Shown here in pieces: positions 1-64,000 of a DNA stretch of 64,000 nucleotides. The notes under the pieces are model-generated. The model was not told the DNA's origin. It made no database searches and worked only from the letters and a program-made list of their open reading frames with translations. The stretch is from Argopecten irradians (lineage: Eukaryota > Mollusca > Bivalvia > Pectinida > Pectinidae). Position 1 is the first letter of the stretch. Each line of letters opens with the position of its first letter. Both the position numbers and the translations under genes were made by a program. The stretch lies in NCBI RefSeq assembly GCF_041381155.1, contig NC_091135.1, forward strand, positions 6,625,620 to 6,689,619. The letters run 5' to 3'.

Positions 1-358
1 AGAAAAAAATTCTTTTTAGATATATGTAAAAACAAAATTTGAAAAGGCAAATTCATAGGATATTTATCATAGTTATATAACCTGATCATGAATTCAGACT
101 TACAAGTACATATAAGCATGTACATGTACCTCCATTTTTACATTTTGGTCATAAGAAAATATTAACCAGTAATGCTTGATGTTCTGTAAATGAGAGTATT
201 ATTCTTATGCTTTTTCATATTTTTAGGGTGAATGCATGTGAATTATAAAGAATTCTTCTGTACTTTAAGCCAAATAATCAGATCATGTTACAAGTTCAAA
301 TCATTTCAGATGTATATATCCACTGTATGTACAAATGTTTTTGGTGGTTTATTTCCAG

Positions 359-697
359 AATCAAGATATCGCAGACGACAGCAACAATCTGCCTTCCTAC
401 ACCCAGTACTGTCGTTCTTTGTCTACATCGTCCAGTATGAGCATAGAAAGTTCCCAATATACAAACTTTAATCAAAATACTACATCTGCTAATTACATGG
501 AGAATCAGTATGACACACTTGGTCACAAGACTGCTGTTTCAGATGTCCCATTTGTGCTCAACCCTCAGATCCAAACTGTTGTTAATATTATTCATGGTCA
601 AACACTGCCCTTTGACCGTCATCAGGTTAATCTTTCCCAGTACACATACGACTTTAGTCTGGAGAACTCTATGGTGAATGATGCCATGTTAACATGA
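359..697 (+). CDS. UMAD1: UMAD1-like protein, C-terminal exon (partial)
   Basis: This is the last coding exon of a gene that begins left of the window. A pyrimidine-rich acceptor ending in AG at 357-358 precedes it, and the frame runs on to a TGA at 695-697. The last ~50 residues carry the pattern SDVPFxLxPxI...YDFSLENS, which matches from memory the UMA domain at the C-terminus of UMAD1 (SDVPFTLAP...YDFTLENS). UMA domains occur in UBAP1, MVB12 and UMAD1 and bind the ESCRT-I core, so a role in multivesicular-body sorting is inferred. The ~60 residues before it are Ser/Asn/Gln-rich and look disordered. MVB12 or UBAP1 are alternatives, but a UMA domain at the extreme C-terminus fits UMAD1 best. 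Confidence 0.72.
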   Translation, partial: NQDIADDSNNLPSYTQYCRSLSTSSSMSIESSQYTNFNQNTTSANYMENQYDTLGHKTAVSDVPFVLNPQIQTVVNIIHGQTLPFDRHQVNLSQYTYDFSLENSMVNDAMLT

Positions 698-765
698 AAA
701 AAAATTGCTTTAGACAATTTACATTAATCAAGCTTTAAAGATAAATTATTTATGTGTTTAAAGTA

Positions 766-980
766 TAGTGCCCTCCAAAAGTTCTGTTACACGTGCAGTT
801 TTACAAATATACACTAAGTACAGAAATATGTAAACCTTTTTAATACAGGCATCAGTATATAAAAATATTATTTATCAACTTATTTATCTTCTTTAATTCA
901 TTAAATGTTTTTTGAGGGTTTTCACAGAGATAAACTGCAGCAAATTTTAACATATGTTACAGAACTTTTGGAGGTCAGTG
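766..980. mobile_element. Tc1/mariner-type MITE, 215 bp
   Basis: The ends are imperfect inverted repeats of about 25 bp (5' TAGTGCCCTCCAAAAGTTCT; the 3' end reads CACTGACCTCCAAAAG in reverse complement). TA dinucleotides flank both sides (764-765, 981-982). The CAGTG-like start with a CCTCCAAAAG motif and TA target duplication are typical of Tc1/mariner elements. It has no coding capacity and must be non-autonomous. Confidence 0.75.
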
Positions 981-1562
981 TATTTATTTTCTATGATATT
1001 ATTTTGTGTTCTTTGCTTGTAATGAAAGAAATATTTTATTTGTAAAGCAATAATTATTGTAGATCTTTAAAAACAAAGGGACATAATTTTTGTTTTATTT
1101 TGTTATGAAATAATCTAAGATAATCTAAGAATTTAATCTGATCTAGATCTTCTGACATTGTTTTATTTCAACAATTATGAAAAAAGGTATTAATTAGTAC
1201 TAATACCAGTAATTTATCTTTTAGTGTCCCACTGAAGAGGAATGTTTGTTGACCCAAATAGAACTTTGTGGAACTGGTTATAATCATGATAAAAAGTGAA
1301 TAATTCAACAGATGTTAAAATTGTTCTATATAACCCTGGCCCCGATATAACCCTGGTCATTTTGTGAAATATCACAGGCTGAGTCACATTATTAATGTTG
1401 CAATGGTTTCAGTGTAAAGCAATTGACGAAACATATACAAAATATATTATGTATGTGTATTTATGATTATTTATTCCAACAATTTCCAATGCTTGTTTGT
1501 TTCATTAGTTGTGCTGAAATTAATTATCTAAAATCTGAATTTTAAATAATTCCTTTTATAAT

Positions 1563-1910
1563 TTAAAGATGCTCCACTGCCGACAGAGCATAAATGATAT
1601 TCATCATTTGAACAATATTTGGTGTTTAATCGTGTATATATATGTCTAATTAACACAAAAAATAATATAAGATAATTTATTTGCCTTTGGTGCATGCGCA
1701 ATCAATACTTTATTCCATATAGGATATAGTTTTTTTGCAATTAATTATTTTTCATATTTTGAACTTGAATTGAAATTAGAAGCTCAAACTTTTCAATGGT
1801 GGTAATGGTGTAAAGTAAGTAACTTTTGTAACTGAAGAAAAATACTAAATCGTCTGCTCCTGTTTTTGATAGTGAAAAAATACCATTTGTCAGCGGTGGA
1901 GCATCTTTAA
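1563..1910 (+). mobile_element. TTAA-type MITE family 1, copy A
   Basis: 348 bp, bounded by TTAAAGATGCTCCACTGC and its complement ending GGAGCATCTTTAA. The interior is shared with copies at 12544, 31616, 47425 (reverse), 48013 and 59085 (short, reverse). It encodes nothing. The TTAA at both ends, plus a filled/empty comparison at copy F, suggests TTAA target duplication as in piggyBac-type elements. Confidence 0.85.
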
Positions 1911-2830
1911 GATAATTCCCATTGCTAAAGGATTTTATCCAAACATTTTTTCTTCCCATTAACAAAGAAAAAAAAATGTATCATTCTAAACCTTTCATAT
2001 TGTGTTAGTTCATCACATTGATTTCAATTCAATATTTCGCTTCGGTATAACAGATTTCCATTCAATATTTTCCTATGGTATATACATGGGACATTGTATA
2101 ACAGATTGCACACTATTTGCTTGCAACAAATAAAAATTGCATACACATTTAATGTACCTGTCATTTATTAGCTTAATGTTTTATAATATTCATATAAATG
2201 GCAATATTCTACCTTTACTCTGATTTTAGCTTGAATTCAAATAAATATACCTTTTAGAAGAACTCCCTTTTTGCTCCAATTCCTCCCAAATTTTGCAATA
2301 TGTCTAGAAAAAAAATACCTGTAGGTTTAACTCACACAAGTTATATATTTTATGAATACATTAATTTTGTGTAAGTTGCAATTCATATCACAACCACCAA
2401 ATAAGGGCATAATTTATAAAACATAAAAAAAAATTTGGTAATTTGTTAGTGTTCAAACAATTCAGTTCAATATTGGTTCATCCTGAAGATGTGTTTTATT
2501 TCTGTGATTTGACACCTGAAAAATATGTTCTAGACTTATGTCTGATATTTTGTAATATTTTTATTAATGCTGATTGGGTCTGAACTGGAAATTGTAAGAG
2601 ATCTTTGCTTTTGGCTTGATCCCTGTCTCCTAAATATTTGATATTATCAAAAAGGTAACTGGTAGTTCTTATTTATATACATATATATAATTATAGTGTT
2701 CTGCAATTTATTCATTACCTAAACCTACTTAAATTATAGTGTTTTAAGAAAAAGACTTAGATAGGCCTTGTCTACTGTCTAATTCTTTTGACTGTATCTA
2801 TATGTCAATAAAATTTGTTGATATTGAAAT

Positions 2831-3540
2831 TGGATTATAGTGTTGAAGTAAACAGTTATTAAACCAACTTTCTTATGCGGCTACTAATTTTCGCCGTTTA
2901 CATTTCAAAAAAAGTTTGCGAAGATTAACATTCACGGATTTCAAAGTAAAAGAAAAATTCCTATCAATTTAAATGCTGTAGATATCTATTCGCAAAAACA
3001 AATCACACACGAAAGATAGTTTGTTTATAGTATAGTTTTGTAATTGCAAAATATGGGCATTATGATGAATGAATGTGTATTTTTCTGCACTGAAGTACTC
3101 TTGTTTAACCAATGTGTTGTTAAGAAAAAGGGCACTTTAACTCGCATAAATATATAATAATGTTACTAATAATGTTATGGGAGAAGATCATATTGAATGA
3201 AATAGACATGGGTAAATTCCTTACATAGCTCTGCTGGAATGGAGATATGTATAGAACCATGCCAGAATGTATAAATATGTATACCAATATATGTATATTA
3301 CATTTTGAAGTAATACGCTGAATTATTGCTTACATCAGTATGTGAAAGTGTAAAATTCAATGTGCTAAACACTTGTTTGTGATATTAAAAGATTAAAATT
3401 TTCCTTGATTTTTTATTACATTCTATACATTATTTTTTAATTATGGATCTTTGTCGAAGTCTATATCGAATTACATTGTATTTGAACATGGAGTGGTAGA
3501 ATAAAATAATGATCAAGATTATACATTCTACCAGGCCAGT
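2831..3540. other. intergenic, nothing recognised
   Basis: AT-rich with no open frame of note. A CG-containing stretch around 2880-3000 resembles decayed MITE sequence, but I cannot define ends. Confidence 0.4.
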
Positions 3541-3860
3541 TTAACACTATATTAAAGGGGCTTATCATATTGAATCACCTTGGCGTCCACATCAGCATTG
3601 GAAATTACCGGTTAAGGTTTTGATGCAAGTTTTAAAGTACTGCTTTCATTGATTTCAACTTTAATATAGTATTAGAAGTGTTGTGATGGGTATCATTTTA
3701 AAGAAGAAAATGTGGATTAGGGGAATTTTACTCGTAAGAACCCAAATGGGCCGAATTTTTGTTTTACCTCTTGTGGGCAGATTTCAAACAAATTTCTCTC
3801 AGGGCACAGCTTGTTCCCCCATCACCAGTTGCTTCCTACTAGGCGTTGACAAAACTACAT
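3541..3860. repeat. probable dispersed repeat fragment
   Basis: Compositionally distinct from its flanks. The phrase around 3580-3650 (GGCGTCCACATCAGCATT followed by a GGTTAAGGTTTTGATGCAAG-like stretch) recalls a dispersed repeat I know from bivalve and gastropod sequence. No second copy lies in the window, so this rests on recall. Confidence 0.3.
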
Positions 3861-3865
3861 CTAAC

Positions 3866-4075
3866 TGTTAGTATCGTATGGCGTTTCCACTGGTGTTTGC
3901 TCCTCCACCCGAACCTTATAAATGATAGCTCTTTTTGTGACCCTTGCCTTCTTCTTCTTGCTCTTCAAAGTGTCTGCAAGCTGCCTGAGCACCTGGTCAT
4001 TTTTCCATCGCCAATTCAGTCTCCACACGAAGAGGGAATGTGCTCTTGGACAAGACTTCCTGCCCTGTTATCTTG
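3866..4075 (-). mobile_element. decayed retroelement ORF fragment (family uncertain)
   Basis: On the minus strand a short stretch reads like part of a retroelement polyprotein: W-x-N-D-Q-V-L-R-Q-L-A followed by a lysine run resembles the W-R-H-D-Q-V-L-x-x-L-A motif found in many invertebrate reverse-transcriptase-bearing ORFs. It is short, broken and clearly a fossil. I cannot tell a LINE from another retroelement class. Confidence 0.3.
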
Positions 4076-4229
4076 ATTCTATATATGATCATCCACCATT
4101 CTTATCTGTACATTTTGTTGGTGTTGGTATGATTTATTCATTTTAAAATGGTTAATGATAAGAAAACTGAGAGGCCAGGCATGTAATCGTCTTGGATTGA
4201 ACAACAATGGTTGGCTGATTTTCTGCTTT

Positions 4230-4590
4230 GATTGATTAGACCCAACGTCATATCTCCCTGTGTGCAACGTGATCCGTGCTTGAATGTTTGTATGTTTTGG
4301 AAAGCTGCAGTATATTGGTGTTGTGCCTCCTTGCAATAGTGAAACTTGCCGATGTTAGAGTGCTATCTCACTGAATCACCCAAACTGGTCACATTATACT
4401 GACAACGGGTAAACCAGTCGGACCACTACGTTGTGAGCGCCACGCAGCAGTATAAATTTACACTTTTATTGACTTGTGCTCCTCGACAAGGGGACAGAAC
4501 CTTGACCAATTCTGGACCAAAACTGAGGCGTGATGAAAGAAAAAAATTGGAAAGAGAAAATATAAGATCCCGAATTTAGTCGCCTTTTCA
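4230..4590 (+). repeat. dispersed repeat family 2, degenerate copy
   Basis: A diverged, forward copy of the ~525-bp repeat best seen at 50296-50820. Shared landmarks are CATTATACTGACAACGGG, a GAGCGC...GCAG block, an ACTTTTA block, and the closing AAGATCC(C/T)(G/A)AATTTAGTCGCC. Non-coding; class not assigned. Confidence 0.65.
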
Positions 4591-4639
4591 GATTTAACAC
4601 AATGAGGACAACAAATTACCGCTATGAAGACTTCACGTT

Positions 4640-4945
4640 CCCTTTGAACAGCCGGGGTCTTGTAATTAAGGATGGCCTTCCATGTATGCGGTGTGTAGTG
4701 TGTATGAAGTGCGCATGCGTAGAGCGTGTATTGGGAGTCTGCAGTATAGGAACTCTTGCCCTTTTTATAGTGCTATATCACCGAAGCATGCCGCCGAAGA
4801 CACCAAGCAACACACCCGCTCCATTATACTGACAACGGGTGACCATTCGTCGCACTCTCTTTATGCTGAGCCCTAAGCAGGAGCAGAAACTACCACTTTA
4901 AAGACCAGGGGACAGAACTCAAAGCCTACCTCACACAATACAGTT
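4640..4945 (+). repeat. dispersed repeat family 2, partial copy
   Basis: Forward copy with the landmarks AAGGATGGCCTTCCATGTAT, GAAGCATGCCGCCGAAGACA, TTATACTGACAACGGG and AAGCAGGAGCAGAAACTACC. It ends before the AATTTAGTCGCC block, so it is 3'-truncated relative to 50296-50820. It sits about 50 bp after the previous copy, in the same orientation. Confidence 0.75.
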
Positions 4946-5321
4946 TGTACACAATAGTGGATGGATGCATCCATGATCATTAGTCCTGACGTATATATAT
5001 GTGTGTATGTTACGGCAGTCATCATGTTGGCTTTCGCTCTTCATCAGAATTTATATTGTGGTCTTTGGCGGGGTTATTTTTTCCTATACTCAACATTTTT
5101 CCTTTTGTATATCTTAATTATGATTCCATTTTCCTGCTTAATGTTATCTAATTGCTATGTTATTCTTATGTAATGTTTTCTTATTTTGGTTTTTAATACA
5201 GTAAAATCCCTTATATAGATCCGTACTTATGAGGCCTCCTTGTCTAACTCCATGTGATATCATAAATATAGGTCCGGACTTATGACGCCTACTTGTCTAA
5301 CTCCTTATTTTACACTAAAAA

Positions 5322-5505
5322 CTAAAAGCTTTGAAAGTTTTCTGTCGGCTTGTAATAGTGGAAGATCTTTCGTTATATATAAATGTATTCTCCCACTGAA
5401 AGTATGAAATACCGCTAAAAGCTTTGAAAGTTTTCTGTCGGCTTGTAATAGTGGAAGATCTTTCGTTATATATAAATGTATTCTCCCACTGAAAGTATGA
5501 AATAC
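5322..5505. repeat. perfect tandem duplication, 92 bp x 2
   Basis: Two adjacent 92-bp copies (5322-5413 and 5414-5505) appear identical, starting CTAAAAGCTTTGAAAG. Just upstream a shorter diverged motif, CTTGTCTAACTCC, also occurs twice (near 5245 and 5295). The identity suggests a recent duplication or an assembly artefact. Confidence 0.8.
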
Positions 5506-5547
5506 CGCATATATGGGAGACCTCCTAACATAGACATCTATGCTCTG

Positions 5548-6205
5548 TAGGTAGGGCGTTAGAATGGTACCTGCTGCCCCTATTGCATGATAGTAAAGGC
5601 GACTAAATATAGGATCTTATCTTTTACTCCTATTCTTATCTATCTTTGTTCTTCTTAACATATCCCTTGATACCGCCTCACTTTTGGCCTTCTGTTGAGC
5701 GCTTGCCCCTGTGAGGAAGACTCTAGATTTTGTCGCCTGGCCGAGACACACCAAAGTCTGTAAAAGTGGTAGTTTCTGCTCCTGCTTTGTGTTCAGCATA
5801 CAGGGAGTAAGACGACTGGTTCCCCCACAGGCGTTTGGCCCTATAGACATTTTTCTCTCTATATATGTAATACTGTGTCGACACTTTTTCTCTCTATATA
5901 TATGTATAACTATGTCGCTACAGTATTACATATATTTATAGAGAGAAATGTCTATAGAGCCAAACGCCTGTGGTTCGCCCGTTGTCAGTATTATGGGATC
6001 GGATGGGGTGTGTTGCTTGGTGTCATCGGCGGCATGCTACAATGATATTGCACTGTAAAAGGGCAGGGTTCCACTTTACAAGAAGACATAACACGAACAT
6101 ATCGCAGTCTCCCAAAACATGCACCTCACACTTCACACACGCTACGAACTGCAAACATGGGAGGCCGTCCTTACATGACACTGGCTGTTAATAGGACAAT
6201 TAACT
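5548..6205 (-). repeat. dispersed repeat family 2, reverse copy split by an insertion
   Basis: Nearly full-length reverse copy. It runs from a TAGGGCGTTAGAATGGTACC end through the AGTTTCTGCTCCTGC block to a GTTAATAGGACAATTAA end. It is interrupted at 5823-5971 by a palindromic element flanked by a duplicated GGTTC. Without the insert the two halves join as in the uninterrupted copies, so the insertion is secondary. Confidence 0.8.
5823..5973. mobile_element. palindromic insert (foldback MITE) nested in repeat family 2
   Basis: Near-perfect inverted repeat of about 55 bp per arm: CCACAGGCGTTTGG(C) at the left, its complement ending at 5973, with CTATAGACATT and TGTAATACTGT also paired. GGTTC occurs at 5818-5822 and 5972-5976, consistent with a 4-5 bp target duplication. 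It cannot code. Confidence 0.8.
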
Positions 6206-6287
6206 AATAAAAACCATTCAAACATACAAACATAGACATCTCAACACGCCACACATTGTATACAGGAGAAGCCGTCCTTAACTGAAC

Positions 6288-6728
6288 TGCAGGTAGGGCA
6301 TTAGAACTGTACCTTCTGTCCTATTGTATGATAGTGTTTGGCGATAGGATATCTTTTCTCTTCTTCGTAATTGACTTTATTCTTCCAAACGTCTCCTTTG
6401 ATACCGCTTCACTTCTGGCTTTGGAAAACTCTTTATTATATCCCCTAGCCGACACACACCATAATCTATAAAAGTGGTACTTTTAATATTGGTTCCATGA
6501 CCCGTTTTCAGTTTAAAATATAACTGGGTAGGGTGTGTTGCTTGGTATTTTCGGTGGTGGCATACTTCAGTGATATGGTACTATATAAAAAGGGCAACAG
6601 TTCCACTATACTGTCAAGAAGACACAAGTTAACACCAATATATACCACAGTCTCCCGAAACACGTACGCACATTGATCTTCAAACACACTGGCACAATAC
6701 GCCACATACACGAGAGGCTGTCCTTAGA
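6288..6728 (-). repeat. dispersed repeat family 2, reverse copy
   Basis: Diverged reverse copy beginning AGGTAGGGCATTAGAACTGT. It has the block GACACACACCATAATCTATA, the block GGTAGGGTGTGTTGCTTGGT, and a terminal GAGAGGCTGTCCTTA. It lies ~80 bp after the previous reverse copy. Confidence 0.75.
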
Positions 6729-7940
6729 TAATACTGTATAATAAAAAAACAAAACCAAAAGCTGGTTCTGACTGTTTCTTCCTCGTGGTTAGTGATCTTG
6801 TTATCCTTGCAACCGAAGCACATACGTGTATTATCAACATATATTCGGCTATATATAGGAAAGACTTATTTACATAGGTACTGTCATTGGCAGAAATATC
6901 ATGGCATTCCTTTTCCCCACCAACATTATTATTTATGTACACATCTCAATAAAAAGGTTGTTTTTTCTCGTTATGGAATCATTGTGCTGTATAATTATTG
7001 TATACTTATTAAGATCTGCACATATACCTTTAGCTAACTTCATTCTCAATATTTTCTATGATACAAAACTTTTACAAGATCAATATCGCGTACTTTAATA
7101 CGAGTGAATAGAACGCGCCCGTGATAACGTGAAAAATTTACGCAAATAGCCAAATAGAAAAGAACACGACCGAATACATACGGCTGATAAGGTAATAACT
7201 CCATCTCTGTAGAGAGAGCACACAGGTATTTATTTTTGAGGATTTAAACAAATACATCGAAAATATAGAATTATACAGATGCATTTGTTTTGCATCAGCT
7301 TATCTCGGAGTCTGAAGTTAATGTACATATCGTGTAAAGGTGGGCGGGGTCATTTGTGACAGTGAGTGTACATGTATGCATGTACAATGCAGCAAATTGC
7401 TGCAATGCTCATGTATAGACGGTAAATAAAGTACATATGCAGTTCGTACGTACGTGTGCGAAACATGTACACACAATGTTCAAATTCTGGATGAATGACA
7501 TACCAGATGTATACATGTACACGTACAATGTATATAGTGTATAGATCTAGATACAGTGTATAAGATTATATAAGTAGATTATCTACAAGTATGACCTTTA
7601 TTTTGAGGCCAAATGCCAGAATCAGCGCCTAAAATATAAACGCTTCATAGAACAAACGGTGGCATAATTATGATATAACAACATCGACTCATATAATTAA
7701 GGTTTTAGGAGTCTCAATCTGTAGTATAATGCATACACATAAAAATGTATACACCGGTGCACAAAATGTATATTAATTATTAATGAAATTGCATTGTATA
7801 CGTACTTTACGTCATAGTAAATTTAATATCGTAGCGAAGAAAGGGGATGTCAACTGTATTTATTATTTTTTTTTGTTAACATTTTCCATTTGAGTTATTG
7901 CAGTTAAAAATAATTTGCAAACAATACAAAAACCCAACCT
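6729..7940. other. intergenic, upstream of the TRIM gene
   Basis: AT-rich with no supported gene. Short frames at 6792-7098 are AT-rich and unlike any family. The region probably includes distal upstream sequence of the TRIM gene; no convincing core promoter was seen. Confidence 0.4.
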
Positions 7941-7944
7941 AAAA

Positions 7945-8035
7945 GATTGTTGGGTCACCTAACTATGGGTCATGGTGACCTATTGCGATAGTCTATAGTC
8001 CGTCGTGGTCCGTCGTCCGTTAACATTCCATTTAA
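7945..8035 (+). repeat. fragment related to the 53.4-kb array element
   Basis: The stretch GGGTCACCTAAC...GGGTCATGGTGACC, followed by an AGTCCGTCGTGGTCCGTCGT tract, resembles the head of the element at 53438 (GGTCATCTGACCC...GTCAGGATGACAT, then CCGTCCGTCGTCGTGCGCCG). It lies 140 bp before the TRIM start codon, so the first transcribed bases of that gene may come from repeat sequence. Confidence 0.5.
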
Positions 8036-8174
8036 AAAATTTTGAGTTATTATTACCTTTTATTTTGCAGACGCAATGATGTGACCAATTACCAACCATT
8101 GGAATTCTGTGGATATTTGTGATGTAAATATACACTGGAATAATAAACAGAATAGTAAAACTTCTCAATAAAAC

Positions 8175-10493
8175 ATGGAGGAAGTACTCAAAGAGTTTTA
8201 CCAGTGTGGGCTATGCGAAGGACCAATGTCGTACCCAAAAAAGCTGAAGTGTCAACACGTTTTCTGTCACGAATGCTTGGTAGTTTACATAACCGAGTAC
8301 TTCGGGAAAGCCTCATTTCCATGTCCAGTGTGCGAGTATCAACATTTACCCGTCGAACAGGAAGCTGTTATATCCCAGGATTATTTACTGGTGCCAGAGG
8401 AAGATGCTTTACAGCGCGACGTCCGTCGATTTTTCAAGGACGGTGAAAATCCCTCGCCCATTCGCAGCATTGATGGAATCAACAGAGCCCCATGTGTAAT
8501 TCACGATGGCCAACTATGCCATTTCTTATGTTTGGGGTGTAATGTGCTTGCATGCGAACTTTGCAAACGCGAGAGACATGCACGTTGTATCATACGTATA
8601 ATTGACAAGAGCATGCACGTGGAAGCATATAAAAAGACAAAAGAAATGTCTGGAGACCTGTGTGATTTTTTGTCAGAAACCGAAACTGCCAGCAACACTC
8701 TGCATTACAAGTTAGAGAACGTATTTCACGACTCTGAACTACATGAAGCAACGGTCAAATCGTATTACTCAGACCTCAAGGAAAAAGTTGTTAGATATCT
8801 GGAAGAGCAAGAACGGAAAGTGCTAGAAAAAGCGAAGGAACTCAAGGAGAAAGAAAAAGAACAATTGGAGCGTGACACTGTTATTTGCGAAAATATGTGT
8901 TCTTCTGTGCAATCTCGACAACGTCTTTTAAGTGCTCTACAAGGGCGCAGTGCTACAAATGCCCCCGAAAATTTGGTGATTACAAAACATTTGCGAAAAG
9001 ATTTTGAAGTATTTAAAACCATGTTGTCAAAGCTGAAATCAGATGCCGATAAGAGTTACAATGTACGATTTATGATCAACACTAACCTAGAGGACAAAAT
9101 GACAGACACAGATATTGTAAAGATTGAAGTAATAGACTGTTGTCATAGCGATGCAGTTGCTGCTACATTTGAAGAAGAATCTGAGATGGATAATCAGGCT
9201 TCGACTGAACAGAGCTCTGCACAGAGACCGTCTGAGAGGGCATCCTCGGATCAGATCAGCCAAAATACTCACGAAACCACGCCACCTCCTCCTCCTTCTA
9301 ATAGCCAGGATGATCCACCTCCTCCGAGTTACAGGGACATATCACGGCAATCCTTCATACAAAGACCTCGACCTTGGCGTTCTTCGGTTGTTCGCCGTAG
9401 ACCATCAGCATCAGCACCACCGATACCAGGAAATGAAAATACAAACAGTCGAATCCAATCGCCATATAATTCAGCAATGCAATATCCTTACCCTTCCCAG
9501 GTTGGCTTCCACCAACCTAATCCGTCAAGGTATCCACAAATGTCCCACATACAGCCATCAGCTCCGCCTTTGGCCCCTGCAGTTTCTGATGAAACGGCAA
9601 GGTTCCTGCGAAGCCCCATCCCACCTGGTGCACAAACTATCACCATGTTTAAAGATATAGCAAAAGTCGATACGAAAACAGATAGGGATTTTACTAATCC
9701 GTATTTGGTAGCCATTACCACTGTCGGTGAATACTTTGTTGTGGCTGATCAAAAGAATCGTCGTCTTCAGCGTATGGCTGATGATGGTTTCATGGGTGTC
9801 GTCGACATGTTTGACTGCGGTACGGAACCGACCGATGTCGCCGGTATATCGGACACAATGTGTGTTGTGGCTGCTCCAAATAAAGCGAGTTTACTCCTTG
9901 TGAACTTCTCATCCTCTCCAGGTTCCGGTGCTCCTAGGCTACAAAAGACGATGAAATGTGGAGGAAAGTTTACAAGTGTAGGATTTTGTAAAAGCAACGG
10001 AAGATTAATCTGTGGAATTGGTCCACCATACGCTGCAACACGAGTTTCCATTATAACGATGCAAGGCCATACCACTGCGAAGATTGACATCCGGAACGGA
10101 ATGTCTGTTCCTAGAAATCTGGTTCTGTCTGAAGCCAGATATCTTGCATTTTGTGATATTCGTAACAACGAGGCGGTGTTTTACGATACAGCTCACAGTG
10201 AGAAGAGACCTGTAATTGCGCAACGTCACGGTGCTAGCTCGCTGAAAGAACCACACGGAATCGTCGTTCTTCCTGCACTGAAAAGTGTTCTCATACTGGA
10301 CGCATCAACCGGTGACGTGTTTGTGACGTCTTATTCAGGATTTGCGCGCAAAGTGTTGAAAGGCGGTGTCAGCGTGCAGAGATGTAATAACGTCGATGTA
10401 AAATATTCAATGAGTCTAAGCATTGATCAGAAAATATTGGCTGTAGCCAACAACAAGGGATCTGTGTCGTTTTACGAGATTCGATTCATGTGA
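8175..10493 (+). CDS. TRIM-type RING/B-box protein with NHL-like C-terminus, intronless
   Basis: A 772-residue single-exon ORF. The N-terminal RING is complete C3HC4 (C11, C14, C26, H28, C31, C34, C50, C53). A B-box follows with all ligands (C107, H110, C119, C122, C127, C130, H135, C138). A charged coiled coil lies at ~195-260 and a Ser/Pro-rich disordered linker at ~340-485. A beta-propeller-like region spans ~493-772, with NHL-style blades such as YFVVADQKNRRLQRM. This is the TRIM E3 ubiquitin-ligase plan; intronless TRIM genes are common in bivalves and often linked to immunity. The ATG directly precedes the RING and no earlier in-frame coding is seen. The linker holds a PPxY motif (383-386) and a PSAP motif (461-464). 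Substrates are unknown. Confidence 0.92.
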   Translation: MEEVLKEFYQCGLCEGPMSYPKKLKCQHVFCHECLVVYITEYFGKASFPCPVCEYQHLPVEQEAVISQDYLLVPEEDALQRDVRRFFKDGENPSPIRSIDGINRAPCVIHDGQLCHFLCLGCNVLACELCKRERHARCIIRIIDKSMHVEAYKKTKEMSGDLCDFLSETETASNTLHYKLENVFHDSELHEATVKSYYSDLKEKVVRYLEEQERKVLEKAKELKEKEKEQLERDTVICENMCSSVQSRQRLLSALQGRSATNAPENLVITKHLRKDFEVFKTMLSKLKSDADKSYNVRFMINTNLEDKMTDTDIVKIEVIDCCHSDAVAATFEEESEMDNQASTEQSSAQRPSERASSDQISQNTHETTPPPPPSNSQDDPPPPSYRDISRQSFIQRPRPWRSSVVRRRPSASAPPIPGNENTNSRIQSPYNSAMQYPYPSQVGFHQPNPSRYPQMSHIQPSAPPLAPAVSDETARFLRSPIPPGAQTITMFKDIAKVDTKTDRDFTNPYLVAITTVGEYFVVADQKNRRLQRMADDGFMGVVDMFDCGTEPTDVAGISDTMCVVAAPNKASLLLVNFSSSPGSGAPRLQKTMKCGGKFTSVGFCKSNGRLICGIGPPYAATRVSIITMQGHTTAKIDIRNGMSVPRNLVLSEARYLAFCDIRNNEAVFYDTAHSEKRPVIAQRHGASSLKEPHGIVVLPALKSVLILDASTGDVFVTSYSGFARKVLKGGVSVQRCNNVDVKYSMSLSIDQKILAVANNKGSVSFYEIRFM

Positions 10494-12059
10494 TTTCCTG
10501 ATATTATGGACCTTGAACAAGTGCAATCATTCACTAAAATTGTATATGTTAGGAACAGAATAATATTTTTGAAATGTAAAGAACGAATCAAGACAGATAA
10601 AGCATCAATATGTTATTTCAAGGACAACCTTCGGTTCGTCATATTTAGCTTACAGTTGAAACTCTCAGATAACTAAGAACTTGTGAAACAGTTGACCGTA
10701 CTATCCGTGTCAATGAACAAAACTGAAAGAACAGTTTGGCTATGAACTTTTGAAAACCAAACATATTTGCATGCTACGTCATGAAAAAATGCGTCTTCTT
10801 GACTTTCTGTAATCGGCATTGATTTAATTATATAAGCATGCATTTTTATTGGAATGGTTGTTCGATACAGGTTGAAGTTCAAAAGGTCAAGTATTAAATG
10901 TGGCATAGTACACATTTGCAATGACACAAATAAAACTCAACACATATGTAGTAGCGGATACGGTTTTGGCAAAAAGTTTTTGTTCCGACTCTGGTACTTG
11001 TTTGGTCTGTGAATTTACCTTTAATATTCTTGCGTTTAGAAAAAAGCTTTTTCATGATTTACTAGTTACAAAACTATGATCATTTCTTTTATTCTTGTTT
11101 TGGTGAGTTTAGATCCAATGGATTATAAAGAATATGATCTGCACACACAATAAATATCATAAATCGTCCGATGGCAATCCGAGTATGTATGAAAGCTGAA
11201 ATGGCCCCATGAATTTATTACCAGATGTATCGTCGGAAAAGACGAGGTTGAAGATGAGTTTTCTTCTATCTTCAAGTTTATTTCATTATGCGAATTACAA
11301 GGTGGAAATGGAATGGGCACAATAATGGTCTCTTATTTGCCTTAACCAGCTTGGTTCATCATGTCCAAATACCCACCAAAGAAGACTTGTTCAAAATGAT
11401 TTGACATAGAGCTAAAATGCAGTACTGCATACTTAATCCCGGGTTCACATTTTTAAAGTTTCAGTATAATCATAAAGACTGTAATTATTAAATTTACATG
11501 TACTAGTGTTAAGCATTGATTAAGGTAAATCGTTCAACATCATTATAATGTAAGTGTACAAAAAGTACATCTTCATATGGAGATGAACAACTATTCAAAC
11601 TAAATGTTATATTTTTCTTTTATGTCAAATAAGTGTGTATGTCTACGGATATCCTTATGACCAATCTTTTTCGTTAAATTATTTTGTTTTGGTGTTCCTC
11701 AATATCTAGCGTGATCTATCGAATGGCAATAATGGGGTCACCTAGGTATTCCATTTTATCTTTTGTCTCAATTTTTTTATATACTCTGTTTCACTATTTC
11801 ATACATGCTTGTGTTATATAATTAGTTTTACCTACCAGGATAAGGAAACCTATTCCACTCGATGTTTAGGATATAAAAAACGTTGTGTTCATTTTTAAAT
11901 ATTTCAGTAGGAATATTATTCTTTTATAACACAAGAGTTGGTTGGTTGGTTTATGATGCTTAGTCTCATCTTTACAACTCAGTTCCTTTATATGTGATAT
12001 GTTGCCCATGATAAGCGCTGTTATATTTTGGACGGATTGGGGTTTTAAATATATTCATT
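10494..12059. other. TRIM 3'UTR and intergenic DNA
   Basis: AATAAA at 10929-10934 is a plausible poly(A) signal for the TRIM gene, giving a 3'UTR of ~450 bases. Beyond it I see no gene or defined repeat until 12060. Confidence 0.45.
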
Positions 12060-12313
12060 GTATCTCCTTGTAATAGTAGAACTATTTCCCGTTTTATAGT
12101 GCAATCTTACTAAAACTCGCCTCAAACCAGTCGTCCCATTCCCTTCCTGCTGGGCGCTAAGCAGATGGAGACGCAACCACTTTTAAGACCGTTGTATCTC
12201 AGTCAGGAGTCAGAAACAGACATCAGTCAATAAAAGATAATTTCCTAGGTTTTTTTTTGTCGATCAGGTAACTGGTAAAGCTGGTACAATCAAAACGCTC
12301 TACCTACAGAACT
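12060..12313 (+). repeat. dispersed repeat family 2, truncated copy
   Basis: Diverged forward fragment with CTCCTTGTAATAGTAGAACT, AAACCAGTCGTCCCATTCCC, GCTGGGCGCTAAGCAG, and a closing GGTACAATCAAAACGCTCTACCT. It lacks the 5' third seen at 50296. Confidence 0.65.
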
Positions 12314-12543
12314 TTCTTGGGAATATAAAACACTTATATTTGTCTAAGCTTATAATGAATTGTAATCCAGAACAATGCATAGAGCGTTTTTTTATTATTG
12401 TATACATTGTTTTAAATTGTTTATCAGTGTTATTTTCAATAATTTTTCAAGGTCTAGACATTATATTAATACTCGATAGATATTATTACAGTATGTTGCA
12501 TAGCCATAGAATTGAATACCTCGGTGTTATGTTTTCAATGTCA

Positions 12544-12904
12544 TTAAAGATGCTCCACCGCCGACAGAGCATGAATGATATTCGTTATTTGAACAATAAT
12601 TGGTATTCAATCGTGTGTATGTATGTCTAATTAACACAAAAATAATATATATTTTCATTTTGCCTTTGGTACATTCGCAATCAGTACTTCATTCCATATA
12701 TGATATAGTGCGTCGGAATTTTTTCGGGATGCAGTTAATTATTTTTCATATTTTTAACTTGACGTAGAATTAGAGGCTCAGACTTTTCAATGGTGATAAT
12801 GGTGTAAAGTAAGTAATTTTTGTTACTGAAGAAAAATGCTTAATCGTCTGCTCCTCTTTTTGATAGTGAAAAAATACTATTTGTCGGCGATGGGGCATCT
12901 TTAA
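12544..12904 (+). mobile_element. TTAA-type MITE family 1, copy B
   Basis: 361 bp, ends TTAAAGATGCTCCACCGC and GGGGCATCTTTAA. Same interior as copies A, C and D, including the ACTTTTCAATGG(T)G(A)TAATGGTGTAAA block and TAATCGTCTGCTCC. Non-coding. Confidence 0.85.
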
Positions 12905-15840
12905 ATTTGAGCTTATGTATTAGATTTATCATGATGTTCAATGTTTTTAACATTATTTTATCTTATTCAAATTTTACTGTACATGCATAATGCTTCCAAA
13001 TTTTGCTTGATACTTGTTTTATATTATAGATCTGCATTTTTTTTATCGTATGATGTCGACATGTACAGAATATTTTGAATATTACTGTATTAATTCCAGG
13101 ATATCGCAATATCGGTTAGCTCAATTAATGTGTATAAAGTTATCCAAACTATATCTAGCAATGTGTGTGTGTATTTAAAATTAATCTTGTTTGTTGAAAA
13201 CTTTACAGACTTGCTTCGGCTTTAGTATCGTCCTTTACTGTACATGTATTAAGTTTTGAGATTTGTAGTTAAAAGATAAAATACGGAATCGGCGTTGCTG
13301 TTCTGATCATACAGTAACAACACATTGTATAACAGACACAACGACCGTATGGCTTTATTAATTGATGTTACTCACCTAAGACTTGCTAGTGATGATAATG
13401 TCGAAAGGTAATAATGGAATAGGAGTAGGAATTAAGGATAAAGCTAAACCAATCTGATTAAAATATAGATCACCATTATACACAACGTTATGCAGATCTG
13501 ACGGCAACCCGAGATAACGTAGCGTATAATGTTGATCTGTATTTTAACCAGATTGCAGCGACGTTAAAATAATCAAACAAACGAACAAACAAAGTGTAAC
13601 CAGAAACAAATTGAAAGCAGTTTTTATCGATTTGTTCCCCAATAACATTTAGCTGCATAAACTAGTAACGTTATGCACCGATAACACTGCATGACAGGGT
13701 TTGTTCCAGTTCAATGAACGCTAAGTACCGCACCTACACGTACATGTACCTTTACGGTCAAGCAACCTCTCACTTATAGACCGATAAGCTCATAACAGTA
13801 CAAGACGAAGTTGTGTGCATTCTTTAGGTGTTTTTTTTTCATTGCAGTCTTGGTGGAAAAAGCTGTTTTTACTAGAGTCTGCCCTATAAATGGAAAAAAA
13901 CTCAGTTTAGTACATGTTTGTATTGAGTAATTGCAAGGAAGTGGTATGATATATACATGTATGTAATGACGACCCACGTTTTTTGTTGTCAATTTGTTTC
14001 GATTTTAGAATTCAGAGTTAAAATGTATTCTAAGAGAAGGTAAACTGGATAAAACATATTTCACGTTTTATATATGTACTTTAAGTCGTTATTTACTTTG
14101 TGCCTTTTTATAAAGCGATATACTGTAAGCGTGCGTATTCTAGCGTTCTCAAATGTTAGCCCAATGCCATTTTAAACTTGTTATACGTGGCAACCATCAT
14201 GATTACCTTGTTAGACTTCTAACAACTACAAGAAGTGTTTAAGAATATCAATCAATGGAACATGACCATATTTGATTACATATTACTGAACTGATGCATT
14301 AAAATCGTCACAGAAAACACTGATATGAAAAATAAAATTTTGTTGACATATGATTTATTGAGATAATCACAACAGGAAAAAGTAATACAGTCGCTTAATA
14401 CACACGATTACAGTATATAAATATATATGGACAATATCTATTACTTAGATGGTTGGTTAATGTTTTACGCTTGTACTAAGTATATTTTCGCAGTGTGGCT
14501 TATCAAGTCTTTTTATGTAACATGACACATAGATGTAAATAAAGCTAATTACATATTAAGAATTTATATAACAGTGTCATAATACGCGTAGAGCTGAATA
14601 CTTTATCAGGTTCTCATTAACATGATATTATTTCACAGTATGTAAGTAACCTACCACGGAAAACAATATTGGGCCTAAAAGACTGAAAAATGTAGCGTGC
14701 TATGTTTACCAAGGTATGATTTAAAAATATTTTAAGAAACATGGGTTTGTATTGGATCTACATTGCAGAGGATTCAAGAGTTTACTAAAAGGACAAAATG
14801 TAGACATGGAGGAAATTTTGCTTTTTACAACATGATGGAAATAGATAGGTTTTAAATATATTTTCTAAAAATCGAACTCAAAAGAAAAACTAGTGAAGTT
14901 GTAACTGCATACTAGAACTATTTACGATATTAAAAGCTTTTATTGTGATGTATTCTTATACTAGAAAATTTCGCCAGATACAATGGTATTGTGTTATTAG
15001 TGCATTTGCTAAATATGTTATATTATTAAATGTCTTTAATTGTTAATGATTTATATTCAGAAAAATCACCATTTTTGTTCAAATTGGTTCATGTATGATT
15101 TATATAATACTTCCAACAAATACTGGAAAACAACTTATTTTCTCAGCGACATAAATTTGCTTGTTTAATATCCACCAACCTTTTTCTGTTGAATAATTTC
15201 GCGATTTTTTACGGAAAATCGATCGTTTTACAATTAATTAAATGTAATATATGTTATGACGTTAACTCAAATACTACTGCTTGTATATTTATATATAATA
15301 CATATATATTTGTGCCTTTCGCGCTGATTTTAGAATATATTAACCTAGTACAACAGTATTTCCTCGCGGGTATTTGGTGCTCATTCATAGTTATGCTGTC
15401 ATATTTACACCCAATTATCATCTTAAACGTTTTTCACGACATGAATTTTGTTTATATTTACATTTTGCCACAGATAATCCTATTACTCTAATGATAATCG
15501 TGATCGGCATTATGAGCCAATAAATGCAGCCTAGACTCGGTGTAATTATATCTATATCAACGGATGCGAGTCTTGTTTACTGACACCATGTTAGTCCGCG
15601 CGGGAAAATTGACATTGTGGTTGAATGAACCAGTTTGGTTATGAAACTATAAAAAATCTTTAATATGTCTGGATAATTGAAAGAAAACTGAAAAGCTATT
15701 GGAATTTTGTTGTCTTTTCAATGTTTTAAACACTTTATCACATTGGCCTTGGCTGTTGAGGTTAAATGGCTGAAGCAGTGAATTAAAACTCGCATCTAAG
15801 TTATGATTTTCTTTGGACAAGAAAGTAAAATGTAAATATA
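12905..15840. other. gene-poor AT-rich DNA
   Basis: No supported gene. The frame at 15189-15491 is AT-rich and hydrophobic by composition and is not taken as coding. No tRNA, rRNA or clear repeat was seen. Confidence 0.4.
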
Positions 15841-15999
15841 ACAATTAAAGGATTGTTAGATTGCATTTGTTGGAGATATAAATGTAATTTGGGTGGCAGA
15901 TAAATATTCATAGAGCCCTAACGGGCGCTATTCTATTTATCTGCCACACAGATTGCATTTTATCTCCAATAAATGCAATCTAACAATCCTTTAATTGTT
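15841..15999. mobile_element. foldback MITE, 159 bp
   Basis: Almost all of it is an inverted repeat: ACAATTAAAGGATTGTTAGA at the left pairs with the complement ending TCCTTTAATTGT at the right. Arms are ~65 bp around a short loop containing GAGCCCTAACGGGCGCTAT. TTAA occurs symmetrically inside both ends, so the target duplication cannot be read unambiguously. Confidence 0.8.
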
Positions 16000-18900
16000 A
16001 AAATATGTGTGTCGCGTATGGATTATATAATTCTGACTGACCACAGTCATCCCTAGCCATGTTTGTCAAACCATATTGTTTCTGTAATTCTAGTCCATGT
16101 TGCTCTTTATTCGTGTTGACTGCATGCAAATAAAATGTCCAATCCTAATTTTTTTTTTGTGTTTATGGGTTTTTTATCGCCCGCGACGATAGTTTGCGAA
16201 GGCGATACTTTGGTGTTGTCATCAACATTTCACTTTAAGGTTTTGCGTTTAGCTCTGTTTCTCAAAAAGTTTAAGTCCAATCCTAACCAAACTTTAAACA
16301 AAGCTGAAGGACATCGTTATCACCTCGCCACACCTAATTGTTGTAGGATTCAGTTCAGGTCATGGGATGCAGAAGCTGTGAACCTTTGTGATGCTAAACT
16401 ATACTTATCTCCTTTTCTTATTTTTTTCTCTCAGGTGTTGTTTTCAAATATTGCATTATAGTTATGTATATAAATCATACTTATGATTATGCGTAATTTT
16501 TGTTTAAAATTTGAAATTATTGATATCATTTCTTATTCGTTGGCTTAAGAGATGTTCAAAAAATTTTGTTGTCCAAGAAAGAAAATACAGTGTGCTCACT
16601 ACCGAAAATAGAAATCGCTGCAATTATGAAATATGAAGTTAACGTTACGCACAAACAAATAATCTAACTTCCGGTTATTTACTGTAAGAAAATGTTAAAT
16701 CATGTTAATACCATAACAGATATAAATAAATATACCATAAATATCTAGAGCCCGAAAAAGTGACTTGAATTATGGCTGCAAATACATAACTTGTATACAC
16801 ACGATCGCTCGCCAACAAAAACACACAAAATCCCCTTGATTGCACTAGACATTTCTGCAGTATGTGAAGCATACCTTAGCAATAAACGCCAAATTATGTT
16901 AATATGATAATTATATCATAGTCATTACTATTGTTTAATTAACATTGATATTGTTTTAAGCCTTTTTACTGTTAGCAAACAGAAGGTGGCAAACATAATC
17001 GTTTTTTGCCAGAGGGTTAAGGCGGTGACGTTCGGACGGATAATTGTCAGACTTAACATCCACTGCCCCCGGCTAGTATGTCTATATGATATATTTGTAT
17101 ATACCATGAACTATTTGGGACCGAGTGCTTTCTAGATGGAAACTCACGGACTTTCGTAAGGACAACATACATTTTCATTTGTGCTTCAAGTACCTTTATA
17201 ATTGGAAGGGGTCAGCTTATAATTCATCTGTCTAACTCAGGTTCATAATGGTAAGTACAATAATAATATTTCATAATTGATTTACAATTATATGTTAATT
17301 TTTCCCATGTGGATCGAGATCTTCTTATACCGTTAACTATATAGTCAAACATTATGTCAAGAACGAAACATTCACCAACTAATGGTACTATTGCTAAAGT
17401 TGTTATTATTCTAATAAACCATGCTCTTTTGAACTCCCTGTTCAACTCGTAATCTTCAGAACAGAGTAGCTATATGCATAGCCTTGTATGACTGTATTTG
17501 TCGGGTATTCTATATTGATATTAATATACGTTATAGGAATCATCTTTTATCCGAATTTCAAGTTATTAATAGAAAACAAATAATAACTGTGTCCGTCATT
17601 ACGTGCATGGGTGTAATTCACTATAATAAGGATAATGTCGGAGAAAACAATAGTAAAATAATAATGATACTACATTTATATTATACACTAAAAGTACTAT
17701 TTATACAAATACAATGTTTGAGTAAAGAGCACTTTATCACATTATCTGATGTTAAACTAAAACTAAAATCTGACAATGTCCTTAAAGCTGTATCTACGTT
17801 CTTTCTTCACTGCGTATCAGAATACCGGTAGTAAGTCAGTTATAGATGTTGTTGACGACGAACAGATGTGATATTGAGATTTCATGTCCATGGACATATT
17901 TACGACCATTATGACGATTTCTCATCTACTTCGTCTTGTCTTAGGCCTATACTGGAACTGCATTCTTGCCGAGACGACCCCTCATGTGCATTCCTTCTGA
18001 GACGCCCCCTGGAAACATATCAATTATGTAGATATTTATGTTTGTTGCATGCATTTATACATATCTAAGGACATTCTCTGGTCATTCAACGTCTGCCCAG
18101 TCGCTAAGCGACGTCGTGGCCAAGGCCGAAATTTCAAAGGATATTTATAATATACATGTTTTCATATACTCCATCTGTACATTGCCTTTACTTCATTATC
18201 CTTTCAAAATTTGCAGTTTTTACACGTAGCTGTTTCGTACTTAATTTAGTAGTCTTGGTTAAATTCTTTTCTATTAGATCAGTCGTAACATTAATATATT
18301 ACAAATTTGTTTTTAATTATTGTTAAGATTATTTATAATTCCCTACGTCAAGCTACGTGAAGGGGTATATCAGAAATCAAAATTTTGCAAATTTGTTCAA
18401 TAAATTAAGAATATATTATAATTTACTTGTTCGTTTCCCCAAGATCCCTATAAATAGACCGGTGTCTTGGAAAAAAACACCCACATTTGTCCAAAATTTG
18501 TTGTAACAATAGAAGTCCCCTTTTGAATGATTTTCATCCTTGGAACATAAAAAAGAAAAGTGGTCCAACTCCACCAATCACAAAGCCGTGCTAGCTCTAC
18601 TCGCTCTTTTCAGAGATAATCCAAAGACACAAGTGAGCACTTGTTTATTTTTCATAATAAAGGCGTACTAGTTTATTAAAGTCTTGTACAGAAAAAAAAG
18701 TAAAACTAAATGTGTATATTTTTTATTCACTGTAATTTGAACATGCAAATTCTGCAGTTATTGATAGATCGGTCACATAGCTTTACATGAAAATGAAAAC
18801 AAAGAAGCGTGTTAGTGTTATCGGACAAAAGCGAACATTTTGGGTCATTTTGTATTTTGATATCAGTGTTCAAGACAAAAAAGGTATGTTAATTTTTTTT

Positions 18901-20541
18901 TCACTATCCATTGATACGTTCATGTCACATCAATTTCAACGTGACTTAACGCCCTTTATAATTATGACGCATATCACCACACGGTTGTGGTTAGGGTGTG
19001 CACTTAAATTAGCTGTACGTGACAACAACACAAACAATAGTACGATACTGTAAATCTATTGTAGTTGTCCAGACAGCTGAGAAATTGATGGTTCATACAG
19101 TTTTCTGGAAACATGCATATTCTACCTGTAATATTACTTGAGCGGTGTTATCATTTCCTAGTGGCAGTACCATTTATGTTGCTATGATTCATTATAATTA
19201 ATTTCTTTAAAAATATGTGCATGGAACTAAAATGTAAGTATGACAATGACGTCATTTTATACTTGTAGATTTCTCTTTTAATCCATTTGAAGCGGTTCGA
19301 CTGATGATTAAGGTTTCGTGTGTACACAAAACCTGTGATGTCCATTAAACATTTAATGACAAACAATATTGCAATTCATGACGTGTAATTTCATTTCAAA
19401 CGGGACAACGCGAACTTAATTATATGCTCATTAAAAAGTGACATTAATTTGAACGGATATATATTTCATAAATCAACGAACCAGTTTTTGCTAATGAAAT
19501 TCTTAATAGTAAAATCAAGATCGTTTCATTATAACACCTTTCGTCAGGGGTTTGTATAAAAGTCTGCTCTAACAACTGTATAACGGAACGTTTACATATT
19601 TATGATGACATTTCCTGATTCCACAAAGAATGCGGACATCCCTCCTACGTCTTTAACATAATAAACATTAAATCATTAACATTTGAATATCATAATTAAT
19701 GATGACCACTAATTATTGTGTGTTGATATTGTGTATCTATAATTTTCACCTGAACTTTTCGAAACTGCCTTAACAAGAGATTAAAGACATTTCAATATAC
19801 TAAAGACTATACAAACCTGCACAGATATAATTAGAGTACCATTTAACATCACTAACATCTCAAATTGTTCTTTTTCTCCTTTTTGTGACATTTCGAAATC
19901 ATTGCAGTTGAATTAATTACGACTTACAACTCTGTGTTCACGTTTTGTCGCCTTTCACATACTGTTATATATTTATATTCATTGTTATTATAATTACAGT
20001 TACACATTTTATTTTCAAACATATTCGTAGGATACGATTGTCACGTAAATAAAATACACGACGCATAAATACAGTTCTTATAAAACTGAAAGATGAAGTT
20101 ATCAAATTATCATTCAAAGATTTTTTTTCAATATAGAAAGTAACTTTTTAGAAACATGGCATAACGTCACCCCAGACAATTCTTGCTTATAGAGGAAACC
20201 TTGTGAATTGATAGTGCCAACACTATAACGTGAAAAACAAATCCCAAATTTAGTCGCCTTTGTATCCATGCATCGGGACATCGAGCTTATATTTTATTCT
20301 TATCCTATTCCCTACTTGTTAAATACGCATACGCATGAGACGACGTGCAAGTAAGGATTTGCATTTGAATTAGATTTGACAGCTAAAACGAAAATTTCAG
20401 AAAAAATGTTTCATCTAATGTTTTGCATGGTGTTTTCAAATTATCAAAACATTCACTGATCTTTAATAAAAACGATTAATTAACCAATTGATATATAAAA
20501 CACCGATATATTAAAGCTAGTTAGTGATTGATAAAATCTTA
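16000..20541. other. gene-poor DNA upstream of the lectin gene
   Basis: No complete gene found. 16135-16461 is an open frame in repeat-like sequence (ATCGCCCGCGACGATAG), probably not coding. A short match to a lectin exon lies at 18560-18592. A fragment at ~20240-20275 (CCCAAATTTAGTCGCCTTTG) resembles the end of repeat family 2. Confidence 0.4.
18560..18592 (+). pseudogene. relic of the SUEL-lectin exon
   Basis: 33 bases match 24703-24735 inside exon 5 of the lectin gene with about two differences, the first 21 being identical. The match fades on both sides into sequence with no open frame. It may be a remnant of a duplicated lectin exon 6 kb upstream in the same orientation. It is too short to judge a wider duplication by eye. 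Confidence 0.55.
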
Positions 20542-20686
20542 TACCTATAAGTGATCGAGATCGGGTTATCTCAGTCGAGGGTTAAGATTTTGTAACATAA
20601 TTCCAACCGAGGCGTTAGCCGAGGTTGGGGTGTTACAAAATCTTAGCCCGAGACTGAGATAACCGGATCTCGATCACTTACAGGTA
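20542..20686. mobile_element. foldback element a, 145 bp
   Basis: Inverted repeat of ~60 bp per arm: TACCTATAAGTGATCGAGATC at the left pairs with GATCTCGATCACTTACAGGTA at the right. The centre contains CCGAGGCGTTAGCCGAGG. About 180 bp further right lie two TGAC-TCA octamers (20864-20895: TGACCTCA and TGACATCA), recalling the arrangement at 28.4 and 40.0 kb. Confidence 0.8.
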
Positions 20687-21107
20687 ATAGATTTTTTTCT
20701 CGCTCCTCTAGATATTACAAAACCCATCAATACGCGTTACTTTGGTTATATTAATCGACACATACTGTTTTTAAAATTAAAAAACAAAAAAGAAACAACC
20801 AAACAATGCTTAGTAAATGACTGAATACAAATATTTATAATAATATCAGTTTTCTGAAGCGTGTGACCTCACCGATTGGAGAGTATGACATCATATGTGC
20901 GGATTGTTACATGAATGTAAAATTTCGCCAAAAATCATGTAAAGCTAACAGACAGATCGGACGAGATAGAAAAATCTAGCACGGGGTATCATATGAGTTT
21001 TCCCTGTCCGAGAATACTGCCCTACATTGAACATACGTGGATGATGATAGTAAGAGATCAATCAAAATAGATGCATGAATAAAATTCAGAAACGAATATC
21101 TGCCACA

Positions 21108-21402
21108 TAAGGTAGGACATTAGAATTGTTCATGTTGCCCTTATGACATATATTGTGAAAGGCGACTATATTTGGGATATTTTTGGGGGTTATTTTCTCT
21201 TTGTCCAGAGTTTTGTTCTTCCTAACATTTTCCTCCACACCGCTTCAAACTTTTGTCCCTGTGTTGAGGTTTAGCTCCTGTGAGGAAGAGTGAGGCCCTG
21301 TCCCCTAGTCAAGACACACCATAGTTAATAAAATGAGTGAGATAATTGGTTTGCCCGTTGTCAGTATAATGTAATCGGGTGGGATAAGTTGTTCAGTATA
21401 GA
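21108..21402 (-). repeat. dispersed repeat family 2, reverse partial copy
   Basis: Begins TAGGACATTAGAATTGTTCA and contains GGCGACTATATTTGGGATAT, CCTGTGAGGAAGAGTGAGGC, and GCCCGTTGTCAGTATAATGT. It stops ~180 bp before the first coding exon of the lectin gene and so lies in its upstream region or first intron. Confidence 0.75.
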
Positions 21403-21582
21403 CGTCACTTGAAATTTCAATTAATGTTAATTAATGATAATAGAACCTTAATGCTAACTAACCAATCAATCAAATATATATCATTTTCTGAATTTTGGAA
21501 AATGATAATGTCTAAAGTTTTATTATTTAATCGTATGTTTCGAAATTAATATAAGGCCTATATGGTTGCTTGTTTTTTTCAG

Positions 21583-24500
21583 ATGAAGTGGAACAAAGAA
21601 ATCCAGTTTTTATTGCTGTCTGTGTGCTGTTGGTGTATTTTGTCTCAGGAGACTTTGTCGACAGGGGGAGGTAAGCTAGAGTTACAGAGGTGATTTAATT
21701 TCTCGTTACTGCACTTCTCGTATAAAAAAAATATTCATTATATTTCAAGAAATTATGAATATAATTTGTAGTATTTCCATTGAATTCTAAGCATCATGTA
21801 TGTAAAGACTCCTATATGTCCAATAGAGGATAATGCAAATACATTAAGGCATCGAATATGAAAGGAAGAAAAAGTAGAATAAGATTTTATCAAAGTAGTC
21901 GCTAAGAACTTATTTATAGTATATTGAATTTAACAAAAGTATGAATGTTATGTTAGTATGATGGTAGGATATTTCTATAAACAATGAATTATCAATATTT
22001 GATTGATGTTTTACTTGGCAGTTCTAACAGTGGTTGACCCGCCCCCGGGAGATATTGCCAGACGAGATCAGGAGATTGGGAGTAGGTATTACTATAGTAC
22101 AGAAAACATATGCATTCACATGATATAAAGATAGCACTAGATACCTACCATTCCTTTTCCGCGTGGCCTTATCTATTGTTTTATTAATTATAAGTTATCT
22201 AGATATTGTTTTATTAAGTTAACGTCGTATTTGCATTCTTGCGGTGTATTGATAAAGCGACAGATTGCCATGAAAATAAGAACTCTTTTGTCCACACTGA
22301 TGGAATTGGCTTCTTTGTCTCATATAGTGGGCTAATTCGTATCGTGCAGACATTCAACGGTAAAGATCCAGTGCCATCTGAAAAGTAACCGTTGATATAC
22401 CTTCTTTAACATACAGGTACATTACGTATGAACTTAATCCATGATGTAACATATATTAGTTTCAAATAGAGTTTCTGACCTCACCAATACACATTGCATC
22501 ATAGACTTTCTAGTAGGCCCCTTGTAGACTCCGTTTTATTAGATGAAACAGAGAAAACCGATTCGACAGAGGTTTTCTTCTGCTGGGTACCTGCTTTTGG
22601 GTTAAACCTTACTTGATAAAGACAAATTTTCGTCAGCTTTTAACGCTCAACAAACTACAAATAAAAAGAAACGGCTTGATATTTACTAAATAAATTATAT
22701 TTGAAATTGTATAAAAAAAAATCAATTTATATTCCTACATACAAATACTCTTGATGAAATAAAACAAATTACGTCGAATATCAAACGTAAATTAGAACCT
22801 CTTTAATCTAAGCGTTTTATCGCAGGAGTTGTCTTTGAACTGTAACACTTTAGACAGCACATTTACATTGTTTCACAACTGGACGCTTCCAACATTTAAT
22901 TGTCCGACAATTTTTTTGTATTAAAAATATGTTCACAACTGGACGCTTCCAACATTTACTTGTCCGACAACTTTTTTGTATTAAAAATATGTTAGCAAAG
23001 GTGTTATCAGCACTGTTGGTTATTGCTATGTTTGAAGCATTGATCTAACGTTGTATTATGGTACATACATTAACCAATGCGACTTTAGGTTTTTAAACTG
23101 TAAGTGTGAAACGAAATTGAAAGTATTGTTATGTCTCAAAAAGAGTGCCAGCATTTTCAAACGGTATTTTCCACGTTCCAATGGATAAAGTAGCACATTT
23201 CTCCCCTTAGGTTTGAAGGCATTATGTAGCAGATGTAAATCCGTTGTCTGTACACTTGGTATACCCAACGATTGTGGAGCATATGTAGTGTGTGAATCAG
23301 GACGTCACCCAACACAACTTCGATGTCCTTTTGGAACTTTCTTCAATGAAAGAGAAAATAGATGTGATTTTCCTTCCATCATCAAATGTGCCAAAGGTGA
23401 GTTAATGACTGATCCATGGTATTGCATGAGGCTTAGGGTGATTTAGGATGATTGGACTAATTTTATAAATAAATTAGTGTATGACGTATTATATGGAAAA
23501 AAAATCTATGTTAAAAACGTGCATTTTTGGGATGAGATAGAGTAAGTAGCATAACCGTTATCTCGGCGAAGGGAAAATAGTTTTATTTTCCGATTCGGTC
23601 CGTATTCAACACCTTTATTAGAACAATTAGTATAATGGTATTTTATTAGATATTTTGCTATAATGTGATTCTCCTATTTCAGACCCTTGTTCCGATCCAC
23701 GATATCCAAACTTAGTTTCCTACCAAGACTTCCGAAGCAAGGAGCCGAACTGTCGATATTATTGGAAGTGTACCGGAAGATATTCCTCGGCAGAATGTTG
23801 TCCGGAAGGAACTTCATATAACGGGAAGGAAGGCGCATGCGTCAAAGACAAATCATGTAACGCTTCATGTCCGCGAAACCAGGACACTCAACATGATAAG
23901 GGTATGAATGGTGACTCTTAGTTGAATAGAAAAAAAAAACATTTTGTCCATTAGATAGATCTCTCAACAATACTACGCTTTAGTCTCATTTTGTCACATG
24001 ATCCGCCTGATATCCAGTGATATAACCCGTGTAATATTTTTGCATAAGTCACTAGTGTAATATGACCTGGAGATATGTTCATTGGCTGGAAATTCATTGT
24101 GACGTCATGACAGAGACAATAAAATGACGTGCAGTCAGGATTTCGCAGACGGCGGCACAAAACTGCTGCATCCGCTTGATGTTCGCTATATATATATATA
24201 TATCTTAACGTGAGAATCTTTGAAATGTAGATTGCTGTAGTTATGTGATAAATTTCATATACCATCATTGTCTTAGCAACTCTTCCTCGGATTCTTGATT
24301 TATCTTCGATAAGTTTTCTTACTTTGCATTGTAACTTCACTTCCTCTTTGCTTGTAAATTCCATCAGACATGTTATAAAGCAGAACCTTCTTGCCTATAT
24401 GAAACATATATTTTAGAATTGCAGTTCTGTCGCACGAATACCACGACTATTCTTGTGTTGCTTATTTCGTTTTAAATACAAGCATGGTACTCTTAATACA

Positions 24501-27500
24501 TATATACTTTTATAGCTTTTAGTCAAAATATGGCAAAAGCTATATCAGAAACCGTTATGAAGTTTAATTCTACTTACTTTATTTGTAGACACGGATACTC
24601 AGGTGACGGTGTGTAATGGTAAAACAAAAAGAGTCAAATGTCCTCTTCGAATGGAACTCCAAATCAATGACGTGTTTTATGGACGGACCGATACAAAAAC
24701 ATGTGGTCCAACTCCACCAATCAAGAAGCCGTGCTCTATTCGAACCGCTCTGAAAGTTATTCGGGACAAATGTGCCGGGAAACAGTCCTGCTCTGTTACA
24801 GCTGACAAATCTCTTTACAGTGACCCTTGTCCAGGGATTAATAAATATTTACGGGTGGATTATACGTGTAAACCAGGTAGGTCTAAATGAATGAAAGTTA
24901 TAAAACCAATGTATGCGTAGAAAGTTATAAAACCAATGTATGCGTAGAAAAGTACGAAGGGTATATATATTATATAGGATGTGATGGAAACAATGGTAGC
25001 GTCTGCTATCAGCAGGGTTTTATTTTATTTTAAATTTTGTATTGTAAATCTGGTGTGATTCAGACATCAGGCACGTCATGTTTTATTTGTTCTGTATCAA
25101 ATGTCGAAAGCCTTATTTTACTGATGATATTGACAGGTTGCAATCTAAAGAGCAAGGATGGCAAGACGTTCTACAACGAGGCAAATGTTGCTGAGATACA
25201 AAAATGTGGCCATGGTACAAGATTTGATGCCAAGCTATGCACATGTATTAGATCTGGCAGCGTGGCACCATGTAAGTAACGTTTATCTGACACAATTAAG
25301 ATTTTGGTTTATTTTCATGATACAGACAATAATACAGCAGACAAAATATCTTTTCGTCATTATTGGAATAGTGCGTAGCTCTAAATTCCCCTACTCTGAT
25401 TATTATTGGTATGGTTAAACTGTACAGTAGGTATAAAATATTTATGATTTCAAAATATTATTTGCATGTCTACCATTAAGTTCGTATATGTTATTTTACG
25501 TTCTTCATCATTTCAGTATGTCAGCTTGAAGTCCATATTACCTTTAATGACATTGAGAGTAAAATTGTGAAAAACGAAGCCGAAGCACCGGTGTGGATAT
25601 ACACAAAATCTATCGAGAAGATTAAAGGATACGGTCAGTTCCGAGGGAATAGCTCAGTTACGATTCCATTTTACAGCGGAAATGATAATCTCTCTCGGAA
25701 ATTCGGAATTCAAATAAGAATCTACGTAATGGCACAAGGACCTCCTAAACAAATTCTACTCACAAACTGCGACAGAGATACCTCAAGATATCCGGATGCA
25801 TCATCACTCGAAATTTATATCAATAGAACATCTTCCGGTTCTAAAATCAATATTAGAATTGTCAACAATGATAATACAGTGACGACATTGGCACTTCCTA
25901 TAAAAGTAAGTTGACTACCCTTTCTTGATTGATATGTCAATCGAATCTTATGAACGTGTTTAGGTTATAAGACACGCGTTCTTGTTGAGATCATTGAAAA
26001 AAGTTCTGAAGATATTCATCAATTAGAAAGCGTACAATTCGAAAACAAATCTTTTGAGAATCCTTGTCTGGTGACATGTTTCCTTATCTAAGCAAGGCCT
26101 TTTTTTCGTGTATGCAAAACCTTTGCATTGGACTACATATATGCATTACTTTTTTTGTTTGCATGCTTTTTTCATGTACCAGATATCATACACACGTATA
26201 TAAGAGAGATTAGCAACGCCGCCATTTTTATGATCAGCCGTTGAACCTCTGCATGTGCTTAGGTTTTTTTTTAGATTTACTCTTAAAAATTTAAAAACAG
26301 GAGAATATCTTTGATATGTTTCAAAACGTTCACTAATTTTCAGATGGTTTGAATAAGATTTTGAAAGAAAACAATAATATTTTAACTTCTATACTAATAA
26401 AACAAAATGCACTTCCGGTTTTGAACGTCTGATTTTCGAAAAACCAAGAGAAAAACATTATCTAATGTTTAAACTTTGAATTGGTGTAAAATATCATATT
26501 TTAAAGAATACACTTAAAAGTAGTTAACCAAGGGAAAATAATATAAACCGGAGGTCACTCTGCCATCAACAAAGATAAAGAAGGAGTTTTATATGCTATG
26601 TTCAACTATTATTTAGTATGTCTGCATTATGTTTTCAAAGCATCATCCATTAGGATAACATGACAGCAGGTAATTTATCTGAAGATCAAATCATACTTGA
26701 GCGATGTAACGAAAAATATCCATCAAATTGCGGCAATGTATACATGACATGTGGTATAATTAAGTTTCACATGTATGAACTCTTTCAGATCCAAGAATGG
26801 ACTAACGTCCTTTTCCGCTTTGACGGGTCATATCTACATGGGACGTTGCAGCATATCAACAAAGGAAACGGCAAAGTTCAGGAAGACAAGGGCAAGGTCG
26901 CCTTCTCAGGTATATAGTAACATAAAAACCAGGAAATATCAGTACGGAATGATTACGATCACAAAAGATTTATTATTGTTACCGTTCATCAATAATATGC
27001 AGTTTAATAGATGTTTAGAAATTATTAAAGGAATAAACTGTAAAAAGATTTATTAAAGGACAAGTAAACCTGTACCATATACCCGTATTTTTGCATTACA
27101 CACAGAAATAAAATCATATATTAATTAATAAAACAAATATAGCACCATGTGATATTTGCTAATCACCTATCGAATCAAAATAAGGCGGCTACTCTACAAA
27201 TAACTTACGGAATTCTCGATTGAATGCTACTAAATAAATGAAATCTCACGTTTGTTTCTTTAATATTTCTATCTAATTCACAGGAAACATGATGACCAGC
27301 GTTGGACCCTTAAGGATAGGATCTTGTACAGATTTTGTGGATGGACTATACGCCTTTATAGACGAAGTAGGTTTGGTTGTATTCTTTCAAACCTTTTATT
27401 CGAACTATTATAACTTGAAAAGTAAATAGTTTAATCTTATCTTTATATGTCATGAAAATGTACTATTAAATGCTATTTACATTATTGTGTCCAATACGGG

Positions 27501-28026
27501 ACCTTTCATAAATATAAACACTTGCACTAGTTGCTTTAAAAAACTTTGAGATGAACATGCTTGACGTTTGAATTTAAGTGACAAATATGGTATGCTCTAA
27601 TGAAAAGACGTTGATAAAATTTGCTGCCGCAGAATAGGTACATTCCTGTTACACATTTGGAGTGTTTACCGTGTAACTAACTGTTGTTAGTGTGTATACC
27701 AACCATTTATCATACAATTGATATAGAATTTATCAAACAATTGACATAGAATTTATCATACAATTGACATAGAATTTATCAAACAATTGACATGGAATTT
27801 ATCATACAATTAACATGGAATTTTGGAAAGAAGATACAGCGTCGAATATTGAGAAATACAATAATTAATATAGTTGTAATTTAAAATAAAAGGAAACTAC
27901 GCATACATGTAGTTGAAATTCAAAACTGATATACATGGAATTGAGAAATAATTATGCTATATTATTTTTTTTTCAGATACAAATATCATTCTGCAAGGTC
28001 GCCTTACCAATGAGAGGTGCCGGTAA
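21583..28026 (+). CDS. secreted chitin-binding / SUEL-lectin / laminin-G-like protein (10 exons)
   Basis: Proposed exons: 21583-21670, 22022-22085, 23233-23396, 23683-23901, 24589-24876, 25137-25271, 25517-25905, 26789-26909, 27284-27370, 27977-28026. All introns are GT-AG and every phase closes, giving 534 residues. A signal peptide (~1-22) precedes two peritrophin-A-like chitin-binding modules (~55-105 and ~106-178). A galactose/rhamnose-binding SUEL domain follows (~182-273: FYGRTDTKTC, KCAGKQSC, SDPCPGINKYL). A Cys-rich linker (~275-320: CGHGTRFDAKLCTC) leads to a concanavalin/laminin-G-like domain (~321-520, EWTNVLFRFDGS). Chitin-binding modules plus laminin-G recall molluscan Pif/BMSP shell-matrix proteins, but the lectin domain replaces the usual VWA. 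The ATG follows an acceptor, so a 5' non-coding exon lies upstream. Least certain: exon 3 start (23230 is an alternative) and the last exon. Confidence 0.85.
22872..22991. repeat. intronic tandem duplication, 60 bp x 2
   Basis: Two adjacent 60-bp copies (TCACAACTGGACGCTTCC...) differing at about two positions, in intron 2 of the lectin gene, ~240 bp before exon 3. Confidence 0.8.
24893..24946. repeat. intronic tandem duplication, 27 bp x 2
   Basis: Two identical 27-bp copies (GAAAGTTATAAAACCAATG...) start 16 bases after the donor of exon 5, the lectin exon. Confidence 0.8.
27705..27820. repeat. intronic minisatellite, 23 bp x 5
   Basis: About five copies of a 23-bp unit (AATTTATCA(A/T)ACAATTGACAT..) alternating between TCAAAC and TCATAC variants, in intron 9 of the lectin gene. 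The alternation suggests growth as a 46-bp dimer. Confidence 0.8.
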
Positions 28027-28370
28027 TCCATAATCGATGCATAAATTTTCTACATGTTATATTCACATCCATTGCTAGTAATGTGACAAACACAATAAGA
28101 GTTACTGTACTAAAAATTGTTTAAGGTATAGAATTAGCTTTATCACATAACAGCCATGTCATACGACCATGTCATAAATATCGTAAGACACATGTGTTAT
28201 AACACGATTGTGAGGTCACATATGGATTTGACGTCTTGCTATCTGTATTACGTCACATGATTGTTTCAGTAGACGGAAACGTCACATCCGAGCCGGATTT
28301 CTACTTAAATAGAGAAGAAATTTAGAGTTTTGCATATATTTATATTAATAAAAGTTATGTGATAAATAGA

Positions 28371-28513
28371 ATCTTACACTCGTGACTATGTGATGTGAAA
28401 TTTAACAAACTCGTTAAATAATTTGATATGCCACTCACCTAAAGACTAATGACATATCAAATTATTGAACTCGTTTGGTAAATTCCATATCACATAGCCA
28501 CTGATGTAAGATC
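28371..28513. mobile_element. foldback element b, 143 bp
   Basis: Inverted repeat with arms of ~60 bp: ATCTTACACTCGTGACTATG at the left and CATAGCCACTGATGTAAGAT at the right, with AATAATTTGATATG paired further in. Flanking clusters of ACGTCA-type sites lie at ~28208-28290 and 28658-28719. It starts 345 bp beyond the lectin-gene stop. Confidence 0.8.
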
Positions 28514-28657
28514 TTCTTTTTAGTGACCAACGTTTAAAACATGTCGATATAATAGAGGCTTATATGAGTTCTGAATAACGAATGCTATTGGCCGATCATG
28601 CTACACCAAATCCCAAAACGACGTGGATACAGTACAATTTGCCGTCAATTAGTCACG

Positions 28658-28719
28658 ACATCCGGTGATTATAACGTCACAAAATCACGTCAAATAATGA
28701 CGTCACAATCACCGGATGA
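28658..28719. repeat. TGACGTCA module b
   Basis: Itself an imperfect inverted repeat: CATCCGGTGATT at one side and AATCACCGGATG at the other, enclosing AACGTCAC, TCACGTCA and TGACGTCA (28698-28705). It lies 145 bp right of foldback b. Confidence 0.6.
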
Positions 28720-31199
28720 TGGGACTGATCGACGTTGTTTTGAATATATCTTCATTTATTATATGGCTCACACAGACGCAATCGATTTCTATTTTCATCA
28801 TGTTAAATGTAATTGATAAGTGTGATGATGAAACGATACTTTAAGAATGTTTACAGTACAAAACGGCGGTGTGTTCTATAATGTAATATTTTTACATTAA
28901 TACATTTTGCCATTGTAATATATCACCATTATTTTGATATTTCAGTTACGCAAATAATAATACATTACCACATTTACCCGAAACAAGTGTATTGCATGAT
29001 TTTCATTATTATTACCTGTCAAACTTTAAAATAGGTTCGAAATGTATTAGCCCACCAAACGCAGTCAGAGCTTGCAAATTAAAAGTAATAATCGACATTT
29101 CGATGTTTGATGTGGACAAAGAAATTGCATATAATACATTTTGGTTTCCCAGTGTTGTTAATCATTTATGCTGATTAATATTAAACTATATTTGATACTT
29201 AAACTAGAGTTCGTGTTTGGTTTATACATTATTATGACAATTGACATTGAACGTACATATCATTCGTAAGTGACATTTTAGTTTAGAATGTAATATATGT
29301 TAACACAAATAAGTAACATAATTATATGAGATATGTACAGAATCATATTTCACGTTGAATATTTAGTAAAATAGTAAATTTGATGTTTTCAGTCATTCTT
29401 AAAGTGAACAGTCGGGCAAGGATGGCTAAAGTCGGTAAAAATGGTGTGAATGTATCCAGTATAATTTCTTATGAAATGGAAAAATAAAATCTCTCGTCAA
29501 AATCTGTCTGCGTACGAAGAAATTAATTTAAAGTATGGAAATTCTAAAACGTCCCCCCGGCTCAGTATGTCCGTAGTTACATTTCCACGCAGCCTCGCTT
29601 TCAATGCTTTCAACTTTTCTTTACTTTAATGGTCAGAACTGGGAAACTAAGCAGAACTTGACCGTCGTATTAATATGTGAGAACTTTTGGAAGGCCAATG
29701 AACGCATTTAGACAGGTTTTCTTTGCCCGACTATTCACTTTAATTCGAGTGACATTAGATAACCTTAGCGTGAGATAACCATAAACCCTTAAGAAGATGC
29801 TGTGAATTTTCTTCTACTAGATGTAAAAACAAATGAAACATAATTAATACAATGATTTTTTTTAAGTAGTGTACATTTGTTAAAATGCAATACATTCAGG
29901 GATTTTTACTTCCATTTCTTTCAAGATGATGATTCATATTATTTCCAGAGAGTTGGGTGCTAAATAGACAATATATCTATACGTGAATTTCACGTAAACC
30001 GGGACGAAAATTTCGCATGAATATTTTCACACGTGAAATTAACGTGAAAGGAAAGAAACAAATTACAAATAACAAAAACGCAAAACTTACCTTTTTACAA
30101 CGTGACCCTTTCCAAATTGAAACACCTTTTGAAGATCATTGTAAACAATTCTTCAAAGTGTTTAAATCAGGGTTTGTTTTCAAATATTTATTATAAGTAT
30201 GACTGGTGGCTCAGCCTTTGTGTCAGTAGGTCCGAGTATCAAAAATTGATAATCTAAGTTACAACATATCATACATAATAATGACAAATATTCGAATTGA
30301 TTTAAGAAACGTGAAGCATTTATCGGTGATTTTAAAAGTAGCCTATGTATCAAAAGGTAAGCAAGCGACAGTCCGTATTGTATCTGGGACCGAGGTTGGT
30401 ATAAGAAAACATGTCAAATGAAGTATAAATGGCGACTATAAATGATCCATAGTTAATGAAATAGGCTAATAGCTACATATGCCAATTCTATCGATTCTAA
30501 AGAAGTATCAACATACATCAATCAAAAGCACAAAGTAAAACAATGTCAAGTGCTTGTCCTTCAACATAACAAGCACATGATATCAACTCTGATTTTGGTC
30601 AGAAAGACTTTGAAACACCCTGATAACGAATGCACGTCTATCAAATTTAAAAAGGAAAACGTTTTTTTTTTCATTTCTGATTATGCAAAGTATTTAATTT
30701 CAATTTCACATGCCTAGGTGATGTATTGATTTTTGGTTTTAGTTTACCTTTCCTATAATTCAGGTGAACAAATGAATGCCACGGGTAAAAACCCCTAGCT
30801 ATGCCTTGATACCAATTGTGATGTGGCCTTTTGAATAAGACAGTTTGGAAATGGCGGCTAGCTATAGCTTGACAAGTAAACAATCGTAGAATACAATTAT
30901 ATCTTTCTAATACCCGACAATTTATAATTCTCAATCGTAAAACAGGAAGTCTTTTTTCATAACATTGATATTTTTACTTTTGTGTTGTTCATTTTTCTTT
31001 CTCGTAGTTGTTTAGTTTTGTGTGAACTCAATCAATAAAAAATCAATTTTTATCTTATATTTTTTTACTTATGAAACCATCATTACCTGTGAGGGACATG
31101 ATATTTTGACAGACTTGATGATCTAGCTAGGTAGACTTGTCCTATACATTATAATCACACAATGGCCAGGTGATCCAATCATATAGTGAATCTATTTGT
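28720..31199. other. intergenic, nothing firm
   Basis: AT-rich with no supported gene. 30700-31050 appears to be a diverged copy of part of the segment duplicated at 32.7 and 34.3 kb. 29380-29760 contains a more GC-rich stretch of unknown nature. Confidence 0.35.
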
Positions 31200-31615
31200 A
31201 AAATATTGTGCTCATCGCTATAAGGATGTTTTTTTTTAAATAAAATAATACTTAATATCCTGATATTTTACACCATGACCTAACAAGTTTGTATTAATTA
31301 AAGAAATGTGTTATAATGACCCGAATAACGATAGTGTAAGCTATACGTTGACCTCGCATATTAATAAATATCTGTAATATATGTCAAGATGGGACACTGT
31401 CCATGTACCTTCTAGTCGAATTGTCTGAGAGCTGATAATAAGAGGACTTGGTAATAAGATAAACAGGTTCCCTGGAAATGTTATTTTTAGAGAAAACATT
31501 CACTGTGTTAATAAGAACATGACGTTCATGTGACAGTAACGTGATGGATAAAATGGAGGACTTTGTTTATGAGGGACCTAACATCATAGAAAAAAGCAAC
31601 TTTGTATTTAATCAA

Positions 31616-31969
31616 TTAAAGATGCTCCATCGCCGACAGAGCATAAACGATACTCATAATTCAAAGAATAAATCGTGTATGCATATGCCTAATTAACACA
31701 AAAATGATATAAAATAATTTATTTTGTTTTTTGTTGTATGCGCAATCAGTGCTCATTCCATATAGGACATAGTGCCACGGTTTTTTTTCGGGACGCAATA
31801 AATTATATTTAATATTTTTATCATTAAAGTAAAATTAGAAGCTCAAGCTATTTAATTGGGGTAATGGTGTAAAGTAAATGACTTTTAAAACTGACGAAAA
31901 ATACTAAATCGTCTGCTTCTGCCTTTGATAGAGACAAAATACCATTTGTAAGTGGTGGAGCATCTTTAA
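31616..31969 (+). mobile_element. TTAA-type MITE family 1, copy C
   Basis: 354 bp, ends TTAAAGATGCTCCATCGC and GTGGAGCATCTTTAA, in the same orientation as copies A, B and D. Confidence 0.85.
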
Positions 31970-32175
31970 TCAAAATATATCAAAATATTGTAATACTATA
32001 ATGACCCGAATGATGACATTCTATGCTATCTGTTGCCTTCGCTTAGAATGTTTTTTTTCATAAGACCTAAATGACGTTGTAAAGAACGTTTAATCTCAAC
32101 CGCCTGTACGCCGTCAGTTACCCTGTTGTGTTAGTGTTGACTTGTATGTGTACGACCTTATACACATGTTTAATC

Positions 32176-32489
32176 ATCCTCGATACTCCAGGGGTTCCGA
32201 TCACTTACGATTTCTTCACCCCTGGACTATCTCATAGTAAAACTGAAGGCAGCTCAGGTGAACAAATCTGAGCCAATCACAGGCCTGCAACTTGTTTCTT
32301 TGCAGACTACAGAGAGAGCGATGCCCAACTTCAAAGACACAGTCAACCATAATGTACCTTTATACAGCTCTTTTTGTGTACATCAAAGGATTAAATTATC
32401 TGTTTTGTTCTGTTGCCTCCAGTTTTACTATGAGATAGTCCAGGGGTGTAGAGATCGTTAGTGATCGGAACCTCTGGAATATCGAGGAT
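32176..32489. mobile_element. inverted-repeat element with ~75-bp termini and an empty sister site
   Basis: 314 bp. The left end ATCCTCGATACTCCAGGGGT pairs with a right end that reads the same in complement (CTCTGGAATATCGAGGAT); arms of ~75 bp run to CTATGAGATAGTCCAGGGG. ATGTTTAATC occurs directly on both sides (~32166-32175 and 32491-32500) but only once at the paralogous position 33633-33642, so the flank looks like a ~10-bp target duplication. The interior is unrelated to any gene here. Confidence 0.8.
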
Positions 32490-34770
32490 GATGTTTAATC
32501 AGTGACCGTGATTCGTCAACATTTTTGCTTCACATCCTGGTGGAACCAATCAAATGTATGATATCATCGAGATAAACTATGATTGGTCAAGGTTTCCAAC
32601 ACAACACTTAGCGGAACTCACCTTGGTAAGAGTCTGATCCTTATTCAGAATTGATAATCCATGTATCGATACCTATTACTGTAGATCATTTATAATCAGC
32701 AAAACATCAACTTTGATAAGTAAAGGTGATTGTTTGCGTTGAATAAAAAGATACCTTTGTTATTTTTTAATAGAGCAGACGTGCGTCCTGAGCGTATACA
32801 CCCAGTGTGATGTGGCATTTTAAAATGGTCGCGTTGAATTTAATTTCTAAGACATATTGAGAACGTTGGCTTTAAAATTACCCATCATGGAATACAAAGA
32901 TAAACAACTAGTTACGTACAATTCATAATTACCAATCGCATAAATATCGACTTATTGCTTTCATTTAAAAAAACGGTGTTAACTTGATAAATATGATTTT
33001 AATTTCCACTTTTTGATTTCTGACTTAAAGAACTACATATTAACATGTGTGGAGATGAATAAGATGCCTTGAATATCACACAATGACCAGGTGATCTGAT
33101 CCTATTGTGGATCTGTTTGTATATCATTGTGTTAATCGCTATAAGTTTTTAAAATAAAATAATACTTAATACCATAATGTTTTACACCGCCAAATGACCG
33201 TATTTCATTAATTGACGTAGTGTTACAGTCATTACACGAAAAACTATATTGTAAGTTATCTTCTATTGCCGTCACTTATCAATTAATACCTGTGTGATAT
33301 ATGTCCATGTAACTTTTAATCGAATTGTCGGAGAGCTGATTATACATGTACGTGGACTTGGTAATAAGAAAAAAAAAGATTACCTGGAAATGTTTTTTAA
33401 GAGCACATTTACCGTTTTGATAAGAAAATATAATAATAAGAAAAAAACAGATTACCAGGAAATGTGTTGTTTTAAAGAGAACATTTACCGTTTTGATATG
33501 AAATAACGTTCATGTGACGGTCACGTGATCGATAATGGAGGATTTTTTTATGAGGAACCTAACACCAAAGTAAATAAAAAGACAACTGTGTGATTGTCTT
33601 AGTGTCGACTTGCATATGTTCGAAGTATACACATGTTTAATCAGTGACCGAGATTGGTCAAGATTTTCGCCTCAAATCCAGGTGGAACCAATCAAATGGT
33701 TGATTAATTACTTATGATACCATAGAGATAAACTTTGATTGGTTAAGGTGTCCACCACAACACTAAGCAGAATACCTCATTGAATTGAGAATTAATAATC
33801 AGAGTATTGATACCTATTACTGTAGATAATTTGTACTAATTTGTATACACGTGTAAAACAGCAACTTTGATTAATCAAGGTTTTCACCGGAATAAATGGC
33901 AGAACCCATCAAATGGAAGAGATCGTCTTGCTTTGATTTTTACCTGATTCCTTTTAAGACAAAAGTATTGTTAACACTTTTACAAGTGCCCCATGTGATG
34001 TATAATTTTATTATTAAAAGAACACAAACAATTAGTTTTGATATCGGGTATTTATTTTTGATCACATGCATGTTTATCTTGGAGAGTGAATTTATGAATA
34101 ATTATAAGAAACCAGCATCAAATGCAGCCTACGTACGTAGGGGTTAATAAACATGCGATTTTAACCTTGAACATAAGATGAGCCCAAAGATCAGCAGGTA
34201 TCAAAATTACAAAGTATACCAACGCCGTGTGTACGTCCTTGAACATGATACGAACATGATACTAACTGTTATTCAGGTCAAGTGAGACTTTGCAAAAACT
34301 TTGCAATTTCGCATGTCTTGTAAATGAAGTGATTGTTTGTCTTGAATAAAACAATTTTGCCTTTGCTATTTTTATTGAGTAACCGTACGTTCTGAGCGTA
34401 TATACATTGTGTGATGCTGCTTCTTAGATAAGTTGTATTTTTCTTCGACACATTGAGAACGTCAGCGATCTTTACAAGTAACCATCATGTAATACAAAGA
34501 TAAACAATTAGGAACGTACAATTTATAGTTATCAATCGTATAATTATCGATTTTTTTTACATTTGTTTCACAAAACTGTATAAGTTTGATAAACAAAATT
34601 TTGTAAAACAAGTTTGTATAAATGAATGTATTTTAATTACCTGAATAACGATATTGTTAGCTAACTGTTGCCTTCGCTTATCAATAAATATCTATGTAAT
34701 ATATGTCAAGATGGGGCACTGTGTCCATGTACCTTCTAGTCGAATGTTTGTCTGAGAGCTGATTGCATGT

Positions 34771-37700
34771 TTGAAAATTAGAGATATATAATCGAGCTTC
34801 TGTCAGATAAAGATTTATGTTAATTGAAATCGTAAGACTATTTGAACCGTTTGATTACATAATGAGCTTACTGCAAAGCATCATATACATGTTATTTTAC
34901 CCACGTTAATCCAAGATGCTCATGTAATATATTGCACAGGGAAAGTCGTTCTAAAATGAATTAGCTGTAATATTGGAACGATAAACCTGACCACAAACTT
35001 GCGGGTTTCGTGATCGAAAAAAAATCATCAAAATTTTACGATGCGACAGCTTGTGTTAATTTCAATTCAACTTGACTCTGCAAAATTGCTTTGAGATGGA
35101 AATCGTGAAATAGTAGTTGAAGGGACTTGTCTTTAATTATTTCAAAGGCACGTATTTGTAACTTCCACTTGTGATTAAAATACAATCGTAACAGTTTAAT
35201 TAATTTAGTAAATGGGAAATTAATTTAACTAACACAATTATGCTCTAAGAATCTTTTGAAAATAACGAATGTTCTAAAATCTAACATTGTCGACTATCAG
35301 TATTATGATAATCAATGTACTAATGACCTAAATAGCGACATTTTAAACTATCTGTCGCCTTCGCTTGAATGTTTATTTTCCCAAGACCTAAACGACATTG
35401 TAAAGAATATTATCTAGATCCTCAGTTATCTGTCATCTTCAGTTGATAAGGACATTCAAATTTTCAACCAATAGAGTATAAAAATCTATGTGATGATTAG
35501 GAACTTTAATTTGGCATTTACAACTGAAAGCTTTTCTAATTTTCGAAATTTGGATGATTAAGTTTGGCGATATTAAGTATAACAAGAGTTGACATGAGGC
35601 GGTAAAATCATCAGAGAGATGCAAATAGATCAAGCAACTGCGAATACTTTATTAATAAGATTCACCTTTCCTTACTTATATATATGAAAGTTTTAAAGGG
35701 AATAGCATTATTTTATGATATTTTAATCACATATTGTACCTGGTTTCCAGTAACTTGCCCATTTGATACTTTGACTTTGCTAATAATTAGCAATGTATTG
35801 TGAAATTTGGTTGTGCCAGGCAGGAGATCCGTTAAGACGTCGTCACCTGAGGAATCAATGGCAACATGGCAAGGTGATAGACACCGTTGGATTTTTATAA
35901 AACATTTACATTGTTTACGATAACATATTCCCCGAAATTATCCGAAAACCATATGGGATCGAATACTCCGGACACCGGCTATTTCGTGAAAGGCGATGTA
36001 CATGCGACTTATGCCACTACATTGTAAAATATACCCGAACACAAAAACAAAAAGTTGTTGTAATTGTCAAAACAAGTAATCGCAACTATAACTAAACTGG
36101 TATTAATTCCCTATGACATCTTCTGAAATTCGGCTTACATGTAAGTCAATGCTTGCAAATGGTAAAACCTTACATAAAATATCGTATGAAATGAACACTC
36201 GATTATAGTTATCCAATAATATGCGTGTTATCCAGTGATTGGGTTTATGTAATGTAACTAGATATTTGCATGGTAAATATCTTTGTGTGCCCTACATGAA
36301 TTCCGATTTGATGTAATGCTATATACATAGCACTATCATTGGCGACAGTATTTGGGAATAGCGCGGATACATGGTTCCTCTGCTTGAAAATTAGTTGCCC
36401 TGAAGTTCTTCAGAATGCAGATTCTTCTAATGTGATAAAATTATCGTAAATTTTGTTCATGTATTAAATTACGGCATTAGAGATATGGATCACTAGAAAA
36501 ACTAGGATGTCTTTGCATGAATATATTAAATACATTTACTGGTTTTCCAATAATATTTATATAATTTACATGTGCTCGACCAATTTGTACCATGATGTAC
36601 ACCACACAGAAAAATATAAAAGTGAAAGAGAAATATTGCGCAGGTATTGAAATATGAGTTTTCTCCAATATTTCAGTACATGCTTCCGTGACATTTCATC
36701 AATGTGAGAAATTTTAGGTGAAACGCAGTTTAATCAAATTATTAAAACACAATAAAGCACTTGTCGTTCGGTACGTATAAGAAAAATTCAATCTTATATT
36801 CCCTTTATAATTACAAATGCATATTTAAGTAATTGCTTATGTTGTTATTTTGTTGCAAAAGTCAAAGTCCTAAATGTGTGATACATCACCAAAACCCGAA
36901 ATGAGAAATGATAATTTACGGAATAAAACAATTGAAAGTGCATGTCATGTCAATTTGGACCGTTTTACCGCCACTTAGTAAAGCATTTTGCAAGGATATA
37001 CCATTTGGTCTGCTGCATATTGGATGCTATTCAGAATATCCGGTTTTTTCTGGGTTCATGGTAATTTCAGTGGTCAAACGTCAATGTTTAAAATGCTCTC
37101 ATTGCTGAAGCAGTTAATACCAGACTAGAGTAGAAATTATAATTTTGCAATGGTGGTCTGCAAAACAGGTATTTCAGAAAACGGTTAAACATTTGTACAA
37201 AGAAGATCACAGTGACGTAGTTGAATATTTGTTCTATTTTAGCTTTAAAAACGTAAATGAATTTGATGGAAGCTTTAAATCTGTAAGGAGTTGATAGGAT
37301 AGTTTGAGATGGATGTTTCGAACTGCATGTGGACCTTAACTTGACCTGGATAGATTAATACGAATACATATTAGTTTCACATCGGCTAGGTGACGGGCAT
37401 AAATTAGGTCACATTCAATTAATGGTATCCTCTGTCAACTGATCATCTTCTGGATTTTCAATATTTATAACAGATAACTGCCCAAAGTGATACCTTCATT
37501 TTACTGTGTCATGTGCTTACTAGATGTTATCGCCAGTTTCGTGTGTAGCTGCGCACGCAGCACGACTGATAGTATGGCGGTATATATATATAAACAAGCA
37601 TGCATATATTTAGTCAGTGATGAACCAAGTCTACCTGCTTCTCTTGCTTATGCAAGTTGCTTAAGTTTGATACATGTAGTATTTATACATCTCTTCATTT

Positions 37701-37879
37701 ATGATGAACAGTGGGGAATAATATACTTGTGCAAAGAGAACTGTTTATAGCCTAAGTGACTAACTTCATCTTCATCAAATGGTTAGTGAGTTCATCTTTG
37801 TTTTCTGTAGTGATCGGTAGCACCATCACAGAATTACACTGAATCAGTCACGAACATACTTCACACAAGGACATCATAG
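34771..37879. other. intergenic, nothing firm
   Basis: AT-rich. 35318-35430 shares wording (GACCTAAA, CTGTCGCCTTCGCTT) with 31990-32100, suggesting another fragment of the duplicated neighbourhood. No gene, tRNA or MITE ends found. Confidence 0.4.
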
Positions 37880-38015
37880 AGATTCACGGCAACTTGGTCT
37901 GCGCTGGATACATTTACACATTTGCCTTTACCAGTGACGTATCCCACAGATTCACGGCAACTTGGTCTGCGCTGGATACATTTACACATTTGCCTTTACC
38001 AGTGACTTTGTGAAT
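37880..38015. repeat. tandem duplication, 68-bp period
   Basis: AGATTCACGGCAACTTGG... occurs at 37880 and 37948, ~60 bp each, effectively identical. The linking phrase GTGACGTATCCCACA recurs at ~38032. It sits just upstream of the decayed gene at 38103. Confidence 0.85.
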
Positions 38016-38102
38016 GAGTATTTTCCTTCTGTGACGTATCCCACATCATTTACATCACGTGACTTTTGTAGGTATTTACCAACCCTCTACAACAGCTTCA
38101 TA

Positions 38103-39906
38103 ATGTCTACAGCTCGGTTATTCTTCTATTTACTCTTTGTATCCTACACACAAGCCTAAAGCATACTTGAGGAGTGTGAGAATGAAACATTGACAATAAG
38201 TGAGTCATGCAAAGCACATCCGGATACACCAAATTTGTTTAAAACTCTCAAATCGGTGGCTCAAGGAAACAAAGCAATTCTTGGCTTGGATATTTTTACC
38301 AACAATCAAACAGAGTCTTTATTTGTATTTGAAGCAGTTATGTCAGATTACGGGGAAAGCGTTCTACGAATTAAATCGTATCTTCAGTTTCTTTCGGTGG
38401 TGATTATGGGTAATAATATAACAAGAAGATCTATAGTATTTGACGAAGAACCAGACGGATGTATGTATAACGAAACCCAGTATAACAGTGACTCCGTCAA
38501 AAATAAACTCAGAGATTGGATCATATGTGGCTTTACACAAATGGACAGAAGTGGCAGTGCTGTATTATGGATAAATAAACTGTGTTATCAATTACCTGAA
38601 TCCGACGTTGACCTATCCTTAGGCGAGTTCCTCAGGAATCACTCATACAAATGTTGTAATGACTTTATTCCAACATGTGCCATTCTTGAAAAGGATAGTA
38701 AGATAAGAAACAGACTACTTAAATTTTTGGGGATATGGCTATCGATTGTATGTTGACATGCCTTATCATATTTGATGTGTTTTTCCACATAATACCACGT
38801 ATTTCAAAGGTTACATTTTCCTGTAAAGAAAACGACAGAAGGTGCCATTGTCCGAACTAGTTACTCCCAACAGTTTATCACTATTCTAGAATAATTTCAC
38901 GTTCCTAAAAAAATGTCCCAATTTGAGACAAGAAATCGTATTTGATGACAGTTTCTATTGTTACTGTTGCAATTATGTATTTTTGATTTTGTTGACGACT
39001 CCTGGCTAGTGTATTTAATTATTGAGACTATGAATCCAAAATATGATCTACGGATAATCATTGGCTCAATAGTCATAATCATTGCTTTTTTGTTTGCACG
39101 CATTTCATAAATATAATGAAAAGGGTAATTTGCGAAAGAATTACGTCATGCTGTTTCAGGTCATGTTCTACATTTTTTTATTACTGTTATGGTTACATTT
39201 TATTGACAGGTTCCATTAGACTTTTGATCGTTCAGGTTCTTGGTTTCATGGTCAATACAGGGGCCAACTGGTATAATGTTTTGGGGTCATACATATTATT
39301 TTTCATTCCATTTAACTTGAAATTTGTCTATTCGATGCGAAAGAGATACGTTGACTATCTAAGGTTTATCCTGAACACAGTTATTGAAAACAAATCTTCT
39401 TTAAATACAATTCTAGTAAAGGAAAAGGATAAAAAATGGAGATCCATAGGCAATTATTTTAAAAATGAGGTATCAGCAGAAGAAAACCTGATATATGTGC
39501 TCAAGAATAACGAATATGCAATCAGTTTGGGAACATTTTTGGAATTATGCACTCCTGAGCAACAATTTGCTCTGATCTCTTATGTTTTTTTTTTTTAAAT
39601 ATATTTTTATTGACATAGTATTATTTCTAATTCTATATGAATTACATGAATTCGGGAAGGTAATATGCCGTTTCCACCGCTGATTCACAAATTTTAAGTA
39701 TATTCTCTGTGCTATCGTTATTTATCACAAAATCATTTTCTGATTCCGAAAACATCAATGAAGCTTGTGAAGATATAAATGAAAAAGAAAAAAAGATACT
39801 CCAATATTTCACAGACGCATCAGAAACCGAATTAAAACAATATGAATCTACAGAGGTCACTCCATTAATTAGCAGGCGGACTCTGAACACATATGAAATT
39901 GACTGA
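38103..39906 (+). pseudogene. decayed gene for an unrecognised multi-pass membrane glycoprotein
   Basis: I do not recognise the family. An ATG at 38103 starts a good signal peptide (MSTARLFFYLLFVSYTQA). An in-frame TAA at 38157 follows, after which the same frame runs open to 38756. That part has a Cys-containing ectodomain with several N-glycosylation sequons (NQT, NIT, NET, NHS). It then enters a hydrophobic segment around 38720-38780, where the frame shifts. Further right are a hydrophobic stretch near 38960-39000, an open block at 39116-39598 with two or three likely membrane segments and a charged tail, and an acidic block at 39709-39906. Several stops and shifts separate the blocks. It may be a recently decayed member of a lineage-specific receptor-like family; introns cannot explain all breaks. 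Confidence 0.6.
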
Positions 39907-39992
39907 ATTACTTTTAAAGGCGTAGCATATGCGTAAAAATATGGAGAAATATCATTACAGTTTATGAAGTCCATTTAAGCACTGAGTGTTTC

Positions 39993-40322
39993 TCAGTTGG
40001 CATTCATAACCCATATGAATGCCAACTGGACAGAGGCAAATTCCATGAAGCGCTTCATGTTTTGAATTTGCCTCTGTTCAGTTGGCATTCATATCGGCTA
40101 TAAATGCTAACTTAAAGACGTTCAATGCTTATATTTATATTTGGTTACAATTTGATAATGAAATCTCGAGATATTTTGCATCTATAATGAATTAATCATT
40201 CGTTATCGACAGTCATTTGAACAGCCGTTTTCCATGATCGCTGGCACGACAATTGTGACGTCACAATGATAATGACGTCATAATAAACGATTGAAGTTCA
40301 TGCTCTATATGACTGCCAACTG
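39993..40322. mobile_element. palindrome + TGACGTCA element c
   Basis: A palindrome at 40013-40094 (ATATGAATGCCAACTGGACA paired with its complement, centred on GAAGCGCTTC) is preceded by a third arm copy at 39993-40008. Beyond a 110-bp spacer lie TGACGTCA at 40256-40263 and 40273-40280, then ATATGACTGCCAACTG at 40307-40322, an inverted match to the left end. The whole is thus bounded by CAGTTGGCA(T/G)TCAT inverted repeats. Confidence 0.7.
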
Positions 40323-42189
40323 CGCTTGGTAAGGTTACATAGAGAGACTGCAGTGAAAAGATTATTGTCGAAACAATTTTGAATTAATGATTCTTACTCC
40401 TCGTATACCAAAACTGTTATTAGGCAACACTCTTTATGTTTACTGCTGGTTAGGTTTGTACAGAACAAGTCTACGACAGAACAGTTGTCGAACAGACATA
40501 GGTATAATTTGTCCAAAAATTCTAAGATAATTTGACAAACTGTTCTACTCTTAGGAAGCCTGAAAAATAGAGGCAAGGTATTGGACAGACTGCGGAATTT
40601 GGATTCTGTTGATATGAATAAATGTCCTACACTTTCGTGTTGTATAGCAGCTGCTATTTAGCAATGGATGTAAGTCAAATAGTCTATAGCGTAAGAAAGG
40701 AAGGGACAGTCAGTTTGGGGCGTGTTATTGCCGACGTTTGTCCAATAATTTACATAATAACCAGTTTTAGTCTACCACCGTGTCTGGAAAACAGTCAAAG
40801 TTTGTATTAATATAAGATTTTGCAAGATTTTTCATAGTTGGATGTGTTAGATGTGTGAGAAGATATTTTCGAGTCATGTGTATGAAGTCATCAAGTATTT
40901 GTAATTCACTTCCTATGGATAAGTGATTGTAGTACATGCATATATGACTATGTTCTGATCCAGCAAAAATCATATAATCAAATAGTGGAAATATTTAACT
41001 ATTGCTTGTATCTAATAGTGTTCAATATAAAGAGAGATTGATGTTAATGTTTCTGAGATTGTTTAGATAATTTGTATATATTTTAACTCTTTAGCCATTT
41101 TACATATGTTCTATATATTCATGACATATTTTGTTTATTGATAAATTTTAATTATATACACAATATGTACTCCTATCGTTGCCTTGTTTACATGTACTAT
41201 AAACATGGATATATTCTGGTATATATTATCTAATATCGCGATTTGCTGTGTAAATATTTCATGATGTCATTACTTCCCGCGCGATAAATATATTAACATT
41301 TAACAACATAGTTTCATATACTGTAAACCAATATATAATACTTCGCGTTAAAGTTATTGTCCAAAAATATTCGCGACTACATAAATTCACGGTGAGGGGC
41401 TTTTGCAAATTATTTTGTATTCATCTATACATTTGACACAAGTATTAGCGAAACATTTGAATTCGCATGCGAGATATTTCGCGAAAAGTGGTTTACAATT
41501 TTCACCAAATATCACGTGCGGGGAATTTTTTGCGCAAAAAAGTCTGCGTAATTAGCGTAAGTTTCCCTCTCGCGAAAATGTCCCCGTTTACAGTAATCCC
41601 ACTACTGTTTTGCTAAATGTTTCTATCGTTTGTTTTAATTGTGCATCCATACCAAATTTTGAACTGTTGCTGTCCAGCATGTCATCTCTGATACATATGA
41701 CTGGACAGCTTAAGTTGATTTACTGGATGATGTGATTTCTTGTGCATATTATATAATAATGGTCAATAAAAGTTTTGATTTAATGGGATAGACTATTCAT
41801 GCTATTCAATGTTTCAATATCTTATTAATTGAATAGATGACATAAGGAATAAAGACATTTGATGTTTAACAATTTTGTTTTCTTCTTCAATTCATACGCT
41901 TCATTTTCATGTGTCATTCTCATTTTCGGGAACGTATAGCAGAATAGAATTGCAATAATTATCCTGTAACAGTCACTAAAGCGTAGTTGCCTTAAGAAAA
42001 AAGTTTCATGCAGTTAGGCCATCACCCTGGTTAATATCAGCTAAATATCGGGCTTGATATACGTTATACTCATGATCATATACTTATACAGAACATCAAT
42101 ATTTCTCCCTTACTTGACAGTGGTATCCCGCGGTTGTTAGGGAAAAGATAACTCTGCCTTTTACCGGGATAAGGAAAAGACAGCTTACA
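40323..42189. other. intergenic with one MITE
   Basis: No supported gene. The interval holds the TACTGTAAAC-ended element at 41319-41595. 42114-42185 contains a degenerate partner of the palindrome arms of element d (CTTGACAGTGG, GGGATAAGG). Confidence 0.4.
41319..41595. mobile_element. MITE with TACTGTAAAC ends
   Basis: Short inverted termini TACTGTAAAC / GTTTACAGTA enclose 277 bp rich in TTCGCG motifs (TTCGCGTTAAAG, ATTCGCGACTA, ATTTCGCGAAAAG, CTCTCGCGAAAATG). This resembles a widespread invertebrate MITE type. Non-coding. Confidence 0.6.
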
Positions 42190-42194
42190 TGCGC

Positions 42195-42665
42195 TAGAAA
42201 ATGACGTGACGTCATAAATACATTCGACAATCATTGCCGACGACGTCATTAATATTTAACGCTTTGCGACGTCAATGTAAAAGTATGAGAGAATAATAAT
42301 CAAACATGGGGATACAAGGTGGACAGGGATATCTCAACCCTCGTAGTTAAGATTAATAGAATCTTTCACCCTCTTTGGTGTGAGACAGGAGAATCTCAAC
42401 CCGAGAGGTAAGATTCTTAAGCTGTCAAACACGAGACATTTCCGAGTGTTTGACAGCTTTTTAAATAAGAACCTTATTCCAAGGGTTGAGATATCCTATC
42501 TCACCCAAAAGAGGGTGAATGATTCTTCTTCTCTTACCCTATGTGAGCACGTGCAAATATCTCGTGTAGCTTGTCTTTACCCTAGGGTGAGATAGAAAAA
42601 TCTCACACCGGTAAAATTGGGGATATCCCTATCCTGGGTAAGAGAAATCCTTGTCCACTTGACAG
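42195..42665. mobile_element. TGACGTCA + nested palindrome element d
   Basis: TGACGTCA at 42207-42214, CGACGTCA near 42241-42248 and GACGTCAA near 42268 are followed by a ~350-bp nested inverted repeat. The outer arms (ACAAGGTGGACAGGGAT at left, ATCCTTGTCCACTTGA at right) enclose arms around TTCACCCTCTTTGG / AAAGAGGGTGAA, with an inner AAGCTGTCAAACAC / GTGTTTGACAGCTT core at ~42419-42463. Arm sequences are unrelated to those of c or e. Confidence 0.7.
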
Positions 42666-43259
42666 ATTCATGTAAGATTTTATTATTAATCATTCATATC
42701 CACATATGAAAGAGTCTTATGATATTTGTCAGTGTACCGTACCTGATAACATTTCAGGTCCTCTCCAGACATAGATGGCTCTCTTTTTTTTTAAGATTTA
42801 TGATGTAGTACAAATATTACGTACTTCATCATATATTTAAAGTGGTAGACACCTGTGTTCCAAGTAAGAAAATGTACTGCAGCAAACGTTTTTTTGGACC
42901 ATTTGCTTTGTTCTTTGGTGCCTCGTGACCGTAATTGCATATTATATATGGAAATTTCTTCTTTCAATAAAGTGCACTGTCTGCCAAACGTCATACCATG
43001 GATCATGGACGTAGACACAGTTCCTTGTGTGGATTGCCAGTTTGACGCGTACGTTACTTCATGCGTGTATCCACGATATTGAGTTCGGCCGAAAAACTAC
43101 ATTACACTATCATAAAGAATGTTGTTGTTGGCTAAGTGTACCAAACAAAAAACAACTGTTTCAGTACAACGTTAATTTTCTTACCTACGTACAACAATGC
43201 GGAACCGTGCAAGGGGGTCAGGGTACTCTTACAGAGGAACTGTATAAAATAAAACATCA

Positions 43260-43833
43260 TTAAAGGGACAATTCACTCAGGCTAATTCTTTAACATAACC
43301 GAAAAGCAAAATATAGCATAAATGTATTGTTCTACATTTCTTATGAAACATATAACATAAAATATTGACAAATTCCACGTCATTGTTCAGTATTTTAATT
43401 GATACCGTTGTAATTACAAATCGTTGATCAATATGGTTAAGCAGGTACAATGTGTACGCTGTAACCATACCCGAGCCAAAGTCACGCACGTTAAGCAAGT
43501 GAACTACATAACCACTGAGGTGATAAAATGATTTGTTAGGCAAGATAATTCACTTAATAAGGTAAACACACTATTGTCAGAGCGATTTGAGAAATTCTAG
43601 ACAAAAGTTGCATTACTCTACGAGCAAGGGACATGGTTCGGCATACAAGATGTTTGACCACAATGTGTAATGGCGGACAGCGAGCGAGTTTGAACATTTC
43701 ACACGCATTTCACCACCATAGGCTTTTCTGGCATATCACAGTAAAACCGACTGATCTAATTTCCACTAGAGCTGGTTTTTTCCCGATATATGTACAAATT
43801 TTAATGTTCTCTTAGACCGAATTGTCCCTTTAA
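43260..43833. mobile_element. TTAA-type MITE family 3, 574 bp
   Basis: TTAAAGGGACAATTC at the left and GAATTGTCCCTTTAA at the right, with TTAA at both edges. The interior has no coding frame. The ends differ from family 1, so this is a second TTAA-targeting family. An open frame at 42855-43082 just upstream has no recognisable homology and is not called. Confidence 0.75.
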
Positions 43834-44101
43834 ACTCAATATGAACTATAAATAAATAGAGAATTGTTTGTAAGTACTATTTGAAGTAGAAATAAGCTTT
43901 TTGAAAAGACAAAACAGAAGATTGAAGAGAAATATTCTGTATCGACACTTAAATTCATATATATGGATCTTCATTATATGAATAAACATTTTCGGATCTA
44001 CAATAATTTGCATACAAATCTGTATGGTCGTCGTGCAAATGAGATATACTACCGATACAACTGTCGTTCGGTGTTAGGCGAAACGCTGATATTGATTTGT
44101 A

Positions 44102-44175
44102 TTGTATGTGGTCACGAATATTCGTATACATTGTATGTGGTCACGAATATTCGTATATGTGTATGTGGTCACGAA
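44102..44175. repeat. tandem repeat, 29 bp x 2.5
   Basis: TTGTATGTGGTCACGAATAT repeated at 44102, 44131 and (partly) 44160, each unit holding the palindrome CGAATATTCG. Confidence 0.8.
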
Positions 44176-44323
44176 ATTAAGATGGTTAAACCCAACGAAA
44201 TGCAAAATGTAGATAAAAACAGAATAATTGAAGCAATGTTGTAATATACATAATAGTAAGGCGACAACATCAAAAGCAAACAGGAATATCACACGGCCAG
44301 GTGTACTACATCAGTGTAAAAAG

Positions 44324-45611
44324 TTACTCATAATTCAACAACCAACCGGAGAATGTGGCAAAGTTCTGCCCACTGGTGAAACCAGAGTGAAACGAGTCAG
44401 ATCGAATCCATACAGTGTTGCCGGTATCGAGGTGTACGACTACAGAGTTAGAGGCCATACTGTAGTCAACATGGTCTCCGGAGTCGGCCCACACCCTCCC
44501 ATACTGCGCGCCATTTACAACCAACTCCGTCTGCATGTGAGTATTGTCCTTGTTAACTGTGGTCCAGAAGAAGACATAAATCCCAGGCTTTGGAGCTGTA
44601 AATATCCCATCATCATGGTTGTAGGCATTACCTATATTGGTCCGTACTCTGTCGAACAGGACCGTCTGGTGAGTACCAAAATGAGACTGGTCAGCGGACA
44701 GCTGGGCGTAGAAGGCAACTCCTACGGTACTAGGTATTTCTGCCACTCGCTTTCGATCTGTGTAAAAAGAATATCAAAAGTGAATATGAGATTACCTTAC
44801 ATCAAATACTGACAAAGTGATAACCGTAACCTGAAGTAAATGAAAATAAATGTCGAGATGATTTTATCAACAGGAACCAGGGAATTACTTACAGTCTAAA
44901 AAGTGTATTCTACTTGACATATCATTGTGTTCTTATATCATTTTCAAACGTTAGCAATGAATTTGAAAAATAAAATTAAAAAAAAAAAAAACAAAAACAA
45001 GTACAAATTATATATATTTGTATAACAGAAAGTTACCGAGATAAGCATCTACGTCATAGGTGTAGTGCGGCTACACATCGTCTCATCGTCGTTAAAAAGG
45101 AATACATGTATGTTCAAAATATCTTACATATAAAGCTTTAACCTTAAAAGATGTTATCATTTCGATGTTGGTATACAACATATAAAACAGACATTCAATC
45201 GACATCGTTTTGATTTCATAAATTCACAGAGCAACTTTTACTCTTATGTAGTCGAGCTGTAATTTGATTAGCTGAATAAAAACGATATCTACATAAAGCT
45301 CTCGTCAATCAAATTGAAGCTTAATTTTTGAACCTTGTTAGAATATCCCACTCACCTTTCCTTTGACTCTCATCAGACGATAATCGAACGATATCAGACT
45401 TCAAAGCCTTTATTTCATTTTCCTGCTTTTCTATTTTCTGTTGATATCCACGAAGAGTAGCCGAAACTTCCTCCTTCAATTTATTGATGTCTACAAGTGT
45501 TGCTAACTGATCATGACCGTCCAAGGCATTGCCTGATCCAGAATCGAACTTACACAAAACCAAAAACAGAAATATCCAATACATTGTGTAGTTGCAATAT
45601 TCGGTTTGCAT
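44324..45611 (-). CDS. secreted C1q-domain-containing protein (2 exons)
   Basis: Exon 1 is 45611-45356 (phase 1, donor GTGAGT) and exon 2 is 44757-44324 (acceptor TTTTTACACAG). Joined they give 229 residues. Residues ~1-27 form a signal peptide; a second Met at residue 10 (MYWIFLFLVLC) may be the true start. Residues ~38-85 are a heptad-rich coiled coil that would trimerise the head. The C-terminal ~135 residues are a C1q globular domain (VAFYAQLSADQ, VLFDRVRTNIGNAY, GIFTAPKPGIYVFFWTT, FSGWLL). There is no collagen region, so it is the collagen-less C1q type massively expanded in bivalves as pattern-recognition or extracellular proteins. The ligand is not deducible. Confidence 0.93.
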
Positions 45612-46047
45612 ATACGACCTGAATGTAAGATAAGCCTATCTACGGTATGGTGCCATAATATACTCTAGATAAGAATAAGCTATTAATAACCTAACTAAAG
45701 GATCCAACAAGCTTTCATAAACAAATCACAAAGGTACCATATAATTTCGAAAAAAGAGTAATTTTATCGTTAAAAGATGTATTGGAAGTGCGACATATTC
45801 TCAGTAAATATTAAATGTGTTCAATGATGCGCTCTATAGTTTCATAGACAAACACTTTGCAAAAAAATAACCAAAATTGTCAAAAGTTCCACATTTTCAT
45901 AATTCATGCATATTTCGGATGGTTACCATGTCAACTAGCGGCAGAATAAGAAAACAGTCACTATAGTTGAATCAGGGATGTACTAAATATTTAAATACAA
46001 CAAGTCTATCACCAAATAACAGTTTTCGAAAAAAAAATGATGAATTT

Positions 46048-46215
46048 CGGAAACCCAGTGTCTAAACTCCACTACGCTCCGTTCACCCTCGGAAACCCAG
46101 TATCTAAACTCCACTACGCTCCGTACACCCTCGGAAACCCAGTATCTAAACTCAACTACCGCTCCGTTCACTCTCGGAAACAAACCCAGTATCTAAACTC
46201 CACTACACTCCGTTT
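46048..46215. repeat. minisatellite, ~42 bp x 4
   Basis: Four units starting CGGAAACCCAGTATCTAAAC and containing ACTACGCTCCGTTCACCCT, with small indels in units 3 and 4. It ends ~140 bp beyond the stop of the minus-strand NHL gene, so it may be in or near that gene's 3'UTR. Confidence 0.85.
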
Positions 46216-46354
46216 AAAAACCATAGGCTGATTATCGTGGGTAACCGAAAATTAGTTAGAAAATACAAATCAGAAAAATGTTTTTTAATGTTGAGATATT
46301 TATTGCAAATCACATTTATTATTAAACAACACAATAAAAGTTAGTGAACACCCG

Positions 46355-47179
46355 TTAAGCAATCGTATAGACTCTGATAGGATTGCCTGTATCAGAGCGA
46401 GACACTAAGAGTCTTTTTCTCTTCCTCTGATAGCAGATACTGCCAGGTTTGGTAAGGTCTTGTATGACAGGGGACTTACTCATTTGTCCATCTTGTGATA
46501 TTTGACACACCAACCCTTCAGCGAAAGATGAGACTAAGATGCTACCCGCCACCAGAGCTATTCCTAGAGGCCCTCGTGATGTCTCAACCTCCCATAATGG
46601 TTTCCCATCAAAAGACATACAACGAATTTTATTCTTATAGCAGTCGCATATGTAGAAACGACCATCTTCACCAGCCAGAAGATTATATCCTAAATGTGCA
46701 TTTCCCTTCTCTGAAAATATAGTATTTCTTTTACCATCTATATCAATTTGCTCAACAGATAATTCACTCACGCCTGTTTTTTGATATTTTGATGACAAGC
46801 ATACGAATGTCTTGTTCACGTATGCAATATCACAAACTGCATAATGTTCGTTCTCCCATTCTATATCTTTAGTCTGATGTATTTCGTTGTCTTCAGTCTT
46901 ATACAGGGTAATGTGGTTTTTCATATCCCCGGATGACACCGCTACAATAGAATTACTCACAACAGTCAAACCAGCAGGCGCTACTCCGACATCGACGTAA
47001 TGTAAAAACTGTAAGTCTGCGCTAAACAACTTTAGTTTCCTATTAGCACGATCTAGTGCTAATACATTGTCGTTTGGCAACGTAACTATTTTTTGCACCT
47101 CGGACATGCCATGATGGAAATCCAAAGGAAGTTTTGTCGAGAACTGTGAACTGTAGACAGCTTTCAGAGGTCTTGACAT
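46355..47179 (-). CDS. NHL-type beta-propeller protein (TRIM-like C-terminus)
   Basis: 274 residues in one exon. Repeated blades of the NHL/6-bladed propeller type are visible: VTLPNDNVLALDRANRKLKLF (shown in part), LLAGEDGRFYICDCYKNKIRC, ALVAGSILVSSF, ICYQRKRKRLLVSRS. Such propellers form the C-terminal half of TRIM2/3/71-like proteins, and bivalves have many with or without RING and B-box. No RING or B-box was found upstream on this strand. An acceptor (TTTTTTTTCACAG) at ~47229-47241 would join upstream sequence, and an in-frame TGA lies between it and the ATG. The ATG at 47179 is therefore the likely start of a propeller-only protein with a spliced 5'UTR. A truncated TRIM copy is the alternative. 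Confidence 0.8.
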   Translation of the reverse strand: MSRPLKAVYSSQFSTKLPLDFHHGMSEVQKIVTLPNDNVLALDRANRKLKLFSADLQFLHYVDVGVAPAGLTVVSNSIVAVSSGDMKNHITLYKTEDNEIHQTKDIEWENEHYAVCDIAYVNKTFVCLSSKYQKTGVSELSVEQIDIDGKRNTIFSEKGNAHLGYNLLAGEDGRFYICDCYKNKIRCMSFDGKPLWEVETSRGPLGIALVAGSILVSSFAEGLVCQISQDGQMSKSPVIQDLTKPGSICYQRKRKRLLVSRSDTGNPIRVYTIA

Positions 47180-47424
47180 AGTTCTGTTTGGTTCTTGAGG
47201 ATTTACCGGTTGCGTGTTCTTTCAAATTATCTGTGAAAAAAAGTAGTTTATGTGAAGGTCACCATTATAGACAAACTAAAAACTCCAGATATTTCCTCTA
47301 ATCTGTTAGCATAACATGTGTACATTTGTCTTTTATTAACTTATTAAAGTTTAGTTATCACTGCGTGATAATTTTGGTAAACGGCATTAAGAAATAATTG
47401 GAAAAAACTTTAGAAGTCTTCTTA

Positions 47425-47776
47425 TTAAAGATGCCGCTGACAAATAACATTTTTTTCTCTATCAAAAACAGGAGCAGGCGATTAAGTATTTTTCTTCGTT
47501 TACAAAAGTTACATTGTTTACATCATTACCACAAGTGAAGAGTTTAAGCGTCTAATTTAATTCAAGATAAAAAATATTAAAAATAATTAATTGCATCCCG
47601 AAAAAAATCCATGGCACTATATCCTATATGGAATGAATTACTGATTACGCATGCACCAAAAGCAAAATGAATCATTTCATATTATGTTTTGAGTTAATTA
47701 GACATATATATACAACACAAATTATTGTTAAAATGACGAAAATCGTTTATTGTCTGTAGGCGGTCGAGCATCTTTG
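47425..47776 (-). mobile_element. TTAA-type MITE family 1, copy E (reverse, diverged)
   Basis: Reverse copy from TTAAAGATGCCGCTGACAAA to CGGTCGAGCATCTTTGA. It is more diverged than copies A-D and its right-hand TTAA is lost. It lies ~200 bp upstream of the NHL gene exon. Confidence 0.75.
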
Positions 47777-48012
47777 AAAAAAAAATTATGAAAAAAATAA
47801 ATAAATAAAAAGCCCGTTCTTATCATGTACTAATAATAATATTATTTTCGGACTGATTTCGGAGCTTGATTTACTACCTAGAGATTTAAGGAAAAAATAT
47901 TACCAGTGTAAGAAAATCACCAAGTCATGTAGCTTTTTATATAGGCTTTGATTTAATGTTTTCACAAATTAAATTAAATGGAAGCTAGATACCAAGCGAT
48001 ATTTGTAAACCG

Positions 48013-48376
48013 TTAAAGATGCTCCATCGCCGACAGAGCATAAATGATATTCATTATTTGAACAATAATTGGCGTTTAATCGTGTATATATATATCTAAT
48101 TAACACAAAACATAATATAAAATAATTTATTTTGCCTTTGGTTCATGCGCAATCAGTACTTCATTCCATATAGGATATAGTGCCACGGAATTTTTTCGGG
48201 ATGCAATTAATTATTTTTTATATTTTTAACTTATAAGTAAAATTAGAAGCTCAAACTTTCAATGGTGGTAATGGTGTAAACTAATTAACTTTTGTAACTG
48301 AAGAAAAATCCTAAATCGTCTGCTCCTGTTTTTGATAGTGAAAATATACCATTTGTCAGCGGTGGAGCATCTTTAA
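48013..48376 (+). mobile_element. TTAA-type MITE family 1, copy D
   Basis: 364 bp, ends TTAAAGATGCTCCATCGC and GCGGTGGAGCATCTTTAA. It looks closest to a family consensus, with perfectly matching termini. Confidence 0.88.
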
Positions 48377-50295
48377 AATAAATGTAATGGGATAGATTTT
48401 TACAATAAGCTATCGAAAAGGTGCAATAAAATCAATGATACAAGGATACATATATACTATGACCACATATGTTATATTGTTTGGAGAATGTATTATAGTA
48501 CTATTATTATAATATATGTTTCTCCCTTAAGAGCCCCACAAGTTAATCCAAAGCATGCAATTACCACCGCTATACATACCGTGTTAATCCAATGTATACA
48601 CATGACATTGTGGTAGGACTAATGAAATATGCCACACCATAACACAATTTCAAATATCGATCGATAATATTTTAAGTATTGAATATTGTAAACACATCTA
48701 TCAGGATTGAATGTTCTGTTCATACAATTCTGTAATAATACATTTGTAATAATAGATCTGTTTTAAAACAATAATATGATACAGGTAGTAGTAACCTGAT
48801 CATAGCTACTAAATCATTATAAAGTTAACCCCAATAATCTGGAGTATTTTATTATACATGGCTAGTTAGCGTCCTTAGCGACGTGTCATGAATATATATT
48901 TACCTCCCTGTTGTGGTCATATTTCATCCTTCCTTGACTTATTTAATTATTCCATGATTGCAATACTCTGGAATACTATTTGTATGGTAGGTTCAAATCC
49001 TGTCTATACACACTTTACAATCAACAATTGAATATGCACAGACTATATACGTACATGGTATGAAAGGTCCCTTGTGATACGGGATACCGTTGAAGCTATT
49101 TTTAGCGCTTACTAGCTAATAACATAGAGCTATAAATAGATTCATAACACAAAATACTAGCGTAAAACGCTGTATATAGCTATACAGCTAGATAACTCAC
49201 AAATATTGTTGCAGATATTCTTCAAATTTGGAAATGTACAAGTACGTTGGCTTAGCCATACTGAATTTTACACTTTAGCTTAAATAATGTAAAAAAGATG
49301 TATTAAATATTGCTAGATGTATATGGAGATGAATCATTTAACTTACTTTACACAATAATTTAGGTAACCATGTTCTGTTCGCATTGATTGTTTTTTCTTT
49401 ATATATCGTTATGATGTTTATAATGATCTTTGAAATTAGTATTTATCAGTTATAATATGTACCTATGAAAAAGATAATGGTTTTTCTTACTTTCGTTTTG
49501 CTATGCTAATGGCTTAGATGAATCATCGGTATTTATAAATACACATATTTAGAGCCATGCAATAGCAAACTTTTCCATAGATATCAACGCGCAGTATACC
49601 TTATAAACAGATGAGACTAGAACCTTGCAGAGGTGGTAAGGTAAGTGGTATCTAAGTTGTACTTTAATATGTATATATATGTATTTGATATATATTTCTT
49701 TCAAAAACCAAAATATTCCTGATTCCATAGAAATGGTTTTTGATTGTACTTTGAATTTAGTTTGGCCTTTCATTTACATAAAAATATATGGTAATGTTTT
49801 GTTTGAAACTTTGTATTTAATTACATTTATATTGAAGAGGGCGATAAAAAGAGAGACACCACATACAGTGCTTACGAAAGCCGAATTCTTTAAAATGTAT
49901 GAATTCTGCGACATCGAATACGTACAAAGTCTGAGACACCAAATACCATACGCAGGCAGAAATATTCAGTCATTCTGATTTGCATTTAACACGAATTTTG
50001 TGTGGAACGTCGTTGTCTTCAATATATGAAAAGACGCTTACATTTCCGGAACTAAAGGTTCTATATTTATTAATATTACTTTCCTTTTTATAGTCATTGT
50101 GTATCGCTTACCAGTTTGAATGATGACCTATATTTTATGTCAGTATTTATTCATCTTTCACACCATTAAGGGCGCAAAAGCAATAACTGTAGTAAGCATA
50201 CATGATTAAAATTGGTAAGCGTTCCAGATTTGAAACCCAAAATAGGAGTGTGTAGTAGTAGCTGAATTTGAAACTGATCTTCTTTACACAATTGA
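48377..50295. other. intergenic, nothing firm
   Basis: AT-rich. The frame at 49679-49978 has a more protein-like second half but no recognisable family or splice context, so it is not called. Confidence 0.4.
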
Positions 50296-50820
50296 TTCGT
50301 TTGTTTGTTTGATTAATTAACGTCCTATTAACAGCTATGGTCATGTAAGGACGGTCTCCCATGTATGTTGTGTGTTGCGTGTATGTTGTGCGAGGTGCAT
50401 GTTTTGGGAGACTGCGGTATATTCATGTTCTGTCTTCTTGTATAGTGGAACTGTTGCCCTTTTTATAGTGCTTTATCACTGAAGCATGCCGTCGAAGACA
50501 CCAAACACACCCCACCCGGTCACATTATACTGACAACGGGCGAACCAGTCACCCCACTCCCTGTATGCTGAGCGCTAAGCAGGAGCAGAAACTACCACTT
50601 TTATAGACTTTGGTGTGTCTCGGCCAGGGGGCAGAACCCAGAGCCTTCCTCACAGGGGCAAACGCTCAACTCAAGGCCAAAAGTGAGGCGGTACCAAGGG
50701 AGGCATTAGGGAAGATAAAGTCAGTTATGAAGAATAGAAAATATAAGATCCTAAATTTAGTCGCCTTTTACGATCATGCAATAGGGGCAGCAGGTACAAT
50801 TCTAACGCCCTACCTACAGG
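50296..50820 (+). repeat. dispersed repeat family 2, reference copy
   Basis: The most complete copy in the window (~525 bp): GTTTGTTTGATTAATTAACG, CCTATTAACAGCTATGGTC, GAAGCATGCCGTCGAAGACA, TTATACTGACAACGGGCG, GAGCGCTAAGCAGGAGCAGA, TCCTAAATTTAGTCGCC, and a closing AATTCTAACGCCCTACCTAC. Other copies: 4230, 4640, 5548(-), 6288(-), 12060, 21108(-). No clear inverted termini, no poly(A) tail and no long ORF, so class is undecided. It lies 145 bp before exon 50965 of the next gene, probably in its intron or 5' flank. Confidence 0.8.
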
Positions 50821-50978
50821 GCATTGATTCGAGACTATCTGGCTACAAGTAAGCGATGGAGTTTATAAATATTAAGATTGCTGAGATTTCAGCATGTCTT
50901 TTTCTTAATCTTAAAATTGTTTAATGGAATGTTTATAATAACACAATTTTCATCCATATTACAGAAAAAAACGACAAA

Positions 50979-51968
50979 ATGGGAAATTCTAAATCAAACT
51001 TTGAAGAGACCATTCATTCCTATGAAAGATGCCATACGATGGATAGGTATGAACCAAGTGTGTGTAATAATGCAAAGTGGAGAGAACTGGATGTAGGGGA
51101 ATTCTGCTCCCCATGTTATGAACATCGCATAGGGAGACCAAATCGTGTCCTCTGCAGCAAACCGGAAACTGCAAATGAAGGCAAAGAATTGAGGTTACAA
51201 ACGGCCGACAAGAAATCGGTCAGGGACATTGGTTCACAATGCGACCCGACCGACTTGAAAGGTAATGAGAGTAAACTTTTAAAAGATGAATGCACACAAA
51301 CATCTAAAGATAAATGCATCAACGGAAACGTGTTAAATGCTGAAAACCATGTACTGGTTTCCAACATTCAATTCCATGTGCAAAATCAGGAGGCGAATCA
51401 TTATATAGATTGTGACAGCGAGGATTCCCTGTCCAAGTCAGGTAAGTTTGATGACGACGAGGAAAAGAAAACATATCGCGAGCTTGAACTAAACATTGTG
51501 GAACTAGAGTTAAAGATTCAAGAAATCGAAAAGAAAAAGGTTGAAATGGAAAGAGAACATGAAACATCTTGTTTAAAACTTGTCAATGACAACAGAAAAA
51601 TGAATGAGAGTCTGAGTCTAATCCAAGATCATGTTCGACGAGAAAAGATCGAGAGTGAACAGACAAAAGATGAAGTTGACAGGGCTCTTCAAGACAGACA
51701 AAGACTGATTGACGAGATCACCGCACTCACTAAGAGTTTTGAAAGTATGATTGTCGAAAAAGAAAGACTGCAAATCATCATGGAAACATCTTTGTCCACT
51801 TTCGAAAACAAGCTTTATCAGAAGGACGAAGAAATTCAGAATTTACAAGAAACGATCGAGCATGACAGAAACAATTTCGAAGAGGAACGTGGTGAATATT
51901 TGACTGTGATTGAGTGTCTGAAAACAGAGTTATTGTTTCATGAAAACAGACAGATTAGATCTATATGA
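50979..51968 (+). CDS. probable N-myristoylated coiled-coil protein of unknown function
   Basis: 329 residues; family not recognised. MGNSKS fits the N-myristoylation rule (Gly2, Ser6), so membrane anchoring is plausible. Residues 18-49 hold Cys18, Cys29, Cys43-x2-Cys46 and His49, a possible small zinc-binding module. Residues ~60-160 are polar and acidic, probably disordered. Residues ~160-320 are a strongly charged coiled coil (ELELNIVELELKIQEIEKKK and following heptads), suggesting self-association. An acceptor (ACAG at 50961-50964) lies 14 bases before the ATG, so a 5' non-coding exon is likely; the coding part seems intronless. No signal peptide or membrane segment is seen. Confidence 0.8.
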   Translation: MGNSKSNFEETIHSYERCHTMDRYEPSVCNNAKWRELDVGEFCSPCYEHRIGRPNRVLCSKPETANEGKELRLQTADKKSVRDIGSQCDPTDLKGNESKLLKDECTQTSKDKCINGNVLNAENHVLVSNIQFHVQNQEANHYIDCDSEDSLSKSGKFDDDEEKKTYRELELNIVELELKIQEIEKKKVEMEREHETSCLKLVNDNRKMNESLSLIQDHVRREKIESEQTKDEVDRALQDRQRLIDEITALTKSFESMIVEKERLQIIMETSLSTFENKLYQKDEEIQNLQETIEHDRNNFEEERGEYLTVIECLKTELLFHENRQIRSI

Positions 51969-53437
51969 AGCAAGGATGAAAACCCCATATGTTCTAGAGG
52001 ACATATTTTCATTGTGGAAACTGTGTGCAAAAACACTAAGTGCAAAAACACTAATAACAAATACTAGTATCCTACAGTCTGAAATTGGAAGGGTACTTAG
52101 GCTGTTTTACGACCACTGAATGATAAGCAAAATATTTTGCATTAAGATGATTTAGGGTATTAGCTCCAATATAATGATATTTTTAGGCTTATATATATCA
52201 CCTCTTCAATATAACTAATTTCTAATTGATAAAAAGTAGGTATGTATCGAGGCTGACATTATAGGTTTTACTGTTGACTCGTAATTCTTGTGTAACATCT
52301 AAATTTTTGCGAAATATGCAAAATAATACATTTTACGAAAACCAGTCCACAAGGCTCTGAACATATTTTTGTCACCAGCTAATAATGTCATTATGTTCAC
52401 TAGTGTCTATAAAGGTAGAAAGAGCGTTTGTGTGGCCGTATTCAATTTACAAAAGCATAAAAATCCAGTCCGTTTTGATATTGTCATGCAAATAACGGTT
52501 TCAAATTATGTCACGCAAATATGGCATACACAATGTATGTATATGGAGGCGTTCCAATTGATGATACCAATGCACCTATTCAATGTTATAATGACATTTG
52601 ATTGTAATGAGAATGTTATTTGTAAGAATAAATGCTAAGTTAATGTGCATTTCCACAAATCTTCAAATTTTGCAAAAATTACAGAAGTTAACACTTTTCT
52701 CAAAACTAGTCTTCGTTTCATGCTAGGTGTCTAATGGTATATTATAGGAGTAGTTGTGATAATTGAAATGCCTTTTTATAGGCCATATTCGCCGATTGCA
52801 TGACAAGGTCAAAGGACTCACAACATGACGTCATAACTATATGGTGACAAAACTATGTACCGAACCCAGTGGACTTGTTAACCTGAAATGCACATTGTTC
52901 GCATATTTCAAACTGCACAACAATTTATGAGTCATGGTAATACCTAATGTTAGCCCTGATGCATACTCATACTCATTTTTATCATCTTATTTTAGTGGTA
53001 TAAAGGCATGCAAAATGACTCTAGCTAAAACTAGCTTAGGGTCAGCTGCTTTTAGTAGAATATCTTACTTTTTCTGGGTACATGATAATCGCAAGGGTCA
53101 AAGGGTTAAAACTGAAATATACATTGTTTAAGTCCTAACAAAATTGATATGAAAACCAAAATGATATTTTTACCATTTTTGCTTGGAAAGCAAGGGTTTA
53201 TAAATTTCAGTTCATAAGAAGTAGGTCACAGTGACCTAGTTGGGCATTTTTTTTCATTTGATATTGATAGCTTTTAATGGTGTTGCTGAAAAGGTTCATT
53301 TTTACACCATGCAGCATTGGGTTGATATGGATACAATGACCTACTAAAGATGATTACATCCTAGGGTCATATGGCCGGACTGGGTGATAAATACGGTTTT
53401 ATTTAAAGGTATTGTCTATCTGGTAAACATCTTTGGT
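51969..53437. other. 3'UTR and intergenic DNA
   Basis: No further gene found. A TGACGTCA octamer lies at 52826-52833 without a recognisable palindrome beside it. Confidence 0.4.
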
Positions 53438-54776
53438 TTTTAGGTCATCTGACCCGAAGGGTCAGGATGACATATTGTCATCATGCACCGTCCGTCGTCG
53501 TGCGCCGTCCGCCGAAGTTTGAAGTTTGTTCAAATGAATGACCTTAACCTTCATTCAAGGTCACGGGGGTCAAAAAGGCTAAAATCTTTAAACGACTTCT
53601 TCTCAAGAACCAGAAGGCCCAGGGTACTGATATTTGGCCTGTAGGATGCTGGGATGAAGGGCTACCAAGTTTGTTCAAATAAATGACCTTGACCTTCATT
53701 CGAGGTCACAGGGGTCAAATAGGCTATAATTATTTAAACAACATCTTGTGAATAATGAAGAGGTTTAGAGACCTGATATTAGGCCTGTGGCATGCTTGGA
53801 TGAAGGGCTACCAAGTTTGTTCAAATGAATGACCTTAACCTTCATTCAAGGTCACAGGGGCCAAAAAGGCTAAAATCTTTAAACGACTTCTCAAGAACCA
53901 GACGGCCCAGGGTACTGATATTGGGCCTGTGAGATGCTGGGATGAAGGGCTACCAAGTTTATTCAAATGGAGGACATTGACCTTCATTCAAGGTCGCAGG
54001 GGTCAAATAGGCTAAATTCTTTAAATGACTTCTTCTCAAGAACTAAATGGCCCAGGATACTGATATTGGGCATGTAGCATGCTGGGATGAAGGGCTACCA
54101 AGTTTGTTCAAATGAAGGACCTTGACCTTCATACGAGGTCACAAGGGTCAAATAGGCTAACATCCTTCAAACAACTTATTGTCAATAACTAAGAGGCCTA
54201 GAGACCTGATATTGGGTCTTTGACATGCTTGGATGAAGGGCTACCAAGTTTATTCAAATGAAGGACCTTTACCTTCATACAAGGTCACAGGGGTCAAATA
54301 GGCTAAAATCCTTTAAAAAAACTTCTTGTCAATAACTAAGAGGCCTAAAGACCTGATATTGGGCCTTTGACATGCTTAGATGAAGGGCTATCAAATTTGT
54401 TCAAATGAATGACCATGCTTTTCATTCAAGGTCATGGGGGTCAAAAAGGCTAAAATCTTTAAACAACTTCTTTTCAAGACCAAGAAGGCACATGGTACTG
54501 ATATTGGGCCTGTAGCATGCTGGGATAAAGGGCTACCAAGTTTGTTCAAATGAATTACCTTGACCTTCAATCAAGGTCACAGGGGTCAAATAGGCTAAAA
54601 TCCTTTAAACAACTTCTTGTCAATAACTAAGAGGCCTAGAGACCTGATATTGTTCAAATGAATTACCTTGACCTTCAATCAAGGTCACAGGGGTCAAATA
54701 GGCTAATATAGGCTAAACGACTATGTTGTATTGTACTTATAGTCAGATGACCGTTACGGCCCATGGGCCTCTTGTT
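53438..54776. mobile_element. element enclosing a ~145-bp tandem array (about 8 units)
   Basis: The left end, TAGGTCATCTGACCCGAAGG with a CCGTCCGTCGTCGTGCGCCG tract, and the right end, CAGATGACCGTTACGGCCCA followed by TGGGCCTCTTGTT, bracket about eight diverged units of ~145 bp. Each unit reads GGGCTACCAAGTTTGTTCAA, ...GACCTTCATTCAAGGTCAC, AGGGGTCAAATAGGCTAA. Units start near 53515, 53655, 53804, 53944, 54091, 54237, 54383 and 54528, with a truncated last one at ~54655. Non-coding; similar elements are, from memory, common in bivalve genomes. The TGACCTTCATTCAAGGTCA core is itself a near palindrome. Confidence 0.75.
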
Positions 54777-56351
54777 CTTTTCGTGTTTAAATTATTTTAA
54801 GTTAATTATATTCATTTGAGAGAATCTCAACAAAACCCCAACATTACATGTAACATACAAGCGTTGTGCTTTGCTCCCCTTTACATGTACAAGATAGTAA
54901 AAGTGACTTTTGGATTCTAAATTTCGCGACGCTACTTAGATCACAACATATTGGATTTTTGTCTCATACCAAACAAACTTTATAAATTGACTAAGATTTC
55001 TTTCCTAAAACTATTTTCAAGTCCGTGCAGACCATTAATTCCAAAGAAATACACTGTTACATTAAATTTTGAATACATGCTACATACATTCAAAATTACT
55101 TTTAAAGCGCATAGGTGATCTTAGGTGACAAAGCTGTGTCTTTGACATATAATCTGGCAATCTGCAATTTGATTTCACCAACAGGTGAAACAGCGGTCAT
55201 GGTTTCGTATCAAATGGTTGAAACATGAAAGTATTTAGGTAGGGTCACGGGAATAAGATACCCCAATTCTACCGGCAGGGTAGGTGTTACTTGAGATACT
55301 CAAGTGCTTAATGCTTAAACATGCAAAACGCCAGAGTACGCTTAATAAATAGACCGTTACCCAGGCCATGTAACTCTAGGTTGTTATCATCTCAGGCAGG
55401 GTATGTAAAGACCCACATGCTATGCTTATCGTCAATCTCAACCTATCATATGGTTAAAAATGAAATTTTCAGCAACTTCATTACAGTTGATGCTGAGATA
55501 GACAAATTGATTAACTAGGTCAATCCGACTTATTTCTTCAAATACATTTTTTTTTCAAGCAAATTATCCTGTCAAAGTAAAATTGCTGAATGAAATTGCG
55601 ACCCGAATTTTGGTCCCATTCTTGCTGCAATTTTTTCAGAATATCTTTTTTGTTATGCTTAATTAGAAGATATACAGTATAATGTGCAGTAAGAATAGGA
55701 AAAACATACACGTCGCAAATTCACTCAATTTTACTTTGACAGGATGCTTTACATTGAAAAAATAATGTATTTTCAATTTTTCAGTTATTTTCTTAATTGG
55801 AATTTACAAGCCTATGAATAGCAGGCAAAAAGTGCAAAAATATTAATAATTAAACTCTAAGATTTAATTTTGCATGACTCTGAGATTACTGGGCCCAGAA
55901 AAATCAAATGTTCTGAATAACATAAAATAGCTTATCCTAAGGTATCTCTAAGCAAACTAGTTTTGATTATCACTGACAGGCCATAAAATGACTCAAATTG
56001 ATACCGCTTCTTTATAATTAGGTTAGCATTATTATTGCAACAATCATCAATCATTGTTGAAGGTGTTTTTTTCAAGTTTGCTCGTTATGAGGTTTTTTTA
56101 ATTTGAGTGTACATCGATGTTTCATGGTTGCCCTATGTTATGTGCTATGGACAATAACGTAGCTTCATAAACTGAAGTAAGAAACTTGGTGTTTTATTTT
56201 GCTGAAGGCGTCAAAGCCATATGGTGAAATGAGCATTTCATCGTGATAATAAATCTAGCTTAGTCGGGTAATATTTCTTATCAAAAGTACCGTAAGTGAC
56301 GCTTAGTTACCCTCTTTGAGTGTTTAAATAACACTAACAAAAGGAACTTTT
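54777..56351. other. intergenic with one MITE
   Basis: AT-rich with no supported gene; contains the inverted-repeat element at 55566-55745. Confidence 0.4.
55566..55745. mobile_element. MITE with ~35-bp inverted termini
   Basis: ATCCTGTCAAAGTAAAATTG at the left and CAATTTTACTTTGACAGGAT at the right, with pairing continuing into a TTGCGAC/GTCGCAA block. 180 bp, non-coding. Superfamily not assigned. Confidence 0.75.
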
Positions 56352-58169
56352 ACAGCTATCGTTATATTTTGCCCCCGAAGCGATTTAATTAAACCCAGAC
56401 CCTTTTTGTAGTACTATGACAGAGAACCTGTAAGATACTTTTAAAAATCAAAAGGCCCAAGTGGCCTTTGCTATTGATGATTAAATGTTGCCATCCCGCG
56501 GTGTAGACCAGGTTTCCCTTTTTGATCCAAAACTATATCAAATTAATGTTCAATTTCGTAAAACGATACGTCTTCAAATGCTGACTGAACAAGTGAGCTT
56601 AAAAATCTATAATATTTTACAGAGTCTTGAAGCCACAAAATGGCAAATTTAGAGGCCCATTTTAAGCAATATCAATTTTTACCGAAGTGATACACGCACG
56701 TCCGTTTGCTATACACCAAAAATATTTTGTAATTATTTGGATCATATAATGTCAACAGTAGATACAGAAATCAGATAAAAATCTTAAATTGGTGAAGTTG
56801 TCGTCTAAAGATCAAACTGTTCGAAAGTCTATTATTTTAGAAATACGTGTATCAAGCAAGTACTACAGTTTTGCTCGCAATTTATAATTAATTAAGAAAC
56901 AAAAGTATTTCTTGTAATACCTATTTACGATTGCATCAGTGAAGTTTCATCTAAAGTTCAAAACAATTTGTATTGATAAAGTAAAATAGAAGAATTTGGA
57001 TGCTTCAATCATGAAATATAAGGGAATTCTATGGGACATTTTTTTATTCGAATGATTCCAACTTCTGGTTAATTTACACCTGAACTTGTTTGTACATGTA
57101 TTTGCAAATTCCACACTATAGTAAGTGAACGTTGTGAAAATTTCAAAAAGATCGGATACCGGAAAGTTTACTATTTCAAGTTCAAATATTACATATTTGA
57201 TCAATTTCTAGAAATTATCAATACCATATACTATGCCATTCACTAAATGATGGATAAAAACAGATTATTCAACTCGGTAATATATTCATCTTTTTGTTAT
57301 TCATTTTGTTAATCTATTATGAATATTAAATGCTAGAGTTCATAGACATAATGTTATACCATTTAAAGGCCCACTGTTTTGCCGAAACTGCTTTAATATT
57401 CAAAATGAGAATGTAAAACGAGATTGATAATTTTGTAGATTCAAAAAAGTTACAAAAAATATCTTACAGTTATTATTCCAATAATCATCTCTTCTGAAAA
57501 TTTAATTAGTAAAATTTATTCAATGTTAATTTTCATAACGCGGGTCGTCTTGTTTCCCGCCATCGTCCTTATTACCGCGCACTGTTGATTTTCACCGCGC
57601 CAGACTGCAAAACAGCTAAATGAATCTTTATTTATAACCGAGACTATGCAGGAATCTCGCATTTGTTTGGTATTGTAACATCATATAAGTCCATAGATAT
57701 CAATTTTATTACGTTATTATTGTTTTCAAGAAACTTTTGATTTTTATTTCGGAAAGTTAGTTGGCTTTTAACCGTTATTTATTTTTGTGTAAAGAGATAC
57801 TTGAGTTTTAAAGTGAATACTTTTTCCGGTTGATAAGATGTTCTTTTATGCATATAGACATCAAATTGCACTAGATAATATAGTTATTTTTATAATTTAT
57901 CAAGAAATAAATGGCAACTGCAATACGTGATATAAAATATATTATATTTTGGTAATAATTTTGCAAGGTAAAAATGCAATTATGCATAGTAAACACCTAA
58001 TTCTAGTTCAAACTCAACCAATGAACAAAGACAGTTATGGACAGATATACTTGCATGTATAAACCAACATTTAGTTGCGAATGACAAAGTCATATATTTA
58101 CATTTCCTTGTCACTTCTACTATATAAACTAACCAAGGCAAAGTTTATGACGGCATAGCTGACACCCAT

Positions 58170-58548
58170 AACGTGACCATTATGACGTTACTAATGTTGA
58201 CGTGGTGACGTCAACTAATCACCGTCAAAATGGCTGTTCCATCTCGTGGATTAAATCGTTGTTGATAAACGGTTTTCCTGGTCTAGCTTAAAAATAATGC
58301 CGAGGCCCTTAAATGAGTTGATAATGTAAATATAAGCATTAAACTATCTTCCTATGGCTATATGGTCTATATAGATGCCAGAGCTTTGCAGACAATCATC
58401 TCATAATGCGCTAGCGCGCATTATGAAGATTGTCTGCAAAGCTTTGGCATCTAAATAGCGCATTATGAAGATTGTCTGCAAAGCTCTGGCATCTATATAG
58501 ACCATAGATGCTCTACATAGATGCCATAGGAAGATAGTTTAATGCTTA
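58170..58548. mobile_element. TGACGTCA module and palindrome e
   Basis: ATGACGTTA (58181), TTGACGTGG (58198) and TGACGTCA (58206-58213) are followed by AAAATGGCTGTTCC. Then comes a palindrome at 58333-58548: TAAGCATTAAACTATCTTCC at the left end pairs with GGAAGATAGTTTAATGCTTA at the right. Inside, the GATGCCAGAGCTTTGCAGAC arm and its complement occur, the latter duplicated. Read in reverse, the order and several phrases (AATGCTTATATTTA, GAACAGCC, ACGTCATAAT) match element c. Confidence 0.7.
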
Positions 58549-59084
58549 AATAAACTCTTAGCACAATGGTAATATATGTTTTGTTACTGATGCTGTTTAG
58601 TTCTCTGCATTTGTTATTTGAGTACCTTTCTGATGAAAATATGAAAGAATATCCTATTTTTACAATCTTGACAACATGTACATTGTGCAAGTAAAGTATA
58701 GTATTTGTTTGATGTTTCTAAACATAGACCTTTCAACAAATGGATATTTAGATGACAACTTTACCGGCTTCATTTTTTTTAGTACAAGAATCAGAAGTAG
58801 TGAATGGCCATTTCAGTAAAACATGGATATAATTAATAGGCCTCCAAATTTTGTCGTTTTGTGATTTCAAGACACTGTAAAAATATGTTTTAAAGTTATA
58901 ATCCACGCATGTTCAGACAACATTTGCAGAAACATGTATGTATACTTTTGAGAGTATGATATCGTTTTACAAAATAGAACATTAATTTGATATAGTTTTG
59001 TATCAAAAATGGAACCCTGGTGTACACCTCAGGAGGGCAAAATTAAATTATCCCTAACACAGGCCCCTTGGGTATTTTGATTTT

Positions 59085-59227
59085 TTAAAGATGTTACTTT
59101 TGATAAATGATATTTTTTCTCTATCAAAAACTGGAACAGACAAATTAGTATTTTTCAATTGTACATGAGTAAACACCAATTATCGTTCAAATGATGAGTG
59201 TTTATGTCGGCAGTGCAGCATCTTTAA
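59085..59227 (-). mobile_element. TTAA-type MITE family 1, copy F (short, reverse)
   Basis: 143-bp derivative of family 1 with the middle missing. It keeps the TTTTTTCTCTATCAAAAAC and AAATGATGAGTGTTTATG segments and both TTAA-bearing ends. The paralogous left arm of the inverted repeat reads ACTTTTAAAAATC at this point, while the filled site has TTTAA on both sides, supporting a TTAA-type target duplication. Confidence 0.8.
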
Positions 59228-59317
59228 AGGTATCTTACAGGTTCTCTGTCACAGTACTACAAAAGACAAGTAGCGTGTTGATTTAGTTCGTGGGCAAAAT
59301 GCCATGGTAGCTGGAAA

Positions 59318-60164
59318 TCATCTGTTAGTAGTTATAAATATTGTTAGACATGCATATTTACGTGTCCTATTGAGTATATGACATTTGTACATCAAAATTG
59401 ACTTTTTTCAATAAAAAAATTACTTGTGTATATCATCATCAGTGCAAAAAGTAATTTACATGTAGCAATGAATATGTTTTCAAGAAGGAAATGTTCATAA
59501 AATCTGAACAAATATACTTTTAATTTAATGTTGTAAATAGCGAATACCACGAACTTATAATCTTTAAATGCTAACAATTCATATATGGAAAATAAAAGAT
59601 ATATTCAGAAAACTTTTAAACTATAACATCGGAACGTATATTTATGATTGTATGATATGATAATGTCTGAAAAATTTCACATATGATATATAATAATAAT
59701 AATATATTTTATTAACGTGTCACACATTTTTACACAACATTTACGATTAAAATATATTCTTCATTAGTAAAAATGCCAGACACGATGATATATGTCATCG
59801 ACTTTGCATTACTACATGTCATTTTAAACATAATGCTTATCTATGGAATGCTGTTGTACATAGTTGGTTTTTCGCTGTGGTTTAATTTTTTCACAAGTAT
59901 AATCTGGATAGTTGTACCGTACCGTCAACCCTATATAATTATCCAATATAATTAGATATTCATGTCATATACATGTGTATAACTTAACAATCAATTTATA
60001 ATAAACAATAATTTTTTTTAAACATTTCTGTATTGTTATTTTTATTTTATATGTTTTAAATTAATCACCATGTAAGTCTATATAAATATAATGACATTTT
60101 ATTTTTATGTCTACTAATAAGTCCATGATCAACAATAGTTAGTTCGTAGCAGAATGGTCTTCCA
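59318..60164. other. intergenic or 3'UTR of the minus-strand gene
   Basis: AT-rich. Read on the minus strand this follows the stop at 60165 and probably includes that gene's 3'UTR. No other feature. Confidence 0.4.
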
Positions 60165-60632
60165 TTACTTCCGTTGTTTTGCTAACAACATTTCATTCTT
60201 CCGACATTCCTGTAGAAAAAAAAAAGTCGTACAAGTTATATAATCAAACAGTGCAGTACATATTAGGGAATAAATGTTTGCTCTTCTTGAATATTGATCA
60301 TATTGATTGTTGAAGTTATTCATTCCTAAAAACACTATTTCCCTTAACTTATGAAACTATATATCATTGTACATGTATACGTATTTGACATAAAACACAA
60401 TAATTTCAATGAATAAATGTTACATGATTTGAATTTCAAACATTATCCATCTTCAACAACTTCTGAATGTGACGACAAATTTTCGAAATACATTTGTATA
60501 ATAATGAAGCATGCATACCTCTTTGAAGTCTTTGACAGTTTGGAAGTAGAGACGCTGTTTCTCGATTAGGTCTAGGTAGCTATCATTTAGTCTGTCTCTC
60601 TTCATTTTCTCCTCCTGTTTACGTTTTTCTAC
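60165..60632 (-). CDS. last two exons of an unrecognised coiled-coil protein (partial)
   Basis: Two minus-strand exons: 60632-60519 (114 nt, acceptor TATTACAG, donor GTATGC, phase 0-0) and 60209-60165 (45 nt, acceptor TTTTTTTTCTACAG, stop TAA). They encode a highly charged helix: [20 protein letters not shown], then a segment with [15 protein letters not shown], joined to [14 protein letters not shown] and the stop. Clean phases, a strong polypyrimidine acceptor and conserved-looking sequence support real exons. The protein is not named with confidence; upstream exons should lie at higher coordinates, probably past the right edge or as short exons I did not find. The 309-base intron is unremarkable. 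Confidence 0.65.
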
Positions 60633-61623
60633 CTGTAATATCATAATTTGAACATACAATCATGTAAGAAACATGCAGATATGTTAGGAACAAGCAAACA
60701 AATTATAATCTAATACAAAAAACAGAATACCTTCACTATTACTTTGACACTTGCTTTTAATCAGAAATACCACATCATATTGAATGTTTGTTGCGTGAAA
60801 ACGTTAAAATTGTACTATTTTGTGAATGGTGTGAAATCATTTTCATATAATGTATAAATTATTGGAATCATTGTGGCAATGATTTACCATCGAAATTTAT
60901 TGATAGCTCAAAATACAAAAGAAAGTAACAAATTGCACCATCAGAGGTGTCTCCAAAAAACAATGATTTTTTTTCTGGAAATTATAAACATATTTACTTC
61001 AGATAGCCATAACTATACATTGACATATAGAAAACACTTGCTTTTAATCAGCATTGTTGAAGTATATTTAGAGAATAAAGTTGCTTTAATCATGGATTCT
61101 TTCTGTACAACTTCTCACAATTATTATCATGGACACATGCTTTTAATCAGTATTGTTGCTTTAATCATGAATTCTTTCTGTACAACTTCTCACAATATTA
61201 TTATGGACTACGGGTTGATATTTCTGAAGATTGTGGAGTAGAGAAGATATATCACAACAAAATCTGTATTTTGTCTTTCTTTAGGCATAGTGTTTTAAGT
61301 GTACATTGTGTAACACTTGATATCGCTTGACAATTTTTACGGTAAAACTTGGTTTTACCAGTATTCGGTAAAACTTGGTTTTACCCTTTTTACCCCCCCC
61401 CCCCCCGGCTGGTGTCGTGAAGAATAAACTGAATAACCACACATTTGTGGTATATGTAGTTGTAATTTGCACCCAGATACAATATAAACTAGTTTAGAAT
61501 CATTCTGTAAACTTATTCAGCAGCATCAATATCATTTTAAGTGGATTGCGAAGAAAATAAGAAAATATAGTGAATTGCATTTGATTATTCAGTTAATAAT
61601 ATTCCCACGGCATTCAACAGATA
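60633..61623. other. intron/intergenic DNA with local repeats
   Basis: 61082-61135 and 61156-61207 are near-identical tandem copies (TTTAATCATG(G/A)ATTCTTTC, then TGTACAACTTCTCACAAT). CTTTTAATCAG occurs three times between 60750 and 61150. GGTAAAACTTGGTTTTACC, a perfect palindrome, occurs twice (near 61341 and 61367), followed by a run of 14 C at 61393-61406. Confidence 0.6.
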
Positions 61624-61626
61624 CAA

Positions 61627-61700
61627 GTGGTGTCGTGGTAAGTCCTGAGCTTTCTATGCTGACGGCCCTGGTTCAACCCTTATTGGAGGCAGATTGTTTT
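61627..61700 (+). ncRNA. tRNA-derived SINE head or tRNA pseudogene
   Basis: Pol III promoter-like boxes: A-box-like GTGGTGTCGTGGTAAG at ~61627 and a good B box GGTTCAACCCT at 61670-61680, ~30 bp apart. A T run of about 15 begins ~61697 and would end Pol III transcription. It does not fold into a convincing functional tRNA, so a SINE head or tRNA relic is preferred. Confidence 0.45.
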
Positions 61701-64000
61701 TTTTTTTTTTTATTTCATATTTTTATTTGTTGTTAATTCACCATGCTTGAAAATATTCTTTTATTTTGTCTTTATATTTATTTTTGTTTTATTTTATTTT
61801 TATTTTCCAAAAGTTTATTCCAAACATAGACATGTACTGTACTATAGCATATACACTAAATTACGAACATCCCACTATTACGGCCACTTATTTTCATTTC
61901 CGATTTTTTTCTCTTCAGAAATACAATCACACCGCTATTCCGTTTTACGACCGATTTTCATAGTCCCAACGACCACTAAATTAACACTAATTGACCCTTT
62001 GATTATGACCACAGGCACATGTGACTTCACACCTCGCTGTGCCTCACCTTCCCGCACGCAGCAACCCGTGAACAACTACCCGCAGGTACATCAGTCAGTC
62101 TTTTGTTTCCGTCGACCTAATTATCAGATTATCTACCTGTGCTAGGAGAGTGTTAATCGCCATCATTTGCATACTTGTGACTGGCAGTTGACGTGATCGA
62201 AACCACAAGTAATGCAACGTTCTTTCGATAGCCCTGGTGGCGAAATCGAACGATTTAGGCAGTTCTTTCTATACGTGTAACGCCAATGGAATTAAAATTC
62301 TTTAATGTATGAGATATATTGATCTTATTTCAGATATTTATGAAGTACCGTACGTCAATCATCTCATTTCAATAGATGTGTCATCTATTTTGTTGCGGTA
62401 AACAATCGGTGTTTTGCATTAGTTAAAAGTACGCTTGACTATTGCACAGTAGTCTTTCAAACACTTTACCGATTGTGATCGTAAGTTATTATTTGACCAA
62501 TCATTGCACATGGCGGGATAATTAAAATCGATTTACGTAAATATTAATAATAATTTACACAGATCAATACCAATTTTAAAACACATAGATTCTCATTTAC
62601 CTCAGGTGATACTATGTGATAATTAAACCAGAGACATAGATAATTTAATAACTATCTAAATCTCTGATTAAACTAACGATATGTATTTGAATTATAATTA
62701 AAACATAATAGAAAGTAATGTCTAGAAAAAGTATTTTCATTTAGATTGTCAACAATTACTTCAGTGAAATTCAGTTTAAGATTTAAGTAAGCACACACCA
62801 TTAACTTTATTTAATTTAAAAAATATGTCTATGCTCTAGAAATAAATGGTATAGTCATTATATGTCCCTAATTTATCAAACTTTAAAAAAATATTTGTAA
62901 ATTATTGGTTTTGATTAGATACGCATGCATTAAAATATGATATGATTAAGATTCTAATGGCCGACAAAACTAATTGATCAAATATAGTAATTTGCAAATT
63001 TATCTTAACCAAAATATATCAAACTGGTTTTTTCCCCACACGTACATGTACATACTCAGCATGCTATGTTATGTTTCTTATGTTTTTTTTTTATATAAAT
63101 GTAATGTATATGTCATGTCAAGTTTATGTTGATGTCCCATGTATTTGTAAATGTGTTAAATGCAAAAAATTGAACAAAAAAAATTAAAAAAAAAATATAT
63201 ATATATAATATACATTTATATATACATGTATATTGCATTTTCATAAAATTTCAATTTTGAAACAAAAATACAGTACATATATTATGTACCGGTAAGCTAG
63301 GATACAGAGTTTCTGTTCTTGATCGTCATGATCATAGAAGAAACCTGGTCCACCTCAGAATTAAGACCACCTCGCTATTAAGACCACTTTTACTCAGACC
63401 ACTGGGTGGTTTTAATAGAGGGGTTTTAATGTAAATACTGTTAAACATATTCTCAACACATGTTATATAATGTTTCTGACGTCCCTTGCTCATACACATT
63501 TTCATTTACAGCGGGTTCGGAGCGGTAGGGAGCTGGGTTTTCGAGAAAAATATTTCGAAGATTAAAGGATAGATAACCACCCCATATATACATCTCTTCG
63601 TATCTGTAGCAGTGTGCAGCCAAGCGTGAAGGTGTGATACATTGATCATGACCACATCAAAACAATAAGCAGTGATCTAGAGTTGGCTGTTCTATTGTTT
63701 AGAGGATTAAAGCTGACAATGCAAATTAAAAACATGCAGTTGAAATTAAAAAAAAAATATTAACGAAATATTTTTTTTTACAAAAATTGTTTCTGAGACA
63801 TCCCCTAGTTATGACAGTGTGGTATCTAAGGAAGTGGCAGCCATTTTTCTTTTGCTCTGCTTAGTAACCTTCACTGGCCAAACCCCCTATATAAAGCACG
63901 GGACACTTGACACACGTGTATCATTCTAAACATATCTTGTCTCAGATACACATGCCCCGATATAGCAAATAACAATGTCAAATTGAAAAATAAACACTGC
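61701..64000. other. intergenic DNA to the right edge
   Basis: No supported gene. A block at ~63340-63435 has repeated ATTAAGACCAC motifs facing GTGGTTTTAATAGAGGGG, resembling a known invertebrate repeat; 61880-61990 holds similar but weaker phrases. AT-rich elsewhere. Confidence 0.4.
63888..63896 (+). promoter_or_regulatory. candidate TATA box near the right edge
   Basis: TATATAAAG, followed ~30 bases on by a pyrimidine-TCA initiator-like TATCATTC, with an ACACGTGT E-box between. It may be the promoter of a gene beyond 64000; no coding sequence is visible to confirm it. Confidence 0.3.

What the first reader, a model, noticed from the sequence alone, without database searches (positions are those of the whole stretch)
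20542..58548. Family of elements pairing a locus-specific long palindrome with a TGACGTCA cluster
At five places a long palindrome lies within a few hundred bases of several TGACGTCA/ACGTCA sites: 20.54-20.90, 28.37-28.72, 39.99-40.32, 42.20-42.66 and 58.17-58.55 kb. Palindrome arms are unrelated in sequence from place to place, while the module side shares phrases. The best pair is 40.0 and 58.2 kb read in opposite directions: AATGCTTATATTTA, GAACAGCC(G/A)TTTT, ACGTCATAAT. I noticed eight exact TGACGTCA octamers (19247, 24100, 28698, 40256, 40273, 42207, 52826, 58206), against roughly one expected at this base composition. The picture fits a non-autonomous mobile element with a conserved module and an exchangeable palindrome, or palindromes that grow in situ at the insertion.
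Basis: partly seen in the sequence, partly recalled or inferred. Interest (0 to 1): 0.72.

Follow-up and report, generated by a model that had tools for sequence, protein, structure and literature searches.

The report
CRE-bearing rolling-circle elements with long hairpins
The window holds several short jumping-DNA elements, probably of the rolling-circle (Helitron/Helentron) type, that carry paired CREB-type binding sites and end in an unusually long, unstable DNA hairpin, and apparently thousands of relatives are scattered through the same genome.

Summary
Largely real. TGACGTCA is enriched in the window (8 vs 0.74) and genome-wide (75,543 vs 16,482 for the reversed word). Of 33 octamer clusters in held sequence, 9 lie 50-200 bp from a long hairpin, against 1.13 by rotation. 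The 20.5 kb case fails (no octamer within 1.2 kb).

The palindromes are family-specific, not locus-specific: copies elsewhere keep module and palindrome together. The elements have sharp ends: a short 5' inverted repeat, the CRE module, the inverse of that repeat, then a hairpin of roughly 125-225 nt at the 3' end. Five resolved insertion sites show no target duplication beyond 0-3 ambiguous bases. One family shows four clean head-to-tail dimers among its listed matches. That is the anatomy of non-autonomous Helentron/Helitron2 elements (HINEs). Intact Helentrons exist here, but those sampled share neither ends nor CREs, so the partner is unknown.

Unusual are the hairpin's length and instability (24 indel runs vs 6 in the module) and paired CREs recurring in families with different ends. 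CRE function is inferred, not shown. New variant of a known kind.

The parts
58094..58547 (+). F58-family element: 5' inverted repeat 58094-58105, CRE words 58183-58213 (exact octamer 58206), 3' copy of the repeat 58323-58333, terminal hairpin 58334-58547 with internal duplications
   Evidence: alignment with ten fetched copies, coordinates
28139..28519 (+). F28-family element: 5' inverted repeat 28139-28150, three decayed CRE words 28229-28285, 3' copy of the repeat 28354-28366, terminal hairpin about 28366-28519
   Evidence: alignment with eleven other rows, inverted repeat above shuffles, 0 of 60, coordinates
42102..42679 (+). Element of the L044 family: imperfect 5' repeat 42102-42115, exact octamer 42207 and further CRE words to about 42275, 3' repeat 42280-42293, then an enlarged, rebuilt palindrome to about 42679
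   Evidence: 75.7% over 263 bp with L044; coordinates; the automatic repeat test did not flag the octamer side of this copy
39976..40290 (-). Element related to F58 by its stem base: hairpin 39976-40131, octamers 40256 and 40273; 5' end not found
   Evidence: no 5' inverted repeat found
15452..16000 (+). Element of the same architecture without an octamer: 5' repeat 15452-15466, 3' copy 15827-15841, hairpin to 16000
   Evidence: perfect 15-bp inverted repeat, 0 of 60 shuffles, hairpin, coordinates
28643..28734 (.). Separate small CRE palindrome holding the exact octamer 28698; not part of the F28 element
20533..20695 (.).

Best explanation
These are short non-autonomous rolling-circle transposons of the Helentron/Helitron2 (HINE) type. 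Shown: in five families an inverted repeat of about 11-16 bp at the 5' end has its inverse copy just before a terminal 3' hairpin; two families inserted without target-site duplication at the five sites that could be resolved; one family sits several times as head-to-tail dimers. Inferred: a replicase supplied in trans by an unidentified Helentron-like element recognises the ends and uses the 3' hairpin as the stop of rolling-circle copying. Inferred: the hairpin is repeatedly shortened, duplicated and rebuilt because it is a palindrome (slippage or hairpin processing). Inferred, less sure: the paired CREs are a compact promoter or enhancer that lets CREB/CREM-family factors open or transcribe the element, perhaps inherited from the promoter of the autonomous parent.
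For: Sharp family ends: F58 and F28; L005 family, 39 of 47 long matches span base 1-4 to 724-726; L044 family matches mostly end at 378 of 380. Inverted repeat on the octamer side above shuffles (0 of 60) at W28371, L005, L006/L040, L039 and L044/L045; 2 of 60 for L019, the same locus as L039; F58 repeat read from sequence. Empty sites without duplication: L065, L005, and three copies in minisatellite arrays. Four clean head-to-tail dimers, gaps 1-5 bp, junctions read. Helitron_like_N 104 matches, frames up to 3,146 aa, 0 of 14 control genomes; one frame with OTU, Rep, PIF1 and endonuclease domains. Architecture fits PMC4067079 and PMC3627910 (passages).
Against: No partner with matching ends: one Helentron locus, nine 3' regions and two 5' regions sampled show no octamer, no long hairpin and no shared ends. 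No inverted repeat on the octamer side of W40 and L008; at L007/L041 the better repeat lies on the other side. The 5' hairpin of Helitron2 is not general. The hairpin is far longer than the 5-10 bp palindrome of mite HINEs. One L005-family pair is head-to-head. W15 has the architecture without an octamer, so CREs are not required. ETS-, YY1- and TATA-like words were noted by eye only.
Confidence: 0.8

Rival explanations
1. Cut-and-paste MITEs that happen to contain a second, internal palindrome.
For: Short, non-coding, high copy number, inverted repeats near both ends.
Against: No target duplication at five resolved sites, none adjacent in 11 F28 rows or L044; the 3' repeat is not terminal but lies before the hairpin; head-to-tail dimers.
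Confidence: 0.08
2. Promoter-driven hairpin-RNA genes: the CRE module transcribes the palindrome to give double-stranded RNA or small RNAs.
For: Oriented order CRE, AT-rich TATA-like words, hairpin, at a fairly constant spacing (gaps 105-186 bp in nine cases; orientation 271 vs 7).
Against: They behave as transposons. Stems show no forward G:T excess: 13 G:T vs 12 A:C in F58, 8 vs 31 in F28 (rows related). Palindromes are indel-rich. No Rfam match in the window.
Confidence: 0.07
3. Coincidence of common CRE words and common hairpins.
For: Ten hairpins in 64 kb make some neighbours likely; the 20.5 kb case and octamer 28698 are such neighbours; 24 of 33 clusters have no near hairpin.
Against: 9 of 33 vs mean 1.13, 0 of 5000 rotations as high; joined pattern 271 vs 1 and 7; module and palindrome move together.
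Confidence: 0.02

Closest known systems
HINE / DINE-1, non-autonomous Helentrons (PMC4067079; start of abstract, passages, sections 6 and 8 seen)
   Same: Inverted repeat near the 5' end with its inverse copy before a 3' palindrome; no target-site modification; T-rich sites; copy number above the coding partner; Helentrons in the same genome.
   Different: Published mite palindromes are 5-10 bp with the 3' repeat 38-60 bp from the end; here the hairpin is roughly 125-225 nt and unstable. CREs instead of microsatellites or central tandem repeats. Partner not found.
Helitron2 (PMC3627910; passages seen)
   Same: Asymmetric terminal inverted repeats of 8-15 bp, the 3' one immediately upstream of a hairpin.
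   Different: The 5' hairpin is not general here; the 3' repeat is far more than 20-30 bp from the end. That paper's CRe-1, -2, -3 elements have 7-19 bp target duplications; none seen here.
Oyster Cg_HINE elements (PMC7492417; passages seen)
   Same: Mollusc HINEs with subterminal repeats, a 3' palindrome, no target duplication, many families with differing modules.
   Different: They carry satellite-like central repeats and microsatellites; the passages seen mention no CREs or long palindromes.
Helitrons carrying heat-shock elements in Caenorhabditis (PMC6927752; abstract and outline seen)
   Same: A rolling-circle transposon spreads a host transcription-factor site through a genome.
   Different: There factor binding and gene induction were measured; here CRE occupancy is untested, and element type and factor differ.

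Membership tests
Non-autonomous Helentron (HINE) / Helitron2 | Asymmetric inverted repeats: one at the 5' end, its inverse directly before the 3' hairpin | tested here: met
   F28, L005, L019/L039, L044, F58, W15; not found for W40 and L008, wrong side for L007
Non-autonomous Helentron (HINE) / Helitron2 | Palindrome at the 3' end | tested here: met
   Hairpin flush with the 3' end in F58 and F28, but 125-225 nt rather than 5-10 bp arms
Non-autonomous Helentron (HINE) / Helitron2 | No target-site duplication | tested here: met
   Five resolved sites: L065, L005 (ambiguous by 0-3 bases), three array insertions L124, L126, L128
Non-autonomous Helentron (HINE) / Helitron2 | Insertion at TT / T-rich sequence | tested here: inconclusive
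   F28: TT directly before TATCAC in 9 of 11 rows with a recognised start, but those Ts may belong to the element; the L005-family array sites are A/C, T/A and A/A outside the element's own TT
Non-autonomous Helentron (HINE) / Helitron2 | Head-to-tail tandem copies (rolling-circle sign) | tested here: met
   Four clean L005-family dimers, gaps 1-5 bp, junctions read; L062 followed by a second copy
Helitron2 | 5' hairpin involving the 5' repeat | tested here: not met
   not seen in L005, L019 or W15, inconsistent in F58; suggestive in L044/W42 and some F28 rows only. Hence I say Helentron/Helitron2-like, not Helitron2
Non-autonomous Helentron (HINE) | Autonomous partner with the same ends | tested here: inconclusive
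   Intact Helentron frames present; ends differ in the one whole locus, nine 3' and two 5' regions sampled; most of the 104 matches were not examined
Canonical Helitron (Helitron1) | 5' TC, 3' CTRR, hairpin about 11 bp from the 3' end | tested here: not met
   F58 starts TATTTACA and ends AATGCTT, F28 starts TATCAC and ends CTCTAT, with the hairpin at the very end
Cut-and-paste MITE | Target-site duplication and inverted repeats at both extreme ends | tested here: not met
   the 3' repeat is internal to the hairpin
Hairpin-RNA / miRNA gene | Transcribed hairpin processed to small RNAs | not testable with these tools
   No RNA data; mismatch asymmetry does not favour the forward RNA

The most novel reading that the evidence does not exclude
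A separate branch of rolling-circle transposons whose own replicase uses a long, continually rebuilt 3' hairpin, and which has spread paired CREs to many thousands of sites. The elements would be switched on by CREB/CREM-family factors in the germ line and would give this genome a large transposon-derived cAMP-response regulatory layer.
Probability: 0.17. Interest if true: 0.72.

Novelty: new variant of a known kind. Interest (0 to 1): 0.5.

Why it matters
If the CREs are active, this would be another case, beside the Caenorhabditis heat-shock Helitrons (PMC6927752), of a rolling-circle transposon dispersing a host signalling site: 9 of 33 sampled octamer clusters lie beside a hairpin (one of the nine is outside the neighbouring element). 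The long terminal palindrome that changes between sister copies is a natural record of how animal cells process palindromes, and of what a Helentron-like replicase accepts as an end.

Tried and rejected
Hairpin-RNA gene model (my first reading of CRE, TATA-like word, hairpin): weakened by transposon behaviour, indel-rich palindromes and no forward G:T bias.

Apparent target duplications of 14-24 nt at three insertions: longer flanks showed minisatellite arrays.

Partner search by sampling Helentron ends: no shared ends, no octamers. Search with whole L005 and L044 elements for copies split around a coding region: none in the rows returned, but only 40 of 723 and 40 of 2,261 candidates were scored.

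Rfam, tRNAs, Pfam on ten window ORFs: nothing bearing on the elements. Paper searches: no title or abstract start listed names a CRE-bearing HINE or a Helentron with a 3' palindrome of this length; that speaks for those listings only.

Against a tidy story: 24 of 33 octamer clusters have no hairpin at 50-200 bp, and one run of paired octamers is a satellite array (C1:2345567-2347110), so the genome-wide CRE excess is not wholly due to these elements.

Full report
Where it is. The window is G000:C2:6625620-6689619 of an unnamed 845.8 Mb genome, GC 29-43% per 2 kb. A 772-aa open frame with a RING-finger match and the genome size suggest an invertebrate animal; that is a guess, no call names the organism.

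The observation. The octamer count holds (8 vs 0.74). Genome-wide TGACGTCA is 4.6 times commoner than its reversed word (75,543 vs 16,482); TGACGTCATAAT is 6,613 vs 231 over both strands; two octamers 8-30 bp apart occur 6,527 vs 589 times. Of 33 octamer clusters (7 in the window, 26 in 21 non-redundant loci at the start of contig 1), 9 have a hairpin (arms of 25 bp or more, 80% or more complementary) at 50-200 bp. Rotating hairpins within each sequence gives a mean of 1.13 and none of 5,000 rotations reached 9; window alone 4 of 7 (p 0.0014), contig 1 alone 5 of 26 (p 0.001). One of the window's four, 28698, is not within the element it neighbours. The 20.5 kb place fails. Of the 15 paired-octamer loci cut, hairpins were found in L039, L040, L041, L044 and L045; L044 and L045 are near copies of each other (98%), and seven of the 15 (L047-L053) lie in one satellite array.

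The palindromes belong to families. A 211-bp stretch of the 58.2 kb module has 1,138 first-look candidates (40 scored; other copies 88-92% identical). A 471-bp stretch over the 28.4 kb place has 2,187 candidates (40 scored), and almost all its matches stop near the palindrome's end. Ten copies of each were fetched and aligned. Both families begin with a short inverted repeat, carry two or three CRE words, then the inverse copy of the 5' repeat, then a hairpin that ends flush with the element; flanks are unrelated (L055 and L056 are one duplicated insertion). Hairpins were detected in 10 of 11 F58 rows (L059 lost its right arm) and 12 of 12 F28 rows.

More families. L044 and the 42.2 kb element are one family (75.7% over 263 bp; 2,261 candidates), and the window copy has a larger, rebuilt palindrome. 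L005 is a 726-bp family with 723 candidates; 39 of 47 long matches are full length, several at 97-99% identity, so it moved recently. The 40.0 kb element and L019 share the stem-base word AAGCATT with F58. The pattern TGACGTCA-N105-130-ATATAAGCATT matches 271 places with several visibly different module sequences (first 100 places listed), vs 1 reversed control and 7 with the second word inverted.

The automatic inverted-repeat test scanned both sides of each hairpin in the window and in 22 loci. On the octamer side it was beyond 60 shuffles for W28371, L005, L006/L040, L039 and L044/L045 (2 of 60 for L019, the same locus as L039). It was not for W40, W42, W58361 (where the hairpin call began inside the stem; the F58 repeat is read from the copies) or L008; for L007/L041 the better repeat lies on the other side.

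Insertion. L065 (an F28 copy) sits in a repeat with unoccupied relatives: empty ACTTAATT/TACAATAAC, filled with the element between and no duplication. L005 sits in a reverse-transcriptase frame with unoccupied relatives up to 95% identical; no duplication beyond 0-3 ambiguous bases. Ten further L005-family insertions were read. Three (L124, L126, L128) sit in minisatellite arrays and, read against the array, show neither duplication nor loss; the other seven show no direct repeat next to the element (one, L136, a weak match about 100 bases away; in L138 the 3' end was set by position). In all the sites whose 3' end motif was matched, ATA follows base 726, so the element ends slightly beyond my query. 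One search holds four clean head-to-tail dimers (C8, C11, C13, C15; gaps 1-5 bp; the inner C15 copy is cut at its 3' end), two partial arrangements on C12, and one head-to-head pair on C9; the four junctions were read.

What moves them. Pfam Helitron_like_N rings 104 times with frames up to 3,146 aa and in none of 14 control genomes. One frame holds OTU, Helitron_like_N, PIF1 and Exo_endo_phos domains, a Helentron by published description (PMC4067079, passages). So rolling-circle machinery is present. But that locus, nine 3' regions and two 5' regions have no octamer, hairpin arms of at most 30 bp, and no ends shared with these elements. Most of the 104 were not examined; the partner remains unknown.

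The hairpin. Against row L054, ten F58 rows show 24 indel runs in the palindrome (160 bp) and 6 in the module (248 bp); rows are not all independent (L055/L056), and L059 is truncated. Hairpin length is 125-225 nt in the ten measurable rows. L055 and L056 differ by 7 bp in the palindrome and 2 substitutions elsewhere in the first 560 columns. This is in-situ change, not exchange. G:T vs A:C mismatches in oriented stems are 13 vs 12 in F58 and 8 vs 31 in F28: no support for selection on a forward RNA hairpin.

The CREs. They recur in families with different ends (F58, F28, L044, L005, L019), while W15 has the architecture without an octamer. Nearby words resemble ETS (CCGGA), YY1 (GCCATTTT) and TATA sites; these names are recalled and were not tested. 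A promoter or enhancer role is my inference. CRE/TATA and ETS-CRE promoters are known combinations elsewhere (PMC5740062, PMC3464117; listing only).

Comparison. HINE: PMC4067079 (12-15 bp subterminal repeats, 5-10 bp 3' palindrome in mite, no target modification). Helitron2: PMC3627910 (8-15 bp asymmetric repeats, the 3' one directly before the hairpin, plus a 5' hairpin, which is not general here). Oyster HINEs: PMC7492417. A Helitron spreading a host factor's site: PMC6927752. Hence Helentron/Helitron2-like, with the 5' hairpin unmet and the partner missing.

Verdict. A real and widespread element class: a new variant of a known kind through its long unstable terminal hairpin and its CREs; the regulatory meaning is open.

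Noticed in passing
L132/L133 (G000:C3:20110665-20111675): An L005-family element appears to have inserted inside an F58-like element, close to its CREs (read by eye from the flanks).
   Followed up: no
window 28643-28734: A small palindrome with three CRE words between CCGGTGATT arms, facing the F28 element; could be another promoter-like insertion.
   Followed up: no
G000:C1:2345567-2347110: A satellite whose units repeat TGACGTCATATCAATAGC; it makes many paired octamers without hairpins.
   Followed up: no
window 47556-48241: The window's longest inverted repeat (159- and 62-base arms) belongs to a different, unexamined repeat.
   Followed up: no
L005:979-1704 (- strand): After the second octamer this element reads ATGGCGGACGGCAGCAAG..., a short open frame that might be a captured gene start (by eye).
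   Followed up: no
G000:C15:14917501-14936000 (L074, L075): An unbroken 3,146-aa Helentron frame with OTU, Rep, helicase and endonuclease domains, a sign of recent Helentron activity.
   Followed up: partly
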